Positions 1-64,000 of a stretch of 64,000 nucleotides of DNA are shown here, piece by piece (position 1 is the first letter of the stretch; every line of letters begins with the position of its first letter). Under the pieces are notes generated by a model. It searched no databases. It worked only from the letters and a program-made list of their open reading frames with translations, and was not told the DNA's origin. Origin of the DNA: Amaricoccus solimangrovi (GTDB lineage Bacteria; Pseudomonadota; Alphaproteobacteria; Rhodobacterales; Rhodobacteraceae); contig NZ_VFRP01000006.1 of assembly GCF_006385685.1 (NCBI RefSeq), positions 1 to 64,000 of the forward strand, given 5' to 3'. The translations under genes were made by a program, and so were the position numbers.

Positions 1-768
1 TCGGAGACCGGCCGGTTCTTCATGCGCGTGAGCTTCGTCTCCGAGGAGAAGGCCGATCTCGCCTCGCTGCGCGAGGGGTTCGACGCGGTGGCGGAGCCCT
101 TCGGGATGACCTGGGCGATCCATGACGAGAGCGACCGGATGAAGGTCATCATCATGGTTTCGCGCTTCGGCCACTGCCTGAACGACCTGCTCTACCGCTG
201 GCGGATCGGCGCGCTGCCGATCGACATCGTCGCGGTGATCTCGAACCACCTCGATTATCAGAAGGTCGTCGTGAACCATGACATCCCCTTCCACTACATC
301 AAGGTGACGAAGGAGAACAAACCGGAGGCCGAGGCGCGCCAGATGGCGATCGTGCGCGAGACCGGCGCCGAACTCATCGTGCTCGCGCGCTACATGCAGG
401 TGCTCTCGGACGCGATGTGCAGCGAGATGTCGGGCCGGATCATCAACATCCACCACTCCTTCCTGCCGAGCTTCAAGGGCGCGAACCCCTACAAGCAGGC
501 GTTCGAGCGTGGCGTGAAGCTCATCGGCGCGACCTCGCACTACGTCACCGCCGACCTCGACGAGGGGCCGATCATCGAGCAGGACATCATCCGCGTCACC
601 CACGCGCAGTCGCCCGACGACTACGTGAGCCTCGGCCGGGACGTGGAAAGCCAGGTGCTCGCCCGTGCGATTCACGCCCATATCCACCGCCGCTCCTTCC
701 TGAACGGCAACAAGACCGTCGTCTTCCCGGCCTCGCCCGGCTCCTTCGCCTCCGAACGGATGGGCTGA
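1..768 (+). CDS. purU: Formyltetrahydrofolate deformylase, 5'-truncated by the window edge
   Basis: It hydrolyses 10-formyl-THF to formate and THF in the cytosol. The reading frame is open from base 1, so the start and most of the N-terminal ACT domain lie outside the window; the residues before the first visible Met (SETGRFFM) match the end of that ACT domain. The formyltransferase-fold domain follows, with the NIHHSFLPSF motif carrying the catalytic Asn and His, and the later DLDEGPII segment carrying the catalytic Asp. It is convergent with a dimethylglycine/sarcosine dehydrogenase whose GcvT-like domain loads one-carbon units on THF, so the likely role is THF recycling during methylated-amine catabolism rather than purine synthesis. 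Identification is firm; the pathway role is inferred from context. Confidence 0.93.
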   Translation, partial: SETGRFFMRVSFVSEEKADLASLREGFDAVAEPFGMTWAIHDESDRMKVIIMVSRFGHCLNDLLYRWRIGALPIDIVAVISNHLDYQKVVVNHDIPFHYIKVTKENKPEAEARQMAIVRETGAELIVLARYMQVLSDAMCSEMSGRIINIHHSFLPSFKGANPYKQAFERGVKLIGATSHYVTADLDEGPIIEQDIIRVTHAQSPDDYVSLGRDVESQVLARAIHAHIHRRSFLNGNKTVVFPASPGSFASERMG

Positions 769-796
769 GCGTCCCGCCCGCGAGAGGTCCCCACGG

Positions 797-829
797 AAAG
801 GGCCGGAGCATCGGATGCTCCGGCCCTTT
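797..829. terminator. Bidirectional hairpin terminator between purU and the dimethylglycine dehydrogenase
   Basis: A near-perfect inverted repeat, AAAGGGCCGGAGCAT with its complement around a CGG loop, is flanked by A-run and T-run ends. It therefore works as a rho-independent terminator in both directions. It lies between two convergent stop codons (768 and 860). Confidence 0.85.
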
Positions 830-859
830 CGCCTATCCGCGATGCCTTCTCGCGCCGCC

Positions 860-3271
860 TCAGCCCAGCAGGCGGCTGTTCGCGGGATCGTAGACCGAAT
901 CCGCGCCCACGCGCGCCGCGTAGGTCTCGGTCAGCACGCTCACCTGCACCGCGTCGCCGGGCGAGAGATCCGTCGCGCCGACCCAGGCCACGGCGAGCAT
1001 TTTCCCCGAGCGCCAGCCCATGCCGCCCGAGGTCACGTACCCGATCAGCTCGCCGTTTCTCAGCACCGGCTCGGTTCCCCAGCAGGGCGGCGCCTCGGGC
1101 GCGATCTCGAGCGTGACGTAGCGCTTCGGCGGAACAACGCCGCGCAGCGCGTCCACCGCGGCCCGGCCGATGTAGTCCTTCCCGCGCGAACAGAAGCGCT
1201 CCAGCCCCGCCGCCGACGGCGTGACCTCGGCGGTCAGCTCCGCGCCCCAGCCGCGGTAGCCCTTCTCGATGCGCAGCATGCCGAGGGCCCGGGTGCCCAG
1301 CAGCACCATGCCGTGATCGGACCCGGCCGCGACGAGAGCGTCGAACAGCGGCTTCTGCCGGACCATCGGGCAATGCAGTTCCCAGCCGAGTTCGCCGGAG
1401 AAGCTGACGCGGATCGCCCGGCAGCGCGCGCTCCCGATCTCGACCACTTTCGAAGTCATGAGCGGGAAGTCGTCGAACGCCCCGTCGGACAGCCGGTTGA
1501 GGAGCGCGCGGCTGTTCGGCCCCGCCACGCCGAGCACCGCCGTGGCGTCGGTGACGTTCTCGATTGTCACCTCGAAGCCCGCGGCGTGGCTGTCGAGCCA
1601 GCGCTGGCAGATCAGCACGCCCGTGGTCGCGCAGACGAGATAGAAGCTGTTGTCGGCCTCCTTCGTGATGGTGACGTCGGCGATGATGCCCCCACGCTCG
1701 TTGAGCAGGAGCGACAGCGCGACCTTGCCCGCGGCCCCGGGCACCTTGGCCGAGCCCACGCGGTCGAGGAAGGCGGCCGCGTCGCGCCCCCGGACGCGCA
1801 GCTTGCCATAGCTCGACATCTCGCTCAGCCCGCACCCCTCGGCCATCGCCTTGGCCTCGCGGCCCACGTGCTCCCACCAGTTCGGGCGGTGGAAACTCGG
1901 CTCGTCCTTCGGGGCGACGCCTTCGGGCGCGTACCACAGCGGTCGCTCCCAGCCGAACGCCTGCCCCATCACCGCGCCCCGGGCCAGCAGGTCGGTATGG
2001 ATCGGCGTGACCTTCTGGTCGCGGCCGCTCGCGCGCTCGAGCTGCGGATAGATGATCTCGTAGCGGATCGGGAAGATCTCGTAGGTGCGTTCGCGGGCGA
2101 ACTCGCGGGTCGTCCAGTCGCCGTAACGGGCGACGTCGATGAAGTGAAGATCACGCTCGGGCTCGCCCTCGAGGATCCACTGCGACATCGCCAGCCCGAT
2201 GCCGCCCCCCTGCGCGATGCCGCCCAGAAAGCCGCAGGCGACGAAGAAACCCGGCACGCCGGGCATCGGGCCGATCATCGGACGGCCGTCCGGCGCGAAG
2301 CTGATCGCGCCGTTCACGATCCGCCGGATGCCGGCCGTCTCGAGCGAGGGAATCCGGTCGTAGATCGCGCCCAGCACGTCGGACAGTCGGTCGATGTCGT
2401 TCTCGAACAGCTCCTGACCGAAGCTCCAGGGCGCACGGCCGTGGCCCCAGGCACGGCGACAGTCCCGCTCCCACGGCCCGAGCAGCAGGCCCTTGCCTTC
2501 CTGACGCAGGTAGTACTGGCTGTCGGTATCGCGGATCATCGGCAGCTCGCAGTCGAGCGCGGCGACTTCGGGCATCGCCTCGGTGACGAGATAATGATGC
2601 TCCATGTTGGTGATCGGCAGCGTCGTCCCGACCATCTCCGCGACCTCGCGCGCCCAGAAGCCCGCGCAGTTCACCAGGATCTCGCATTCGAAGACCGCGT
2701 CGCCCGCGGTCAGCCGCCAGTGACCGGACGGCAGCCGGGTGATGCCGTCGACCTGCGTCCCACGCCGGATGCGCCCCCCGTACTTGCGCGCGCCGGCTGC
2801 CAGACCCATGGTCACCGAATAGGGATCGACGTAGCCTTCCTCGGGATCCCACGCGCCACCGACGAGGCCATCCGTATTCATCAGCGGGTATTTCGCCTTG
2901 ATCTCGCCCGGCGTCACCAGTTCATATTCGAGACCGAGCGCGCGGAACTTGCCCGCGAGGTGCCGGAATTCCTCCATCCGCTCCCGCGTCTGTGCCAGGA
3001 AGAAGCCACCCACGACATGCGATCCGACCTCCTGCCCGACTTCTTCCGCGAGTCCGTCGTAGAGCCTGAGCGAATAGGCCTGCAGCGCCGAGAGATTGGC
3101 ATAGGCGCTTTGCGTATGGACATTTCCCGCCGCGTGCCAGGTCGCGCCGGCCGTCAGCTCGCGCCGCTCCAGCAGCAGCGCGTCCTTCTCGCCCGCCTTC
3201 GCGAGGTGGTAGAGCGTCGATACGCCGACGATGCCGCCGCCGATGATGATGATCCTGGCATGCTCAGTCAT
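860..3271 (-). CDS. Dimethylglycine/sarcosine dehydrogenase: FAD oxidoreductase fused to a GcvT-like aminomethyltransferase domain
   Basis: An 803-residue two-part enzyme. The N-terminal part is a DAO-type FAD domain with the dinucleotide motif GGGIVG (residues 11-16) and TWHAAG, whose His46 matches the histidine that carries covalent FAD in dimethylglycine dehydrogenases. A linker domain and a C-terminal GcvT-type THF-binding domain follow from about residue 400. The family oxidatively removes N-methyl groups and passes formaldehyde to THF as 5,10-methylene-THF. The start chosen is MTEHARIIIIGGG, just before the Rossmann motif; the longer frame upstream codes for no domain and would overlap the divergent regulator's start. 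Substrate (dimethylglycine or sarcosine) cannot be fixed from sequence alone. Confidence 0.88.
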   Translation of the reverse strand: MTEHARIIIIGGGIVGVSTLYHLAKAGEKDALLLERRELTAGATWHAAGNVHTQSAYANLSALQAYSLRLYDGLAEEVGQEVGSHVVGGFFLAQTRERMEEFRHLAGKFRALGLEYELVTPGEIKAKYPLMNTDGLVGGAWDPEEGYVDPYSVTMGLAAGARKYGGRIRRGTQVDGITRLPSGHWRLTAGDAVFECEILVNCAGFWAREVAEMVGTTLPITNMEHHYLVTEAMPEVAALDCELPMIRDTDSQYYLRQEGKGLLLGPWERDCRRAWGHGRAPWSFGQELFENDIDRLSDVLGAIYDRIPSLETAGIRRIVNGAISFAPDGRPMIGPMPGVPGFFVACGFLGGIAQGGGIGLAMSQWILEGEPERDLHFIDVARYGDWTTREFARERTYEIFPIRYEIIYPQLERASGRDQKVTPIHTDLLARGAVMGQAFGWERPLWYAPEGVAPKDEPSFHRPNWWEHVGREAKAMAEGCGLSEMSSYGKLRVRGRDAAAFLDRVGSAKVPGAAGKVALSLLLNERGGIIADVTITKEADNSFYLVCATTGVLICQRWLDSHAAGFEVTIENVTDATAVLGVAGPNSRALLNRLSDGAFDDFPLMTSKVVEIGSARCRAIRVSFSGELGWELHCPMVRQKPLFDALVAAGSDHGMVLLGTRALGMLRIEKGYRGWGAELTAEVTPSAAGLERFCSRGKDYIGRAAVDALRGVVPPKRYVTLEIAPEAPPCWGTEPVLRNGELIGYVTSGGMGWRSGKMLAVAWVGATDLSPGDAVQVSVLTETYAARVGADSVYDPANSRLLG

Positions 3272-3362
3272 GGGATGTCTTGTCGTGCTCCGGTCGCGGC
3301 CCGGTGTCCCCGCCCGATGGGAGACTCGATCCAGCCGCCGCGCGGCATGACCCTGACTCCAT

Positions 3363-3381
3363 GCGTTTCCCAAGTAAACGC
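3363..3381. promoter_or_regulatory. Candidate operator between the dehydrogenase and the first RpiR regulator
   Basis: A perfect inverted repeat, GCGTTT-N7-AAACGC, sits in the 137-bp divergent intergenic region. The AT-rich stretch TGTAACATTTGTTTC follows at once, immediately before the regulator start. The position suits binding by the adjacent RpiR protein and control of both divergent genes. Inference only. Confidence 0.4.
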
Positions 3382-3408
3382 TCTTTGTAACATTTGTTTC
3401 TATGGACC

Positions 3409-4308
3409 ATGATGGGCGACAGCGACACCGCGTTGAACGACAAGATCCGCGCACGGGCCGACGAGCTCACACCGGGCATGCGCCGGGTTGCCGAATGGAT
3501 CTCGCGCAATCAGGAGGAGGTCGCGTTGCGCTCGCTCCGCCAGCTCGCGCAGCGCATCGGGGTCAGTCCGCCTACCATCACCCGACTGACGCGGGTGCTT
3601 GGATACGCCAGCTTCGACGAACTCCAGCAGGATTGCAGGAAACTGCTCCGCTCGAGGAGCCGCTACGCCGCGCAGGCCGATCGGCTTCGCCACGGAACGC
3701 CGGACAATGCCGCGCCGGCGGGACTGCTCAACGCGGCGACGCGGTCGGCGATCGACGGCCTCGCCGACATGGCCCGGATTACCCCCGACGCGGCGCTCGA
3801 AACCGCCGCGCGGCGCCTTCTCGCCGCCCGGAGCGTCTGGTTCGTCGGCTCGATGAGCTCGGGCGCGGTCGCCCGCTACGGCGCCTACATCGCATCGCTC
3901 GCCTTTCCGAACTGGCACGAGGCGGACCTCGATTCGATGGCAAGCCTCGCGACGCTCGGGCCCGAGGACATGGTCTTCGCCATCGCCATCTCGCCATACG
4001 CCGCCAGGACCATCACCGCGCTCGAGATCGCCCGGGCGCGGGGGGCCGGCGTCATCGGAATTTCGGACAGCCCGCTGTCGCCGGTCTCGGAAATTTCCGA
4101 ACAACATTTCCTGGTCGCCACGGACACACCGGGCTTCTTCTCGAGCTATGTGCAGCCGTTCCTCCTGGTCGAGACGCTGATCGCGCTTGCGATCTCGCGC
4201 TCGGGTTCCTCCGTGGGTGATCGGATCGCGGCGGTCGAAACCGCCCTGCGGGCAAGCGGGCTCTACTGGAACCGCCCGGGCTCCTCGCAGCCGAGAGCGC
4301 CGGACTAG
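3409..4308 (+). CDS. MurR/RpiR-family transcriptional regulator (HTH plus SIS)
   Basis: About 300 residues. The N-terminal RpiR-type helix-turn-helix spans roughly residues 20-80 (LRQLAQRIGVSPPTITRLTRVLGY). The C-terminal SIS domain, normally a sugar-phosphate or related ligand sensor, covers about 115-260 (WFVGSMSSGAVARYGAY through SPLSPVSE). Two ATG codons in tandem (3409 and 3412) are possible starts; a TTG further upstream at 3394 has no better ribosome site. It is divergent from the dimethylglycine dehydrogenase, so it probably controls methylated-amine use. It is one of three RpiR paralogues within 8 kb. Confidence 0.85.
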   Translation: MMGDSDTALNDKIRARADELTPGMRRVAEWISRNQEEVALRSLRQLAQRIGVSPPTITRLTRVLGYASFDELQQDCRKLLRSRSRYAAQADRLRHGTPDNAAPAGLLNAATRSAIDGLADMARITPDAALETAARRLLAARSVWFVGSMSSGAVARYGAYIASLAFPNWHEADLDSMASLATLGPEDMVFAIAISPYAARTITALEIARARGAGVIGISDSPLSPVSEISEQHFLVATDTPGFFSSYVQPFLLVETLIALAISRSGSSVGDRIAAVETALRASGLYWNRPGSSQPRAPD

Positions 4309-4384
4309 GCGCGCCGGGTTCGCAAACTGACCAGTGGCTGAGCCTTGCGCCCAAGAAGCAGGCAGACGGGTCACGGCGGGCTGA

Positions 4385-4426
4385 AACAGATGTAAAAAAA
4401 CTCGCTCCTCTCAGGTTTCATCTGTT
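4385..4426. promoter_or_regulatory. Inverted repeat operator candidate upstream of the second RpiR gene
   Basis: The 8-bp arms AACAGATG (4385-4392) and CATCTGTT (4419-4426) are perfect complements, 34 bp centre to centre, in the 177-bp gap before the regulator at 4486. The arms would lie on the same helix face to within about a third of a turn. A site for autoregulation or for control of the downstream importer is plausible but not shown. Confidence 0.4.
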
Positions 4427-4485
4427 CCAAAGACTTCGCGGATCGGTAACGATCGTTCCAGACCCGACTCACACTGGACGATTCG

Positions 4486-5391
4486 ATGACCGCCTCGAGT
4501 TCGTTGCACCAGACGCTTGGACAGAAGCTCCCGGATCTCAGCCCGACCCTGCGGCGGGCGGCGGGGTTCGTGATGAAGCGTCCCGAAGAGGTCGCGACCT
4601 ATTCCCTGCGCCATGTCGCCCGCCAGGCCGAGTTGCCGCCGCAGACCTTTTCCCGCCTCGCGCGCGCCATCGGCTGCGAGACCTACGACGAGCTGCGCGA
4701 GATGTGCCGCGCCGAGTTCCGGCTGCGCTCCGCGCGCTTCGCGGACCGCGTGCTCGGCTTCCTCGAAGGCGGCGATGACACGCAGGCCGCGCGGCCCGGG
4801 ACGCGGGAGCCGCTCCTCGTTAGGCACGCGGCGGCGACGATCTCGAACATACAGAGCCTTCTGGAATCCGTCGATCTGGAGCGGCTCGAGGCCACGGCCG
4901 AGCAGCTCGCCCGCGCGCGGCGGGTGGCCCTGCTGGGATCGCTCAGCTCGGCGGTGATCGCGGATTACCTGGGCTACGTCTGCGGCATGGCGCTGCCGAA
5001 CTGGACGGTGCTGGGCCGCGGAGGTCCGCTTTCCGGCCAGATCATCGATCTCGGTCCGGAAGACGCGGCGATCGTGCTGGGCTTCGAACCTTTCGCCCGA
5101 CGCACGATCCGGGGCGCCCGGCTGATCGCGGAGCAGGGCGCGCGGCTCGTCTGCGTCACCGACAGCCACTCCTCGCCGCTGACGGAGGTCGCGGGCGAGG
5201 TCTTCTGGGTGCGGACGGCGAGCCCGCAGTTCTTCCCCTCGCAGGCCGCCGTCATGGTGCTGGTCGAAACCCTGATCGGCCTCGTCGTGCGCCGCGCCGG
5301 AGCGCGCGCCCAGGAGCGGCTCGCGCGGATCGACCTCACCAACGCCACGCTTCACGAGCACTGGAGCGACGAGATCGACCGACCCGACTGA
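4486..5391 (+). CDS. MurR/RpiR-family transcriptional regulator
   Basis: 301 residues with an N-terminal RpiR HTH (about residues 15-75, containing LRHVARQAELPPQTFSRLARAIG) and a C-terminal SIS domain (about 120-270, containing ALLGSLSSAVIADYLGY and VTDSHSSPLTE). It lies 109 bp upstream of, and on the same strand as, an amino-acid type ABC importer, so it is the likely local regulator of that importer. The sensed ligand cannot be told from sequence. Confidence 0.86.
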   Translation: MTASSSLHQTLGQKLPDLSPTLRRAAGFVMKRPEEVATYSLRHVARQAELPPQTFSRLARAIGCETYDELREMCRAEFRLRSARFADRVLGFLEGGDDTQAARPGTREPLLVRHAAATISNIQSLLESVDLERLEATAEQLARARRVALLGSLSSAVIADYLGYVCGMALPNWTVLGRGGPLSGQIIDLGPEDAAIVLGFEPFARRTIRGARLIAEQGARLVCVTDSHSSPLTEVAGEVFWVRTASPQFFPSQAAVMVLVETLIGLVVRRAGARAQERLARIDLTNATLHEHWSDEIDRPD

Positions 5392-5500
5392 TCCCGCCCG
5401 CTCGCGCGCCCCGCTGGATGGCCCGAGGGGCGCGACGCGGGCTTGCAGGACGAAACGCCGAACCACTGCCAATCCCCCACGCAAAGGAAGGATCCGACGA

Positions 5501-6391
5501 ATGACCGTGAACCACACGCAGCGCTGGCTCAGGAACGGCGCGCTCGCGTTCGGCCTCGCCGCGCTGACCGCGCTGCCGGCCGCCGCCGATACCCTTGACG
5601 ACATCATCGCCAACGGCAAGCTCGTGGCTGGCGTCAAGACCGACTACGCCCCCTGGGGGATGCGGGATGCCAACGGCGAGATCGTCGGCATGGAAATCGA
5701 CATGATCAACGATTTCGCAAAGCGCATCGGCGAGCAGGCCGGCAAGGAGATCGAGGTCGAACTCGTGCCTGTCGTGGCCTCGAACCGGATGCAGTTCCTC
5801 GAGCAGGGGCGCATCGACGTGATGATTGCCACGATGAACGACCTGCCGGAGCGCCGGAAGATCATCGGCATCGTGCAGCCCGACTACTATTCCTCGGGCG
5901 TCGCCATCCTCGCCCGCGAGGGAAGCGGCATCGACGGCTGGGACAGCCTCGAAGGAAAGAAGATCTGCGCGATCCAGGGCAGCTGGTACGTCAAGGACTA
6001 CGGCCTGAAGAACGGCGCCGACATGGTGGTCTTCCCCGGTGTTCCGGAGGTCGAGAGCGCGATCCTGGAAGGCCGCTGCGACGGCTGGCTCTACGACGAC
6101 TCGGCCTTCGTGCCGCGCAAGGTGAACGAGCCGGAGAAATGGGCGGATTACGAGATTGCGACGCCGGTGGTGGCCGACGCGCCGTGGGGGGCCGCCGTCC
6201 GCCTCGATGATCGCGATGCCCCTCTGGGCAAGGCGCTCTCGGCGGCGATCATCGACTGGCACACTTCCGGCTATCTGGTCGAACTCGAGTCCAAGTGGAA
6301 CATCCCGGCGACCGCCTGGCTGGCGAAGATGCATGAAGCCTGCCTCGCCGGCGAGCCGATCTGCGACGATGTGCTCGACGAGGGCGAATAG
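5501..6391 (+). CDS. ABC transporter periplasmic binding protein, amino-acid (family 3) type
   Basis: 296 residues. A Sec signal peptide (basic N-terminus, hydrophobic segment, AAA cleavage region near residues 26-29) precedes a family-3 solute-binding fold (LVAGVKTDYAPWGMRDANGEIVG and EIDMINDFAKRIG). It captures a small substrate in the periplasm for the permease-ATPase genes that follow. The ribosome site AAGGAAGGA lies about 9 nt before the ATG. The substrate is probably an amino acid or a related small amine or amide; exact specificity is unknown. Confidence 0.9.
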   Translation: MTVNHTQRWLRNGALAFGLAALTALPAAADTLDDIIANGKLVAGVKTDYAPWGMRDANGEIVGMEIDMINDFAKRIGEQAGKEIEVELVPVVASNRMQFLEQGRIDVMIATMNDLPERRKIIGIVQPDYYSSGVAILAREGSGIDGWDSLEGKKICAIQGSWYVKDYGLKNGADMVVFPGVPEVESAILEGRCDGWLYDDSAFVPRKVNEPEKWADYEIATPVVADAPWGAAVRLDDRDAPLGKALSAAIIDWHTSGYLVELESKWNIPATAWLAKMHEACLAGEPICDDVLDEGE

Positions 6392-6468
6392 GCCTCTCTC
6401 GCGGGGCGCGCGCCTCTCCCGGGAGGCCGCCCCATCCCACAGGCACCGCGGCTCCCGGGGGGCAGCTC

Positions 6469-7212
6469 ATGCAATCCGTCGAAGACTTCTTCCTCTGGCT
6501 CTACGAGGCGCACGGCATCAACCTCACGATCTTCTCCGACTCGTGGGACCGCGCCCGCTTTCTCGCCGGCATCCTGACCACCATCGAGCTTTCGGTCGTC
6601 TGCATCGTGCTGAGCGTGGTCATCGGCATCGTCGGCGTCTGGCTGCAAGGCACCCGCGCGCGCGCGCCGCGGATGGCCGTCGCCGCCTACATCGCGTTCT
6701 TCCGGGGCACGCCGCCGCTCGTGCAGATGTACTTCTTCTACTTCGCCGTCGATCGCGCCCTGTCGTCGCTCCTGGGCGTGAGCGGCGGACTGGTGTCGAA
6801 CTTCGGCTGGGCGGTGATCTCGCTGTCCTTCTTCGCGGGAGCCTTCAACGTCGAGATCTTCCGCGCGGGCATGAGCTCCGTGCCGGGCGCGACCATCGAG
6901 GCGGCGGAAGCGCTCGCCTACACACGCTTCCAGATCTACCGCCACGTCACGCTTCCCCTGGCGCTGAGGGCGAGCCTGCCGGCGCTGAACTCGAACCTCG
7001 TCAACCTCGTCAAGACGACGACCGTCGCCTACGCGATCGCCGTCCCCGAGACGCTCTACGTCGCCAACCAGATCTGGTCGGACGAGTACAACGTCGTCGA
7101 GATGATGAACGTGGTCTGGGTCACCTACCTGATCCTCGTCGGGATCCTGGTCTGGATGATGCACGCCTGGGAGAAGAACATGCGCATTCCCGGATACGGA
7201 GCGGCGCGATGA
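6469..7212 (+). CDS. ABC transporter permease, polar amino-acid type (first)
   Basis: 247 residues with about five membrane segments and the HisM/GlnP-type EAA loop ([21 protein letters not shown]) that contacts the ATPase. The [17 protein letters not shown] start of the membrane domain is typical of polar amino-acid importers. Its stop overlaps the start of the second permease by 4 nt (ATGA), so the two are translationally coupled and probably form a heterodimeric channel. Confidence 0.9.
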
Positions 7213-8120
7213 TCCGCTCCTCCCATCGCGCGGCCGCGAGGAATGGCACCGATCTGCCGGTCATGCTGCCATTCCGGCTCCCGGACCGCGGCGGGCCGGG
7301 TGTCTCCGACTGGGCGGCGCTCGCGGGCGACCGGCGGCTGGCGCCGCTGCTGGCCGGGGTGCTGGCGATCTGGCTCGTGACGGACGCGGCCCTCGCGCAG
7401 ATGCAGGGCGACGCCGATCAGACCGCGTTCCAGACCCTGGTCAAATGGACCCCGATGATGTTCAGCGGCCCCGAGGGGGTCCTCGGCGGCTTCCTCCTCA
7501 ACATCGTCGTCAGCTTCGGCGCGATGGCGATCGGCACGGTGCTGGGCCTCTGGGTCGGCCTCGGCCAGGTGTCGCGCATCGGCCTCGTGCGCGGGGCGAG
7601 CCGGCTCGTCACGCAGATCTTCCGCAACTCGCCCTGGCTGGTCCTGCTGTTCTACGTCATGCTGCTGATGCCCTACAGGGCGCAGGTCTTCGGCCACCCG
7701 CTGGTGCTCGAGGGCTGGTGGAAGGCCACGCTCGCGCTGTCGTTGCCAATCATGGCCAACATCTCGGACATCGTGCGGGGCGCGATCGCCTCCGTCCCGA
7801 CCGGCCAGTGGGAAAGCGCCGAGAGCCTCGCCTTCAGCCGCCGCCAGACGATCTGGCGCATCATCCTGCCGCAATGCATCACCCGGATGATCCCGCCCTG
7901 GATGAACTGGTACTGCATCCTGACGCTGTCGACGCCGCTGATCTCGATCCTCGGCATCTCGGACGCGATGACGCTGACGCAGGACGCGCTCGCCGCCGAG
8001 AACCGCAGCGAATTCCTCATCCCGCTCTACCTTTGGCTGATGAGCTGGTTCTTCCTCTACATCTACCCGATCGCCCTCTTTACGCGCCGGCTCGAGCGTC
8101 GTTTCGCGACCAGGCTCTGA
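7209..8120 (+). CDS. ABC transporter permease, polar amino-acid type (second)
   Basis: 303 residues. The start is the ATG inside the ATGA overlap with the preceding gene, with GGAG about 9 nt upstream; the much longer open frame upstream is a shadow of the binding-protein and first-permease genes. An N-terminal extension with one extra hydrophobic segment ([19 protein letters not shown]) precedes the usual membrane domain with its EAA loop ([21 protein letters not shown]). It partners the first permease. Confidence 0.89.
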
Positions 8121-8143
8121 GCGGCGGAAGAAAGGATGCTTCA

Positions 8144-8890
8144 ATGACCTGGACACCGGACAAGCCCATCGTGTCGCTCAGGAACGTGCGCAAGAGCTTC
8201 GGAGATTTCGAGGTCCTCAAGGGCATCAGCTTCGACGTCATGAAGGGCGAGGTGATCTGCATCATCGGTCCCTCGGGCTCCGGCAAGTCGACGCTGATCC
8301 GCTGCATCAACGCGCTCAACGATATCCAGGAGGGCTCCATCACCCTCGAGGGCCAGGAGGTCCATGATCCGAAGCTCGACAAGCTCGCGCTCAGGCGCAA
8401 GGTCGGCATGGTCTTCCAGCAGTACAACCTCTTTCCCCACAAGACCGCGCTGCAGAACGTGATGATGGCGCCGGTCCTGGTGCTGAGGCAGGACAAGGCG
8501 GAGGTGGAGAAGCGCGCCCGGTCGCTGATGGCCAAGGTGCGGCTTTCGGGCAAGGAAGACAGCTATCCCGGCGAACTGTCGGGCGGCCAGCAGCAGCGCG
8601 TGGCGATCGCGCGGTCGCTCGCCATGAACCCGGACGTGATGCTCTTCGACGAGGTCACCGCCGCGCTCGACCCCGAGACGGTGAAGGAGGTGCTGGTCAC
8701 GATCAAGGCGCTGGCGGAGGAGGGCATGACCTGCATCCTCGTCACCCACGAGATGGGCTTCGCGCGCGAGGTCGCCGACCATATATATTTCACCGACCGC
8801 GGCGTGGTCGTCGAACATGGTCCGCCCGCCGAGTTCTTCGCCAACCCCAAGGACCCGCGCACGCGCGAGTTCCTGGATCAGGTGCTGTGA
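8144..8890 (+). CDS. ABC transporter ATP-binding protein, amino-acid type
   Basis: 248 residues with all nucleotide-binding motifs: Walker [10 protein letters not shown] (about 43-51), Q-loop FQQYNLF, signature LSGGQQQR, Walker B VMLFDE and the H-loop THEM. Highly similar in layout to GlnQ/HisP ATPases. AAAGGA lies 8 nt before the ATG. It is the last gene of the importer operon and is convergent with the nitrilase gene across a hairpin. Confidence 0.93.
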
Positions 8891-8914
8891 CGCCCGGCGC
8901 CGGACAGCCGGGCG
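8891..8914. terminator. Hairpin between convergent ABC ATPase and nitrilase genes
   Basis: The 8-bp complementary arms CGCCCGGC (8891-8898) and GCCGGGCG (8907-8914) start directly after the ATPase stop codon. The GC-rich stem without a long T-run suggests a weak or rho-assisted shared terminator. Confidence 0.55.
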
Positions 8915-8916
8915 GC

Positions 8917-9795
8917 TCAGCCGAGCGCGAGCGGCAGGCCCGCGTAATCCTCCAGCCGGTCGGCCAGGAACGGGTAGACCTCGCGCGCCTCCGCGAGCGC
9001 CGCGCGCGTCAGGGTGAAGGTCCGGAACGTCTCCTCGGCTCCGAGGTTCTCCGGCGGCGCGGTCTCGTCCACCCAGGGGGCGCAGAACATCGAGGCGCCG
9101 AAGTCCGCGCCCGCGCGGTTGAGGCTCAGCATGTAGACCTGGTTCTCCAGCGCGCGGGTCACGACGAAATCGTGCCAGCTGTAGAACGACAGGTCGTGCG
9201 CGTAGGCGCCGCAATGCAGCAGCAGGTCGACCCCCTGGTCGACGCAGAGCACGCGGCTGAGTTCGGGGATGCGGATGTCGTAGCAGATGATCGGCGCGAC
9301 GCGGAACCCCGCGACCTCCACCACGACCAGCGTCTCGCCGCGCACGAAGAACTCCTTCTCCATCGAGGCGCCGAACTGCGCGGTGTGGATCTTGGCATAG
9401 GCGCCGCGCCGCGCGCCGTCGGGGCCGACGACGACCTGCGTGATCCGGTCTCCGCCCGGCCCCCGGATCGCGGCGCCGTAGACGATGGTCACGCCGTGGC
9501 GTCGCGCCACCCCGGACCAGGTGGCGAAGCTCGGGCCGTCGAGCGGCTCGGCCAGTTCGTCGAGCCGCTCGAACGCCTCGCGCGAGTATTCGATGCTCGA
9601 AAGCTCGGGCAGGACCACGAGGTCGATGGGCTCCGGAGCCTCGGCGAGCCGGCGCGACACCTCGGCCGCGCAGCGCGCGAGGTGGCGGCCCCGGGCGGCC
9701 GCGTCGCGCGTCTCGGGAACCGCGACCTGGCAGGCGAGCAGGCGCAGGGTGGGGCGGCCATCGTCTGAGGAGCCAGCGGTCTTGTCAGTTTTCAT
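8917..9795 (-). CDS. Carbon-nitrogen hydrolase (nitrilase superfamily)
   Basis: 292 residues covering one complete nitrilase fold with the Glu-Lys-Cys triad in order: LPELSS (Glu), YAKIHT (Lys) and IICYDIRIPE (Cys). Such enzymes cleave amides, carbamyl groups or nitriles. Its ATG lies 11 nt inside the end of the upstream RpiR gene, so regulator and enzyme are one coupled operon. That pair is divergent from a dipeptide-type importer, suggesting import and deamidation of one nitrogenous substrate. The substrate itself is unknown. Confidence 0.85.
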   Translation of the reverse strand: MKTDKTAGSSDDGRPTLRLLACQVAVPETRDAAARGRHLARCAAEVSRRLAEAPEPIDLVVLPELSSIEYSREAFERLDELAEPLDGPSFATWSGVARRHGVTIVYGAAIRGPGGDRITQVVVGPDGARRGAYAKIHTAQFGASMEKEFFVRGETLVVVEVAGFRVAPIICYDIRIPELSRVLCVDQGVDLLLHCGAYAHDLSFYSWHDFVVTRALENQVYMLSLNRAGADFGASMFCAPWVDETAPPENLGAEETFRTFTLTRAALAEAREVYPFLADRLEDYAGLPLALG

Positions 9796-10669
9796 CCCAG
9801 TACTCGCCGAAGTTCTTCCTGAAGGTCTCGATGCGTTCGATGTTCGCCACGACCTCCGGTCCGCCGCGCGCGACCAGCAGTCCGACGATCACTTCCAGCG
9901 CCAGCGCCGTCGCGACGATGGAGTCGAAATACTGGGGGCTCTCGGTGGAGGCGAGCACGATGGTGTCGGACCGCTCGGCGAGGGGCGAGAGCCTTGTGTT
10001 GGTCAGGCCGATGACATGCGCGCCCCGCGCCCGCGCCGCGTCGGCGAGCACGATGGTCATGCGCGCGCAGGGCGGCGTCGAGATCGCCAGCAGCACATCG
10101 CTCGGCCCCATGTCGACCGCGAGGTCGGACATCTGGTTCGGGCGCGCCTCGAGCAGCCGCCAGTTCGGAAAGGCCATTCCCGCTATGTAATGGCCGTACA
10201 TGGCAAGCGCGAAGGACCCCTGCATCCCGGCGACATAGACCATGCGCGCCCGGCTCAGCCTGTCGGCGACCTCGCTCAGCAGCGTCGCGTCGAGGTCGCG
10301 GAACAGCCGGTCGATGTTGGCCAGCGACTCGCGCCTGAAGCTCTCGGTCAGATGGGCGGCGCCGCGCGCGCTGCCTTCGCGCTGCAGATCCTCGGCGAGT
10401 TCGGGGTACCACTGCGCCTGGCTCTGGAAATGGGCGCGGAAGACGTCCCGGAAGGCCTCGTAGGTGTCGAAGCCCGCGGCTTGCGCCAGGCGTGGCAGCG
10501 TCGGCGGCGGCACGCCCGCCTCGGCCGCGACCTTGCGCATCGACAGGGTCGCCACGCTGCCCGGCTGGTTCAGGACATGGCCGCAGATCTTCTGAAGCTG
10601 CGGACTGAGCGTCGGCCGCAGCTGCGCCATCCGGTCGAGAATTCCGCGAAAATTTTCAGGCTCATTCAA
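9785..10669 (-). CDS. MurR/RpiR-family transcriptional regulator, TTG start
   Basis: 294 residues. HTH at about 10-70 (MRKVAAEAGVPPPTLPRLAQAAGF) and SIS domain from about 105 (MVYVAGMQGSFALAMYGHYIAG). The chosen start is TTG at 10669 (M-NEPENF) because GGGGGAGG lies 5 nt before it; the ATG-led extension upstream (MAQAPQRGRP) has no such site and would run through most of the divergent intergenic region. It shares an operon with the nitrilase and is divergent from the dipeptide-type importer, which it probably controls through the palindrome at 10743. Confidence 0.84.
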   Translation of the reverse strand: MNEPENFRGILDRMAQLRPTLSPQLQKICGHVLNQPGSVATLSMRKVAAEAGVPPPTLPRLAQAAGFDTYEAFRDVFRAHFQSQAQWYPELAEDLQREGSARGAAHLTESFRRESLANIDRLFRDLDATLLSEVADRLSRARMVYVAGMQGSFALAMYGHYIAGMAFPNWRLLEARPNQMSDLAVDMGPSDVLLAISTPPCARMTIVLADAARARGAHVIGLTNTRLSPLAERSDTIVLASTESPQYFDSIVATALALEVIVGLLVARGGPEVVANIERIETFRKNFGEYWDEN

Positions 10670-10742
10670 GATCGCCTCCCCCGCCGGCGCTCCGAACGGA
10701 ACCGGCCGCCCCCGTTGTGGAGCCTGCGCCACTCAAGCACAA

Positions 10743-10789
10743 TGGATCATTTGATCCAATAGTAAATTTTCTCTGGACCGTATGGACCA
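10743..10789. promoter_or_regulatory. Candidate operator for the third RpiR regulator
   Basis: A perfect 16-bp palindrome, TGGATCA-TT-TGATCCA, at 10743-10758 is followed by an AT-rich tract. A direct repeat TGGACC-gta-TGGACC then lies at 10774-10788. All are in the 191-bp region between the divergent regulator and importer genes, where an operator is expected. Confidence 0.5.
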
Positions 10790-10860
10790 AATGCGCCTAT
10801 GCATGTGTCCGGGTCCAGGCGAACCGCGACGACACCCGGCGCCCCCTGCGGAGGTTATTC

Positions 10861-12471
10861 ATGACGAACGAGAATTCGACGAATCACCGCGCGATCGACG
10901 CCGCGCTTCGCGATCTGGGCGCCGGCCGGATGAATCGCCGCGCCTTCGTGGGGCGGGCGCTGGCGCTCGGCCTCGCCCTGCCGGCGACGACCGCGCTGAT
11001 GAGCGGTCAGGCCCGGGCCACGCCCACGCGCGGCGGCACCTTCCGCGTCGGCATGGCCGACGGAGCCTCGACCGACAACTGGGATCCGGCGGTCACCAAC
11101 ACGCGGTACATGATCCACATGAACCACGTGAACCGGAACATGCTGACCACGATCCGGTCCGACAACACGCTCGGCCCGGAACTGGCGAAGAGCTGGCAGG
11201 CGACCCCCGACGCGAAGACCTGGACCTTCGATCTGGTCGAGGGCGTGACCTTCCACTCGGGCAAGTCGATGACCTCCGAGGACGTGATCGCGACGATCAA
11301 CTACCATCGCGACCCCAAGTCCGAGTCCGCCGTCGCCTCGCTGCTGGAGCAGATCGCCGACATCAAGGCCGACGGGCCGAACCGCGTGATCTTCACGCTC
11401 TCGGGCGGCAACGCCGACTTCCCGTACCTGATGACCGACTACCACCTGTGCATCCTGCCCTCGGACGGCGCGGGCGGCGTGGTGATCTCCGAGGACGGCA
11501 CCGGCGCCTACATGGTCGTCTCGCACCAGCCGGGCGTGCGGACGGAGCTGGTGCGCAACCCGAACTACTGGAAGCAGGACGCCGCGTATTTCGACGGCGT
11601 CGTCTTCACCTCGATCAACGACGCGACCGCCCGGCAGAGCGCGCTGATGACCGGCAGCGTCGACGCGGTGGACGAGGTCAGCGTCAACACCGTCTCGCTC
11701 CTGAGCCGCGCGCCCGGGATCCTCATCGACACCGCCGACACCGCATCCTACGTTTCCATGCCGATGCGGATGAACGTGGCGCCCTTCGACAACGCCGACG
11801 TGCGCATGGCGCTGAAGCTCGGACTGCCGCGCCAGCAGATCATCGACACGGTCCTGGGCGGCTACGGCGTGATCGGCAACGACCACCCGGTCGCGCCCAC
11901 GATGCCCTTCCACGCCGACCTGGAGCAGCGCCCCTACGACCCCGAGCAGGCGCGCTTCCATCTGAAACGGGCGGGGTTCGACCGGCTCTCGGTCGACTTC
12001 CACTGCTCGGACGCGCCCTTCGCCGGCGGGGTCGACGCGGCGGTGCTCTACCAGCAGGCGCTTGTCGACGCCGGGATCGACCTCAACATCGTGCGCGAGC
12101 CGACCGACGGCTACTGGTCGAACGTCTGGAACGTGAAGCCGTTCACCCTCGGCCAGTGGGGCGCGCGCCCGACGCCGGACATGATCCTGTCGCTGGTCTA
12201 CCAGAGCGGGGCTCCCTGGAACGAATCCATGTTCAGCGACGGGCGCTTCGACCGGATCCTGGTCGAGGCGCGCGCCGAGCTCGACAACGCCAGGCGCGCC
12301 GACATGTACGCCGAACTGCAGCGGATCGTGCGCGACGAGGCCGGCACCCCGGTGCCCTTCTTCAAGAAATACGTCTTCGCCCGGCGCGACACGGTGATGC
12401 ACGGCGACGCGCTCACCGGCACCTGGCCGCTCGACGGCTACCACGCCGTCGAGCGCTGGTGGTTCGCCTGA
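10861..12471 (+). CDS. ABC transporter substrate-binding protein, dipeptide/nickel (family 5) type
   Basis: 536 residues. The N-terminus carries a twin-arginine-like signal (NRRAFVG followed by a hydrophobic run and an ARA cleavage region near residue 52), so export in folded form is possible. The mature part is a family-5 binding protein (GGTFRVGMADG, FHSGKSMTSEDVIATI, ELVRNPNYWK). GGAGG lies 8 nt before the ATG. It is the first gene of a complete importer; the family binds peptides, nickel complexes, opines or other bulky compounds, so the substrate is open. Confidence 0.9.
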   Translation: MTNENSTNHRAIDAALRDLGAGRMNRRAFVGRALALGLALPATTALMSGQARATPTRGGTFRVGMADGASTDNWDPAVTNTRYMIHMNHVNRNMLTTIRSDNTLGPELAKSWQATPDAKTWTFDLVEGVTFHSGKSMTSEDVIATINYHRDPKSESAVASLLEQIADIKADGPNRVIFTLSGGNADFPYLMTDYHLCILPSDGAGGVVISEDGTGAYMVVSHQPGVRTELVRNPNYWKQDAAYFDGVVFTSINDATARQSALMTGSVDAVDEVSVNTVSLLSRAPGILIDTADTASYVSMPMRMNVAPFDNADVRMALKLGLPRQQIIDTVLGGYGVIGNDHPVAPTMPFHADLEQRPYDPEQARFHLKRAGFDRLSVDFHCSDAPFAGGVDAAVLYQQALVDAGIDLNIVREPTDGYWSNVWNVKPFTLGQWGARPTPDMILSLVYQSGAPWNESMFSDGRFDRILVEARAELDNARRADMYAELQRIVRDEAGTPVPFFKKYVFARRDTVMHGDALTGTWPLDGYHAVERWWFA

Positions 12472-12566
12472 TCGCAAACGACGGCCAGGGCGGGCCACCG
12501 CGCGCCCCGGCGACGTCCGTCCCTCCTTCGGCCACCCGTCATCCCCTTCCGCTTCGAGGATCGCGC

Positions 12567-13559
12567 ATGCCAAGCCAGACCGCCGGGGTCCGCCGGGGTG
12601 ACCGACATCCGCTCGCGCGTCTGGTCGTTCGACGCCTCGCGCTATCCATCGCGCTGCTCTTCGCGGTGTCGATCCTGATCTTCGGCGGGCTCGAGGCGAT
12701 GCCCGGCGATTTCGCGACGACCTATCTCGGCCAGTCGGCGACCCCCGCGGCCGTGGCGAACCTGCGCGCCCAGCTCGGTCTCGACCAGCCGGCGGCGACG
12801 CGGTACCTGGACTGGATGGCCGGAGCGCTCCGGGGCGATTTCGGCACCTCCTGGGCCAGCCGCGGCCCGGTCAGCGAGCAGATCGGCCAGCGGCTGTCGA
12901 ATTCGCTGTTCCTGGCCGGAGTGGCCGCGGCGATCTCGGTGCCGCTGGCCATCCTCCTCGGCGTCGTCTCGGTGCGGTTCCGCGACCGCGCCCCGGACCG
13001 GATCATCAATCTCGCCTCGCTGGCCGCGATCTCGCTGCCCGAATTCTTCGTGGGTTATCTGCTGATCCTGTTCTTCGCGATCAGGCTCAATCTCGCCACC
13101 TTCCCCGCCACGGTGCATGAGGGGATGGGCCTGCTCGAGCGGCTGCGGGTCGTCGCGCTGCCGGTGACCGGGCTCGTGTTCGTGGTGCTCGCGCACATGA
13201 TGCGGATGACCCGCGCCGCGCTGATCTCGGTCATGTCCTCGCCCTACGTGGAGACGGCCGAGCTGAAGGGCCTGTCGGCGCTGCGCATCATCCTGCGCCA
13301 CGCGGCGCCGAACGCCGTGGCGCCGATCGTCAACGTGATCGCGCTCAACCTCGCCTATCTCGTGGTCGGCGTCGTCGTGATCGAGGTGGTCTTCGTCTAT
13401 CCCGGGATGGGCCAGTACATGGTCGACGCGGTGACGGTGCGCGACATGCCGGTGGTGCAGGCCTGCGGTCTGATCTTCGCCGCGATCTACATCTTCCTCA
13501 ACATGCTGGCCGACATCATCGCGATCGTGGCCAACCCCAGGCTGAGGCACCCCCGATGA
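12567..13559 (+). CDS. ABC transporter permease, DppB type
   Basis: 330 residues with about six membrane helices. The DppB hallmarks are present: the first helix followed by the periplasmic ATPAAVANLRAQLGLDQP segment, and the cytosolic EAA-like loop VETAELKGLSALRIILRHAAPN. GAGGA precedes the ATG. The stop overlaps the next permease start by 4 nt. It forms the channel with the DppC-type partner. Confidence 0.9.
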   Translation: MPSQTAGVRRGDRHPLARLVVRRLALSIALLFAVSILIFGGLEAMPGDFATTYLGQSATPAAVANLRAQLGLDQPAATRYLDWMAGALRGDFGTSWASRGPVSEQIGQRLSNSLFLAGVAAAISVPLAILLGVVSVRFRDRAPDRIINLASLAAISLPEFFVGYLLILFFAIRLNLATFPATVHEGMGLLERLRVVALPVTGLVFVVLAHMMRMTRAALISVMSSPYVETAELKGLSALRIILRHAAPNAVAPIVNVIALNLAYLVVGVVVIEVVFVYPGMGQYMVDAVTVRDMPVVQACGLIFAAIYIFLNMLADIIAIVANPRLRHPR

Positions 13560-14383
13560 GGCTGCGAGCGATCCCCGCCGGCGCCTGGATCGGCCTCGCC
13601 GGCATCGCCGCGGTCGCGATCTGCGCGATCTTCGCGCCGCTGATCGCGCCCTACACCGACCGCCAGATCGTCGGCGGCGTCTGGGAGCCGGCGAGCGCGC
13701 GGTTCCTGCTCGGCACCGACAATCTCGGGCGCGACCTGCTGTCCCGGATGATCTACGGCGCGCGCGTCACGCTCGCCGTCGCGCTGGCGGCGACGATCCT
13801 GTCCTTCGGCCTCGGCATCCTGCTCGGCTTCGCCGCCGCGGTGTCGGGCGGACTGATCGACGCGGTGCTCTCGCGCGGGAACGACCTGATGATGTCGATC
13901 CCCACGCTGATCTTCGCGCTGGTGGCCCTGGCGATCCTGCCGAAGAACCTGTTCGTGCTGGTCCTGGTCATGGCGGTGCTCGACTCGACCCGGGTGTTCC
14001 GCATCGGCCGCGCCGTGGCGCTGGATGTCGCGGTGATGGATTTCGTCGAGGCGGCGCGTCTGCGCGGCGAGGGGCCGCTCTGGATCATATTCCGCGAGAT
14101 CCTGCCCAACACGCTCTCGCCGCTCCTGTCCGAGTTCGGCCTGCGCTTCGCCTTCGCGATCCTGTTCCTGTCGACGCTGTCGTTCCTCGGCCTCGGGATC
14201 CAGCCACCGGCCGCGGACTGGGGCGGCATGGTCAAGGACAACAAGGACGGCATCATCTTCGGGATCTCGGCCGCGCTGGTACCCGGCGCCGCGATCGCGG
14301 CGCTGGTGATCTGCGTCAACCTGGTGGTCGACTGGCTTCTCAGACGCACCTCCAGCCTGAAGGGGGGGCGCGGCGATGGCTGA
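13556..14383 (+). CDS. ABC transporter permease, DppC type
   Basis: 275 residues with the DppC-type N-terminal helix, the LLGTDNLGRDLLSRMIYGAR motif and about five further helices; EAA-like loop FVEAARLRGEGPLWIIFREILPN. The start is in a 4-nt overlap with the DppB-type gene. The end overlaps the ATPase gene by 8 nt, so all three are translationally coupled. Confidence 0.9.
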   Translation: MRLRAIPAGAWIGLAGIAAVAICAIFAPLIAPYTDRQIVGGVWEPASARFLLGTDNLGRDLLSRMIYGARVTLAVALAATILSFGLGILLGFAAAVSGGLIDAVLSRGNDLMMSIPTLIFALVALAILPKNLFVLVLVMAVLDSTRVFRIGRAVALDVAVMDFVEAARLRGEGPLWIIFREILPNTLSPLLSEFGLRFAFAILFLSTLSFLGLGIQPPAADWGGMVKDNKDGIIFGISAALVPGAAIAALVICVNLVVDWLLRRTSSLKGGRGDG

Positions 14384-16001
14384 GCTTCTGTCGGTCCGCG
14401 ATCTCAGGATCGGCGCGATCAGCCATCCGCCCGGCGAGCCTCCGCGCGAGGTGACGCTGGTCGAGGGCGTGTCCTTCGACCTCGCCCGCGGCAAGGTCCT
14501 GGGGCTGATCGGGGAATCGGGCGCCGGCAAGTCGACGATCGGCCTCGCGACCCTCGCCCATGGGCGCGGCGGCGTTCGCATCACCGGCGGACAGGTGCTG
14601 CTCGACGGCACGGACATCCTGTCGCTGGGCCGGCGCGACGTGAACCGGCTGCGCGGCGCGCGGGTGTGCTACGTGGCCCAGTCCGCCGCAGCCGCCTTCA
14701 ATCCGGCGCACCGGCTCATCGACCAGGTGATCGAGGCCACGCTGCTGCGCGGGCTGATGAGCCGCGAAGCCGCGCGCGCCCGGGCCGTGCATCTCTTCGA
14801 CATCCTCGGCCTGCCGGATCCCGCGAGTTTCGGAGACCGCTTCCCTCACCAGGTCTCGGGCGGGCAGCTGCAGCGGGCGATGACGGCGATGGCGCTCTGC
14901 CCGAACCCCGCGCTGATCGTCTTCGACGAGCCGACCACGGCGCTCGATGTCACCACCCAGCTCGACGTGCTGGCCGCGATCAAGCACGCGATCGAGGTGA
15001 CGGGCACCGCCGCGATCTACATCACCCACGACCTCGCCGTGGTGGCGCAGGTCGCCGATGACATCATGGTGCTGCGCCATGGCCGCGTGGTCGAGTACGG
15101 ACCCGCCCGCCAGATCATCGACGCGCCCGGGAAGGACTACACCCGCGCGCTGGTCAGCGCGCAGCGGACCACGCGGGCGGAAGCCGCCGACCAGTCCGGC
15201 GCCGTTCTCGAGATCGACGGGGTGAGCGCCGGCTATGGCGGCGGCGCCAACGTGCTCGAGGGCGTGAGCCTGCGTCTGCCGAAGGGACAGACGCTGGCGA
15301 TCGTGGGCGAGTCCGGCTCGGGCAAGTCGACGCTGGCCCGGGTGATCACCGGGCTCCTGCCGCCCGCCACGGGCCGCGTGCTGTTCGAGGGCGCGCCGCT
15401 GCCGCCCTCTGCGGCCCGGCGCGACCGCGACCAGCTGCGGCGGATCCAGCTGATCTACCAGATGGCCGACACCGCGCTCAATCCGCGCCAGACCGTGCGC
15501 GAGCTGATCGGGCGGCCGCTCGGCTTCTACTTCGGCCTGCGCGGCGCGGCGAAGACCGCGCGCGTGACGCAACTGCTCGAGCAGATCGAGATGGGGCGGG
15601 GATTCCTAGACCGCTATCCGGCGGAACTCTCCGGCGGCCAGAAGCAGCGGGTCGCCATCGCACGCGCGCTGGCGGCGGAGCCCGAGATCATCCTGTGCGA
15701 CGAGCCCACCTCGGCCCTCGATCCGCTGGTGGCGGAGGGCATCCTGCGTCTGCTGGCGCGGCTGCGGCGGGAGACGGGAGTATCCTACCTGTTCATCACG
15801 CATGACCTTGGCATCGTGCGCGCCTTCGCCGATTCCGTGGCGATCATGCATCGGGGAAAGGTCGTCCGCGCCGGCCGCAAATCCGCCGCGCTCTCCCCGC
15901 CCTTCGACGCCTACACCGCCAGGCTTCTCGCCTGCGTGCCGGAGATGCGGCTGGGTTGGCTGGAGGAGACGCTGGCCATGCGAAAGGATCCGGATCAATA
16001 G
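14376..16001 (+). CDS. Fused double ABC ATPase of a dipeptide-type importer (DppD-DppF in one chain)
   Basis: 541 residues with two complete nucleotide-binding domains: Walker [10 protein letters not shown] near residue 46 with signature VSGGQLQR, then Walker [10 protein letters not shown] near residue 308 with signature LSGGQKQR. In many bacteria these are two proteins; the single-chain form occurs in YejF/GsiA-like systems. The first domain has the [11 protein letters not shown]-loop common in this family. Last gene of the importer operon, after which the plasmid partition region begins. Confidence 0.92.
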
Positions 16002-16088
16002 GCATCCCCCTCCGGTCGCCGTCCGTCCGTCCGCCCCGGCGCTGCATGGCCAGCCCGAAGCGAAAAACCGCCGCCTCCTGCCCCGCCT

Positions 16089-16125
16089 CGTAATGCCCGG
16101 TAAGTCCGGATTATCAGACATTACG
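16089..16125. repeat. Inverted repeat resembling a tyrosine-recombinase core site
   Basis: The outer arms CGTAATG (16089-16095) and CATTACG (16119-16125) are perfect complements. Read on the minus strand, inner arms GTAATGTCTG and CCGGACTTAC flank the 5-bp spacer ATAAT, giving two related 10-bp arms around a short AT-rich centre. That is the layout of XerCD/dif-like or plasmid multimer-resolution sites. It could also be a stem-loop terminator; no recombinase gene is in the window. Confidence 0.4.
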
Positions 16126-16268
16126 TGCCCCTCGCTTCCTCCCAGCCGCCCGCGGGAGGCGTGGCGTACCTTCCGGGGAATCTCCCCCGGGAGAGGCAGG
16201 AGCTGCGTTCTCATCTTCGATCCGATGGCGCTGACATCGCACGGAACGGCGCACCCCCACCAACGCCA

Positions 16269-16285
16269 GGTTTCGCGGCGAAACC
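16269..16285. repeat. parS-like palindrome, copy 1 (after parB)
   Basis: GGTTTCG-CGG-CGAAACC, 17 bp, perfect arms. It lies just beyond the parB stop codon. The GTTTC...GAAAC core resembles ParB-binding centromere sites. Confidence 0.6.
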
Positions 16286-16295
16286 GGTCCCGCTC

Positions 16296-17390
16296 TCAGG
16301 GCGCCGGGCCAAAGAGATCAATGATCCGCTGCATCGCGCGTTCCACCAAGTCCGCGTCGGCGCCCGCGCCTTCGAAACGGATCAGGTGACCGGCGTCATC
16401 CCGCTCATGCCGGATCACCACTCCGTTCGCGAGTTCCCGTCCCTCGCGCGGCCCCTGCCCTCCTCCGGACGCCGCGGCCCGCTTCCTGGGGCGTCCGCCT
16501 CGCGCGGCGAGCCGCGAGCCCGCGTCCGCCTCCTCGATCACCCGAGCGATCGCCTCCCATTCACTGGCCGCGTCCACCCCCCGCCCCTCGGCGAGCGCCG
16601 CCCGCAGCCGCTCCTCGAAGCCGAGCCGCAGCGCGTTCGCGAGCCGGAGCCCCGCCTTTTCGGTCAGCGCCTGCGGGAAGGAGAGCATGTCTCCGAGTTC
16701 CTCGTGGACCAGGGCAAAGGAGCGGATCTTGGAACGCTTCGCCTTCGACGCCGAGGCGAAGAGACGCGCCACCGCCTCGTCGAGATCGGCGAAGCGCCCC
16801 TGCCCGACCGCGAGCGCGGCCACGCGGCCACGCTCGTAATGGCTGAGGCCCGCGCGGATCTCGTTTTCCTCCACCATCGCGGCGACCGCCTCCGCGGCAT
16901 CCGCGGGCTCCCGGATCAGCGCCGCGATCGTCGCATCGGGACCATAGAGCTCACGCATCGCCGTCACCCGGCGCAGGCCCGAGATCAGGCCGTAGCCCTG
17001 ACCGGCCTTAGGCGTCGCCAGCTCGAACAGTTCCACCGGAAGCCGGAGGCCGTTGGAGCGGATCGAAATCTTGAGCTCGTCGAGTTCCTCCCGGTCCAGT
17101 GCCATCCGGTCCCGGGTCAGTTCGTCGACGACGATCTCCGAGACGCGAACCCGCGCGATCACCCGGCCCTCGGCTTCGGCCGCGCGCAGAGCCTCCGCGT
17201 CGGCGCGGTCGCGCGCCGCCTCGACCCGCGCCTCCGACGGCAAGGGATCGGCGGCGGCGGCGGCTTCGGCCGCGACCTGCGCGATCGGTGGCACGGCGAA
17301 GGGATTGCTCGCCGGTTTCGTCGCGAAACCCTGCTCGAGCGCGATCAACTCCTCGGGGCTCGGCCCCTCAACCCGCTTTCTGCGCGCCAT
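16296..17390 (-). CDS. parB: ParB-type plasmid partition protein
   Basis: 364 residues. The ParB/Spo0J N-terminal domain lies at about 78-160 (VRVSEIVVDELTRDRMALD, ELKISIRSNGLRLPVELFEL, LISGLRRVTA), preceded by an Ala-rich region and followed by a helical HTH region (about 165-250) and a basic RGGRPRKR segment. It binds centromere sites and works with ParA to segregate the replicon. Its start overlaps the end of parA by 23 nt. The type fits the ParB partners of RepB-type replicons in Rhodobacterales; that placement is from memory of the family. Confidence 0.85.
   Translation of the reverse strand: MARRKRVEGPSPEELIALEQGFATKPASNPFAVPPIAQVAAEAAAAADPLPSEARVEAARDRADAEALRAAEAEGRVIARVRVSEIVVDELTRDRMALDREELDELKISIRSNGLRLPVELFELATPKAGQGYGLISGLRRVTAMRELYGPDATIAALIREPADAAEAVAAMVEENEIRAGLSHYERGRVAALAVGQGRFADLDEAVARLFASASKAKRSKIRSFALVHEELGDMLSFPQALTEKAGLRLANALRLGFEERLRAALAEGRGVDAASEWEAIARVIEEADAGSRLAARGGRPRKRAAASGGGQGPREGRELANGVVIRHERDDAGHLIRFEGAGADADLVERAMQRIIDLFGPAP
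17314..17330. repeat. parS-like palindrome, copy 2 (inside parB)
   Basis: GGTTTCG-TCG-CGAAACC, the same 17-bp palindrome as at 16269 and 18896. It lies within the 5' coding part of parB. Confidence 0.6.
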
Positions 17391-18786
17391 GCCGCTCCTC
17401 CTTCTCCGCCCGCAGCATTTGCTGGTCGCGCCACCAGCAGCCGATCAGCAGTTCCTTGAATTCGGCGTAGGTCCGGTCGAACGCTTCCCGGCCGCGGGTA
17501 TAGGTCTCGCGGTTGAAGTCGCGGTAGTCGGCCTCGTAGATGCCGTTCACCTGCTCGCCCGCCTGGCCGACGAGCGCGGTGAATTCCTGCCGGTGGCTCG
17601 ACATCAGGTCGCCGAAGTAGGCCTGGATCACGTTGGCGAGGTCGCCCTGCTGGTTCGCGTCGTAGCGCGTCAGCAGCGCGCGAACCACATCCCATTCGAA
17701 CCGCACCTCCTCCAGCCCGGCGGCGCGGCGCGCCGCGTTTTCGCCCGCCTCGATCGAGGCGAAGGTGGAATAGAGCATGTCGAAGAAACGCCCGGTCGAA
17801 TCAAACTCGAGGAAGGACGCGCCGAGCGGCACCAGCAGGATGTCGGCCGCGGCGAGCGCGTTGATGGTCAGGTAGCCGAGCGCGGGTGGCGTATCGAGGA
17901 TCACCACGTCGTAGGTATCAAGCAACCCTTCGTCGTTCAGGAAATTCGACAGCCCGTCCCAGAGCGGCCAGCCGCGCGCCTGCATGCGCCAGACGGGGAT
18001 CTGGAACTCAGCCCAGTAGAGGTTGAGCTGCGCGCCGATCAGGTCGATGTTGGGCCAGTGGGTGGTCTGGATCACGTCGCGGGCGGTGCGCGTGCGCGCC
18101 TCAGAGAGCGTCTCGTCGAGAGGGAGGGGGGGCTGACCGCGCGCGGCCCGGACCCTGTTCTCGTCGTCGAGATAGCGCACGTAATCCTTGGCGATCAGCG
18201 GGAAGACCGTCATCCATTCGTCCGGAACCTCGCCACCCAGGATCGAGGTCATCGAGCCTTGGCTGTCGAGGTCGATCACCAGCACGCGGTAGCCGTCGAG
18301 CGCCGCCGCCATCGCGAGATGCGCCGCCGTCGATGTCTTGCCGACGCCCCCCTTGAAATTGGCAACCGCCGTGATCTTGGCGCTCACCCCCTTCGGCCGA
18401 TAGGGACGATACTGTTTCGTCGCGAGACCCTCGTCCGCGAGATGCGCGCGAAGTCGGAGAACTTCCTCGAGCGTGAACCACTTCGTGCCACCCGAGCCTT
18501 CGCCCTGAGGCAGGTCCGGGTTCTGCCGCAGTACCCTGCGGAAATGCGCGGGAGCGACGGGGAGCAAATAACGGCAGACCTCCCAGGTGGAGAATTTTCG
18601 CAGCCGCTTCTTGCCGTCGGGTGCGTACCCCTTTTTCGCCAGATCCTGTCGGCCGCGCGCGGCAAAGGCCGCGGCTTTGGCGAATCGGGTCGTATCGATG
18701 CTGTCGCCAAGCCGCGTCGCGGCTCGTTCTGGATCGAGATTGAAATAGGGTGGGGGAGGGGGTGCCGGTTCCGGCTTGCGGGTCAT
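17368..18786 (-). CDS. parA: ParA-type partition ATPase with N-terminal HTH
   Basis: 472 residues. An N-terminal DNA-binding region (about 60-115, FSTWEVCRYLLPVAPAHFRR) is followed by the P-loop ATPase: deviant Walker A KGGVGKTS (about 145-152), LVIDLDSQGS and VVILDTPP. Large ParA proteins with an HTH usually repress their own operon, so it probably binds the 615-bp region upstream, which holds repeated TTTAGAG boxes. It forms one operon with parB and is divergent from repB. Confidence 0.9.
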   Translation of the reverse strand: MTRKPEPAPPPPPYFNLDPERAATRLGDSIDTTRFAKAAAFAARGRQDLAKKGYAPDGKKRLRKFSTWEVCRYLLPVAPAHFRRVLRQNPDLPQGEGSGGTKWFTLEEVLRLRAHLADEGLATKQYRPYRPKGVSAKITAVANFKGGVGKTSTAAHLAMAAALDGYRVLVIDLDSQGSMTSILGGEVPDEWMTVFPLIAKDYVRYLDDENRVRAARGQPPLPLDETLSEARTRTARDVIQTTHWPNIDLIGAQLNLYWAEFQIPVWRMQARGWPLWDGLSNFLNDEGLLDTYDVVILDTPPALGYLTINALAAADILLVPLGASFLEFDSTGRFFDMLYSTFASIEAGENAARRAAGLEEVRFEWDVVRALLTRYDANQQGDLANVIQAYFGDLMSSHRQEFTALVGQAGEQVNGIYEADYRDFNRETYTRGREAFDRTYAEFKELLIGCWWRDQQMLRAEKEERHGAQKAG

Positions 18787-18886
18787 GCTCGAACTTTCCC
18801 TAGTTGTTACAGGAAACGCCTGCGGCCTCCTCAGCCTTATCGCACAGCGCGAACGCCGAGGGAATTATATCGTAAGGCGCGCGGCG

Positions 18887-18930
18887 CATGACGCTGGTTT
18901 CGCAGCGAAACCAGCCGTTCAAGCGTCATG
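18887..18930. repeat. Nested inverted repeat with parS-like centre, copy 3
   Basis: The core GGTTTCG-CAG-CGAAACC (18896-18912) matches the palindromes at 16269 and 17314. It is extended here to 10-bp arms and enclosed by CATGACGCT (18887-18895) and AGCGTCATG (18922-18930). It lies 100 bp upstream of parA. Confidence 0.6.
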
Positions 18931-18948
18931 TAGGGTGGTGGGGAGTGA

Positions 18949-18985
18949 ACTCTAAAGTTCAGGAATCTTTAGAGAGTTTAGAGTC
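18949..18985. promoter_or_regulatory. Repeated TTTAGAG boxes, candidate ParA/RepB operator
   Basis: CTCTAAAG (18950-18957) and CTTTAGAG (18967-18974) form a perfect inverted repeat with a 9-bp spacer. A third copy, GTTTAGAG, follows at 18976-18983. The cluster is AT-rich within a GC-rich region and lies between the divergent parA and repB starts. Confidence 0.5.
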
Positions 18986-19030
18986 TTTGCGCTCGGGATT
19001 CGGTGTAAAATCAATCCGTTGAGGGGCAAT

Positions 19031-19282
19031 GGGTATCCATGGACAGGAGCAGCGGGCCCCGTCTACGGGATGACCGGGACCCGTGGACGGGAGGGTAAGT
19101 ACCCGTTGCCGGTGGATGGGGCACCGATTCGCAGGAGCGGGCCATCAAGGCTATTTTTGCTGAGAAAATGCCCCCGTCGAACCCTCGACGCCGGAAATTG
19201 GGGTGGTATCACCGCGAAAGGAACCCGTATTCGGGAACGCGTTCGGACGGGAAGGGGGCAAAGGAACCTGTATACGGGAGCG
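19031..19282 (+). repeat. Iterons of the plasmid origin
   Basis: First group: about 20-bp degenerate direct repeats starting at 19031, 19054, 19076, 19097 and 19119, spaced 21-23 bp (two helical turns). Second group: clear copies at 19220 and 19263, 43 bp apart, with a degenerate copy between. Clear copies share GG-N-ACCCGT followed by ACGGGA; the best reads GGAACCTGTATACGGGAGC. Spacing and position fit binding by the Rep_3 initiator encoded just downstream. Confidence 0.7.
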
Positions 19283-19401
19283 TCCATCAAGAGGATTTCG
19301 CCGGAAGGAGGCCCCCGAGGTACCTGCGCGGACCTGGTTCCCGGGTGCTTGCGGAGCCTCGGTGGTTCTGTCACGCTCCCTCCAAAAGAGAGCAGGCGCG
19401 C

Positions 19402-20655
19402 ATGGGCACGACGATGGACATCCAGCGGGACAGGCTGACCGGGCCGTTGCGGCGGAGCGCGGTCAAGAAGAACGTGGCGGCGATCCATGTCTCCGGAAAG
19501 CTCACGCTGCTGCAGCGCAAGCTCTCGAACGTGCTGCTCCTCAATGCCTATGACGATCTGCTGTCGAAGCCGTCGCACCGGATCGACGCACGGGCGCTCT
19601 GCCTGATGATCGGCTACAATTCGAACGACACGGAAACGCTGAAGACGGCCCTGCGTGGTCTGGCGGAAACGGTCGCCGAATGGGACATGCTCGACGAGCG
19701 CGGGCGGCAGGAGTGGGGCGTCTCGGCGCTGCTCTCCTATGCGAAGCTGAAGGAGGGCGTCTGCGAATACGCCTATTCCCCGGCGCTCGCGGAGAAGCTG
19801 CACGATCCCAAGGTTTTCGCGCTGATCAATCTCAACATCCAGCGCCGCTTCACCTCCGGCCATGCGCTGGCGCTCTACGAGAACTGCTACCGTTTCGTCA
19901 GGACCGGATCCACCGGCTGGTGGGAGATCGCATTGTTCCGGCGGCTGATGGGCGTGGACGGCTCCGCCTATTACGAGACGTTCAAGCATCTCAACGCGAA
20001 GATCATCAAGCCCTCGGTCGCCGAGATCAACCGCGGCTCCAACATCATCGTCGCGCCCGAGTTCCGCCGGAGGGGCAGGGCGGTCGAGGAGATCCGGTTC
20101 CGCATCCGCGAGAACCCGCAACTCGCGATGTTCGAGATCGACGACGGCGAGGCGGTGCGCGGCGGCGCGGTCTATGCGCGGCTGATCGGGCTCGGCGTCG
20201 GCGACCGGCTGGCGCGGCAGTGGATCGCCGAGCATGGAGAGGGGCAGGTGGCGGAGAAGCTCGCCTACGTTGAAGGGCAGGGGAGCGTGCGCAGCCCGCT
20301 GCGCTATCTCTCCGCCGCGCTGCGCGATGGTTTCGGGCCCGCGCCTGCGACGGAGGCGGCGCCGGAGCGGCTGACGCGCGATCCGAAGGAGCAACGGCTG
20401 GAAGCAGGCGAGGACCGCGTGGCGGAGCGGGAGCGGGGCCAGCGCGCGGCGCGGCTCCGGCGTGTGCGCGACGCGGCCGCCGCCCGCACACCGACGCGGC
20501 GCGACGCCGATCGCAAGCTCTTCGCCGCCGGCCTCCGCGACGCGCTCGACGCCGAGCATTTCCGCGAGCACGGCTGGAATTCCGCGCTCAACGCGCGCGC
20601 GATCCTCGCCTTCTGGGAGGAACTCGAGCCCGGGATCTTCGACGGGCTCGACTGA
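19402..20655 (+). CDS. repB: Replication initiator protein, Rep_3 (RepB) family
   Basis: 417 residues with two winged-helix domains: the first about residues 25-150 (LTLLQRKLSNVLLLNAYDDLL, RIDARALCLMIGYNSND), the second about 150-235 (LYENCYRFVRTGSTGWWEIALFRRLMG, INRGSNIIVAPEF). It binds the iterons upstream and opens the origin. ATG 19402 is chosen because the frame upstream crosses the iterons; ATG 19414 is an alternative. The Arg/Ala-rich C-terminal third is a variable tail. Its presence with parAB is the main evidence that the window is plasmid or chromid DNA. Confidence 0.87.
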   Translation: MGTTMDIQRDRLTGPLRRSAVKKNVAAIHVSGKLTLLQRKLSNVLLLNAYDDLLSKPSHRIDARALCLMIGYNSNDTETLKTALRGLAETVAEWDMLDERGRQEWGVSALLSYAKLKEGVCEYAYSPALAEKLHDPKVFALINLNIQRRFTSGHALALYENCYRFVRTGSTGWWEIALFRRLMGVDGSAYYETFKHLNAKIIKPSVAEINRGSNIIVAPEFRRRGRAVEEIRFRIRENPQLAMFEIDDGEAVRGGAVYARLIGLGVGDRLARQWIAEHGEGQVAEKLAYVEGQGSVRSPLRYLSAALRDGFGPAPATEAAPERLTRDPKEQRLEAGEDRVAERERGQRAARLRRVRDAAAARTPTRRDADRKLFAAGLRDALDAEHFREHGWNSALNARAILAFWEELEPGIFDGLD

Positions 20656-20708
20656 TGCCTCCCAAGGCGCGGGCGGCCCTGTAGGTCAGTTCGAGCCCTG
20701 GCACGCGG

Positions 20709-20736
20709 GCCCGCTCTCCTTCGAAGGGCGGGCTTT
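20709..20736 (+). terminator. Hairpin after repB
   Basis: Stem GCCCGC (20709-20714) with GCGGGC (20728-20733), with the palindrome CTTCGAAG in between, followed by TTT. It lies between the repB stop and the biotin transporter operon, so it probably insulates them. Confidence 0.6.
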
Positions 20737-20817
20737 CCTGTCGGGGGGCATCGGATTAAAGAGGCGCCGGAAAACGCTGTCCGCCACCGCGGCTCGGGAA
20801 TTCCGGAGGTGAACGGG

Positions 20818-21558
20818 TTGCAGATGGGCGGAGAGGCCGCGTGGACGATCCAGCTCGACGACCTCGGCTATGAGGTCGCGGGTCGCGCGGTCCTGTCCGG
20901 CGTCACGCTGCGCTCCTCGAGCCGCCACATCGGCATCGTCGGGCGCAACGGCTCGGGCAAGAGCACGCTGGCGCGGCTCCTGGCCGGGCTTCTGGCGCCG
21001 AGCAGCGGGCGCATCCGCGTCGCCGGAATCGATCTCTTCCGCGACCGCCGCGCGGCGCTGCGCACGGTCGGCATCCTCTTCCAGAACCCCGAGCACCAGA
21101 TCATCTTTCCCCGCGTCGGCGAGGAGATCGCCTTCGGCTTGCGCCAGCAGGGACGGAGCAGGGCCGAGGCGGAGGAGGGCTGCGGGGCCGTCCTGCGGTC
21201 CTTCGACAAGGCGCACTGGAAGGACGCGCCGATCTCGGCCCTATCGCAGGGGCAGAAGCATCTGGTCTGCATGATGGCGGTGCTCGCCATGCGCCCGCGC
21301 CTGCTGATCCTCGACGAGCCCTACGCGGGCCTCGACATTCCGACGCGGCGCCAGCTCGGCCGCTATCTGCGGCGGGCCGACACGCGGCTCCTGCACATCT
21401 CGCACGAACCCGGCGATCTCGCGGAGTGCGACGAGCTGTTCTGGCTGGACCGCGGGCGGATCGTCGCGCGGGGAGAGGCCGCGCATCTGCTGCCCGAGTT
21501 CAGGGCCGAGATGATCCGGCTGGGGGATCTCGATGATATCGCTGACTTCGCCGATTGA
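20818..21558 (+). CDS. bioM: Energy-coupling factor ATPase of a biotin transporter
   Basis: 246 residues from a TTG start placed 8 nt after GGAGG; ATG at 20824 is an alternative. CbiO-type ABC ATPase with Walker A GRNGSGKST, Q-loop FQNPEHQ, a degenerate signature LSQGQK, Walker B LLILDEP and an H-loop HISHEP. It powers the BioN/BioY complex in the inner membrane. Overlaps bioN by 26 nt. No BioR-type box was recognised upstream. Assignment rests on the bioN and bioY neighbours. Confidence 0.87.
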   Translation: MQMGGEAAWTIQLDDLGYEVAGRAVLSGVTLRSSSRHIGIVGRNGSGKSTLARLLAGLLAPSSGRIRVAGIDLFRDRRAALRTVGILFQNPEHQIIFPRVGEEIAFGLRQQGRSRAEAEEGCGAVLRSFDKAHWKDAPISALSQGQKHLVCMMAVLAMRPRLLILDEPYAGLDIPTRRQLGRYLRRADTRLLHISHEPGDLAECDELFWLDRGRIVARGEAAHLLPEFRAEMIRLGDLDDIADFAD

Positions 21559-22150
21559 GACCCGCGCGCACCGCTGGCCGGCGGGATGGAAGCTCGGCGC
21601 GCTCTGCCTCGCCTCGACCGGGCTGTTCCTGACCGACAGCCTCGCCGTCCATCTCGTGGCGCTGCTCCTCGCGCTCGCGCTCTACGCCGCGCCGGGACGG
21701 ATCTTCCTCCGCGCTGGCCTGCGCGGATTGCGCGTGGCGCTGCCCTTCGCCGCCGTGCTCATCGTCTGGCACGCGGCGACGGGAGACCTGCGCGCCGGGG
21801 TGCTCATCACGCTGCGCATGGTCACGCTGATCGCGCTCGCCAATCTGGTGACGATGACCACCGGTCTCGAGGATCTGGTCGAGCTCGTCCGCCGCCTGAC
21901 CGCGCCGCTGCGCCGGCTCGGCCTGCCCACCTATCCGCTGGAAACCGCGATCCCCCTGGTGATCCGCTTCACCCCCGTCCTGGTCGCCCATGCCGAGACG
22001 CTGGCGCTGGCGTGGCGCGCCCGGTCCCGCCACCGCCCCGGCTGGCGGCTGGTCCTGCCTCTCACCCTTCGCGCGCTGGACGACGCCGACCGCGTCGGTG
22101 AAGCTTTGCGCGCCCGGGGCGGCCCGATTGGCATTTCGCAACAGGAGTAA
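21533..22150 (+). CDS. bioN: Energy-coupling factor transmembrane protein of a biotin transporter
   Basis: 205 residues, CbiQ family, with four to five membrane segments and the two short cytosolic Ala-Arg signatures that contact the ATPases (ARS in AWRARSRH, ARG in ALRARGG). Couples ATP hydrolysis by BioM to the substrate-binding BioY. It overlaps bioM by 26 nt and ends 4 nt before the bioY start, within whose ribosome site (AGGAG) it terminates. Confidence 0.87.
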   Translation: MISLTSPIETRAHRWPAGWKLGALCLASTGLFLTDSLAVHLVALLLALALYAAPGRIFLRAGLRGLRVALPFAAVLIVWHAATGDLRAGVLITLRMVTLIALANLVTMTTGLEDLVELVRRLTAPLRRLGLPTYPLETAIPLVIRFTPVLVAHAETLALAWRARSRHRPGWRLVLPLTLRALDDADRVGEALRARGGPIGISQQE

Positions 22151-22154
22151 CCGC

Positions 22155-22730
22155 ATGGAACACAACATAGCCCGGATCGCCCTCTTCGCCGCGATGATCG
22201 CGGCGCTCGGGCTGGTCCCGCAGATCACGCTCGGCTTCGGCGTGCCGATCACCGCGCAGTCGCTCGGCGTCATGCTGGCCGGCGCGGTGCTCGGCGCCCG
22301 CCGGGGCGCGGCGGCGGTCGGCCTCTTCATCCTGCTCGTCGCCCTCGGCCTGCCACTTCTCGCGGGCGGGCGTGGCGGGCTCGGCGTCTTCGTCTCGCCG
22401 ACGGCGGGCTTCGCGCTCGGCTTCCCGGTCGCGGCCTTCGCCACCGGGCTCTTCGTCGAGCGCGTCCGGCTGCCGCTCGCGGGGCTGAGGGCGGGGCTCG
22501 GCGCCGTCTTCGGCGGGATCGTGGTCCTCTACCTGCTCGGCGCGGCGGGGCTCGCGCTCGTCACGGGCAAGAGCCTCGGCGAGGCGTTCGCGCTGGTCGC
22601 AGTCTTCATCCCGGGCGACCTGCTGAAGGCGGCGATCACCGGGATGCTGGTGCAGGCGCTGTCGAAGGTGCGGCCGGAGACGCTCGCTTGGCACCGGGGC
22701 GTCGCGGGCGCGGGCGACCGGCGCCTGTGA
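22155..22730 (+). CDS. bioY: Biotin-binding S component of the transporter
   Basis: 191 residues, almost entirely hydrophobic, about six membrane helices, with the BioY hallmarks VPITAQSLGVMLAGAVLGARRGA and the central GGRGGLGVFVSPTAGFALGFPVAA motif. AGGAG lies 6 nt before the ATG. The stop overlaps a GTG start of the next gene (GTGA), tying the acyl-CoA synthetase-like gene into the operon. Confidence 0.93.
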   Translation: MEHNIARIALFAAMIAALGLVPQITLGFGVPITAQSLGVMLAGAVLGARRGAAAVGLFILLVALGLPLLAGGRGGLGVFVSPTAGFALGFPVAAFATGLFVERVRLPLAGLRAGLGAVFGGIVVLYLLGAAGLALVTGKSLGEAFALVAVFIPGDLLKAAITGMLVQALSKVRPETLAWHRGVAGAGDRRL

Positions 22731-23890
22731 GCGACGCGACGCGGCGCGCCTTCGCGCCCGCCCGGCCCGGCGCGGTGATCGAGAGCGGCGGGCGCGACCG
22801 GAACGCGCCCGCCCTTCGGGCACTGCTCGACTGCCTCGCCCGCGGCCTGCCGATCCATGCGAGCCAAGCCGGCATTCGCGCCGCCGGCCCGGAGCCGGCG
22901 CCGGTCCTCTGCTGCCAGAGTTCCGGCTCCGGGGGGCGGGTCAAGACGATCCGGCGGAGCCATGGATCTTGGATCGCGAGTTTCGAAGTCAACCGGGCCA
23001 CGTTCGGGCTCTCCGCCCGCGACTGCTACGGCGTGCTGGGCGAACTGGGGCATTCCCTGTCGCTCTACGCCACGCTCGAGGCGCTGCAACTCGGGGCGCG
23101 CGTCGCCGTGCTCGCCGGCGACGGCCCGCGGAGCCAGATCGCGCGGCTGGCCGCGGCGCGCGTCAGTGTCCTTTATGCCACGCCGACGCAACTGCGGCGG
23201 CTCCTGCTCGCGGCGGGGGAGGCGAGGCTGCCCGCGGTCACCCATGTCTTCTCCGGTGGCGGCAAGCTCGACGCCGCCTGCCGCGCGGGGGTGGCCGCGC
23301 TCTGTCCCGGCGCGGTGGTCCGGGAGTTCTACGGCGCCTCGGAAACGAGCTTCATCACGATCGCGGACGCCGCCACGCCGGTGGGCTCGGTCGGGCGGGC
23401 CTATCCGGAGGTGAGCATCCGCCTCGGCGCGGGGGGACGCGTCTTCGTCGCGAGCCCCTATCTCTTCGACGGCTACGCCGAAGCCGACCTGCCCTCGCCG
23501 CCTCGGGAGGATGGCCATCTCGGCACCGGCGACATCGGTATGCTCGACGCGGCGGGCCATCTCTTCCTGCGCGGACGCGAGAGCCGGATGGTCACCGTCG
23601 CCGACCGCACGCTGTTCCTCGAGGATATCGAGGCCGCGCTGACGGCCGCGGGCGCGGGCGTCTGCGCCGCCGTCGCGGTCCCGGACGCGCTGCGCGGCCA
23701 GGCCGTCGTCGCCATCGTCGAGGGCGGGGAGGACGCGGCGCGCGCCGCGCTGCTCGGCCGCGCCTGCCGCGACGCCCTGGGCGAGCATGCCGGGCCGCGC
23801 CGCGTGCTCTTCCTGCCGCGCCTTCCGGCGCTCGCCTCCGGCAAGCCGGATCTCGCGGCGCTCGCGCGCATGGTCGGCCCCGCGCCATGA
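22727..23890 (+). CDS. Acyl-CoA synthetase-like protein (AMP-binding), biotin-operon linked
   Basis: 387 residues from a GTG start in a 4-nt overlap with bioY. The adenylate-forming enzyme motifs are present: P-loop SSGSGG, FYGASE, GTGDIG, and a C-terminal SGKPD containing the catalytic-type Lys. It is shorter than usual for the family, mainly at the N-terminus. Gene order bioY, AMP-binding, thiolase matches the bioY-linked yhfUTS cluster known from Bacillus, so a role in making or salvaging an acyl precursor of biotin (pimeloyl type) is suspected. Substrate unknown. Confidence 0.75.
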   Translation: MSDATRRAFAPARPGAVIESGGRDRNAPALRALLDCLARGLPIHASQAGIRAAGPEPAPVLCCQSSGSGGRVKTIRRSHGSWIASFEVNRATFGLSARDCYGVLGELGHSLSLYATLEALQLGARVAVLAGDGPRSQIARLAAARVSVLYATPTQLRRLLLAAGEARLPAVTHVFSGGGKLDAACRAGVAALCPGAVVREFYGASETSFITIADAATPVGSVGRAYPEVSIRLGAGGRVFVASPYLFDGYAEADLPSPPREDGHLGTGDIGMLDAAGHLFLRGRESRMVTVADRTLFLEDIEAALTAAGAGVCAAVAVPDALRGQAVVAIVEGGEDAARAALLGRACRDALGEHAGPRRVLFLPRLPALASGKPDLAALARMVGPAP

Positions 23891-24996
23891 CCGGCCCCGT
23901 CATCGTCGGCGCCCGCCGACTCGCCGTCGTCCCGCGCGGCGGCGGCTTCCGGCTGCTTGAAATTCACCAGCTGGCCGCGCCGGTCATCGCCGCGCTGCTC
24001 GAAGACGCGGGGCTGGGGCGCGAGGCCGTCGACGAGGTGATCCTCGCCAACGCGCTCGGGGGCGGCGGCAATCCGGCGCGGCTGGCGGCGCTGGCGGCGG
24101 GTCTGCCGGAGCGGGTAGGGGGGCTCTCGGTCGACCGGCAATGCGTCGGGGGCATGGACGCCATCCTGCTCGCCGACGCGTTGATCCGCGCCGGGAGGCA
24201 TGAGGTGATCGCCGCGGGCGGCGCCGAGAGCTACTCCCGCCGGCCCTCGCGCCTGCGTACCGATCCCGGCGGGGGGGAAGCCGTTCCCTACGACCAGCCG
24301 CCGTTCACTCCCTGGCCCGACCGCGATCCGGGAATGGCCGAGGCTGCCGGGGCGCTGGCGGAAAGGCTCGGCATCTCCCGCGAGGAGCAGGACGCATGGG
24401 CGATCGCCAGCCATGCGCGCGCTCTGGCGGCCGCGCCGCGGTTGCCGGCGGAGATCGTGCCCCTGTCCGGGATCGAAGCCGATCCCTTCGCCCGCCGGAT
24501 CACGGCGCGCATCTGCGCCCGCGCGCCGGTCCTCGCGGGCGGTGTGACCACCGCCAACACCGCCGTCGCCGCCGATGGCGCGGCCTTCTGTCTCCTGGTC
24601 TCGGACCGGATCGCCCGGCGCCTGTCCACGCCGAGGCTGCGCGTCCTGGCGGGTGCGACGCTGGGCGCCGATCCCGCGCTGCCGGGCCTCGCCCCGGTCC
24701 CCGCCATCCGCGCGGTGCTGGAGGAGACCGGGCTGGAACCCGCGGTCTTCGCGGCGGTCGAGCTCATGGAGGCCTTCGCGGTCCAGGCCATCGCCTGCGC
24801 CCGGCTGGCCGGCCTGCCGGCGGCGCGCGTCAACCGGGGCGGGGGCGCCCTCGCGCGGGGTCATCCGATCGGCGCCTCCGGCGCGATCAACCTGACGCGG
24901 CTGGTCCATGAACTCGGCCCGGGCGAGAGCGGGCTCGCCGCCATCGCCGCGGCGGGCGGGCTCGGCACCGCCGTCGCGCTCGAACGGCTGGCCTGA
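23887..24996 (+). CDS. Thiolase-like protein with altered active site
   Basis: 369 residues, starting in a 4-nt overlap with the preceding gene. Thiolase fold with the acyl-accepting Cys86 in SVDRQCVGG and the conserved His326 in ALARGHPIGASG. Two other catalytic positions differ: the Cys of the C-terminal CxGGG motif is Ala354 (AAIAAAGG), and the Asn of NEAF is Met (MEAF). It therefore probably does not do ordinary Claisen condensation or thiolysis. It is the last gene of the biotin-transport operon, comparable to yhfS in Bacillus. Confidence 0.75.
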   Translation: MTGPVIVGARRLAVVPRGGGFRLLEIHQLAAPVIAALLEDAGLGREAVDEVILANALGGGGNPARLAALAAGLPERVGGLSVDRQCVGGMDAILLADALIRAGRHEVIAAGGAESYSRRPSRLRTDPGGGEAVPYDQPPFTPWPDRDPGMAEAAGALAERLGISREEQDAWAIASHARALAAAPRLPAEIVPLSGIEADPFARRITARICARAPVLAGGVTTANTAVAADGAAFCLLVSDRIARRLSTPRLRVLAGATLGADPALPGLAPVPAIRAVLEETGLEPAVFAAVELMEAFAVQAIACARLAGLPAARVNRGGGALARGHPIGASGAINLTRLVHELGPGESGLAAIAAAGGLGTAVALERLA

Positions 24997-25005
24997 GCCG
25001 GGACG

Positions 25006-25680
25006 CTAGAAGCCGCGAAAGCTGGCGTAGGCCGGCAGATCCTCGCGCTCGGTGCGCACGGCGTTTTCCGCCGCCCCGGGATCGGGCCAGCCGAGCGCGA
25101 CGCCGCAGACGACCATCTCCTCCTCGGGCAGGTCGAGGAAACGATGCACCGTCGGCGCGTAATTGGCGAGCGCGCCGATGCCGGTCGCGCCAAGCCCGCG
25201 CGCCTCCGCCGCCAGCAGGAGCGCCATCAGGCTCATCCCGAGGTCCATGAAGCAGCCCTTGCCCATGTTCCGGTCGATCGTCACGACGATGCCCACCGGG
25301 GCGCCGAAGAAGGCGTAGTTGCGCCGGAACTGCCGCCGCCGCCCCTCCACGTCGCGCCGCCCGATCCCGAGCGCGCGGTAGAGCGCGTAGCCCGCCGCCC
25401 GCTGTCGTGCCCTGAGCGGCGCGGGCATCGGCTCGGGAAAATAGGAATATTCCGCCGTCTCGGGCAGTCCCTCGGCCAGCGCGGCGTCGAGCCGCGCGAC
25501 GAGATCGCCAAGCGGCGCGCCGGTCAGCACATGAAAGGTACCCGGCTGGAGATTGGCCCCGCTCGGCGCCATCCGGGCCAGGCGGAGGATCTCCTCGATC
25601 GACTCGCGCGCGACGGGCCGGTCGAGATAGGCCCGGACCGAGCGCCTGCGCCGCATCAGCGAACCGAAATCGTCCCGCAT
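25006..25680 (-). CDS. Nitroreductase-family FMN oxidoreductase
   Basis: 224 residues. N-terminal FMN-binding signature [14 protein letters not shown] and the [11 protein letters not shown] loop; later [15 protein letters not shown] and [11 protein letters not shown] near the C-terminus, as in NAD(P)H-dependent nitroreductases. It is convergent with the thiolase gene, ending 9 bp from it. The physiological electron acceptor cannot be told; family members reduce nitro, quinone or flavin substrates. Confidence 0.85.
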
Positions 25681-25914
25681 TCCCCGCCTCGCGGATCCCA
25701 GATTGAAGGTCTGCCTAACGGTGGCATGCCGGGGAGGTCAAGCCGGCTCCGGCCGCACGCCGTCCGGTTGAAATGCCGGAAGCCGTTTCTTTCTTGAGGT
25801 ATCGCAAGACGCTTTTGGAGCGTGCCGAAGACGCGGGCACGAATTCGCCGTTGTCACGGCCGCGCCGAGCATGCCACAACTTTTGCGAACGTTTTCGGGA
25901 AAGAGGCCGTTGGC

Positions 25915-27027
25915 ATGATGGCACGTGCGAGTTCGCTCCGCGCGGCGTTGATTTCGCTTTCGCTGCTCATCGCCGGCGCCGCGGGCGCCCAGACCGCCGC
26001 GCCGAAACCCGCGGTGACGGTGGCGCCGGCGGAGATGACGCAGGTCCGCGGAACGGCGGGCTTCACCGGGCGGGCGGTGGCGACCCAGCGCGTCGACATC
26101 CGCGCCCGGGTCACCGGCTTTCTCGAACAGATGAACTTCCGCGAGGGCGCCCAGGTCAAGGCGGGCGACGTGCTCTACCGGATCGAGGATACCGATTACC
26201 GCGCCGCGGTCGCGGCGACCGAGGGTTCGATCCAGTCGGCCCAGGCCTCGCTCGATTTCGCGAAGCTGGAGCAGGACCGCAAGCGGCAGCTGGTGCGCCA
26301 GCAGGCGGTCGCCGAGAACGAACTCGACTTCGCGACGGCCTCGGTCGGGCAGGCCGAGGGCCAGCTCGCCCAGCTCGAGGCCACGCTCGACCAGGCGAAG
26401 CTCAAGCTCTCCTATACCGAGATCACCGCGCCCTTCGACGGCATCATCGGGCTGAGCGCGGTCGACGTGGGCGCGCTCGTCGGTCCCGAAAGCGGCGCGC
26501 TCACCACGCTGACGCAGCTCGATCCGATCTACGTGACCTTCCCCGTCGCCACCGCTACCGTGCTCGACTATCAGGAGAGGATCGCCGCCGGCAAGGCGAC
26601 CGCGCTCGGCGCGGTCCATCTGACGCTTGCCAACGGCACTCCCTTCGCGCAGGCCGGCTCGCTCGATTTCGTGGCGCCGACCGTGCAGCAGGGCACGGAC
26701 ACGATCACGCTGCGCGCGACCTTTGCCAATCCCGACCGGATCCTGCGCGACAACGCGCTCGTCAACGTGACGCTCGAGGCCAAGACCCCGGAGGCGGATC
26801 TGACGATACCCCGGCAGGCGGTGCAGCGCGACCAGATGGGCGCCTTCGTCCTCGTCGTGGACGCCCAGTCGAAGGTCGAACTCAGGCGCGTCGAGACCGG
26901 GGCGACCCAGCTCGACCGGATCGTGATCACCTCCGGGCTCAAGGAGGGCGAGAATGTCATCGTGGACGGCATCAACAAGGTCCGGCCCGGCATAACGGTC
27001 GACGCGGCCACCGGCCAGGCGGGCTGA
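25915..27027 (+). CDS. RND efflux periplasmic adaptor subunit
   Basis: 370 residues. A Sec signal peptide ([25 protein letters not shown]) precedes a membrane-fusion protein: split lipoyl domain ([32 protein letters not shown]), a coiled-coil hairpin (about 90-150), the closing lipoyl half and a beta-barrel. ATG 25915 has AAGAGG 8 nt upstream; the longer frame to 25822 lacks a signal peptide at its start. It lies 7 bp before the pump gene. It bridges the pump to an outer-membrane channel, which is not encoded nearby. Confidence 0.9.
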
Positions 27028-27034
27028 TCCGGAG

Positions 27035-30000
27035 ATGCTGTCCGACGTCTTCATCTCCCGCCCGCGGCTCGCCGCCGTCATCTCGATCGTGCTGACCCTC
27101 GCGGGGCTGATCGCGCTGCGCGCGCTGCCGATCGCACAGTATCCCGACATCGTGCCGCCGCAGGTGGTGGTTTCCGCGACCTATCCCGGCGCGGGGGCGG
27201 ACGTGGTCGAGACCACGGTGGCGCAGCCGATCGAGAGCCAGGTCGTCGGCGTCGACGACATGCTCTACATGAAGTCGACCAGCGGCGCGGACGGCTCCTA
27301 CAAGCTCACCGTGACCTTCGAGGTCGGCACCGATCCCGACATCGCGACCGTCAACGTGCAGAACCGGGTCTCGCTCGCGACGGCGGGCCTGCCCTCGGAG
27401 GTCAAGGCGACCGGCGTCAGCGTCAAGAAGCAGTCCTCGGCGCTGCTGCAGGTCTTCGCCATCACCTCCGACGATCCGAAGCAGGACGGGCTCTTCCTGT
27501 CGAACTACGCGACGATCAACGTTCTCGACACGCTGAAACGCGTGCCGGGTGTCGGCGACGCCTCGCTCTTCGGGGCGCTCGACTATTCGATGCGGATGGT
27601 GCTCGACATCGACCGGATGACGAATCTCGGCCTGCAGCCGCAGGATGTCGTCGCCGCGCTGAAGGAGCAGAACGTCCAGGCGGCGATCGGCAGGATCGGC
27701 GCGCAGCCGATGACCGACGATCCGCTGTTCCAGCTCAACCTGACGACCGAGGGGCGGCTCACGGATCCGAAGGAATTCGGCGATGTCGTGCTGCGCGCGA
27801 TGCCCGACGGGTCCTTCGTGCGGATCCGCGACGTGGCGAAGGTCGAGCTCGGCGCGCAGACCTCGGACGTCTCGGCCGCGCTCGACGGCAAGCCCACGGC
27901 GATGATCGGCATATACCAGCTTCCCGGCGCCAACGCGCTCGCGGCGGGACAGGGGGTCGAGGCGGCGCTGGCTCGGCTGGAACGGAGCTTTCCCGAGGGC
28001 ATGCGGGTAACGACCGTCTACGACACGACGGCTTTCGTGAAGGCGAGCGTGGCGGAGGTCAAGCGCACGCTCTTCGAGGCCTTCGGCCTCGTGATCATCG
28101 TCGTCTTCCTCTTCCTCGGCAATGTCCGCGCGACGATGATCCCGCTGATCGCGGTTCCCGTCGCGCTGATCGGCACCTTCGCGGTGATGCTCGCGCTCGG
28201 CTTCTCGCTCAACACCGTCTCGCTCCTCGCGCTCGTGCTCGCGATCGGGATCGTGGTCGACGACGCGATCGTCGTCGTCGAGAATGTCGAGCGGGTGATG
28301 GAGGAAAACCCCGGCATGACCGCGCGGGAGGCCGCGCACGAGGCGATGGGGGAGATCACCGGGGCGATCGTGGCGATCACGCTGGTGCTGCTCTCGGTCT
28401 TCGTACCGGTCGCCTTCATCCCGGGCCTGTCGGGGCAGCTCTTCCAGCAGTTCGCGGTGGCGGTCTCGGTCGCGATGGTGATCTCGGCGATCAACGCTCT
28501 GACGCTGAGCCCCGCGCTCTGCGCCGTGCTTCTGAAACCCAGTCACGGGCCGAAGCGCGGGCCGCTCGGCTGGATCTCGCGCCGGATCGACGACGCGCGC
28601 GACGGCTATGTGAGGGTCGCCGGGTTGATCGCGCGGCGCGCAGTGCTCGGCCTCGCGCTGCTCGCGCTCGCCTTCGTCGGCGCCGGCGCGCTCCTGCGCG
28701 CTGTGCCCTCGGGCTTCCTGCCGGCCGAGGACCAGGGGGCGTTCTTCGTCGAGATCCGGACGCCGCAGGGCTCCTCGGTCAACCGCACGGCGGCGGCGGT
28801 GAAGAAGGTCGAGACGATGCTCGCGGGCATCGAAGGGGTCGAGAATGTCGTCACCGTCACCGGCTACAGCTTCCTCGACGGGCTCGCGGCCTCCAACAGC
28901 GCCTTCGCCATCGTCGGCCTGAAGCCCTTCGACGAGCGGACCGATCCGGGCGCGAGCGCCTTCGCCGCGATCCGGACCGCGCTCTTGCAGGGCACGGCGA
29001 TCCGCGAGGCGCAGGTCTTCGCCTTCAACCTGCCGCCGATCATCGGCCTCGGTACCGGATCGGGCTTCGAATACCAGCTGCTCGATCTCGAAGGACGCTC
29101 TCCGGCCGATCTCGCGAGCGTCGCCGGCGCGATCTCGGTCGCGGCGAGCCAGGATCCCCGCCTCGGGCCGACCTTCTCCACCTTCTCGGCCTCGACGCCG
29201 CGACTCTATCTCGATCTCGACCGGGAGCGCCTGCAGACGCTGGGCGTCGCGGTCAGCGATCTCTTCACCGCGCTGCAGGGCACGCTCGGCACGATCTATG
29301 TCAACGACTTCAACCTCTACGGCCGGACCTGGCAGGTGAACGTGACGGCGGCGCAGTCGGACCGCGCCAGCGTGGACGACATCGGCCGGATCCACGTGCG
29401 GTCCGCCTCGGGCGAGATGGTGCCGGTCTCGGCGGTGGCCCGGGTCGAGTACCGGGTCGGGCCGCAGTCGATCGTGCGCTACAACAACTACCGCTCGGTC
29501 ACGATCAACGGCTCCCCGAAGCCCGGTGTCGCCTCGGGCGTGGCGCTCCAGGCGATGGACGAGATCAGCGCGAAGGTGCTGCCGCCGGGCTACAGCTACG
29601 ACTGGACCGGCACCGCGGCGCAGGAGCTCGAGGCGGCGGGGCAGACCTCGACCATCCTCGCGCTGGCGCTCGTCTTCGCCTATCTCTTCCTCGTCGGCCT
29701 CTACGAGAGCTGGACGATTCCGGTTCCGGTGCTGCTCTCGGTCTCGGTCGGTGTCTGCGGCGCGCTCATCGCGCTGAAGCTCTCGGGCCTCTCCTTCGAC
29801 ATCTACGCCCAGATCGGCTTCGTCGTCCTGATCGCGCTGGCGGCGAAGAACGCGATCCTGATCGTCGAATTCGCCAAGGCGGAGCGCGAGGCCGGGCGGC
29901 CGATCGTCGAGGCGGCGCTCGGGGGCGCGCGGATGCGCTTCCGCGCGATCCTGATGACGAGCCTCGCCTTCATCGCGGGCCTCATCCCGCTCGTCACCGC

Positions 30001-30175
30001 CACGGGCGCCGCGATGCTGAGCCGGCGCGCGGTCGGCACCGGCGTCGCGGGCGGCATGCTCGCCTCCGCGCTGGTCGGCATCTTCCTGATCCCGGCGCTC
30101 TACGTGATCTTCCAGGGCGCGCGGGAGCGGGTGAAGCGGATCGGTTCCGGGCGGGCGCCCGCGGCGGATGGCTGA
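27035..30175 (+). CDS. RND efflux pump, HAE1 type
   Basis: 1046 residues, the usual HAE1 length. N-terminal [13 protein letters not shown] helix, two large periplasmic loops (about 35-330 and 560-860) and twelve membrane helices. Proton-relay residues are visible: the Asp pair in TM4 ([14 protein letters not shown]) and the Lys in TM10 ([17 protein letters not shown]). It exports hydrophobic or amphiphilic compounds with the adaptor encoded just upstream. No TetR-type or other regulator is adjacent and no outer-membrane factor follows. Confidence 0.94.
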
Positions 30176-30181
30176 GCGCGC

Positions 30182-31180
30182 TCAGCCGCCGCAGGCCGCC
30201 CGCTCCCCTGTCGCGAGCCGGTAGTCGCGATAGTAGATCGTCTGGTTCTTCGGGCCGGGCCGGGTGTCGTTGTATTTCTCCGTCATCACCGGTCCGGTGA
30301 TCGTCCAGCTCGCATCGGGGCGGTAGATCACGTTCGCGTATCCGGCGGAATCGATCAGCCGGCCCTTCGCGTCATAGGCCGAGAGCAGCGAGGACCCATC
30401 GGCCTTGCCCGGGGTGTTGAGCGTGACGTCGAGCACCAGCGTGACCCACTCCCCCTTGGGCAGCGCCCGCGTCATCTTCCGGCCCGCGCCGAACGCGCGG
30501 AGCGTCCGCTCGCCCCCCTTCCAGTGGGAGTCCGTCATGCGCGGCCTGGTGCGGCGGTCGAGGTGGTAGGAATAGTCGGCGAGCACGATGGAACCGCCGT
30601 CGTCCGAGACCCGGAAATTCGCCCGCACCTTCGCGCCGGTCTGTTCCTCGGGCAGGCAGCCTCCGCTCGCGCATCCCCGGTCTCCGATCTGGATACCGAA
30701 AGCGAGCCGGCCGCCCACATAAGGCTGGTAGTCCTCGGGGATGTAGATCTGGGCGCTCAGGCGCGCCACATCCCCGCCGCCCCCGACATCCCGCCCGAAT
30801 TCGAGCAGCGAGTTCGGGCGGTCGCCGCGGGAGGTGATGGCGAGGACGGTGCCGCCGTCCATCGTCGCGCAGGAATAGCGCCTGTCCTCGGCCTCGGTAT
30901 TGTGGCTGCCCGCGGCCGGCAGGATGCCCCATGTCGCGGCGCAGATCTCGCCGGTCGGCGGCGCCCAGACCTCGCGCAGGCAGGCGGAAGGGGAGGGGGC
31001 CGCCGCGCGCGCCGCCGGATCGGGCCGGGCCCGCGGAGGACCCTCGGAGGCGGTGGCGGCACCGGCGAGGCTCGTCAGGGCGAGCAGCGCCCCGCCGACG
31101 AGCGCCGCGTGACAAGGCCATCGCCGCCCGAGCGGCGGTACGGGACGGCGCGGCGGGACGCGGGTCGCGGGGCGGATCAT
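30182..31180 (-). CDS. Secreted protein of uncertain function, possibly polysaccharide-lyase-14-like
   Basis: 332 residues from ATG 31180. An N-terminal hydrophobic segment after several Arg (about residues 28-48, ending ATASE) looks like a signal peptide. The mature part has four Cys in pairs (REVWAPPTGEICAATW; CASGGCLPEE). The C-terminal half contains GEWVTLVLDVTLNTPGKADGSS and NQTIYYRDYRL, a pattern reminiscent of the jelly-roll of PL14-type alginate lyases and related sugar-binding proteins. That resemblance is from memory and is weak. Convergent with the RND pump, 6 bp apart. Confidence 0.5.
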   Translation of the reverse strand: MIRPATRVPPRRPVPPLGRRWPCHAALVGGALLALTSLAGAATASEGPPRARPDPAARAAAPSPSACLREVWAPPTGEICAATWGILPAAGSHNTEAEDRRYSCATMDGGTVLAITSRGDRPNSLLEFGRDVGGGGDVARLSAQIYIPEDYQPYVGGRLAFGIQIGDRGCASGGCLPEEQTGAKVRANFRVSDDGGSIVLADYSYHLDRRTRPRMTDSHWKGGERTLRAFGAGRKMTRALPKGEWVTLVLDVTLNTPGKADGSSLLSAYDAKGRLIDSAGYANVIYRPDASWTITGPVMTEKYNDTRPGPKNQTIYYRDYRLATGERAACGG

Positions 31181-31314
31181 GGCACCTCTCGAAGACTGAA
31201 CGCGGCGAAGCTTGCGGGAGGGTGCCGGCGATGTCCATCGCCGCTCCCGGGAGTGTGAGGCGCGGGTGACGAAAGGGTGCTTCCTCCGCGCCGCCCGGGA
31301 GCAGGCACAGGTCC

Positions 31315-31339
31315 GGAACATTCCGCCGGCCCGCCGGTT
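31315..31339 (+). promoter_or_regulatory. EcfG-type promoter upstream of the FdhF/YdeP-type gene
   Basis: GGAAC (31315-31319), 17-bp spacer, GTT (31337-31339) followed by CGC; 110 bp before the ATG at 31449. Matches the alphaproteobacterial general-stress sigma factor consensus. Confidence 0.6.
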
Positions 31340-31448
31340 CGCATCCGAGGGCGCGAGAAGGCGGTCGGGAGGAGTTCCATGACGAAGGCGGCCGCCTTCG
31401 ACGGGTTCCGGGCGCCGCCCCCGATCCGCCGAGCGAAGGAGGCATGCG

Positions 31449-33746
31449 ATGAAGACGAAGGATCTGCCCGAGGAATCGGGGCCGGCCGGCGGATGGGGGT
31501 CGCTGCGCGGTCTCGCCAGGATTTACGGCGCGGCCGACAGCGAGATCGCCGCGCTCGACACGCTGCGGCGGCAGAACAAGCCCCACGGGTTCATGTGCAT
31601 GTCCTGCGCCTGGCCGAAGCCCGCGAACTACCACGCGTTCGAATTCTGCGAGAACGGCGCGAAGATGACGCTGTGGGAACTCACCACCCACCGCTGCCGG
31701 CCCGAGTTCTTCGAGGGGCACACGGTGGAGGAACTGCGCGGCTGGAAGGATCACGACCTCGAGGCGGAGGGGCGGCTGACCGCGCCGATGCGCTACGACG
31801 CGGCGACCGACCGCTACGTGGAGACGGGCTGGGAGGAGGCCTTCGCCGAGATCGGCGCGACGCTCCGACGGCTCGATCACGAATCCGTCGTCTTCTACGC
31901 CTCCGGCCACGCCGGCCTCGAAGCCTCCTATCTCTATGCCCTGCTCGCGCGACTCTACGGCTGCAACAACCTGCCGCAGAGCTCCAACATGTGCCACGAG
32001 ACGACCAGCGTCGGCCTGAAGCGGGTGATCGGCTCCCCGGTCGGCACGATCGTCTGGGAGGATCTCGAACAGACCGACCTCCTCATGTTCTTCGGCCAGA
32101 ACCCCGGGACCTGCTCGCCGCGGTTCCTGCATCCGATGAAGGCGGTCAAGGATCGGGGCGGCCACATCATCAGCTTCAATCCGATGCGCGAACAGGGGCT
32201 TGTCTCCTTTATCGATCCCCAGGACATGACGGCGATGCTGACCGGCAAGGAGACGGTGATCTCCGACCAGTACCACCAGGTCCGGGCCGGCGGCGACGTC
32301 GCGGCGCTGGCCGGGCTCTGCAAGGCGGTGCTCGAGGCCGACGACGCTGCCCGGCGGGACGGCGGCGCCCGCGTCCTCGACACCGCCTTCATCGAGGAGC
32401 ACACGACCGGGTTCGAGGACTTCGCCGCCGCGATGCGCGCGACCGGATGGGCGGAGATCGAACGCGAGTCGGCCCTGACCGAGGAGGCGCTGCGCGCGGC
32501 GGCGGCGATGTACCTCTCCACCGACAAGGTGATCGCCGCCTACGGGATGGGTCTGACGCAGCAGGCGGGCGGATGGCTCAACATCGCGATGCTGACGAAT
32601 TTGATGCTGCTGCGCGGCAACGTCGGGCGCCCCGGCGCCGGCATCACGCCGGTCCGCGGTCATTCGAACGTGCAGGGCCAGCGCACCGTCGGCATCGCCG
32701 AGAAGACGAAGCTCGTTCCGATGGACAAGCTCCGCGAGTTGTTCGGCTTCGAGCCGCCGGAGAAGGACGGCACGCATATCGTCGACGCGGTCAAGGGACT
32801 GGCGGAAGGCTCGGTCAGGGCGACGATCAGCCTCGGCGGCAATCTGGTGCGCGCGGTCCCGGACCGGAACCTGATGGAAGCCTGCTGGCCGCGGCAGGAG
32901 CTGACCGTGATGGTCTCGACGAAGCTCAACCGCTCCCATCTCTTCCCGGGCAAGGTCGCCTACATCCTGCCCTGCCTCAGCCGGGCCGAGGAGGACGTGC
33001 AGGAAGGCGGACCGCAAGCGGTGAGCATCGAGGAAAGCTTCGCGATGATCCACGGCTCCACCGGCCACCGGGAGCCGGCGTCGGACAGGCTCATGAGCGA
33101 ACTCGCCATCGTCGCCGGGATCGCGAAGGCGACGCTCGAACCCAATCCGAAGGTGAAATGGGACGATTGGACCGCCGATTACGGCAAGGTCCGCGACCTG
33201 ATCGAGGAGACCTACCCCGACGATTTCAAGGGATTCAACGAACGGCTCTTCGAGCCGGGAGGCTTCCACCGCGACATCGGCGCGCACCGCCGCGAGTGGA
33301 GGACCGAGAGCGGCAAGGCGGTGTTCACGACGCCGGAGCGGCTGAATTCGCTCGATTTCGACGACGCGCCGGGGCGCTACCGGCTGGTGACGGTGCGCTC
33401 GAACGATCAGTTCAACACGACGATCTACGGCTATTCGGACCGGTTCCGGGGCATCGAGGGCACGCGCGACGTGATCCTGATGAGCGAGGCGGACATCGCG
33501 GAGGCGGGCCTTCACCGCGATCAGCGCGTCACGCTCGTCTGCGATTTCGACGATGGGGAGGACCGGCGGCTCGGCGGACTCGCGGTGATCCCCTACGACC
33601 TGCCGAGGGGCACCATCGTATCCTACTTCCCCGAATGCAACGTCCTCATCCCGCTCTCCCACCACGACGAGCTCTCGAAGACGCCGGCGAGCAAGGCCGT
33701 GCCGGTCCGGATCGAGGCCGAGGGGGTGGCGGCGCGGGAGCCCTGA
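31449..33746 (+). CDS. FdhF/YdeP-family molybdopterin oxidoreductase
   Basis: 765 residues. N-terminal Cys motif HGFMCMSCAWPKP (Cys50, Cys53) and Cys67, typical of the YdeP branch; then molybdopterin-binding domains (FYASGHAGLEASYLYALLARLYG; NMCHETTS; GHSNVQGQRTVG) and the C-terminal MopB domain (TVRSNDQFNTTIYGYSDRFRG). YdeP proteins are linked to acid resistance in E. coli, but their reaction is not settled. Strong AAGGAGG 6 nt before the ATG. An EcfG-like promoter upstream suggests stress control. Confidence 0.87.
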   Translation: MKTKDLPEESGPAGGWGSLRGLARIYGAADSEIAALDTLRRQNKPHGFMCMSCAWPKPANYHAFEFCENGAKMTLWELTTHRCRPEFFEGHTVEELRGWKDHDLEAEGRLTAPMRYDAATDRYVETGWEEAFAEIGATLRRLDHESVVFYASGHAGLEASYLYALLARLYGCNNLPQSSNMCHETTSVGLKRVIGSPVGTIVWEDLEQTDLLMFFGQNPGTCSPRFLHPMKAVKDRGGHIISFNPMREQGLVSFIDPQDMTAMLTGKETVISDQYHQVRAGGDVAALAGLCKAVLEADDAARRDGGARVLDTAFIEEHTTGFEDFAAAMRATGWAEIERESALTEEALRAAAAMYLSTDKVIAAYGMGLTQQAGGWLNIAMLTNLMLLRGNVGRPGAGITPVRGHSNVQGQRTVGIAEKTKLVPMDKLRELFGFEPPEKDGTHIVDAVKGLAEGSVRATISLGGNLVRAVPDRNLMEACWPRQELTVMVSTKLNRSHLFPGKVAYILPCLSRAEEDVQEGGPQAVSIEESFAMIHGSTGHREPASDRLMSELAIVAGIAKATLEPNPKVKWDDWTADYGKVRDLIEETYPDDFKGFNERLFEPGGFHRDIGAHRREWRTESGKAVFTTPERLNSLDFDDAPGRYRLVTVRSNDQFNTTIYGYSDRFRGIEGTRDVILMSEADIAEAGLHRDQRVTLVCDFDDGEDRRLGGLAVIPYDLPRGTIVSYFPECNVLIPLSHHDELSKTPASKAVPVRIEAEGVAAREP

Positions 33747-33763
33747 CCGGGATCCGGCGCGCG

Positions 33764-33788
33764 GGAACCGGGCGCCGGGACTGGCGTT
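33764..33788 (+). promoter_or_regulatory. EcfG-type promoter upstream of topoisomerase IB
   Basis: GGAAC (33764-33768), 17-bp spacer, GTT (33786-33788) followed by GGGG; 45 bp before the start at 33834. Confidence 0.6.
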
Positions 33789-33833
33789 GGGGCGGACGGC
33801 GTTCACTTCCATGGCGCGGGGACGGATGTCGCG

Positions 33834-34790
33834 ATGATGCCCGGCGGCCTGATCTATTATCCCGACTCGATGCCCGGCATCGCCCGCAAGCGCAGCGGGC
33901 GCGGCTTCAGCTATGTCGCTCCGGACGGGACGACCATCGCCCGCGGGGCGGAGCGGCGCCGGCTGGAGGCGATGGCGATCCCGCCGGCCTACGAAGACGT
34001 CTGGATGACGCCGAAGCCGAACGGCCATCTGATGGCCACCGGCTACGACGCGCGCCGGCGCAAGCAGTACCGCTACCATCCCGACTGGGCGCTGGCCCGG
34101 GCCGAGACCAAGTACGAAAGCCTCGCGGGCTTCGGTCATGCGCTGCCGGTGATCCGCGCGGGCATCGCCCATGACCTGCGCGCGCGCACGGGAAGCGAGC
34201 GTTTCGCGCTCGCCGCCGCCGCGCTCCTCATCGACGAGCTTGCCGTCCGGGTGGGGACCGCGAGCTACGCGGCCGAGAACAACACCTATGGCGCCACGAC
34301 GCTGAGGCGACGGCATCTGCGACTCGTCGGCGGGGCGCTGCGGCTCTCCTGGGTCGCCAAGGGAGGCAAACGGGTGACGCGCACGATCAGGGACCGCCGC
34401 CTGATGCGCGCGCTCACGCGCGCCCGTGACCTGCCCGGGACGCTGCTCTTCACCTGGATCGACGACGAGGGCGAGGTCCGGCCGATCACGTCGCAGGGGC
34501 TCAACGCCTATCTCGCCGATCTGGGCGAGGGACCCTTCACTTCGAAGGTGTTCCGGACCTGGTCGGGCACCCTCGCCGCTTTCGAGGCCCATCGCGAGAA
34601 CCCCTCCGCCGGCATCGGGGCGCTCGCCGCCGCCGCCGCCGAACGGCTCGGCAACACGCCCGCGGTGGCGCGCGAGAGCTACATTCATCCGAAGGTGCTC
34701 GATCTCGTCGGCGCCGAACCCGCCGCCTTGCCCGCGCCGCTCGAGGGGCTCTCCCCCGCGGAGACCGGGCTGCTCGCGCTGCTCGACTGA
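33834..34790 (+). CDS. DNA topoisomerase IB (eukaryote/poxvirus type)
   Basis: 318 residues. Relaxes supercoils through a 3'-phosphotyrosine link. Visible catalytic residues: the Arg of LAVRVG (Arg139), a Lys in the VAKGGKR beta-hairpin, the Arg of KVFRTWSGT (about 241) and the nucleophile Tyr283 in ARESYIHPKV. The N-terminal part (YVAPDGTTI, IPPAYEDVWM, QYRYHP) is characteristic of bacterial IB enzymes. Tandem ATG codons at 33834 and 33837. Bacterial IB topoisomerases are accessory, and this one sits in the stress island. Confidence 0.92.
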   Translation: MMPGGLIYYPDSMPGIARKRSGRGFSYVAPDGTTIARGAERRRLEAMAIPPAYEDVWMTPKPNGHLMATGYDARRRKQYRYHPDWALARAETKYESLAGFGHALPVIRAGIAHDLRARTGSERFALAAAALLIDELAVRVGTASYAAENNTYGATTLRRRHLRLVGGALRLSWVAKGGKRVTRTIRDRRLMRALTRARDLPGTLLFTWIDDEGEVRPITSQGLNAYLADLGEGPFTSKVFRTWSGTLAAFEAHRENPSAGIGALAAAAAERLGNTPAVARESYIHPKVLDLVGAEPAALPAPLEGLSPAETGLLALLD

Positions 34791-34798
34791 GCCCGCGA

Positions 34799-35422
34799 CT
34801 ATTCGGCGACCGGAGCCTCGCTTCTCGCGTCCAGATCCGCGAGGGCGACGATCTCGACATGCAGGCGGAACCGGCGCCGGAAGAGATCGAGCGTCGCGTC
34901 ATGCGCCTCGTCGGAGGAGGAGCAGAGCCCGTCCCTGGCCAGGAGAACCCGGTACCCCCTGTCGACCGCGCCGAGCACGGTGGAGAGAACGCACATGTCC
35001 GTCTCGCCCCCGGTGACGACGAGCGTCCGGCACCCGCGCGCGCGTAACCGGTCGTCGAGATCGGTCTCCACCCAGGGGGAGTAGACGTGCTTGTCGATCA
35101 CCTCGGCGTCAGCGGCGGCGCGTTCCAGTTCCGGGATGAGATCGACCATGCCGGGGGCGAGCCGGTCGAGCGTCATCGCATCCCACTTCTCGTAATAGGC
35201 CTGCCACGTGCCCTCGCCGTCCGAGGCCCGGCGGAGCGGGATGAATCGGGTGAAGATCGCGCGGCCCGGGTGCCGCTCGCAGAAGGCGGCCACGCGCGGC
35301 GCGATCCGGGGCATCCAGTCCAGCCCCCAGTCCGTGCCCGGCCAGAACAGCCGCTGCATGTCCACGCAGAGGTGGACCCAGTCGGTTCCGCGGGGAGGAT
35401 CGCCGTTCTCGTCGAGTGCCAT
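34799..35422 (-). CDS. Cysteine hydrolase of the isochorismatase family
   Basis: 207 residues. The Asp-Lys-Cys triad is visible: CVDMQ near residue 19 (Asp), DKHVYSPW (Lys) and GGETDMCV (Cys). The start at 35422 (MALDENGDP) has GGAGG 7 nt upstream. The family includes nicotinamidases and N-carbamoyl hydrolases; the substrate is unknown. It lies 74 bp downstream of the BON/SWFGD gene on the same strand and may be cotranscribed with it. Confidence 0.83.
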   Translation of the reverse strand: MALDENGDPPRGTDWVHLCVDMQRLFWPGTDWGLDWMPRIAPRVAAFCERHPGRAIFTRFIPLRRASDGEGTWQAYYEKWDAMTLDRLAPGMVDLIPELERAAADAEVIDKHVYSPWVETDLDDRLRARGCRTLVVTGGETDMCVLSTVLGAVDRGYRVLLARDGLCSSSDEAHDATLDLFRRRFRLHVEIVALADLDARSEAPVAE

Positions 35423-35496
35423 GTCGCGGCCTCCATTCCTTCGCAGCATCGTGCGTGCGAGCCGGCCCCGGACGAGGGGGCCGGACGCTTCCCGGC

Positions 35497-36348
35497 TCAC
35501 ATGGCCGGGGTCGAGCCGCCGCCGGTGGTGGTGGTGGAAACGGAGCGGTCCTCGCGCGTCTTGACGCGCAGGTTGTTCTGGACATGCGTCACGCCCAGCA
35601 CGTCCTCGGCGATGTCCTCGGCGCGGCGCTTTTCGAACCGCTCGCCGATGCTGCCCTGAAGCGTGACCTCGCCGCCGCTCACCGACACCTCGATCTCCCG
35701 CGCGTCGAGCCGCGAGTCTTCCGACAGGCGGTCGTTGACGTCTTCGCGGATCCGCTCGTCCGACCGGGTGTAGTTCTTCGGCCCGCGTCCGCGGTGACTG
35801 TCCATGTCGCGACGGCGCTGCGCGTCGTCGTCGCCGAACCAGGAGGCGATCTCGTCGCCCGCGCGCTCCATGAAGCCCCGCTCCTCGTCGCGCGAGCCGG
35901 CGCGGCCACCGTAACCGCCGCCGTGGCCGGCACCGTAGCCCGCGCCATAGCCGCGGGCGTAGCCGCCACCGTATCCGCGGCCATATCCGCCGCGCGACCC
36001 TCCGCCGCGGTCGTAGCGGGGAATCCGGTCCTCGCGGAAGCCGCCCCCGAAGGCGCCGCCGCCCTCGTAACCCCGGCCCGCGCCATAGTCGCCATATTCG
36101 CTCCGATAGCCGCGGTCGCCTTCCCCGTAACCCTCGGCGAAGCCGTAGTCGCGCGGGCCCCGCCGGCCATAGTCCCGTTCGTCGTCCATCCGGCGCCGGC
36201 GGCGCGCGTCGTCGTCGCCGAACCAGGAGCGCATCTCGTCTCCCGCCCGATCCGACCAGTCGCGATCCGAAGCTCCCCGCCCGCGTCCGTAGTCGTCGTC
36301 ATAGCCGCCGCGTCCGTAGCGTCCGCGATTCTCCCAATCGGTTCTCAT
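35497..36348 (-). CDS. BON-domain protein with two SWFGD repeats and a Gly/Tyr/Arg-rich linker
   Basis: 283 residues. Layout: a charged N-terminus; SWFGDDDA repeat 1 (41-48, followed by RRRRRMD); a low-complexity Gly/Tyr/Arg segment (about 85-150); SWFGDDDA repeat 2 (169-176, followed by QRRRDMD); a BON domain (about 193-264) with the VSGGEVTLQGSI core; and a Thr/Ser-rich tail. BON domains bind lipid or other proteins and occur in envelope-stress proteins such as OsmY. No signal peptide is seen. GGAGG lies 8 nt before the ATG and an EcfG-like promoter is upstream. The much longer frame crossing the start is antisense to ybdK. Confidence 0.8.
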   Translation of the reverse strand: MRTDWENRGRYGRGGYDDDYGRGRGASDRDWSDRAGDEMRSWFGDDDARRRRRMDDERDYGRRGPRDYGFAEGYGEGDRGYRSEYGDYGAGRGYEGGGAFGGGFREDRIPRYDRGGGSRGGYGRGYGGGYARGYGAGYGAGHGGGYGGRAGSRDEERGFMERAGDEIASWFGDDDAQRRRDMDSHRGRGPKNYTRSDERIREDVNDRLSEDSRLDAREIEVSVSGGEVTLQGSIGERFEKRRAEDIAEDVLGVTHVQNNLRVKTREDRSVSTTTTGGGSTPAM

Positions 36349-36403
36349 TGGAGTTCCTCCTTCTCGAGCGGTGATCCCGGCCTTGGGATCCGCTCCCCCG
36401 CCC

Positions 36404-36428
36404 AACAGGAAGGGCTGGGCAATGTTCC
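36404..36428 (-). promoter_or_regulatory. EcfG-type promoter upstream of the BON/SWFGD gene
   Basis: On the minus strand, GGAAC (36428-36424), 17-bp spacer, GTT (36406-36404) followed by GGG; 56 bp before the ATG. Confidence 0.6.
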
Positions 36429-36485
36429 CGAAGGCGCCCCCCCGTTTTCGACGGGCGGGCCTTTGCTGATCGGCGGGCGCGTGAT

Positions 36486-36510
36486 TGAACCCGCCGGTGA
36501 GTCGGGCGTT
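36486..36510 (+). promoter_or_regulatory. Variant EcfG-type promoter or operator upstream of ybdK-like gene
   Basis: TGAAC (one mismatch to GGAAC), 17-bp spacer, GTT; 28 bp before the ATG. The same site is also an inverted repeat, ATTGAAC/GTTCAAT, so a repressor operator is an alternative reading. Confidence 0.35.
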
Positions 36511-36537
36511 CAATTCCCATCGACGGGGAGACGCGGC

Positions 36538-37665
36538 ATGGACCGACCGAGCCTCAGCCTCGGGATCGAGGAGGAATACCTGATCGTCGACCGGGCGGAG
36601 CGCGATCTGGTGGCTGAGCCGGACGGGGCCTTCTTCGAGGAATGCCGCGCGGCCCTCGGCGAGCAGGTCTCGGCGGAATTCCTGCGCTGCCAGATCGAGG
36701 TCGGCACCAGGCCCTGCGAAACCGTCGCCCAGGCCGTCGCGGAATTGCGGGCGCTTCGGGCGACGATCGCGGAATGCGCGCGAAACCACGGCTACGCGGC
36801 GATCGCGGCCTCGACCCATCCGTTCGCCCGCTGGCGGGACCAGCACCACACGCCGAAGCGGCGCTACGACGAGATATGGTCGGACATCGGCGCCCCGGCG
36901 AGCCGGATGATGATCTGCGGCATGCACATGCATGTCGGCGTGGAGGATCCGGATCTGCGGATCGATCTGATGAACCAGATCACCTATTTCCTGCCGCACC
37001 TGCTGGCGCTGAGCACCTCCTCGCCGTTCTGGCAGGGCCAGGATACGCGCCTCGCCTGCTACCGGCTGACGGTGATGGACGCGCTGCCCCGGACGGGCCT
37101 GCCCGACACGCTGGCGAGCGACGCCGAATACCGCGCCCTCGTCGCTCATCTCGTCGAGACGGGATGCATCGAGGACGGGACCAGGATCTGGTGGGACATC
37201 CGCCCCTCCGCGCGCTTCCCGACGCTGGAGCAGCGCGTGACGGACGTCTGCCCCCGCCTCGAGGACGTCGCCGCGCTCGCCGCGCTCTTCCAGGGGCTGG
37301 TCGCCTTCCTCTTCCGGCTGCGCCGTGCCAACCAGCGCTGGCGGATCTATCCGCCGACCCTGATCCTCGAGAACCGCTGGCGCGCGCAGCGCCACGGCGC
37401 GGAGGCGCGGCTGATCGATCATGGCCGGCGCCGCCCGGCGGATCTCGAGGCGCTCGTCGAGGAACTGATCGAGCTCGTCGGCCCCGACACCGAGGACCTC
37501 GGCTGCCGCGAGGAACTGTCGGGCCTGCGCCGGATCGCGATGGAGGGCACGTCCGCCACCCGCCAGCGCCAGGTCTACGCCGGGCGGCGGGAGGCGGGGA
37601 GCGACCACGAGGCGGCCCTGCGCGCCGTGGTCGACGCGCTGATCGAGGAATTTTCCGGCGCCTGA
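36538..37665 (+). CDS. Carboxylate-amine ligase, YbdK / glutamate-cysteine ligase type 2 family
   Basis: 375 residues, normal for the family. The ATP-grasp-like GCS2 fold begins LSLGIEEEYLIVD; later GMHMHVGV, WWDIRPSARFPTLEQRV and a basic ENRWRAQRHG segment. Family members ligate an amino acid to a carboxylate; YbdK itself has weak glutamate-cysteine ligase activity. GGGGAG lies 7 nt before the ATG at 36538; the open frame further upstream is antisense to the BON gene. It is followed 100 bp later by the FUSC gene. Confidence 0.88.
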   Translation: MDRPSLSLGIEEEYLIVDRAERDLVAEPDGAFFEECRAALGEQVSAEFLRCQIEVGTRPCETVAQAVAELRALRATIAECARNHGYAAIAASTHPFARWRDQHHTPKRRYDEIWSDIGAPASRMMICGMHMHVGVEDPDLRIDLMNQITYFLPHLLALSTSSPFWQGQDTRLACYRLTVMDALPRTGLPDTLASDAEYRALVAHLVETGCIEDGTRIWWDIRPSARFPTLEQRVTDVCPRLEDVAALAALFQGLVAFLFRLRRANQRWRIYPPTLILENRWRAQRHGAEARLIDHGRRRPADLEALVEELIELVGPDTEDLGCREELSGLRRIAMEGTSATRQRQVYAGRREAGSDHEAALRAVVDALIEEFSGA

Positions 37666-37685
37666 ACCGCGTTGGCGGCGCGGAA

Positions 37686-37711
37686 GGAACAAAGCCGATC
37701 GGCGAGCGGTT
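37686..37711 (+). promoter_or_regulatory. EcfG-type promoter upstream of the FUSC gene
   Basis: GGAAC (37686-37690), 18-bp spacer, GTT (37709-37711); 54 bp before the ATG. Confidence 0.5.
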
Positions 37712-37765
37712 GGAGGGTCGCGCGCGGCAGGGCCCGGTCGGGCGCGATGTTCGGGAAGGAACGGC

Positions 37766-38863
37766 ATGAAGTCATGGCTGCGATATCTGCGCCATCACCG
37801 GCGCGATCTGGTCCGGACCGGCGCGCAGACGGCGGTCGCGACGATCGTCACCTATTTCGTCGCACCCTGGTTCGGGCCGGAGAACGAATCCTGGGCGGTG
37901 ATCGCGGCGCTCTTCACGATCGGCCTCAGCGCGGATGCGAGCTACTACAGCGCGCGGGGACGGATCATCGGCGCGGTGCTCGGCGTCGCGCTCGGCCTCG
38001 CCGCCGGCTGGGCCCCGGGCGCCGTGCTGCTCGGACTCGTCGTCGCGGTGGTGATCGCCAACATGATCGCCACGCTCTGGCCGGGCGTCCGCTACGCCGC
38101 CGCCACCGCGGCGATCGTCGCGCTCGAGCCGACGCCCTCCGTCGCCGACGCGGTCTCGATCGCGGGCGCGGTGCTGTGCGGCACGGCCATCGCCGCGGCG
38201 ACCAGCTTCCTGCTCTGGCCGACACTTGGCCGGACCCGGGCGCGGCACACGCTCGGCGAGGCGGTGACCGATTGCCGCGATCTGTTGCGCATGATCACCG
38301 GCCGGAAGGATCAGCGGGACAGGCGCGAGACCGACGCGTTGCACGCGCGCTTCCTCGATCACCTCGTCTCCAGCCTCGAACGCGTTTCCTTCTCCCGTTT
38401 CGACCCGAAGCTGCCGAGCGGGACGGCGCTGCGCGAGGCCACGACGGCGGTGGAGAGCCTGTGGCACTCGATCGTCATCCTCGACCGCGCCATGGCCGAC
38501 GAGACGCCCGTTCTGGACGCCGGGACGGCGCGCGCGCTCGACCCGGCGGTCACCGAACTGGAGCGGCGGGCCGAGCATGAGCTCGACCTGATCGCCGCCG
38601 CGATCCGCGATCCGGATCACCGCCCGGGAACCGCCGACGTCGCGGCGGCGGCGGCGGCGGCGCGCGCGCGTATCGAGGCCATCGTCGCGCAAGAGGAGCC
38701 CGCCGCGCCCGGCGCGCGGGCGCTGCACGCGCTGCTCTTCGCGATCTCCGAGGTGGAGCTCAGGCTCGACCAGCTGGCACGGCTGGTCCGCGCCGCCGGC
38801 GTCGCCGCGCCCGCCGGGGGCACGGCGCGGAACACGAACCCGCTCGCCCTCGGAGGCGGCTGA
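37766..38863 (+). CDS. FUSC-family (aromatic acid exporter-like) inner-membrane protein
   Basis: 365 residues. The N-terminal half has about five to six closely packed membrane helices (about 18-155) with the WAVIAALFTIGLS motif of FUSC proteins; the C-terminal half (about 160-345) is a soluble helical domain. Family members export aromatic acids or fusaric acid, or act in envelope homeostasis. No adaptor protein is adjacent. An EcfG-like site lies upstream. Function beyond family is not clear. Confidence 0.78.
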   Translation: MKSWLRYLRHHRRDLVRTGAQTAVATIVTYFVAPWFGPENESWAVIAALFTIGLSADASYYSARGRIIGAVLGVALGLAAGWAPGAVLLGLVVAVVIANMIATLWPGVRYAAATAAIVALEPTPSVADAVSIAGAVLCGTAIAAATSFLLWPTLGRTRARHTLGEAVTDCRDLLRMITGRKDQRDRRETDALHARFLDHLVSSLERVSFSRFDPKLPSGTALREATTAVESLWHSIVILDRAMADETPVLDAGTARALDPAVTELERRAEHELDLIAAAIRDPDHRPGTADVAAAAAAARARIEAIVAQEEPAAPGARALHALLFAISEVELRLDQLARLVRAAGVAAPAGGTARNTNPLALGGG

Positions 38864-38934
38864 GCGCGGCGGGGCGAGACCACCCGTCCCTCGCGCCGGA
38901 CGCTTTGAGGGGGCGGCGGCCTGAGGAGTGTCGC

Positions 38935-39594
38935 ATGCGAATCTCGGTCGAATTGCGCTGGTTCCGGAGAGGGCGGGCCCCGGACGACCTCACGGCCTGG
39001 TTCCGCGGGACCGGCGGTCCCTTCGCCTGGGCGGCGGGCGGCGGGCGGACGCGGACAGACGCCTATCTCGCGCCCCCGGACCCGACCCTCGGGATCAAGC
39101 GCCGGAGCGGCGGGGACGGGCTGGAACTGAAGGGGCTCGTCGACGCCCTGCCGCGGGCCCGCGGGCTCGGCCAGACCTCGGCCTTTCCCCAGGTATTCGC
39201 CAAGTGGCGCTCCGATACGCTCGGCATCGACGGCCAGCCGACGGTCGAGGTCACGAAGACCCGCTGGCTCCGCGCCTTCGCGACGCTCCCCGAGGCGCGG
39301 GAGATCCGGCTTGGCGCCGGAGACTCGGGCGAGGAGCCGGTCGGCGGGGAAGAACTGCCCGAGATCGGCTGCGCGGTGGAACTGACGCGCGTGGTGGTCG
39401 CCGCCGAGGAATGGTGGACCTTCGGCGTCGAGGCCTACGCGGGAGAGCGGTCCGGCGGCTCGCGCATCGACCTCGCCTCCCGAAGCCTCGACTCCGCCCT
39501 GCGCGCCCTCGCGGGCGACGCCGCGCTGGATCTGAGGGAGGCGGCATTCCAAGGCTACGCGGAATGGCTCGCGACGCGGGATCCGCGCCCGTGA
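38935..39594 (+). CDS. Hypothetical protein, possibly of CYTH-like fold
   Basis: 219 residues, no signal peptide or membrane segment. GAGGAG lies 6 nt before the ATG. Alternating strands with charged residues (ISVELRWF, RTDAYLAPP, LGIKRR, VEVTKTRW, CAVELTRVVVA, WWTFGVEAYAG) recall a triphosphate-tunnel/CYTH barrel, but the full EXEXK signature is absent, so this is only a guess. It is on the same strand as, and 71 bp after, the FUSC gene. Not recognised as a named family. Confidence 0.6.
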   Translation: MRISVELRWFRRGRAPDDLTAWFRGTGGPFAWAAGGGRTRTDAYLAPPDPTLGIKRRSGGDGLELKGLVDALPRARGLGQTSAFPQVFAKWRSDTLGIDGQPTVEVTKTRWLRAFATLPEAREIRLGAGDSGEEPVGGEELPEIGCAVELTRVVVAAEEWWTFGVEAYAGERSGGSRIDLASRSLDSALRALAGDAALDLREAAFQGYAEWLATRDPRP

Positions 39595-39638
39595 GGGTCC
39601 GCCGCGCCGCGCGGGGATGCCTCTCCGGTCCGATCTCC

Positions 39639-39664
39639 GGAACAACCGGCGGGTTCCGCCGGTT
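39639..39664 (+). promoter_or_regulatory. EcfG-type promoter upstream of the alpha/beta hydrolase
   Basis: GGAAC (39639-39643), 18-bp spacer, GTT (39662-39664); 32 bp before the ATG at 39697. Confidence 0.5.
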
Positions 39665-39696
39665 TGTCGCTGGAATTCGAAATGCGAGGAAACACG

Positions 39697-40548
39697 ATGA
39701 CCAACGTTCTTGCTCCGACCGCGCCGGAGGCCGGGGTCGTCAGGCTCTACACCGAGGACTGGGGCGGCGACGGCCCGACGGTCGTGCTGATCCATGGCTG
39801 GCCCCTGTCGGGGGCGGCCTGGGAGAAACAGATCCGCCCGCTGCATGACGCGGGCTTTCGCGTCGTCACCTACGACCGGCGGGGCTTCGGCCAGTCCGAC
39901 CGGCCGGAGGAGGGGTTCGATTACGACACGCTCGCGGCGGATCTCCACCGCCTGATCGTCAAGAAGGATCTGCGCGACGTGACGCTCGTCGGCTTTTCCA
40001 TGGGCGGTGGCGAGGTCGCGCGCTACGTGGCGAACCATGGCGAGGACAGGCTGCGCGCGGTGGTCTTCGCCGCCGCCGTTCCGCCCTATCTCATGCGGAC
40101 CGCCGACAATCCCGACGGCCCGCTCGCCCCGGCGGCGGCCGGGGAGATGGAAGCGGGGCTCGCGGCGGACCGGGAGGCGTTCTTCCAGGACTTCACCCGG
40201 ACCTTCTTCTCGGCCAACGGCCGGCTCGAAGTGTCCGAGGACGAGCGCGAGGATGCGATGGCGCTCTGCCGCCTCTCGGACCAGAAGGCCGCGCTCGGCT
40301 GCATGAAGGCCTTCGGCGCGACGGATTTCCGCGATGACCTGAGGCGGATCACCGTGCCCACCCTCGTGATCCACGGCGACGCGGATGCGATCGTGCCCCT
40401 CGAAGGATCCGGCGCGCTCACCCACGCGGCGATTCCCGGGAGCGAACTCGTCGTGCTCGAAGCGGCGCCGCACGGCTGCAACGTGAGCCACGCGCGCGCC
40501 TTCAACGGGGCGCTCATCCGCTTCCTGAACTCCCTCCGGACCAGATGA
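39697..40548 (+). CDS. Alpha/beta hydrolase, non-haem chloroperoxidase/esterase type
   Basis: 283 residues. Nucleophile elbow GFSMGG (Ser101), Asp228 in [10 protein letters not shown] and His259 in EAAPHG form the triad; the HGWPLSG oxyanion loop is near residue 33. Such proteins act as esterases and can show cofactor-free perhydrolase activity. The start is ATG 39697 with GCGAGGA 6 nt upstream; a TTG further upstream is not needed. It overlaps the following sorbosone dehydrogenase-type gene by 4 nt. Confidence 0.87.
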
Positions 40549-41957
40549 GCACGGCGGGGCCGGGGAGCGGGCAGGGAAGGCCCCGCCGGAGAGGGGAGGC
40601 CGGCGCCCTGCGCGACAGCGCGCGGTGCGCGCGGTGCGCGCTCTGGGTGTTCGCCGCGACCCTGCTCGCCGCCTGCGCGGATGCGCGGGCAACGGTTCCG
40701 ATCGCGCGGGGCTACGGTCCCGACCCGGTCCTGCCGCCACCGCGCGAGAGCGTCCTTCCCTCGGTCCACATCGCCCGGGCCGATCCCTGGCCCGAAGGCG
40801 GCGGCCCGACCGCGGCTCCCGGTCTCGCGGTCCGGGCGTTCGCGGCGGGGCTCGACCATCCGCGCTGGCTTCACGTCCTGCCGAACGGCGATGTGCTCGT
40901 GGCGGAGACTGACGCGCCCGCGAGGCACGACGAGACGGGTTTCGATCCCAAGGCCTGGGTGATGAAGGCGGTGATGGGCCGGGCTGGCGCGGGGCGGCCG
41001 AGCGCGAACCGGATCACGCTCCTGCGCGACCGCGATGGCGACGGCGTCGCGGAGCTGCGTTCGACGCTGCTCGAAGGGCTCAATTCGCCCTTCGGCATGA
41101 CCCTGTCGCGGGGCCGGCTCTATGTCGCGGATACCGACGCGCTGCTCGCCTTCCCGTATTGGACCGGCGACACCCGGATCACGGCGCCGGGCGTGAGGAT
41201 CGCGGACCTGCCCGCCGGCCCGATCAACCATCACTGGACCAAGGACGTGATCGCCAGTCCGGACGGGCGCGGGCTCTATGTCACCGTCGGCTCCAACAGC
41301 AACGCCGGCGAGAACGGCCTGGAGGCGGAGGCGGGGCGGGCGGGAATCCTCGAGATCGACCTCGCGACCGGGAGCATCCGGCAGTTCGCATCGGGGTTGC
41401 GCAATCCCAACGGCCTTGCCTGGCAGCCCGACAGCGGCGCGCTCTGGGTCGCGGTCAACGAGCGCGACGAACTGGGAAGCGACCTCGTGCCCGATTACAT
41501 GACCCATGTGCGCGACGGCGGCTTCTACGGCTGGCCCTGGAGCTACTACGGCGCCCATCCGGATCCGCGGGTCGAACCGGCGCGGCCCGATCTCGCCGCG
41601 AAGGCGATCGTGCCGGATTACGCGCTCGGGCCGCATACCGCCTCGCTCGGGCTCGCTTTCGCCAAGGGCGGCGCGCTCGGACCCGCGTATCGCGACGGCG
41701 CCTTCGTCGGACAGCACGGCTCCTGGAACCGACTGCCGCGCAGCGGCTACAAGGTGATCTTCGTGCCCTTCGCGAACGGCGCGCCCGCCGGGCCGCCCCG
41801 GGACGTGCTGACGGGCTTCCTCGGCGCGGAGGATACCGCGCATGGCCGGCCGGTCGGCGTGGCGATCGACCGCCAGGGCGCGCTGCTGGTCGCCGATGAC
41901 GTGGGGGGCCGGGTCTGGCGGGTCACGCGGGCGACCGGGGAGGAGGAGCGGCCATAG
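40545..41957 (+). CDS. PQQ-dependent sorbosone/aldose dehydrogenase-like lipoprotein (first paralogue)
   Basis: 470 residues. The lipobox LAAC (Cys44) after a hydrophobic run indicates a lipoprotein. The rest is a six-bladed propeller of the L-sorbosone dehydrogenase family ([61 protein letters not shown]). The family oxidises aldoses or aldehydes with PQQ in the periplasm. Its start is in a 4-nt overlap with the hydrolase gene. A clear paralogue lies at 50646. Confidence 0.85.
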
Positions 41958-41985
41958 CCCGCGCGCGCTGCGCGAGGACGTGACA

Positions 41986-42006
41986 CCCAAGCGTGATGCG
42001 CTTGGG
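41986..42006. terminator. Hairpin after the sorbosone dehydrogenase gene
   Basis: 8-bp arms CCCAAGCG (41986-41993) and CGCTTGGG (41999-42006) with a 5-nt loop. No T-run follows, so its terminator strength is uncertain. Confidence 0.5.
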
Positions 42007-42016
42007 AGGGTCTCGC

Positions 42017-42032
42017 ATTAACACAGTTTAAT
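42017..42032. promoter_or_regulatory. ATTAA-N6-TTAAT palindrome upstream of the response regulator
   Basis: ATTAA-CACAGT-TTAAT, 48 bp before the response-regulator ATG. Read on the minus strand it matches, at 13 of 16 positions, the element at 48131-48146 before the CRP-type gene. Size and symmetry suit a CRP/FNR-family operator. Confidence 0.4.
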
Positions 42033-42079
42033 TTCCGGCGCCCGCCACACCTCTAGATCGTGTGGAAAAGAGGTGAAGG

Positions 42080-42451
42080 ATGCCGGATCTGTTGCGCGGG
42101 CGGACGGTGCTTGTCGTGGAAGACGAATACTACCTGGCCGACGATCTGCGGCGCGGTCTCGAGGCGGCGGGCGCCGTGGTGCTCGGCCCGGCGGCGTCGC
42201 TGGCCGACGGGCTGCGGCTGATCGGCGACGGTCGGTCGCCGGATCTCGCGGTGCTCGACGTCAATCTGCGCGATGTGACCGTCTATGAACTCGCCGAGGC
42301 GCTGATGGCGCGGGGCATCCCCTTCGTCTTCGCCACCGGCTACGACGCGGCACGTATTCCGGAGCGTTTCGAGGCGGTCCCGAAGCTGCTGAAGCCGTTC
42401 GAGATGGGCGCGCTGACCGCGGCGCTCGAGGCGCTCGCGGCGCGGGGCTGA
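42080..42451 (+). CDS. Single-domain response regulator
   Basis: 123 residues: one receiver domain and no output domain. Acid pocket EDE (residues 14-16), phospho-acceptor Asp60 in AVLDVN, switch residues FATGYD and Lys105 in LLKPF. Such stand-alone receivers often serve HWE kinases as phosphate sinks or intermediates. It is 138 bp upstream of a large HWE kinase on the same strand, its likely partner. Confidence 0.88.
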   Translation: MPDLLRGRTVLVVEDEYYLADDLRRGLEAAGAVVLGPAASLADGLRLIGDGRSPDLAVLDVNLRDVTVYELAEALMARGIPFVFATGYDAARIPERFEAVPKLLKPFEMGALTAALEALAARG

Positions 42452-42589
42452 GGCGCCGGGGGTTCCCGCCCTTCGGCGCTGTGCTATGGAGAGAAGAAGC
42501 TTCCGCTCCGGGCTGCCCAAGGGAAAGCAGGGGACAGGAGGCTCGCAGGAGGATGTTTCGCCACCGGAGCCGAGGGGCGCGTCGGGATC

Positions 42590-45500
42590 ATGCGGGACGA
42601 AGGTCATGAGGGCTGGCTGGGCGGGGGCGGCGACACGGGCGCCCGCGTCCGCGCGCGCGACTGGGCATCGACCTCGCTCGGGCCGATCACATGCTGGCCC
42701 GCGAGCCTGCGGACGGCCCTGACGCTCGTCCTCGACCATCCGCTGCCGATGGCGCTCGCCTGGGGGCCGGAACTCGTCACCTTTCCCAATGACGCCTGCG
42801 CCGCGCTCCCGGGCGGGCCCGGCGATGTTCTCGGCCGGCCCTTCCCCGAGGGATGGGGCGCGGCGCGGCGCGGGCTCGCGTCCCGGATCGCCGGGGCGCT
42901 CGACGGGGCGGCGGCGCGGTTCGACGGCGCCTCGGCGGGGCTCGCCTTCGACCATTGCCTCAGTCCGGTCCGCGACGCCACCGGCGCGGTCGTGGGGATC
43001 ATCGACACGCTCACCCCGGCGCTCGCACCGGAGCGCGCCCGCTTCGTCCCGCCGGGCGCCGGCGAGGAGCGCGAGACGTTCCTGCTGAGGCTCAGCGATG
43101 CGCTGCGCCCGCTGACGGAGGCGGTGGAAGTTCTCGATGTCGCGATGCGGCTCCTGGCCGGACAGCTCGACGTGATGGGCGCGACCTGCCTCGAGATCGA
43201 CGCCGACGAGGACGGCTTCGCGCTGATCGCCAGTCACGAGCGGTCGCCGGCGCGCGCTTCGGCGCCGACGCGTCTCTCCGCCTTCGCGCCCGACATGGCG
43301 GAGGCATACCGCGCCGGATCCACGCTCAGTTGCCGCGACACGGAACTCGAGCCGGAGCGGGACGCGTATCGCGCGGTCGGGATCCGGGCCTGGGTCGGCG
43401 TGCCGCTCGTCAAGCAGGGGCGACTGCTCGCGATCGTCGGCGTCCATTCGCGCGAGCCGCGCGACTGGACGCGGGAGGAGGTCCGGCTTCTGGAGGACGT
43501 GGCCGAGCGGGCCTGGGCGGCGGTGGAGCGCGCCCGCGCCGAGGCGGCGCTGGCCGCCAGCGAGGGCCGGTATCGCTCGTTCTTCGAGACGATGCGCCAG
43601 GGCTATGACGAGTGCGAGATGATCCGCGACGCCACCGGCCGACCGGTCGACTACCGCGTCCTCGACGTCAATCCGGCCTTCGAGCGGCTGCTCGGCATGA
43701 CGGCGGGCGAGTTGCGCGGCAGGCGCGCGTCGGAGGTCATGCCCGATTTCGAGGAGTGGTGGCCCGCGGAGATCGACCGGATCCTCGCCACCGGCGCGCC
43801 CGGCCGGGTCGGGCGCGAGGTTCCCGCCTTCGACCGCTTCTACGAGGTGACCATCTATCCCCGTGGCGGGGATCGCTTCGCCGCGGTCTGCGACGACATC
43901 ACCGAACGTCGGCGGGTCGAGCTGGTCCGGCGCGAGAACGAGGCGCGGCAGGTGTTCCTGCTCAGGCTCAGCGACGCGCTCCGGCCGCTCGGCGATCCGG
44001 GCGAGATCCAGGAGACGGCCTGCAGGATCATGGCCGAGCAGGTGGGCGCCGAGTGGGTGGGTTGCGCGGAGGCGTGCGGCGGTGACCAGACCATCGGGCG
44101 ACAGTTCCCCGCGGCGGGTCCGGGCGCGACGGGAGGATGGTTCGGGCGCGACCCTTTCCGGTCCGCGGATCGAGACGCGGGCGACACCGGATCCGGTATC
44201 GCGCCCGCCCATTCCACGAGCGATGGCCGGTCCTTCGTCGCGGTGCCGCTGGTCAAGGCGGAGGATCTGGTCGTGGTCTTCGGAGCGCGGCGCGCGCGGC
44301 CGAGCGGCTGGACCCCGGCCGAGGTCTCGCTGATCGAGGAGGCCGCCGACCGCGCCTGGGCCGCGGTCGAGCGGGCCCGGGCCGAGGTCGCGCGCCGCGC
44401 GAGCGAGGAGCGCTACCGCACGCTCTTCGAGTCGATCGATCAGGGTTTCTGCGTCATCGAGGTGCTTTTCGACGAAGCGGGCGCGCCGGTGGACTACCTC
44501 TTCCTGGAAGCCAATCCGGCCTTCGAGAGCAAGACCGGACTGGTCGAGGCCGAGGGCAAGCGGATGCGCGCGCTGGCGCCCGGGCACGAGCAGTTCTGGT
44601 TCGACACCTATGGCCGCGTGGCCCGGACCGGCCATCCCGAACGTTTCCAGCATCGCGCGGAGGCGCTGGGACGCTGGTACGACGTCTATGCCCTGCGCCT
44701 GGGGCCGGCGGAGGAGAACCGCGTCGCGATCCTCTTCGACGACATCACCGAGCGCCGCCGCGCCGAGACGGCCCTGCGCGAGAGCGAGGAGCGGCAGGCC
44801 TTCCTGCTGAAGCTCAGCGACACGCTGCGCCCGATCGCCGATCCGGTGGAGATCCAGGCGCGGGCCATGCGCGTGCTGGGCGAGCATCTCGGGGTGACCC
44901 GGGCGCAGTATTACGAGGCCGACCCGTCGGCGACGTATCTCGACTCACAGGGGGGCTACGCGGATGGGGCGCCGCCGGTGGTCGGCCGGTTCCGCATCGA
45001 CGACTTCGGGCAGCACGTCACGGAGGCCTACCGCGCCGGCCGCACGCTCGCCGTCGGGGATGTGACGGCGGAGGCGCGGTTCGGCGCGGAGGAACTGGGG
45101 GCCTACGCGGCGCTGGGGATCGGCGCCTATCTCGGCGTGCCGGTGATGAAGGCCGGGCGCCTCGCGGGGATCGTCGGCCTGCATCAGGCCGCCAAGCGCG
45201 ACTGGACCCCGGCCGAGGTCGCGCTCGTCGAGGAGACGGCCGACCGCACCTGGGCGGCGGTCGAGCGCGCCCGGACGGAGGCCGCGCTCCGCGAGAGCGA
45301 GGAACGGTTCCGGCAGTTCGGCGAGGCGTCGCGGGACGTGCTCTGGATCCGCGACGCCGAGACGCTGCAATGGCAGTACCTCACCCCCGCCTTCGAGGAG
45401 ATCTACGGGCTGAGCCGCGAGGAGGCGCTGGCCAACGACAACTATCGGAGCTGGATGGATCTGATCGTGCCCGAGGACCGCGCGCGCGCGGCCGACAGCG

Positions 45501-46666
45501 TCAGGAGCATCCGGCGCGGCGCGCATGTGACTTTCGACTACCGCATCCGGCGCCCCAGCGACCGGGCGATCCGCTGGCTGCGGAACACGGACTTTCCGAT
45601 CGCCGATGCGAGCGGCCAGGTCATCATGGTCGGCGGCATCGGCCATGACCTGACCGAGCTGCGCGAGACCGAGCTTCGCCTGCAGACGCTGATCGAGGGG
45701 ATGCCGCAGCTCGTCTGGCGCGCGGTGGGTGGGGGAACCTGGACCTGGGCGAGCCCGCAATGGTTCGAATACACCGGCCAGAGCGCGGCCGAAAGCCTCG
45801 GCTGGGGCTGGCTCGAGGCGCTCTATCCCCCCGATCGCGAGACCGCGCGGGAAGCCTGGGCGCACGCGCTCGAGACCGGGGGGTTCGAGGTCGAATACCG
45901 GCTGCGAAGAGGCGAGGGTTTCCGCTGGTTCAAGACCCGCGCCACCGCGGTCCGCGACGGGACCGGCGCGATCATCGAATGGCTCGGCACCTCGACGGAC
46001 ATCCACGAACTGCGCGAGCTGCAGGAGCGCCAGCGGATCCTCGTCGCGGAACTCCAGCACCGCACGCGCAACCTGATGGCGGTCGTCCGCTCGATGGCGG
46101 ATCGCACGGGCGACGGCAGCCAGGATCTGGACGACTTCCTCCAGCGCTTCCGCGCCCGGCTCGAGGCGCTCGCGCGGGTTCAGGGCCTGCTGTCGCGGCT
46201 GGGAGAGACCGACCGCGTCGCCTTCGACGAACTTCTCGGTACCGAGATCGAGGCGATGCCCGGCGCCGGCGGCCAGGTCATTCTCGAGGGGCCGCGGGGG
46301 ATCCGCCTGCGCTCCAGCATGGCGCAGATGCTCGCGATGGCGCTGCACGAACTGGCGACGAACGCGATGAAATACGGCGCCCTGAGCCAGCCGCGGGCGG
46401 TGCTCGCGGTCCGCTGGAGTGCGCGGCGGTCCGACGGGGAGAACCGCCCCTGGCTCGATATCGAGTGGCGGGAGAGCGGGGTCAGGATGCCGCCGGCCGA
46501 CAGGGTTCTCGCGGAGACCGGCCAGGGCCGGGAACTGATCGAGCGGGCGCTACCCTACCAGTTCGGCGCGAAGACCACCTTCGCGCTCGAAGAGGACGGC
46601 GTCCATTGCACCATCTCCATCCCCGTCTCGGCGAGCGGCGAGAGCGCGGCGGGCTCGGCGGCCTGA
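42590..46666 (+). CDS. Large soluble HWE-family sensor histidine kinase with tandem PAS and GAF domains
   Basis: 1358 residues, no membrane segment. Order: N-terminal PAS-like module with the ASTSLGP motif (1-145), GAF (165-320), PAS (325-440), GAF (455-600), PAS (605-722), GAF (740-895), PAS (903-1025), PAS (1028-1140), then the HWE kinase core: phospho-acceptor His1157 in LVAELQHRTRN, N-box HELATNAMKYGAL (1253-1265) and the WRE motif near 1293. The GAF units start with near-identical FLLRLSDALRP-like helices, showing internal duplication. HWE kinases commonly feed the PhyR/EcfG general stress pathway. The start is not backed by a strong ribosome site. Confidence 0.88.
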   Translation: MRDEGHEGWLGGGGDTGARVRARDWASTSLGPITCWPASLRTALTLVLDHPLPMALAWGPELVTFPNDACAALPGGPGDVLGRPFPEGWGAARRGLASRIAGALDGAAARFDGASAGLAFDHCLSPVRDATGAVVGIIDTLTPALAPERARFVPPGAGEERETFLLRLSDALRPLTEAVEVLDVAMRLLAGQLDVMGATCLEIDADEDGFALIASHERSPARASAPTRLSAFAPDMAEAYRAGSTLSCRDTELEPERDAYRAVGIRAWVGVPLVKQGRLLAIVGVHSREPRDWTREEVRLLEDVAERAWAAVERARAEAALAASEGRYRSFFETMRQGYDECEMIRDATGRPVDYRVLDVNPAFERLLGMTAGELRGRRASEVMPDFEEWWPAEIDRILATGAPGRVGREVPAFDRFYEVTIYPRGGDRFAAVCDDITERRRVELVRRENEARQVFLLRLSDALRPLGDPGEIQETACRIMAEQVGAEWVGCAEACGGDQTIGRQFPAAGPGATGGWFGRDPFRSADRDAGDTGSGIAPAHSTSDGRSFVAVPLVKAEDLVVVFGARRARPSGWTPAEVSLIEEAADRAWAAVERARAEVARRASEERYRTLFESIDQGFCVIEVLFDEAGAPVDYLFLEANPAFESKTGLVEAEGKRMRALAPGHEQFWFDTYGRVARTGHPERFQHRAEALGRWYDVYALRLGPAEENRVAILFDDITERRRAETALRESEERQAFLLKLSDTLRPIADPVEIQARAMRVLGEHLGVTRAQYYEADPSATYLDSQGGYADGAPPVVGRFRIDDFGQHVTEAYRAGRTLAVGDVTAEARFGAEELGAYAALGIGAYLGVPVMKAGRLAGIVGLHQAAKRDWTPAEVALVEETADRTWAAVERARTEAALRESEERFRQFGEASRDVLWIRDAETLQWQYLTPAFEEIYGLSREEALANDNYRSWMDLIVPEDRARAADSVRSIRRGAHVTFDYRIRRPSDRAIRWLRNTDFPIADASGQVIMVGGIGHDLTELRETELRLQTLIEGMPQLVWRAVGGGTWTWASPQWFEYTGQSAAESLGWGWLEALYPPDRETAREAWAHALETGGFEVEYRLRRGEGFRWFKTRATAVRDGTGAIIEWLGTSTDIHELRELQERQRILVAELQHRTRNLMAVVRSMADRTGDGSQDLDDFLQRFRARLEALARVQGLLSRLGETDRVAFDELLGTEIEAMPGAGGQVILEGPRGIRLRSSMAQMLAMALHELATNAMKYGALSQPRAVLAVRWSARRSDGENRPWLDIEWRESGVRMPPADRVLAETGQGRELIERALPYQFGAKTTFALEEDGVHCTISIPVSASGESAAGSAA

Positions 46667-46688
46667 GACGGGAGCGGCGCGCCTCCGC

Positions 46689-46859
46689 TCAGCGCGGCGG
46701 GCCGAGCCAGAACGGGGCGGTCGCCCGGCGCAGCGCCTCCTCGAGTTCCTCGGCGACCGCCGCCAGGCCCGCCGGAACCGGTTCGGCCTCGATGGCCGCG
46801 CGCGCCCGCGCGAGGGCCGCGTCCACGCGCCCGTCGGCGCCGGTCTCGTCTTCCCTCAC
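46689..46859 (-). CDS. Small protein, NepR-like anti-sigma candidate
   Basis: 56 residues from GTG 46859, with GGAGG 7 nt upstream, which makes a real gene likely. The segment from Val12 (VDAALARARAAI) through EAEPVPAG to AEELEEAL aligns without gaps to the helix-EPVP-helix core of NepR, the anti-sigma factor that holds EcfG in the general stress response. The usual aromatic and acidic contact residues are mostly Ala here, so this is a weak match. It is convergent with the HWE kinase, 22 bp away. Confidence 0.5.
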   Translation of the reverse strand: MREDETGADGRVDAALARARAAIEAEPVPAGLAAVAEELEEALRRATAPFWLGPPR

Positions 46860-47124
46860 CTTGTCGCCTCCGCGTCTCCTGGCCCGAGCGGCCCATGTCG
46901 GTCCCCGCGTCACGTTTCCCTCCTCCGGGAAGCGGGACGCCACCTGGCCGGCCTCGCTCTCTCCAGGGCGGGACAGCGCCGGGCGTCTGCGGGACAAACC
47001 GGGCATGCCCGGCTTTTGTTCGGGCGAAGTCTCGGAAATGGCCCTCGCTGGGCAGGCGTCGCGGCGCGGCGGAACAAATCCGGTTGGCCCCTGTTGGGCA
47101 ACGAACGCGACAAGGGAGAACATC
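46860..47124. other. Divergent intergenic region between the small NepR-like gene and sodC
   Basis: 265 bp with no supported gene. It carries the sodC promoter candidate (47071-47095). No EcfG-like site was seen in the minus direction. Confidence 0.6.
47071..47095 (+). promoter_or_regulatory. EcfG-type promoter upstream of sodC
   Basis: GGAAC (47071-47075), 17-bp spacer, GTT (47093-47095) followed by GGG; 29 bp before the ATG. Confidence 0.6.
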
Positions 47125-47694
47125 ATGATCTCGATCGATACCGCCCGCATTCGCGCTCCGTCCGGGCCCTTCGGCGCGTCGCGGAGAATCCTCGGCGGGA
47201 TGATCACCGCCGCCGGCCTCATCGTGGCGGGTTCCGCGCTCGCCCAGGGGGACGCCGCCACCACGACCGTCGATTTCACCAATCTTCAGGGCGAGAGCAT
47301 TGGGACGGCGAAACTGACCGGAACGCGCGCCGGTCTGCTGATCGGTCTCGACCTGCGGGGCCTGCCGCCCGGCTGGCACGGGTTCCACGTGCACGAGACC
47401 GGCGAATGCGACGCGGAGGGCGGCTTCAAGTCGGCGGGCGGGCACTACGCCGTCTCCGACACGGAACACGGCTTCCTGTCGGAGCACGGACCGCATTCGG
47501 GAGACATGCCGAACCAGTACGTCGGCGAGGACGGCACGCTGCGCGCACAGGTTCTCGACACCTACGTCTTTCTCGGCGGCGACACCGGTAACGCCTCCGG
47601 CAAGGCACTCATCATCCACGCCGGCGCGGACGACTACGAGAGCCAGCCCTCCGGGGATGCCGGTGATCGCCTCGCCTGCGGCGTCATCGAGTGA
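47125..47694 (+). CDS. sodC: Periplasmic Cu/Zn superoxide dismutase
   Basis: 189 residues. A signal peptide (about 1-41, ending ALAQ) precedes the SodC fold: Cu ligands in GFHVHE (His88, His90), GGHYAV (His107), GPHSGDMPN and the C-terminal IIHAGADDY. The disulphide cysteines are in GECD and LACGVI. It removes superoxide in the periplasm. AGGGAG precedes the ATG. The larger open frame upstream is a shadow of the HWE kinase. Confidence 0.93.
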   Translation: MISIDTARIRAPSGPFGASRRILGGMITAAGLIVAGSALAQGDAATTTVDFTNLQGESIGTAKLTGTRAGLLIGLDLRGLPPGWHGFHVHETGECDAEGGFKSAGGHYAVSDTEHGFLSEHGPHSGDMPNQYVGEDGTLRAQVLDTYVFLGGDTGNASGKALIIHAGADDYESQPSGDAGDRLACGVIE

Positions 47695-47720
47695 GCGACA
47701 CGCACTCCCCCGCCGCGCGG

Positions 47721-47936
47721 CTATGGAACGCGGGAGGGGTCGAACCCGTCGTCGCGCTCCAGCGCCGCGGCCAGCCCGACGGCATCGTCCACGCCGTCCT
47801 GAAACGAGCCGAGAACCTGAAGCGCCACGGACTCACGGCCGGTGCTGGTCATGATCTCGTGCGCGCGGCAGTAGTTGTCGACGGCTTCGGACAGGATCTT
47901 CAGTTCGGCCGGGGTGGCAACACCTGAACCAGCCAT
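47721..47936 (-). CDS. Conserved small hypothetical protein
   Basis: 71 residues from ATG 47936, with GGGAGG 5 nt upstream. Predicted helical: LKILSEAVDNYCRAHEI is followed by a helix-rich SVALQVLGSFQDGVDD segment. Small proteins of this pattern are common beside stress or regulatory genes in alphaproteobacteria, but no function is known to me. Convergent with sodC. The overlapping plus-strand frame (47691-47927) lacks a ribosome site and was not chosen. Confidence 0.65.
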   Translation of the reverse strand: MAGSGVATPAELKILSEAVDNYCRAHEIMTSTGRESVALQVLGSFQDGVDDAVGLAAALERDDGFDPSRVP

Positions 47937-48130
47937 GCCATCCTCCCTCTGGGTGCGGGAGGCAATATGGACGCGAAGTCCGGCGAGTTCATTATCGCAG
48001 GATAGGAAAGGGGAAGAATCTGTTCCTTGAGCCAGAATCCGCCGAGATCGGGTCGCGGCCGTTTGGTGAAGCCCTCTCGTCATGCCGATGACCACCGCGC
48101 GCGGCGGGTTGGACGCTCGACTTCGCGGCG

Positions 48131-48146
48131 GTTAATCTGTGTTATT
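48131..48146. promoter_or_regulatory. TTAA-N6-TTA element upstream of the CRP-type regulator
   Basis: GTTAA-TCTGTG-TTATT, 34 bp before the ATG. It matches the element before the response regulator at 42017 (reverse complement) at 13 of 16 positions. A possible autoregulatory site. Confidence 0.4.
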
Positions 48147-48179
48147 CACGCGCACCCGCGCATGGCCTAATTCGGGATC

Positions 48180-48959
48180 ATGGATCACCTTTCCTCCAAT
48201 GCTCCGAAAGGGGCCGGGGCCAATGCCCTGACATGCAAGCTTCAGCAGTTCACGCGGCTGTCCCTGGCCGACCGCGCGGCGCTGGAGCGCGTGGTGGCGG
48301 AGCGGCGGCGCACCTTCCTCGGCCGCGAGGACATCAGCCGTGAGGGCGACAAGCCCACGAAGATATACGTGATGCTGAACGGCTGGGCCTGCCGCTACAA
48401 GTTCCTCGAGGACGGGCGGCGCCAGATCGTGGCCTTCTTCCTGCCGGGCGATCTCTGCGATCTCAACATCTTCATACTGCGGCAGATGGACCATTCCATT
48501 GGCGCGCTGACCGACGTGACGGTCGCCGAGATCGGCCGGGACAGCTTCGAGAGGCTGATCGATGACCATCCGCGCATCACCCAGGCGCTCTGGTGGGAGG
48601 CGCTGGTCACGATCGCGATCCAGCGGGAATGGACCGTGAACCTCGGGCAGCGCGACGCGCTCGAACGCATCGCGCACCTGCTCTGCGAACTCTATGTGCG
48701 CCTGTGGAGCGCGGGCCTCGCCACCGACGGACATTGCGCCTTTCCAGTGACGCAGAGCGACCTCGCAGATGCGACCGGGCTTTCCAAGGTGCATGTGAAC
48801 CGCACGCTGCAGGAACTGCGCCAGGAAGGGCTCATCCGGCTTGCCAACCGCCAGCTGACCATTCTCGATCTCGACCGGCTGAAACGGCTCGCCGTCTTCG
48901 ATCCCAATTACCTGCACCTCGATCGGGAAGGGGCGCATCTCGACGCGAACAACGAGTAG
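48180..48959 (+). CDS. CRP/FNR-family transcriptional regulator
   Basis: 259 residues. N-terminal cyclic-nucleotide-binding-like beta roll (about 25-140, IVAFFLPGDLCDLN), a dimer helix, and a C-terminal winged helix (about 180-235) with recognition segment LADATGLSKVHVNRTLQELR. The FNR iron-sulphur cysteine cluster is absent, so oxygen sensing by that route is not expected. Its stop lies within the likely ribosome site of the following kinase-like gene. Confidence 0.87.
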   Translation: MDHLSSNAPKGAGANALTCKLQQFTRLSLADRAALERVVAERRRTFLGREDISREGDKPTKIYVMLNGWACRYKFLEDGRRQIVAFFLPGDLCDLNIFILRQMDHSIGALTDVTVAEIGRDSFERLIDDHPRITQALWWEALVTIAIQREWTVNLGQRDALERIAHLLCELYVRLWSAGLATDGHCAFPVTQSDLADATGLSKVHVNRTLQELRQEGLIRLANRQLTILDLDRLKRLAVFDPNYLHLDREGAHLDANNE

Positions 48960-48973
48960 GGGAGTATCGGACC

Positions 48974-50050
48974 CTGGCGAAGGAGGAGACAGGCTGGCTC
49001 GGCGCCTCGACGGCGGCGGCGCGCATCCGGGAGGCGGAGTGGGCGGGGACGCCGCTCGGTCCGCCCGGCGGCTGGTCGTCCTCGCTGCGCTCCGCGCTCG
49101 CCGTCACGCTCGGGATCGGCTTTCCCGCCTTCCTCTGGTGGGGACCGCGATTCCTCGCCTTCCGCAACGACGCCGCCGGACGGCTGTTCGGCCTGGAGGG
49201 ACTCGGGCAGCCGGGAGGGCCGCTCTGGGACGCGCTCGGCGGCTCGATCCGGGGCGCGGCGGGAAGCGGCGCGACCGTCGTGACGGCCGCGGCCGCGCAG
49301 GCGGATCTCGTCGTCTCCCTCAGCCGTCCCTGGCCGGCGAGGGGATCGGATGACGGGCCGGGCGTGCTCGCGGTGGCCCATCCCGAACACGCGCCGGAAG
49401 CGGAACTGCTGGCGGCGCGAAGCGAGATCGCCGCGCTCCAGTCGCGGCTCGACGAGGCGCGGCGGGCCAGCCGCGACACGCTCGCCATCATCCGCTCGAT
49501 CGCCCGGCGCACCGGCGTGGGCGCGCGTTCGGCCGCTGATTACGCGGATCATCTCGACGGGCGCATCACCGCGCTGGCGCGCGTGCAGACCGCGCTCGCG
49601 CGCCATCCCGAGATGGGGGTCGATCTCGCGCTTCTGGCCGGGGACACGCTGATGGCGGCGGGCGCGCACGAGACGCGGGAATTCACCCTCGATGGGCCGG
49701 AGGTCCTGCTCAGGGGCAAGCACGCGGAGACGCTCGGCCTGGCCCTGCACGAGCTCACGACCAACGCGGTCAAGTTTGGCGCGCTGTCGCGCCGGGGCGG
49801 GCGGATCGCGATCGACTGGCGTGTGGACCGGAGCGACCCGGCGCGGCCGGTCCTGGCGTTGCACTGGACCGAGACCGGCGCCGCGCTGACCAACGGCGCC
49901 GGCCCCCCCGGCTTCGGCTCCGAGCTCTTCGAGCGGAGCATGAACTACGAGATGGACGCGGACGTGCGTTGGCGGCTGGGGCCCGAGGGGCTCGTCTGGA
50001 ACATGCGCGCCCCGCTGCCCGAGGCGGGCGGCGAAGCCGGCGGGGCCTGA
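48974..50050 (+). CDS. HWE-type kinase homologue lacking the phospho-acceptor histidine; non-canonical start likely
   Basis: About 358 residues. The N-terminal module (WAGTPLGPPGGW, FLWWGPRFLAFRND) matches that of the large HWE kinase. The dimerisation helix reads EARRASRDTLAIIRSIARRT, so the position of the catalytic His is Arg164 and the following Asn is Asp168. The ATPase region remains, with N-box HELTTNAVKFGAL (259-271) and WTE (298-300). No ATG, GTG or TTG exists in frame after 48704; CTG 48974, 9 nt after GGGGAG, is the best start given the domain boundary. It probably acts as a pseudokinase or ATP-binding regulator. Confidence 0.72.
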   Translation: MAKEETGWLGASTAAARIREAEWAGTPLGPPGGWSSSLRSALAVTLGIGFPAFLWWGPRFLAFRNDAAGRLFGLEGLGQPGGPLWDALGGSIRGAAGSGATVVTAAAAQADLVVSLSRPWPARGSDDGPGVLAVAHPEHAPEAELLAARSEIAALQSRLDEARRASRDTLAIIRSIARRTGVGARSAADYADHLDGRITALARVQTALARHPEMGVDLALLAGDTLMAAGAHETREFTLDGPEVLLRGKHAETLGLALHELTTNAVKFGALSRRGGRIAIDWRVDRSDPARPVLALHWTETGAALTNGAGPPGFGSELFERSMNYEMDADVRWRLGPEGLVWNMRAPLPEAGGEAGGA

Positions 50051-50101
50051 CCGCTCCCCCTGTCGGGAAAAAGTCACCTTCGCGGGGAAGGCGCTCCCGG
50101 C

Positions 50102-50126
50102 GGAACATCCGGCCCGCTCGGCTGTT
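50102..50126 (+). promoter_or_regulatory. EcfG-type promoter upstream of the DUF2231 operon
   Basis: GGAAC (50102-50106), 17-bp spacer, GTT (50124-50126) followed by CC; 35 bp before the GTG start at 50162. Confidence 0.6.
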
Positions 50127-50161
50127 CCTCTGATCCGAGCTGGCAGAGGAGGAGCGAATTC

Positions 50162-50653
50162 GTGCGACGAACCCAAGCAAGGCCGATCCCCACCGCGGCG
50201 CGCGGTCTGGCCGCGCCCTCCGCCTTCGCGGTGGCGGGCCATCCGGTCCACGCGGCGCTGGTGCCCTTTCCCATCGTCTGCTTCTCGCTCGTCATCCTGA
50301 CCGACCTCGCCTATTGGCGGACGGCCAATCTGATGTGGCAGAACTTCTCCTCCTGGCTTCTTTTCGCGGGCCTCGTCGGCGGGGTGCTCGCGGCGGTGGC
50401 GGGGGCGATCGACCTGCTGGCGCGCGCCACGCTGCGCCGCCACTCCGCCGCCTGGGCGCACGGGCTCGGCAATCTCGCGGTCCTGGTGCTCGCCTTCTTC
50501 AACAGCCTCGTCCACGCGGGCGACGGCTGGACCGCCGTGGTTCCCGTCGGATTGACGCTGTCGCTCGTGACCGGGGTCGTGATGATCTTCACCGTCTGGC
50601 TTGGCCGCGCGATGGTCTATCGCGCGGGGATCGGAGTGCGCATCCATGACTGA
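50162..50653 (+). CDS. DUF2231-family membrane protein
   Basis: 163 residues from GTG 50162, with AGGAGG upstream. Four membrane helices with the GHPVHAALVPFPI motif that opens DUF2231 proteins. These often sit beside sorbosone dehydrogenase-type genes and may hold a redox or electron-transfer site in the inner membrane. It overlaps the next gene by 8 nt, which supports a shared function. Confidence 0.83.
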   Translation: MRRTQARPIPTAARGLAAPSAFAVAGHPVHAALVPFPIVCFSLVILTDLAYWRTANLMWQNFSSWLLFAGLVGGVLAAVAGAIDLLARATLRRHSAAWAHGLGNLAVLVLAFFNSLVHAGDGWTAVVPVGLTLSLVTGVVMIFTVWLGRAMVYRAGIGVRIHD

Positions 50654-52136
50654 GCAATCCTTCCGCGCCCCTCCCCCCTTCCTCCGTCTCGCCTCGGCGG
50701 CGCTTCTGGTCTGCGCCGCGAGTCCCGCGCTCGCGCAGGAGGATTTCGACATCACGAGCCAGATCGGCCCCGATCCGGTCCTGCCCGATCCCGATCCCGG
50801 GCTGATCGCCGGGATGAAGGTCGCGGAGGTCGTGGGCTGGGCGGAAGGCGAGACGCCCGAGGTGGCGGAGGGCTTGACGGTAAGCGTTTATGCGAAGGAT
50901 CTCGTCAATCCCCGCACGGTCTACACGCTGCCGAATGGCGACGTGCTCGTGGTCCAGTCGCGCGGTCCGACCGAGCCCGTCTCGCGCCCGAAGGACGTGA
51001 TCCGGGGCGCGATCATGTCCTACGCCCACGGGCAGGGCGCCGGAGGGTCGGAGAAGGAGAGCAACCGGGTAACGCTCCTGCGCGACACCGACCGGGACGG
51101 CGTTGTGGACGAGCGCGCCGAGCTGCTGACCGGGCTCAACTCCCCCTTCGGCGTGGTCTGGACCGACGGCACGCTCTACGTCGCCGCGACCGATGCGATC
51201 CTCGCCTATCCCTATGAACTCGGCCAGACCGGGATCACCGAGGCGCCGAAGGTGCTGGCGCCGCTCCCGGGCGGGCCGATCGACCATCACTGGACCAAGG
51301 ATCTGGCCCTGAGTCCCGACGGGACGAAGCTCTTCGCCTCGATCGGCTCCAATTCCAACGTCGGCGAGAACGGGCTCGAGGCGGAGAAGGGCCGGGCCGC
51401 GATCTGGGAGGTGGACCGCGCGAGCGGCGCCGCCCGGGTCTTCGCCTCGGGCCTGCGCAATCCCAACGGACTGACCTTCCATCCCGAGACTGGAGACCTC
51501 TGGGCGGTGGTGAACGAGCGCGACGAACTCGGGCCGAACCTCGTGCCCGACTACATGACCTCGGTGAAGGAGGGGGCGTTCTACGGCTGGCCCTGGAGCT
51601 ACTACGGCCAGCATGTCGATCCGCGCGTCCATCCGCCCCGGCCGGACATGGTCGAGCAGGCCATCGCGCCCGACTACGCGCTGTCGAGCCATGTGGCGCC
51701 GCTCGGGATGACGTTCAGCTACGGCTCCGCCATGCCGGAGGAATTCGCGAGCGGCGCCTTCGTCGGCGAGCATGGCAGCTGGAACCGGACGGATTTCAAT
51801 GGCTACAAGGTCGTCTATGTGCCCTTCGAGAACGGCCAGCCCTCCGGCAAGGCGCGCGACGTCGTAACCGGCTTCCTCGACGGGGACCAGACGCGCGGGC
51901 GGCCCGTGGGGGTGGCGATCGACGGGACTGGGGCGCTTCTCGTCGCCGACGACGCGGGCAATACGGTCTGGCGCGTCGCCGCGGCCGATGGCCGGATCAT
52001 CGACGCGCCGGTCGGCACCGACCAGCACGCGGCGCGGGCGCGCACCGCCCCCGAGCCGCCGGCGACGGACGCGGGCACGCCCGCGCAGCTCCGGATCGCG
52101 CCGGCGACCGGGGAGCCGACGGAGCCCGCTCCGTGA
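50646..52136 (+). CDS. PQQ-dependent sorbosone/aldose dehydrogenase-like protein (second paralogue)
   Basis: 496 residues from ATG 50646. A Sec signal peptide (about 1-30, ending ALAQ) leads to the same propeller family as the gene at 40545 ([57 protein letters not shown]). A Pro/Ala-rich C-terminal tail of about 40 residues is absent from the paralogue. It is coupled to DUF2231 before it and to the P450 gene after it by overlaps. Confidence 0.85.
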   Translation: MTEQSFRAPPPFLRLASAALLVCAASPALAQEDFDITSQIGPDPVLPDPDPGLIAGMKVAEVVGWAEGETPEVAEGLTVSVYAKDLVNPRTVYTLPNGDVLVVQSRGPTEPVSRPKDVIRGAIMSYAHGQGAGGSEKESNRVTLLRDTDRDGVVDERAELLTGLNSPFGVVWTDGTLYVAATDAILAYPYELGQTGITEAPKVLAPLPGGPIDHHWTKDLALSPDGTKLFASIGSNSNVGENGLEAEKGRAAIWEVDRASGAARVFASGLRNPNGLTFHPETGDLWAVVNERDELGPNLVPDYMTSVKEGAFYGWPWSYYGQHVDPRVHPPRPDMVEQAIAPDYALSSHVAPLGMTFSYGSAMPEEFASGAFVGEHGSWNRTDFNGYKVVYVPFENGQPSGKARDVVTGFLDGDQTRGRPVGVAIDGTGALLVADDAGNTVWRVAAADGRIIDAPVGTDQHAARARTAPEPPATDAGTPAQLRIAPATGEPTEPAP

Positions 52137-53398
52137 GGACAGCCGGAAAGGCGGAAGCCGGCGCGCCCTTTCCACGCGCCGAATTCGACGGCACGCTGGG
52201 CCTCATGCGCGAGGGATACCGGTTCATCGGCCGCCGCTGCGACCGGGCGGGGCGGGACGGATTCCACACCCGCCTGATGCTGCGCGATGTCCTCTGCCTG
52301 CGCGGTGCCGAGGCCGTCGACCTTCTTTACGAGAGCCCGGATTTCACTCGCCGGGGTGCGATGCCGGGCTGGGTGCTGCGCCTGCTGCAGGACAAGGGCA
52401 GCGTGCAGCAGCTGGAGGGGGCCGAGCACCGGGCGCGGAAGGCGCTCTTCACGCGGCTTCTGATCGAGTCCGACGCGGATGCGACGCTGGCGCGTATCTT
52501 CGGCGCGGCGCTGCTGGAACGGATCGGGCGTGGCGGGCGCGTCAATGTGCTGCGCGACACGGTCGCGCCTCTCTCTCGCGCGGCCTGCGACTGGTGCGGC
52601 CTCGGGGCCGATTTCGCCGGGGATCGCGCTCTCGCGGCGGCGCTGTTCGAGATGAGCGACCGCGCGGGCTTCCCGGGGCCGGGAAGCTGGGCCGCGCTGG
52701 CCCGGCGGCGCCGCGTGGAAGCCCGGCTCGCGGCGGCGGTTCGCGAGTGGCGGCGCGCCGGTCCCCCGGAGGCGGCGAGCCCGCTCGCGGATTTCTGCCG
52801 CGCCACCGGGGAGCGTGGCCGGCCCCTGCCTCCCGAAACCGTCGCGGTGGAACTCCTCAACCTGCTCCGCCCGATCGTGGCGGTGGGACGCTATGTCGCC
52901 TTCGCCGCGCGCCTCCTGATCCTCCGGCCCGACTGGCGCGAACGGCTCCGCGCGGCGGAGGAGGCGGAGTTCGACCGCTTCGCCGAGGAGATCCGCCGGA
53001 TCTCCCCCTTCTTTCCCTTCGTCGGGGCCATCTCTGAACGGCCGGTCCACTGGCGGGGCGAGACGCTGGACAAGGGCCAGTGGGTGATCGCCGATCTGCA
53101 CGGGACCTGCCATGACGCGCGCCGCTTCCCCGATCCCGACGCGTTCCTGCCCGGGCGGCGCCTCGACTGGCGTCATCCCGCGCCCGGCTTCGTTCCGCAG
53201 GGCGCGGGAGATCCGGCGCGGACGCATCGCTGTCCGGGTGAGAAGGTGACGGTCGCGCTGATCGCGGAGGCGACGCGGATCCTCACCCGGGGGCCGGCCT
53301 GGACCGCGCCGGAGCAGGATCTCGGCATCGACCTCGCGCGGATCCCGGCGCGTCCGGCGAGCGGGGTCGAGCTCGATTTCGGCCCCGCGCGCGGCTGA
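52133..53398 (+). CDS. Cytochrome P450, CYP152-like fatty-acid peroxygenase
   Basis: 421 residues from GTG 52133 in a GTGA overlap. Haem Cys367 in THRCPGEK, ExxR at 285-288, and ISPFFPF after it. The usual acid-alcohol pair of the I helix is replaced by Arg246-Pro247 (LLRPIVAV), the mark of CYP152 peroxygenases, which use hydrogen peroxide directly on fatty acids. The substrate-pocket position occupied by His in OleT decarboxylases and Gln in the Bacillus subtilis hydroxylase is Gln92 here (GSVQQLEG), favouring hydroxylation. No redox partner is encoded nearby, as expected. Confidence 0.84.
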   Translation: MRTAGKAEAGAPFPRAEFDGTLGLMREGYRFIGRRCDRAGRDGFHTRLMLRDVLCLRGAEAVDLLYESPDFTRRGAMPGWVLRLLQDKGSVQQLEGAEHRARKALFTRLLIESDADATLARIFGAALLERIGRGGRVNVLRDTVAPLSRAACDWCGLGADFAGDRALAAALFEMSDRAGFPGPGSWAALARRRRVEARLAAAVREWRRAGPPEAASPLADFCRATGERGRPLPPETVAVELLNLLRPIVAVGRYVAFAARLLILRPDWRERLRAAEEAEFDRFAEEIRRISPFFPFVGAISERPVHWRGETLDKGQWVIADLHGTCHDARRFPDPDAFLPGRRLDWRHPAPGFVPQGAGDPARTHRCPGEKVTVALIAEATRILTRGPAWTAPEQDLGIDLARIPARPASGVELDFGPARG

Positions 53399-53400
53399 CC

Positions 53401-54450
53401 TCAGCCTTTCCCCGCCGCGCGGTAGATCGCCTCGATCGCCCGCGCGAGGTCGATGAGCCGGCGGCACGACGGGTCGAACCGCGCGCCCCGGCCGAGCGCC
53501 CGCGCCCAGGCGACCGCGGCGCGCCCGCCCCAGGCGTCCGGCGGGGAGGCGACCTCCTCGCTCGCTGTCCCCCGATGTAGCCGCGTTGCGAAGTCGTAGA
53601 ACGAGCCGTCGCGATTCTCGATCACCGCCCCGCCCTCGGCTCCGAAGGCCTCGAACCGGATCACGGCGTCCTGTCCCGCGTGGAGCCGCCAGGAGCAGGC
53701 GAGGCGGAGCGCGCGGCCCCCCGCGAGCGAGAGCGTCGCGGTCACGTAATCCTCCGCTTTCCGGCTCAGCGCCTCGGCGTCGAGCCTGCGCCCCGCGCGC
53801 CAGGCCTGGGCCTCCACGTGCTCGAGCGCGGGAAAGTCGAGAAGCCAGAGCCCGAGATCGACGAGATGCACGCCGAGATCGGCGAGGCAGCCGCCGCCCG
53901 AGAGCGCGCGGTCGTAGAACCAGGGCTTGTCGGGTCCGTAGGCGTTGTGAAACACCGCGTCCATCGCGAAGACCTCGCCCAGCCGGCCCGCCCGGAGCGC
54001 CTCGCGTAGCGCCGCGACCGCGGCGGTATGGCGATAGGAGAGGTCGACGCCGAGCAGCCGGTCGGCGTTGCCCGCGGCCTCGACGACCGCCGTCGCCTCG
54101 CGCGCGTCGCGCCCGAGCGGCTTCTGGCAGAACACGGCGGCGCCCGCTTCGAGCGCGCGGATCGATTGCCCGGCATGGAGCGCGCTCGGCGTCGCGATCA
54201 CGATCCCGTCGGGCTCCATCGCCAGCAGGCCGTCGAGCCCATCCGCCGCCCGCGCGCCGGGAGCGACGTCGGTGGCCTCGGCCAGCGCCTCCGGCACGGG
54301 ATCGGCGAGGCCGACGATTTCCGCGGATCCGTCCTCCGCGACGGCGCGAAGCCGGTGGCGCCCGATCCAGCCGAGGCCGAGGAAGGCGAGCCGGGGCCGC
54401 CGCGCGACCGGCGCGCCAGCGGCGTCGAAGGGATGGGGGGTCAGTCGCAT
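53401..54450 (-). CDS. Gfo/Idh/MocA-family NAD(P)-dependent oxidoreductase
   Basis: 349 residues from ATG 54450. Rossmann motif FLGLGWIG near residue 24, the catalytic-type CQKPLGRD (Lys-Pro) and a C-terminal substrate domain (FHNAYGPDKPWFYDRALSGGGCLADLGVHLVDLG). The family oxidises or reduces sugars and cyclitols. Its start lies 10 nt inside the end of the alcohol-dehydrogenase-type gene, so the two are coupled. Convergent with the P450 gene. Confidence 0.87.
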   Translation of the reverse strand: MRLTPHPFDAAGAPVARRPRLAFLGLGWIGRHRLRAVAEDGSAEIVGLADPVPEALAEATDVAPGARAADGLDGLLAMEPDGIVIATPSALHAGQSIRALEAGAAVFCQKPLGRDAREATAVVEAAGNADRLLGVDLSYRHTAAVAALREALRAGRLGEVFAMDAVFHNAYGPDKPWFYDRALSGGGCLADLGVHLVDLGLWLLDFPALEHVEAQAWRAGRRLDAEALSRKAEDYVTATLSLAGGRALRLACSWRLHAGQDAVIRFEAFGAEGGAVIENRDGSFYDFATRLHRGTASEEVASPPDAWGGRAAVAWARALGRGARFDPSCRRLIDLARAIEAIYRAAGKG

Positions 54451-55442
54451 CGGACATAGGCCTTCACGAGCGCCCCCGGCCGATCGCGCTGCGCGTCGAG
54501 CGCGGCGTCGAGCCGGTCGAGCGGGAAAGCATCCGTGACGAGGGCGCGAGGATCGAGGAGCCCGTCCCGCGCGGCCTGGACCGCCTCGCGCAGGCCGCGC
54601 AGATAGACCTTCGGATCGCGCTCGTGAGCGTTGATCACGTCGATCCCGCGCCAGTTCCAGCTTTGCATGTCGACGCTCCTCGGCCCGTCCTGGTGGTAGC
54701 CGGCGATGACGAGCCGCCCGCCGGTCGCGACGAGGCCCGAGGCGAGGTCGAGCGCGGATTGGTTGCCGACGCATTCGATCGCGACGTCGCAGAAACGGTG
54801 TCCGGTCAGCCGCCCCACGGTCTCATGCGCCTCCGCGTCGAACCGCGCCACGTGTTCGGCGCCCATCTCGCGCGCGAGGCCGAGCGCCGCGTCGCGCCGG
54901 GAGACGCCAATCACGCGGGCGCCGGCGGCCGCGGCGAGCCGGGTCAGCGCCGCGCCGATGAAGCCGACGCCGACGACCGCGACCCAGTCGCCCGCCGTGA
55001 TCCCGGCGCGGCGGAAGATGTTCATCGCGCAGGCGAAGGCCTCGCCCGGGAAGGGCATCCCGTCGAGTTCCGGCGGCAGCGGGACGACGGCCTCCGCCGC
55101 GACGAGCTGATGCGTCGCGAAACCGTTCTGGCCCAGCGTCGCCACGCGCTGTCCGAGCTCGAGGCCCGCCACGCCGGGGCCGAGCGCGGCGATCCGGCCC
55201 CAGGCCTCGTGCCCGAGCCCGCCGGGTTCGGTCGGAAACCGCATCCACTCCGGTCCCGACCAGGGGACGAGGTTCGAGGCGCAGACGCCGCAGCCTTCGA
55301 GGCGCACCAGAACCTCCCCGGGGCCGGGGCTCGGACAGGGCAGGGTCTCGATCCGCGCGCGTCCGGGCGCGTCGATCACCGCCGCGCGCATCTCTTCCGC
55401 CGCGACTTCCGCGGGGCGTTCCGCGATCTCGAATGCTTCCAT
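54441..55442 (-). CDS. Zinc-type medium-chain alcohol/polyol dehydrogenase (MDR)
   Basis: 333 residues from ATG 55442, with GGAGGG 6 nt upstream. N-terminal GroES-like domain (GCGVCASNLVPWSG, GGLGHEAWG) and the Rossmann fold (VGVGFIGAALTRLAAAAGARVIGVS). Catalytic zinc ligands Cys (GVCAS) and His-Glu (GHE) are present, but the four-cysteine structural zinc loop is missing. Likely sugar or polyol oxidation upstream of the Gfo/Idh partner. Divergent from the glycan operon. Confidence 0.87.
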   Translation of the reverse strand: MEAFEIAERPAEVAAEEMRAAVIDAPGRARIETLPCPSPGPGEVLVRLEGCGVCASNLVPWSGPEWMRFPTEPGGLGHEAWGRIAALGPGVAGLELGQRVATLGQNGFATHQLVAAEAVVPLPPELDGMPFPGEAFACAMNIFRRAGITAGDWVAVVGVGFIGAALTRLAAAAGARVIGVSRRDAALGLAREMGAEHVARFDAEAHETVGRLTGHRFCDVAIECVGNQSALDLASGLVATGGRLVIAGYHQDGPRSVDMQSWNWRGIDVINAHERDPKVYLRGLREAVQAARDGLLDPRALVTDAFPLDRLDAALDAQRDRPGALVKAYVRCD

Positions 55443-55467
55443 ATCGGGCCCTCCTGTTCCACCGCCG

Positions 55468-55492
55468 AACAGGACGCGCGGGGCATTGTTCC
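55468..55492 (-). promoter_or_regulatory. EcfG-type promoter upstream of the MDR-Gfo operon
   Basis: On the minus strand, GGAAC (55492-55488), 17-bp spacer, GTT (55470-55468) followed by CGG; 25 bp before the ATG. Confidence 0.6.
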
Positions 55493-55605
55493 GCCCCTGC
55501 CGGGGGTTGATGAAGATGTCGTTGATATCATTGAAGAAGATGCGGGGGCGTGAAGTAGATCCACCAAGGGATTGGCGTGGATCGGGATTTTCTCCCGGCG
55601 GCTTC

Positions 55606-55630
55606 GGAACATTCCGCGCCACCGCCTGTT
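55606..55630 (+). promoter_or_regulatory. EcfG-type promoter upstream of the glycan operon
   Basis: GGAAC (55606-55610), 17-bp spacer, GTT (55628-55630) followed by CGG, the same six bases as in the divergent promoter at 55468; 31 bp before the ATG. Confidence 0.6.
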
Positions 55631-55661
55631 CGGCGCCTGTTCCGGCAAGGGAGGAAGGCGC

Positions 55662-56768
55662 ATGTCGAAGCTGCTCGTCACCGGGGGCGCGGGGTTCATA
55701 GGAAGGCATCTCGCGGCCGAGCTCGTCGCACGCGGCCATGACGTGACCATCTACGACGCGCTGATCGAGCAGGTGCATGGCGAGGGCGCGGCGGACCTGC
55801 CGGAAGGGGTGGAATTCCTGCGGGGCGACATGCGCGACGCGGAGCGGCTCGGGCGCGCGCTCGCGGGCTGCGACGCGGTCGTCCATCTCGCGGCCGAGGT
55901 CGGCGTCGGCCAGTCGATGTACGAGATCACCCGCTATGTCGGCGCGAACGATCTCGGGACGGCGGTGCTGCTCGAGGCGATGATCGCCGCGCCGCCCCGA
56001 CGGCTCGTGGTCGCCTCCTCGATGAGCGTCTATGGCGAGGGCGCCTATCGACGCGGCGACGGGTCGCGGGCGGGGGCCATTCGCCGCCGCGCGGCCGATG
56101 TGAAGGCCGGGCGTTGGGATCTGTCCGACGACGCCGGCGCGCCGCTCGCACCCATCCCGACGGACGAGGAGAAGCCGGTCGATCTCGCCTCGATCTACGC
56201 GCTGACCAAATACGCGCAGGAGCGGCAGGCGCTGATCTTCGGCGAGGCCTATGGGGTCGAGGTGGTGGCGCTGCGGCTCTTCAACGTCTTCGGCGCGGGT
56301 CAGGCGCTCTCGAATCCCTATACCGGAGTTCTTGCGAACTTCGCCTCGCGCATCGCCTCGGGCGCGGCGCCGACGATCTTCGAGGACGGGCGGCAGAAAC
56401 GCGACTTCGTTCATGTGGAGGACGTCGCGCGCGCGTTCCGCCTCGCCTGCGAGACGCCCGGCATCGGCGGCGAGATCTTCAACATCGGCTCCGGCCAGGC
56501 CTACGAGATCGCCGAGGTCGCGCGGCTTCTGGCGCGGGAGATGGGGCGGGCGGATCTTCGGCCGGAGATTCTGGGCCGCGCGCGCTCCGGGGATATCCGC
56601 AACTGCTTCGCCGACATCTCGAAGGCGCGCGAAAGGCTCGGCTTCCGCCCGGAGCACAGGCTCGAGACCTCGCTCGGCCCGTTCGTCGACTGGGTCCGCG
56701 GCGAGACGGTCGTCGACCGGGGCGCGGAGATGCGGCGGCATCTGGAAGAGCGGAGGCTCGTTTCATGA
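55662..56768 (+). CDS. NAD-dependent sugar epimerase/dehydratase (extended SDR), first of the glycan operon
   Basis: 368 residues. Rossmann motif TGGAGFIGRH (7-16), HLAAEVGVGQSMYE, SSMSVYG and the catalytic Tyr179-x3-Lys183 (YALTKYAQ). The C-terminal half has the FEDGRQKRDFVHVEDVARA motif of nucleotide-sugar epimerases. It probably makes a nucleotide sugar for the glycosyltransferases downstream. GGAGG precedes the ATG. It overlaps the next gene by 4 nt. Confidence 0.87.
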   Translation: MSKLLVTGGAGFIGRHLAAELVARGHDVTIYDALIEQVHGEGAADLPEGVEFLRGDMRDAERLGRALAGCDAVVHLAAEVGVGQSMYEITRYVGANDLGTAVLLEAMIAAPPRRLVVASSMSVYGEGAYRRGDGSRAGAIRRRAADVKAGRWDLSDDAGAPLAPIPTDEEKPVDLASIYALTKYAQERQALIFGEAYGVEVVALRLFNVFGAGQALSNPYTGVLANFASRIASGAAPTIFEDGRQKRDFVHVEDVARAFRLACETPGIGGEIFNIGSGQAYEIAEVARLLAREMGRADLRPEILGRARSGDIRNCFADISKARERLGFRPEHRLETSLGPFVDWVRGETVVDRGAEMRRHLEERRLVS

Positions 56769-58747
56769 GCGACTACGGTTTCGTCGAATGGTTCCGGCCG
56801 GGCGAGCACGCGCGCGTCGAAGCGGCGCTCGAAGGCATGGTCGCCGCCGGCGCGCGCCGGCTCCGCACCCATGTGAGCTGGGCGGAATACCACGCCGAGG
56901 GCGGCGAGGTCTGGTTCGACTGGCTGATCCCGACGATCGCCGCGCGGCTCGAACTGCTGCCCTGCGTCCACTACACGCCCCCGTCGTTGTCGCGCACCGG
57001 ACGAACCTCCGGCGCGCCTCGCGAACTTCGCGCCTATGCCGATTTCATCGACCACGTCCTGACCCGCCACGGCGCGCATTTCAGCCATGTCGAGCTCTGG
57101 AACGAGCCGAACAACCTGCTCGACTGGGACTGGCGGGCCGATCCGGACTACGCGCTCTTCTGCGAGATGATCGGCGCGGCCGCCTACTGGGCGCGGAAGC
57201 GGGGCTGGAAACCGGTACTCGGCGGGCCGAGCCCGTTCGACCCGCTCTGGCTCAACCTGATGGGCGAGCGGGGCGTGTTGGCCGAGGTGGCGGCCGTGGG
57301 CTTCCACGGCTTCCCGGGAACCTGGGACAGCGAGGAGGCGAGCTGGCACGGCTGGGACATGCATCTGGGCGAGATGCGTGCCGTGCTCGGCCGCTGGAAC
57401 CCGGAGGCCGAGGTCTGGATCACCGAGACCGGCTATTCGACCTGGCGCAACGACCAGATGGAGCAGGTGCGCCGCTTCGCCCGCGTGCTCGGGGCCGGCG
57501 CGGACCGGGTCTACTGGTACGCCTGGCGCGACCTGCCGGGCGACGTCGCCGCGCAGGAGGGACTCTGGTTCGATCCCCGGCACTACCACCTCGGCGCCGT
57601 CGACGCGGAAAACCAGCCGAAGCTTCTGGCGCGGCTCCTGCGCGCGGGGGGCGCGGACAAGGTGCGCGAGATGACGCGGCTCGCCGCGCCCGCGACACGC
57701 CGGGCGCGGCGCCCGGTGCTGATCACCGGCGGGGCGGGCTTCATCGGCTCCAATCTCGCCGAAAGCTTCCTCCGCGAGGGACGCGACGTGATGGTGCTCG
57801 ACAATCTCTCGCGCCTGGGCGTCGAGGAAAACCTCGCCTGGCTCGCGGAACGTCATGGACCGCGCCTCCGGCCCGTGCTGGCGGACCTGCGCGACGAGCA
57901 GGCGCTGCGCGACGCGGCCTGCGACGCGGAGGCGGTGATCCATCTCGCCGCCCAGACCGCCGTCACCACCAGCCTCGTCCGTCCGATCGACGATTTCGAG
58001 GTGAACGCGCGCGGAACGATCAACCTGCTGGAGGCGATCCGCGCGACCGGGCGCCGCGTCCCGGTGATCCTCGCCAGCACCAACAAGGTCTATGGCGGGC
58101 TGGAGGATGTCGAACTGGTCCGGATCGGAGAAACCCATGTTCCGGCGGACCCGCGGCTCAGGGCGCGGGGCGTCGGGGAGGACCGGCCGATCGCCTTCCG
58201 CACCCCCTATGGTTGTTCCAAGGGCGTCGCGGACCAGTACGTGCTCGATTACGCGAAAAGCTTCGACCTTCCGACGGCGGTGCTCCGGATGAGCTGCGTC
58301 TACGGACAGCGCCAGTTCGGGACCGAGGATCAGGGCTGGGTCGCGCATTTCCTGATCCGCGCGCTCCGGGGCGAGCCGATCACCCTTTTCGGCGACGGCT
58401 GCCAGGTGCGCGACATCCTGCACGTGGACGACGCCGCGCGCGCCTATCGCGCGGTGCTCGACCGGATCGACGCGCTGTCGGGGCGCGCGTTCAACCTCGG
58501 CGGCGGCCCGGCCAACGCCGTCAGCCTCGTCGAGGTTCTGGCCGAGATCGAACGGCTGGTCGGCGCGCCCGCAGTGCTCGCGCGGGAAGGCTGGCGGAGC
58601 GGGGATCAGCTCTGGTTCGTCGCCGACACCGGGCTGCTCGCGGCGGAGACGGGCTGGCGGGCCGAGATCGGCTGGCGCGACGGGCTGGCGCGGCTGGCGG
58701 CATGGTTCGGCGCGGCGGCGGACGAGCCGGCGAGGCTCCGGGCATGA
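56765..58747 (+). CDS. Fusion of a clan GH-A-like glycoside hydrolase and an NAD-dependent sugar epimerase
   Basis: 660 residues. Residues 1-300 form a TIM-barrel hydrolase-like domain with candidate catalytic Glu114 (ELWNEPNN) and Glu221 (WITETGYS), no signal peptide. Residues 315-655 are an extended SDR: TGGAGFIGSN (321-330), HLAAQTAVTTSLVRP, STNKVYGG and Tyr482-x3-Lys486, closest in pattern to CDP-paratose/CDP-tyvelose-type epimerases. No stop codon or frameshift separates the halves. The domains probably act on the same sugar; a cytosolic hydrolase joined to a nucleotide-sugar enzyme is unusual. Confidence 0.82.
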   Translation: MSDYGFVEWFRPGEHARVEAALEGMVAAGARRLRTHVSWAEYHAEGGEVWFDWLIPTIAARLELLPCVHYTPPSLSRTGRTSGAPRELRAYADFIDHVLTRHGAHFSHVELWNEPNNLLDWDWRADPDYALFCEMIGAAAYWARKRGWKPVLGGPSPFDPLWLNLMGERGVLAEVAAVGFHGFPGTWDSEEASWHGWDMHLGEMRAVLGRWNPEAEVWITETGYSTWRNDQMEQVRRFARVLGAGADRVYWYAWRDLPGDVAAQEGLWFDPRHYHLGAVDAENQPKLLARLLRAGGADKVREMTRLAAPATRRARRPVLITGGAGFIGSNLAESFLREGRDVMVLDNLSRLGVEENLAWLAERHGPRLRPVLADLRDEQALRDAACDAEAVIHLAAQTAVTTSLVRPIDDFEVNARGTINLLEAIRATGRRVPVILASTNKVYGGLEDVELVRIGETHVPADPRLRARGVGEDRPIAFRTPYGCSKGVADQYVLDYAKSFDLPTAVLRMSCVYGQRQFGTEDQGWVAHFLIRALRGEPITLFGDGCQVRDILHVDDAARAYRAVLDRIDALSGRAFNLGGGPANAVSLVEVLAEIERLVGAPAVLAREGWRSGDQLWFVADTGLLAAETGWRAEIGWRDGLARLAAWFGAAADEPARLRA

Positions 58748-59856
58748 GCGCCCGGGCGCGGCAACCGCGGGTCCTGATGACGCTCGACGCGGTCGGCGGC
58801 GTCTGGACCTACGCGCTGACCCTGGCGCGCGCGCTGGTGGCGCGCGGGAGCGACGTCGCCTTCCTCGGTTTCGGCCCGCGACCGGGACCGGAGCGCGCGC
58901 GGGAAGCGCGCTGGCTCGGACAGCTCGACTGGAGCGACGCGCCGCTCGACTGGCAGGCGACGGATCCCGACCGGCTCGCCGCCGTCGGCCCGGCGATCCG
59001 GACCGCGCTGCGCCGGTATCGCGCCGATCTGGCGCTTCTGGCCGCGCCTTCCCAGGCGGTCGGCGTGAATGCCGACGCGCCCCTCGTGTCCGTGGCCCAT
59101 TCCTGCCTCGCGACCTGGTTCCGGGCGGTGCGGGATACGGAGGTTCCGCGCGAGATCGCCTGGAAGGCGGAGGCGACGCGGGCGGGGCTGCGCGCCTGCG
59201 CCGCGGTGGTCGCGCCGACCGCGGCCCATGCCGCCCTGCTTCGCCGTTGCTATCCCGGCACGCCCGAGCCGGCGGTGATCTGGAACGGCGCGGCGCCCCG
59301 GATCCCGTGCGAGGCGGCGGGCCGCGACACCGCCCCGGTCGCCGTCGCCCGCTGGTGGGACCCCGGCAAGGGCGGCGTGATCCTCGACGCCGCGGCCGCG
59401 CGGATGCGCGCGCCGGCCCGTCTGATCGGTCCCTGCGAAGTGCCGGGCGAATACCCGTTCCGGCCGCGGCACACCGAGGCGATCGGCCCGCTGCCGCATG
59501 AGGCGGCGCTGGCGATGGTCGCGCGCGCGCCCTTTCTCATCGCCCCCTCGCTCTACGAGCCCTTCGGACTCGCGGTGGCCGAGGCGGCGTCAATGGGCGT
59601 TCCGCTCCTTCTCGCCGACATCCCGACCTTCCGCGAGCTCTGGGGCGGCGCGGCGCTCTTCTACCCGGCGCGGGATCCGGAGGCGCTGGCGCGGGCCGCC
59701 GACGAGCTTGCCGGAGACGCGGCGCAGCGCCTGCGGCTCGGCGCCGCGGCGCGCGCCCGGGCGGAACGCTACCGGCCCGCGCGGCAGGCCGAGTCTATGC
59801 TCGCCCTGTTCGAGGGCCTCCGCGACGCCCGCCTGCCCGTCACAGCCGAGGTCTGA
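58744..59856 (+). CDS. GT4-type glycosyltransferase (GT-B fold)
   Basis: 370 residues, starting in a 4-nt overlap. N-terminal acceptor domain begins LMTLDAVGGVWTYALTLARAL. The C-terminal donor domain has the EX7E-type motif region APSLYEPFGLAVAEAASMGVPLLLAD. No signal peptide or membrane segment, so it works on the cytosolic face. Donor and acceptor sugars unknown; neighbouring epimerase genes suggest a modified sugar. Confidence 0.86.
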   Translation: MSARARQPRVLMTLDAVGGVWTYALTLARALVARGSDVAFLGFGPRPGPERAREARWLGQLDWSDAPLDWQATDPDRLAAVGPAIRTALRRYRADLALLAAPSQAVGVNADAPLVSVAHSCLATWFRAVRDTEVPREIAWKAEATRAGLRACAAVVAPTAAHAALLRRCYPGTPEPAVIWNGAAPRIPCEAAGRDTAPVAVARWWDPGKGGVILDAAAARMRAPARLIGPCEVPGEYPFRPRHTEAIGPLPHEAALAMVARAPFLIAPSLYEPFGLAVAEAASMGVPLLLADIPTFRELWGGAALFYPARDPEALARAADELAGDAAQRLRLGAAARARAERYRPARQAESMLALFEGLRDARLPVTAEV

Positions 59857-59857
59857 C

Positions 59858-60988
59858 ATGCGATTCCTGTTCTACATCCACTCCCTCGTCTCGTGCTGGA
59901 ACCACGGCAACGCCCATTTCCTGCGTGGCGTGATGCGCGAGCTTGGCCGCGCGGGCCATGACGCGTCCGCCCTCGCCCCGGCGGGGGGCTGGAGCGTCGC
60001 GAACCTGATCGCGGAGCAGGGGGCGCGCGCGCCGGAGGATTTCCACGCCGCCTTTCCGACACTGCGAAGCCGCGATTACGACGAGGAGTTCGACCACGAG
60101 GCGGCGCTGGACGGCGCGGACGTGGTGATCGTCCACGAATGGACCGATCCCGCTCTCGTCGCCCGGATCGGGCGGGCGCGGCGCCGGGGCGGGAGCTTCC
60201 TGCTCCTCTTCCACGACACCCACCACCGCGCGGTGAGCGCGCGCGGCGAGATCGCGGCGCTCGACCTCTCCGGCTACGACGCGGTTCTCGCCTTCGGCGA
60301 GACGCTCAGGGAGCGCTACCTCGCGGCCGGATGGGGCCGCCGGGTCTTCACCTGGCACGAGGCGGCCGATACCGCGCTCTTCCACCCGCCCGAGACGCCG
60401 CCGGAGGGGCCGCTTCGGGATCTGGTCTGGATCGGCAACTGGGGCGATGGCGAGCGGTCGCGGGAACTCGTCGAATTCCTGGTGGAGCCGGTCGCGCGTC
60501 TGGGTCTGAGCGCCACGGTGCACGGCGTGCGATACCCGGACGACGCCCTCGAACGGCTCGGCCAGGCCGGCGTCGACTATCGCGGCTGGCTTGCCAACGC
60601 CCGTGCGCCGGAGGTCTTCGCGCGGCATCTCATGACGGTCCACGTGCCGCGCCGCCCCTATGTGGAGGCGCTGCCCGGCATTCCCACGATCCGCCCCTTC
60701 GAGGCGCTCGCCTGCGGCATCCCGCTCGTCTGCGCGCCCTGGGAGGATGCCGAGGGGCTGTTCCGCCCCGGGCGGGACTATCTCGTCGCCCGCGACGGGG
60801 CGGAGATGACGCGGATGCTCGCCGCGCTTCGCGACGACGCGGGCATGCGCGCGGAACTTGCCCGCGCGGGGCTGGAGACGATCCGCGCCCGGCACACCTG
60901 CGCGCATCGGGTGGAGGAACTGCTCGCCATCATCGGCGGGATCGATCCGGGACGGGCGGGACAGACAACGGGAGAGCTGGTCGGATGA
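59858..60988 (+). CDS. CgeB-like glycosyltransferase (first of three)
   Basis: 376 residues. GT-B layout with a CgeB-type N-terminus (FYIHSLVSCWNHGNAHFLRGVMREL) and a C-terminal donor domain (VPRRPYVEALPGIPTIRPFEALACGIPLVCAP). CgeB is a Bacillus spore-crust glycosylation protein; relatives occur in bacterial glycan clusters. Starts 2 nt after the previous gene's stop and overlaps the next by 4 nt. Confidence 0.8.
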   Translation: MRFLFYIHSLVSCWNHGNAHFLRGVMRELGRAGHDASALAPAGGWSVANLIAEQGARAPEDFHAAFPTLRSRDYDEEFDHEAALDGADVVIVHEWTDPALVARIGRARRRGGSFLLLFHDTHHRAVSARGEIAALDLSGYDAVLAFGETLRERYLAAGWGRRVFTWHEAADTALFHPPETPPEGPLRDLVWIGNWGDGERSRELVEFLVEPVARLGLSATVHGVRYPDDALERLGQAGVDYRGWLANARAPEVFARHLMTVHVPRRPYVEALPGIPTIRPFEALACGIPLVCAPWEDAEGLFRPGRDYLVARDGAEMTRMLAALRDDAGMRAELARAGLETIRARHTCAHRVEELLAIIGGIDPGRAGQTTGELVG

Positions 60989-62088
60989 GTCGTGTCGCCT
61001 TCTACGGATCGAGCCTTCTCTCCTCCTACTGGAACGGCGCGGCGACCTATTATCGCGGGCTCCTGCGCGCGCTCGCCGCGCTCGGCCACGACATCACCTT
61101 CTACGAGCCGGACGCCTATGATCGCGGCGCGCACCGCGACATCGCGCCACCCGGATGGGCGCGGGTCGTGGTGTGGGAGGCCTCCCCGAGGGGCCTCGCC
61201 GCCGCGGCCGCGCAGGCCTCCGAGGCCGACGTGGTGATCCAGGCGAGCGGCGTCGGCTACGAGGACGAGGATCTGCTCCACGCGGTGATGGCGGCGGCGC
61301 GGCCCGGGGCGCTCCGGATCTTCTGGGACGTCGACGCGCCGGCGACGCTCGCCCTGCTGCGCGCGGAGCCGGACCACCCGCTGCGGCGCATGCTGCCCGA
61401 TCTCGACATGGTGCTGACCTATGGCGGGGGCGCGCCGGTGATGGCCGCCTATCGCGCGCTCGGCGCCCGTGCCTGCCGGCCGATCTACAACGCCCTCGAT
61501 CCCGACACGCATCGCCCGGCGCCGGCGGAGGCGCGTTTCGCCGCCGATCTCTCCTTTCTCGGCAACCGGCTGCCCGATCGCGAGACGCGCGTCGGGGAAT
61601 TCCTGGTCCGTCCCGCGCTCCTCCGACCGGACCAGCGGTTCCTGCTCGCCGGCTCCGGCTGGGGCGGCGCGGCCTTTCCCGGGAACCTCCGCGTCCACGG
61701 CCATCTCGGCACCGCCGACCACAACACGTTCAATGCCAGCGCGCGGATGGTGCTCAACATCGCCCGCGACAGCATGGCCGCCACCGGCTTCTCCCCCGCG
61801 ACGCGGGTCTTCGAGGCCGCCGGCGCGGGCGCCTGCCTCGTCACCGACGCGTGGGAGGGGATCGGGATGTTCCTCGAACCGGGGCGGGAGATCCTCGTCG
61901 CCCGCGACGGCGCCGACGTGGCGGAGGCGCTGACTTCCGTCGGCGCCGAGGACTGCCGCCGGATCGGCGCGCGCGCCCGCGCCCGCCTGCTCGCCGAGCA
62001 TACCTACGCGCATCGCGCGGAGGAGGTGGACGGGATCCTGCGCCGGCTTTCCCCGGGCACCGGACATCCGATGGAGGCGACGCTGTGA
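60985..62088 (+). CDS. CgeB-like glycosyltransferase (second of three)
   Basis: 367 residues with the same overall plan as its neighbours: FYGSSLLSSYWNGAATYYRGLLRALAALGHDI at the N-terminus, LSFLGNRLPDRE at the domain junction, and FSPATRVFEAAGAGACLVTDAWEG in the donor site. It starts in a 4-nt overlap and ends in a GTGA overlap with the third copy, so the three are translated as one unit. Divergence between copies suggests different linkages rather than recent duplication. Confidence 0.8.
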   Translation: MSRVAFYGSSLLSSYWNGAATYYRGLLRALAALGHDITFYEPDAYDRGAHRDIAPPGWARVVVWEASPRGLAAAAAQASEADVVIQASGVGYEDEDLLHAVMAAARPGALRIFWDVDAPATLALLRAEPDHPLRRMLPDLDMVLTYGGGAPVMAAYRALGARACRPIYNALDPDTHRPAPAEARFAADLSFLGNRLPDRETRVGEFLVRPALLRPDQRFLLAGSGWGGAAFPGNLRVHGHLGTADHNTFNASARMVLNIARDSMAATGFSPATRVFEAAGAGACLVTDAWEGIGMFLEPGREILVARDGADVAEALTSVGAEDCRRIGARARARLLAEHTYAHRAEEVDGILRRLSPGTGHPMEATL

Positions 62089-63212
62089 AACGGGGGCTCG
62101 ACATCGTCTTCCTCGGCCTCTCGCTCTCCTCCTCCTGGGGCAACGGCCATGCGACGACCTATCGCGCGCTGCTGCGCGGCCTCGCGAAGGCGGGCCACGA
62201 GGCGCTGTTCCTCGAGCGCGACATGCCCTGGTACGCGACCCGCCGCGATCTGCCGGCGCCGGATTTCTGCGAATTCGAGCTCTACGACGATCCCGCCGAG
62301 GTCGTGGCGCGGCACGCGGCGCGGATCCGCTCCGCCGACGCGGTCATCGTCGGCTCCTATGTGCCCGACGGGGCGGAGATGATCGACCGGCTCGCCGCGC
62401 TCGGCCCGCGCCGGCTCTGCTTCTACGACATCGACACGCCCGTGACGCTCGCGGAGCTTGCGCGGGGCGAGCGGCGCTATCTGACGCCGCAGCAGATGCG
62501 CGCATTCGATCTCTACCTGTCCTTCTCCGGCGGGGCGGTGCTCGACCTGCTCGCCGCGCGCCACGGGGTGCGCCGGCCGCGGGCGCTCTACTGTTCGGTG
62601 GACGCCGAACGCTACCGCCCCCCGGCGAAGCGGGTGGTCCGCTGGGATCTCGGCTATCTCGGGACCTACAGCCCCGACCGCCAGCCCGGACTGGAACGGC
62701 TGCTCCTCGAGCCGGCGCGGCGGCTGCCCGAACGCCGCTTCGTGGTCGCGGGGGCCCAGTTCCCGCCGGAGATCGACTGGCCGGCCAATGTCGAGCGGAT
62801 CGAGCATGTTCCGCCCGCGGAACATCCGACCTTCTACGGCGCGCAGCGTTTCACCCTCAACCTGACGCGCGCGGCGATGCGCGCGGCCGGCTGGTCCCCG
62901 AGCGTCCGGCTGTTCGAGGCCGGCGCCTGCGGCACCCCGGTCATCTCGGACTGCTGGCCCGGCCTCGGCGACTTCTTCCCCGACGGCTCCGCGATCATCC
63001 GCGCGGAGAGTCCGGAGGATGTCGTACGCGCGCTGGAGCGGATCGGCCCGGAACGGTGCCGGGCGATCGGCGGGGCCGCGCGCGCGATCGTCACGGCCCG
63101 CGACACCGGCCTCGCCCGCGCCCGTGATCTCGCGGAGACGATCCGCGCCACGCCGCCGCGCGCCGAGCAGCCTCATGAAGCCGAACTCGCCTCGGAAGGA
63201 GCCAGATCATGA
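62085..63212 (+). CDS. CgeB-like glycosyltransferase (third of three), GTG start
   Basis: 375 residues from GTG 62085. N-terminal FLGLSLSSSWGNGHATTYRALLRGLAKAGHEALFLERDM resembles the second copy; donor site WSPSVRLFEAGACGTPVISDCWPGL. It also carries DIDTPVTLAEL, the counterpart of DVDAPATLALL in copy two, a shared feature of this subgroup. A 4-nt overlap leads into the final, truncated epimerase gene. Confidence 0.8.
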   Translation: MKRGLDIVFLGLSLSSSWGNGHATTYRALLRGLAKAGHEALFLERDMPWYATRRDLPAPDFCEFELYDDPAEVVARHAARIRSADAVIVGSYVPDGAEMIDRLAALGPRRLCFYDIDTPVTLAELARGERRYLTPQQMRAFDLYLSFSGGAVLDLLAARHGVRRPRALYCSVDAERYRPPAKRVVRWDLGYLGTYSPDRQPGLERLLLEPARRLPERRFVVAGAQFPPEIDWPANVERIEHVPPAEHPTFYGAQRFTLNLTRAAMRAAGWSPSVRLFEAGACGTPVISDCWPGLGDFFPDGSAIIRAESPEDVVRALERIGPERCRAIGGAARAIVTARDTGLARARDLAETIRATPPRAEQPHEAELASEGARS

Positions 63213-64000
63213 TCGAACGTGGCATGCGCCAGACGATCCTCGTCGCCGGCGGGGCCGGTTTCGTGGGATCGCATCTCTGCGAGAAACTGCTGTTGGAGGG
63301 GCATCGCGTGCTCTGTCTCGACAGCCTGCTCACCGGGACCATGGCCAATGTCGCGCCGCTCGTCGGGCATCCGGACTTCCAGTTCATCCGCCAGGACGTA
63401 AGCAAGCCCTTTCACGTCGCCGAGGAGATCACGCGGGTCTACAACCTCGCCTGCGCGGCTTCGCCGCCGCTCTATCAGGCGGATCCGGTGCATACGATGA
63501 TGACGAATGTCGTCGGCACCGAGGCGCTGCTGAGACTCGCCGCCATGAAGGGCGCGCGGCTCCTGCAGGCCTCGACGAGCGAGGTCTACGGTGATCCGGA
63601 GTGTCATCCGCAGGACGAGGCCTATTTCGGCCATGTGAACTGCACGGGCGTGCGCGCCTGCTACGACGAGGGCAAGCGCGCGGCGGAGACGCTCTGCTTC
63701 GACTATCGCCGGGCGGGGCGGGCGGATGTGCGCGTCGCGCGCATCTTCAACACCTATGGGCCGCGCATGCGGCCCGACGACGGCCGGATCGTCTCCAACA
63801 TGATCGTCCAGGCGCTCGCGGGCGCCGAGATGACGGTCTATGGCGACGGAACGCAGACCCGCTCCTTCTGCTTCGTCTCCGATCTCGTGGAAGGCCTCGT
63901 CGCGCTGATGGAGGTGGAGCCGGCGCCGGAGACGCCGGTGAACCTCGGCAATCCGGAGGAATTCACCATCAACGAGATCGCGCGCATCATCCATGCCGCG
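63209..64000 (+). CDS. UDP-glucuronate decarboxylase-like SDR, cut by the window end
   Basis: 264 residues visible and still open at the right edge. Rossmann motif AGGAGFVGSH, the NLACAASPPLYQADP segment, STSEVYGDPE, Tyr-x3-Lys in CYDEGKRAAE and FNTYGPRMRPDDGR fit UDP-xylose synthase. The usual NPIG before the catalytic Tyr is NCTG here. Likely product UDP-xylose, which would supply the transferases in this operon. GGAAGGA precedes the ATG, which lies in a 4-nt overlap. Confidence 0.83.
   Translation, partial: MIERGMRQTILVAGGAGFVGSHLCEKLLLEGHRVLCLDSLLTGTMANVAPLVGHPDFQFIRQDVSKPFHVAEEITRVYNLACAASPPLYQADPVHTMMTNVVGTEALLRLAAMKGARLLQASTSEVYGDPECHPQDEAYFGHVNCTGVRACYDEGKRAAETLCFDYRRAGRADVRVARIFNTYGPRMRPDDGRIVSNMIVQALAGAEMTVYGDGTQTRSFCFVSDLVEGLVALMEVEPAPETPVNLGNPEEFTINEIARIIHAA

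Follow-up and report, generated by a model that had tools for sequence, protein, structure and literature searches.

The region from 31.3 to 82.4 kb of contig NZ_VFRP01000006.1 of Amaricoccus solimangrovi forms an island, about 51 kb long, of genes for stress and envelope functions, and is probably a plasmid-borne regulon of a non-canonical EcfG paralogue of the EcfG2/RpoE5 subgroup, which is encoded within it, would use a promoter variant and is itself presumably switched on by the chromosomal response. The window, the whole 64,000-nt stretch that was analysed, ends inside the island. The original prediction, a cluster of EcfG-type promoters to one side of the replicon (here of Rep3/ParAB type), is supported by the counts, spacing, orientation and position of the sites and by cross-genus footprints. 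The island extends to about double the length apparent there, and its promoters carry a variant form of the usual general-stress motif. The driver appears to be EcfG-type, as proposed; it is likely a plasmid-encoded EcfG2-type sigma factor whose gene lies just outside the window, with the chromosomal EcfG having no role or acting alongside it.

In the proposed mechanism, RNA polymerase with EcfG2 would recognise GGAAC (often GGAACA[A/T]) and GTT at a spacing of 17 or 18 bp, without need for the C that canonical EcfG promoters have before GTT, and would drive the superoxide dismutase, BON, YdeP-like, FUSC, dehydrogenase and glycan genes. As the ecfG2 gene here has a canonical CGTT promoter in front of it, it would be turned on by the chromosomal PhyR-NepR-EcfG response. 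NepR-like proteins encoded beside ecfG2 would keep EcfG2 inactive, with its release possibly occurring via HWE kinases.

Promoter matches and the base before GTT

The window contains ten exact GGAAC-N17-GTT matches against 0.56 expected, and none of 100 shuffles reached ten. Eight of the ten lie outside genes, with 8.4% of bases noncoding (p about 1e-7; genes called with our own script, not an annotation). On the whole 190.6-kb contig, scanned on both strands, there are 25 such places when three palindromic partners are counted separately; 21 fall between 31.3 and 82.4 kb, the cluster continuing past 55.6 kb to the latter position. The pattern is concentrated outside genes (21 of 25, with 7.6% noncoding; p about 3e-20) and is not equally common inside them. 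Outside genes, the spacing control on the contig gives 21 places for N17, 2 for N18, and 2 for N14, N15, N16, N19 and N20 together.

All ten sites originally listed are present (Table 1), including the two with spacer 18 (37686 and 39639) and the one beginning TGAAC (36486). They had been placed 26-110 bp before genes; the distances to predicted starts are 25-109 bp, apart from the BON gene at 169 bp, whose start is uncertain. The claim that there are none left of 31 kb needs amending for an N16 site at 19220, which is 158 bp before the rep gene and at chance level, and for in-gene N17 matches at 9024 and 20041 (minus). The latter two are among the ten exact matches of the window, as is 50104 (minus), the palindromic partner of 50102. 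Palindromic pairs as a special feature were rejected and are treated as chance, since a site forms one as soon as its GTT is followed by CC.

Among the ten exact matches, C precedes GTT only at 33764; the one-mismatch site at 36486 also has it. The contig carries three canonical-type sites, at 33764, at 65763 before ecfG2, and within a gene at 75988. The pattern GGAACAW-N14-DGTT, a post hoc choice made after the island sites had been seen, occurs 17 times in the A. solimangrovi genome, 12 of them in the island.

Table 1. Features of the island. Beyond the window, contig position equals window position.
Feature	Position	Strand	Remarks
GGAACAW-N14-DGTT promoter match	31315-31339	+	exact N17; before YdeP-like molybdopterin oxidoreductase 31449-33746; site in 4/5 orthologue places
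GGAAC-N16-CGTT (canonical type) match	33764-33788	+	exact N17; before topoisomerase IB 33834-34790; site in 3/9 orthologue places
Promoter match	36404-36428	-	exact N17; before BON-domain protein 35497-36234; site in 3/3 orthologue places
One-mismatch site TGAAC-N17-GTT	36486-36510	+	before GCS2-family carboxylate-amine ligase 36538-37665; one orthologue found (Paracoccus aminovorans), exact site there
N18 match	37686-37711	+	before FUSC-like membrane protein 37766-38863
N18 match	39639-39664	+	before alpha/beta hydrolase 39697-40548
Single-domain response regulator	42080-42451	+	upstream search gave no site, one mismatch allowed
PAS/GAF HWE histidine kinase	42590-46666	+	candidate input kinase
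NepR-like small ORF no. 2	46689-46859	-	56 aa, GTG start; divergent from sodC; one-mismatch N18 site upstream
Promoter match	47071-47095	+	exact N17; before Cu/Zn superoxide dismutase 47200-47694; site in 5/9 orthologue places
Second HWE histidine kinase	49280-50050	+	
Promoter match	50102-50126	+	exact N17; before DUF2231/GSDH/P450 run 50231-53398; site in 0/1 orthologue places
Promoter match	55468-55492	-	exact N17; before zinc-type dehydrogenase 54441-55442; site in 2/3 orthologue places
Promoter match	55606-55630	+	exact N17; before glycan operon; footprint 58-65 bp upstream in 4/6 orthologue places
Glycan operon	55662-64000	+	continues to contig position 64923
Site of DUF2934 gene	65240-65264	-	
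Canonical-type site	65763-65787	+	before ecfG2
ecfG2 sigma gene	65821-66354	+	1.8 kb past window end
NepR-like ORF no. 1	66284-66505	-	
Further island site	74465	+	
Further island site	79427	-	
Further island site	82124	-	

The plasmid sigma factor and the NepR-like ORFs

The product of ecfG2 has 177 aa and matches Sigma70_r2, Sigma70_r4_2 and PhyR_sigma2, with no match to a receiver domain; it thus has regions 2 and 4 without the PhyR receiver, as expected of EcfG/ECF15 proteins. It is 42% identical to the genome's chromosomal EcfG, and region 2 residues differ consistently between the EcfG2 type and the canonical type. In an LG+G4 tree it groups with genes of Rhizobium etli p42f and Sinorhizobium meliloti pSymB (SH-aLRT 99), the tree being a quick one of 92 rows with every second ecfG2 row omitted and with long-branch warnings. 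RHE_RS26680 of p42f is taken as PF00052, R. etli EcfG2, from its position and clade (the record does not give the old tag), and the pSymB gene of S. meliloti strain R14 is taken as RpoE5 on the same grounds. The best solved relative is a sigma factor crystallised with NepR (5uxx). A canonical set, with phyR and a Pfam-level nepR adjoining ecfG, was not found on the plasmid contig, where PF22029 matches only the sigma factor and PF18557 matches nothing up to E 1; the genome's canonical locus sits on another contig (C60). Judged by its sequence, the plasmid protein, predicted to be a second general-stress sigma factor, belongs to the EcfG2/RpoE5 subgroup and is not the chromosomal EcfG. The clustering of sites suggests that this subgroup transcribes GGAAC/GTT promoters.

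The island has two NepR-like ORFs. A small ORF of this kind is present in 67 of 85 ecfG2 loci (from the best 80 of at least 566 confirmed relatives and a few of our own), the loci counted being those on which the profile itself was refined by iteration; the hold-out described below gives the cleaner figure, 8 of 10 plasmid loci. None was seen in 21 canonical loci or in 16 other stretches of the A. solimangrovi genome, and the profile search of the R. etli p42f ecfG2 locus found none either. Profile similarity to the NepR core is seen with hhalign (91% over 31 columns with 24 canonical cores chosen by a loose motif as the reference; of 20 column-shuffled controls, none gave more than 4.2%), and a PDB search returned the NepR chains 5uxx_B (E 0.41) and 4qic_B (E 0.6) among seven weak matches. 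The Pfam gathering threshold of PF18557 is not reached: ORF no. 1, which has atypical codon-position GC, gives no match at E<=10, and three of five tested relatives match at 0.0017-0.023, below the cut-off. Literature searches on TIGR04290/TIGR04295, and on NepR with anti-sigma, EcfG and Paracoccus, found nothing. The NepR-like ORF near ecfG2 likely encodes an inhibitor of the plasmid sigma factor.

Recurrence in related bacteria

Similar arrangements recur in many related bacteria. The first set of loci, in which a few are entered twice under two ids, leans to Mesorhizobium and Rhizobium because it was drawn from the best 80 of the at least 566 relatives. Across 83 of its ecfG2 loci, intergenic oriented sites number 300 with N17, 154 with N18 and 11 with N15, N16 and N19 together. 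When canonical and ecfG2 loci of the same 21 genomes are compared (20 of 29 others searched, plus A. solimangrovi), C precedes GTT at 72 of 84 sites around canonical ecfG and at 18 of 75 around ecfG2 (p=1.4e-15). After deduplication, with N17 and N18 pooled, the figures are 80 of 92 canonical and 92 of 321 ecfG2-neighbourhood sites; in the first set the latter share is similar to that of in-gene sites (15 of 49), and the variant there is therefore a loss of constraint and not a new base. Before ecfG2 itself, C is present at 19 of 23 sites in the first set.

Predictions for the hold-out were stated beforehand, and its ten plasmids were the author's pick among 40 listed of 1203 records. Their loci contain 40 sites with N17, 8 with N18 and 1 with another spacing; C precedes GTT in 5 of 44, and 32 of 44 read GGAACAW. 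Dense clusters of at least eight sites occur in four of the ten loci, another four have one to three sites, and L212 and L216 have none. The expected C at the promoters of ecfG2 itself was not borne out, as only two of four have it. Mesorhizobium B2-1-8 (L210) has two N17 sites only, and neither is a variant-type site. In Amaricoccus macauensis the sigma factor is present with almost no sites around it, and G051 has few N17 sites.

Orthologue footprints point the same way: a site is found in 33 of 48 orthologue places for the 11 genes that have one here, against 38 of 260 for the 26 genes that do not (p about 9e-14), a count that excludes the sigma gene and five places too near a locus end. 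In all these comparisons, sites from related genomes are not independent of each other. Over 61 genomes, and contrary to a prediction stated beforehand, genome-wide counts of GGAACAW-N14-DGTT did not separate genomes with ecfG2 from those without; nine congeners without detected ecfG2 have 53 matches summed against 8 control matches, and whole-genome counts are therefore not diagnostic.

Alternative readings and known systems

It could be argued that the sites are part of the regulon of the chromosomal EcfG, that -10 boxes without C simply mark weaker promoters of the canonical type, and that the plasmid sigma factor contributes little. The Sphingopyxis regulon is reported to include TGTT, CATT and GGTT boxes, with most transcript coming from CGTT in vitro with both its sigma factors, the Methylobacterium consensus is C/GGTT, and overexpression of S. 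meliloti RpoE5 gave one target. However, within the same genomes the C is retained at sites near canonical ecfG and at most of those directly in front of ecfG2, whereas the neighbours of ecfG2 have not retained it, and in the best-relatives set sites cluster around ecfG2 in many loci; we consider this reading unlikely. Somewhat less likely still is a redundant use of the island by both sigma factors, with the base bias reflecting the history of plasmid cassettes and not sigma specificity. The three canonical-type sites on the contig and the failure of genome-wide counts to follow ecfG2 would fit it, as would the 11 genes common to the R. etli EcfG1 and EcfG2 regulons and the phyR promoter read by both; yet the R. 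etli sigma factors are reported to favour their own promoters (PMC3892343), and the bias is seen again in the hold-out plasmids, whose cargo is partly different. Chance, or a compositional artefact of a GC-rich plasmid, accounts at most for some in-gene matches and the N16 site at 19220; as an origin of the sites it is rejected by the shuffles and the spacing and coding controls, the cross-genus comparison also speaks against it, and we regard it as extremely improbable.

A regulon island read by its own EcfG2-type sigma factor remains the preferred reading. The R. etli paper leaves open the recognition targets of non-canonical EcfG paralogues and the reason why many of them are plasmid-borne (PMC3892343). 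As a tentative generalisation, which we hold with somewhat less than even confidence, EcfG2-type sigma factors may add a second and mobile tier to the general stress response of alphaproteobacteria, in which the sigma factor and a distinct NepR-like family reside in cargo islands, promoters have shed the C before GTT for private reading by EcfG2, and a canonical promoter on ecfG2 provides coupling to the chromosome. The island and its relatives supply specific promoters, a candidate family of anti-sigma factors and predictions at the level of single bases (presence or absence of C before GTT), and would also account for the way in which stress cargo on plasmids is plugged into the response of the host.

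The island resembles the canonical PhyR-NepR-EcfG system in its GGAAC/GTT promoters with 17-18 bp spacing, its NepR-type small protein and the HWE kinases nearby. It differs in the divergence of its sigma factor (the 42% identity given above), in having no PhyR found on the contig, in NepR-like ORFs below the Pfam threshold, and in promoters that mostly lack C before GTT and overall do not follow GGAAC-N16-CGTT. S. meliloti RpoE5 (SMb21484, pSymB) belongs to the same sigma clade. Downstream of rpoE5, its description notes an RsiA-like ORF that lies on the other strand and is not annotated; our profile matches an ORF so placed, an arrangement like that of the island. The locus differs in that two of its seven N17 sites fit GGAACAW-N14-DGTT, in the single overexpression target, and in that no such island is mentioned in the available part of the description. 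In R. etli, the EcfG2 motif search gave nothing and no nearby anti-sigma gene is reported in the part of the paper available (PMC3892343), whereas the island has its two NepR-like ORFs. R. etli EcfG2 (PF00052, p42f) is of the same clade as the island's sigma factor and likewise plasmid-borne; ten of the eleven GGAAC-N17-GTT sites at its locus (19.4-32 kb) are without C, and its neighbours, which include P450, ferritin-like, Crp and PAS proteins, resemble those of the island.

Sites and their likely sigma factor

The window contains 10 GGAAC-N17-GTT matches where 0.56 would be expected, a count reached by none of 100 shuffles; genome-wide there are 139, against 30 for a reversed control. The ten sites placed in the window by the original prediction are all correctly located, the one at 36486 reading TGAAC. 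On the whole contig, C93 (NZ_VFRP01000006.1), 21 of the 25 N17 places are intergenic. The spacing control favours N17, with 21 sites outside genes compared with two for N18 and two for N14, N15, N16, N19 and N20 together. An island of 51 kb (31.3–82.4 kb) holds 21 of the 25 N17 places on the contig and 21 of the 139 in the genome (p about 3e-18).

Contig C93 comprises 190,623 bases of a 4.86-Mb genome (the window being the first 64,000), encodes its own partition and initiator proteins, and is taken to be a plasmid or chromid. ARAGORN predicts two tRNA candidates on the contig, both beyond the window.

Features of contig C93 (contig and window positions are identical)
Feature	Position	Strand	Remarks
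ParA, ParB, Rep3 initiator genes	16–20 kb		
Lone GGAAC-N16-GTT (CGTT)	19220–19243	+	158 bp 5' of Rep3 initiator gene; at chance level for N16
Isochorismatase-family gene	34799–35422	-	
Second NepR-like copy	46,689–46,859		Flanked by HWE kinase and sodC
Glycan operon	55662–63212, to 64923		Epimerases, several glycosyltransferases, methyltransferase
ecfG2	65,821–66,354	+	177-aa ECF sigma factor
Profile match	65,872		Just beyond window end
NepR-like ORF	66,284–66,505		73 aa, NepR-like core; convergent to ecfG2 and overlapping it
Variant site (GGAACAW-N14-DGTT)	66637–66661	+	No called gene downstream on same strand for several kb
Cytochrome oxidase cluster	67949–73298		In island; with CtaG and cytochrome c genes
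tRNA candidates (ARAGORN)	about 149964–150059, 171614–171710	both minus	One without clear identity

Searched with PhyR_sigma2 and NepR profiles, the genome shows its canonical locus on contig C60. A match below cut-off lies on contig C13 and a single one on C93, in the gene denoted ecfG2. Its product shares 42% identity with this genome's canonical EcfG and 54–64% with the best 80 of at least 566 confirmed relatives, these 80 being mostly from Mesorhizobium and Rhizobium. A relative is also encoded in A. macauensis DSM 101730, with hardly any sites nearby. A quick 92-row tree, for which the program issued a long-branch warning, groups the plasmid sigma with the genes of R. etli p42f (taken as PF00052) and S. 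meliloti pSymB (taken as RpoE5) with an SH-aLRT of 99 and places the sigmas of canonical loci apart from this group.

A predicted promoter variant around ecfG2

Oriented intergenic sites in 83 ecfG2 loci (1.77 Mb, from the best 80 of at least 566 relatives and a few others) number 300 for N17 and 154 for N18, with three, four and four for N15, N16 and N19, respectively. For 21 genomes that have both loci, N17 sites lying no more than about 10 kb from canonical ecfG were compared with those around ecfG2. The base before GTT is C at 72/84 canonical sites versus 18/75 around ecfG2 (p=1.4e-15), and the base after GGAAC is A at 15/84 versus 40/75 (p=4.6e-6). With near-identical sites removed, N18 sites and all fetched ecfG2 loci added, and the predicted promoters of ecfG2 itself kept apart, the C is found at 80/92 canonical versus 92/321 ecfG2 neighbourhood sites. 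Since in-gene matches within ecfG2 loci have C in 15 of 49 cases, the variant in this first locus set is best described as a lost requirement for C. Upstream of ecfG2 itself, 19 of the 23 deduplicated sites have the C; with duplicates counted the figure is 36 of 45, in 41 of 86 loci.

In the present genome GGAACAW-N14-DGTT occurs 17 times, 12 of them inside the island (nominal p about 1e-20, the pattern having been picked post hoc from island sites). Canonical-type sites (GGAAC-N16-CGTT) number 45; three are on C93, including one 33 bp upstream of ecfG2. Contrary to a prediction written down beforehand, whole-genome counts of the variant do not separate genomes with and without ecfG2.

Ten hold-out plasmid loci were chosen among 40 listed of 1203 records, and expectations were written before fetching. 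Their spacings were N17 in 40 cases, N18 in eight and others in one; of 44 neighbourhood sites, five have the C and 32 read GGAACAW. At least eight sites were present in only four loci, one to three in another four, and none in loci L212 and L216. Only two of four predicted ecfG2 promoters have the C, so the expectation of a C there did not hold. Two plasmid loci looked at before the expectations were written gave eight of eight N17 sites of variant type (Paracoccus sp. MA) and none of two (Mesorhizobium B2-1-8).

The island sites could also be weak canonical promoters. This explanation stands, because the EcfG regulons of Sphingopyxis and Methylobacterium include TGTT or GGTT boxes. If EcfG2 instead recognizes a promoter of its own, sigma region 2 may account for the difference: position 65 is A in 22/22 canonical rows and S in 85/87 EcfG2-type rows, and position 71 is L in 22/22 and M in 86/87.

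A candidate anti-sigma factor and the shared cargo

Judged by sequence, the NepR-like ORF that overlaps ecfG2 is a candidate anti-sigma factor gene. A profile iterated on the ecfG2 loci themselves finds such an ORF in 67 of 85, on the opposite strand in 62 of these and at most 5 kb away in 59; it has no match in 21 canonical loci or in 16 other stretches of this genome. The family aligns with canonical NepR (24 cores) with a probability of 91% over 31 columns, where 20 column shuffles give at most 4.2%. Pfam NepR matches three of five tested relatives, all below cut-off, and does not match the protein of C93. Seven weak PDB matches include the NepR chains of 5uxx and 4qic. Eight of the ten hold-out loci contain the ORF, which in one case lies 7 kb away from the sigma gene. 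Among four more plasmid loci, the profile detects the ORF in those of Paracoccus sp. MA, S. meliloti and Mesorhizobium B2-1-8 but not in that of R. etli p42f (L209). Positions 22082–23271 of the latter locus encode another ECF sigma factor together with an NrsF-type partner, about 2.5 kb from ecfG2.

Cargo common to the island and several hold-out loci comprises sodC, carboxylate-amine ligase, P450, topoisomerase IB, DUF3618/holin, SRPBCC with alcohol dehydrogenase, HWE kinase with response regulator, the glycan operon and cytochrome oxidase. With the sigma gene left out, a site is present at 33/48 orthologue places for 11 site-bearing genes versus 38/260 for 26 site-less genes (p about 9e-14).

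The glycan operon recurs near ecfG2 in other alphaproteobacteria including Tistrella (genomes and loci G028, L099, L110, L220 and L221), and its first gene has a site 58–65 bp upstream at four of six orthologue places. The cytochrome oxidase cluster of the island has no upstream site even with one mismatch allowed; Tistrella and Martelella carry comparable clusters close to ecfG2. The isochorismatase-family gene has an upstream site at 13/13 orthologue places and none in this window, again with one mismatch allowed. A small RNA or small ORF possibly lies downstream of the variant site at 66637–66661.

Comparison with known systems

The literature searched, with most subscription journals outside its scope, yielded no EcfG2 promoter variant and, beyond a single RpoE5 ORF, no EcfG2 NepR-like family. 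The R. etli study describes EcfG2 as plasmid-borne, autoregulated and acting in parallel to EcfG1, with each sigma preferring its own promoter, and reports a motif search for EcfG2 that gave no result (PMC3892343). For S. meliloti RpoE5, PMC6180224 gives one target upon overexpression and an unannotated RsiA-like ORF downstream of rpoE5 on the opposite strand.
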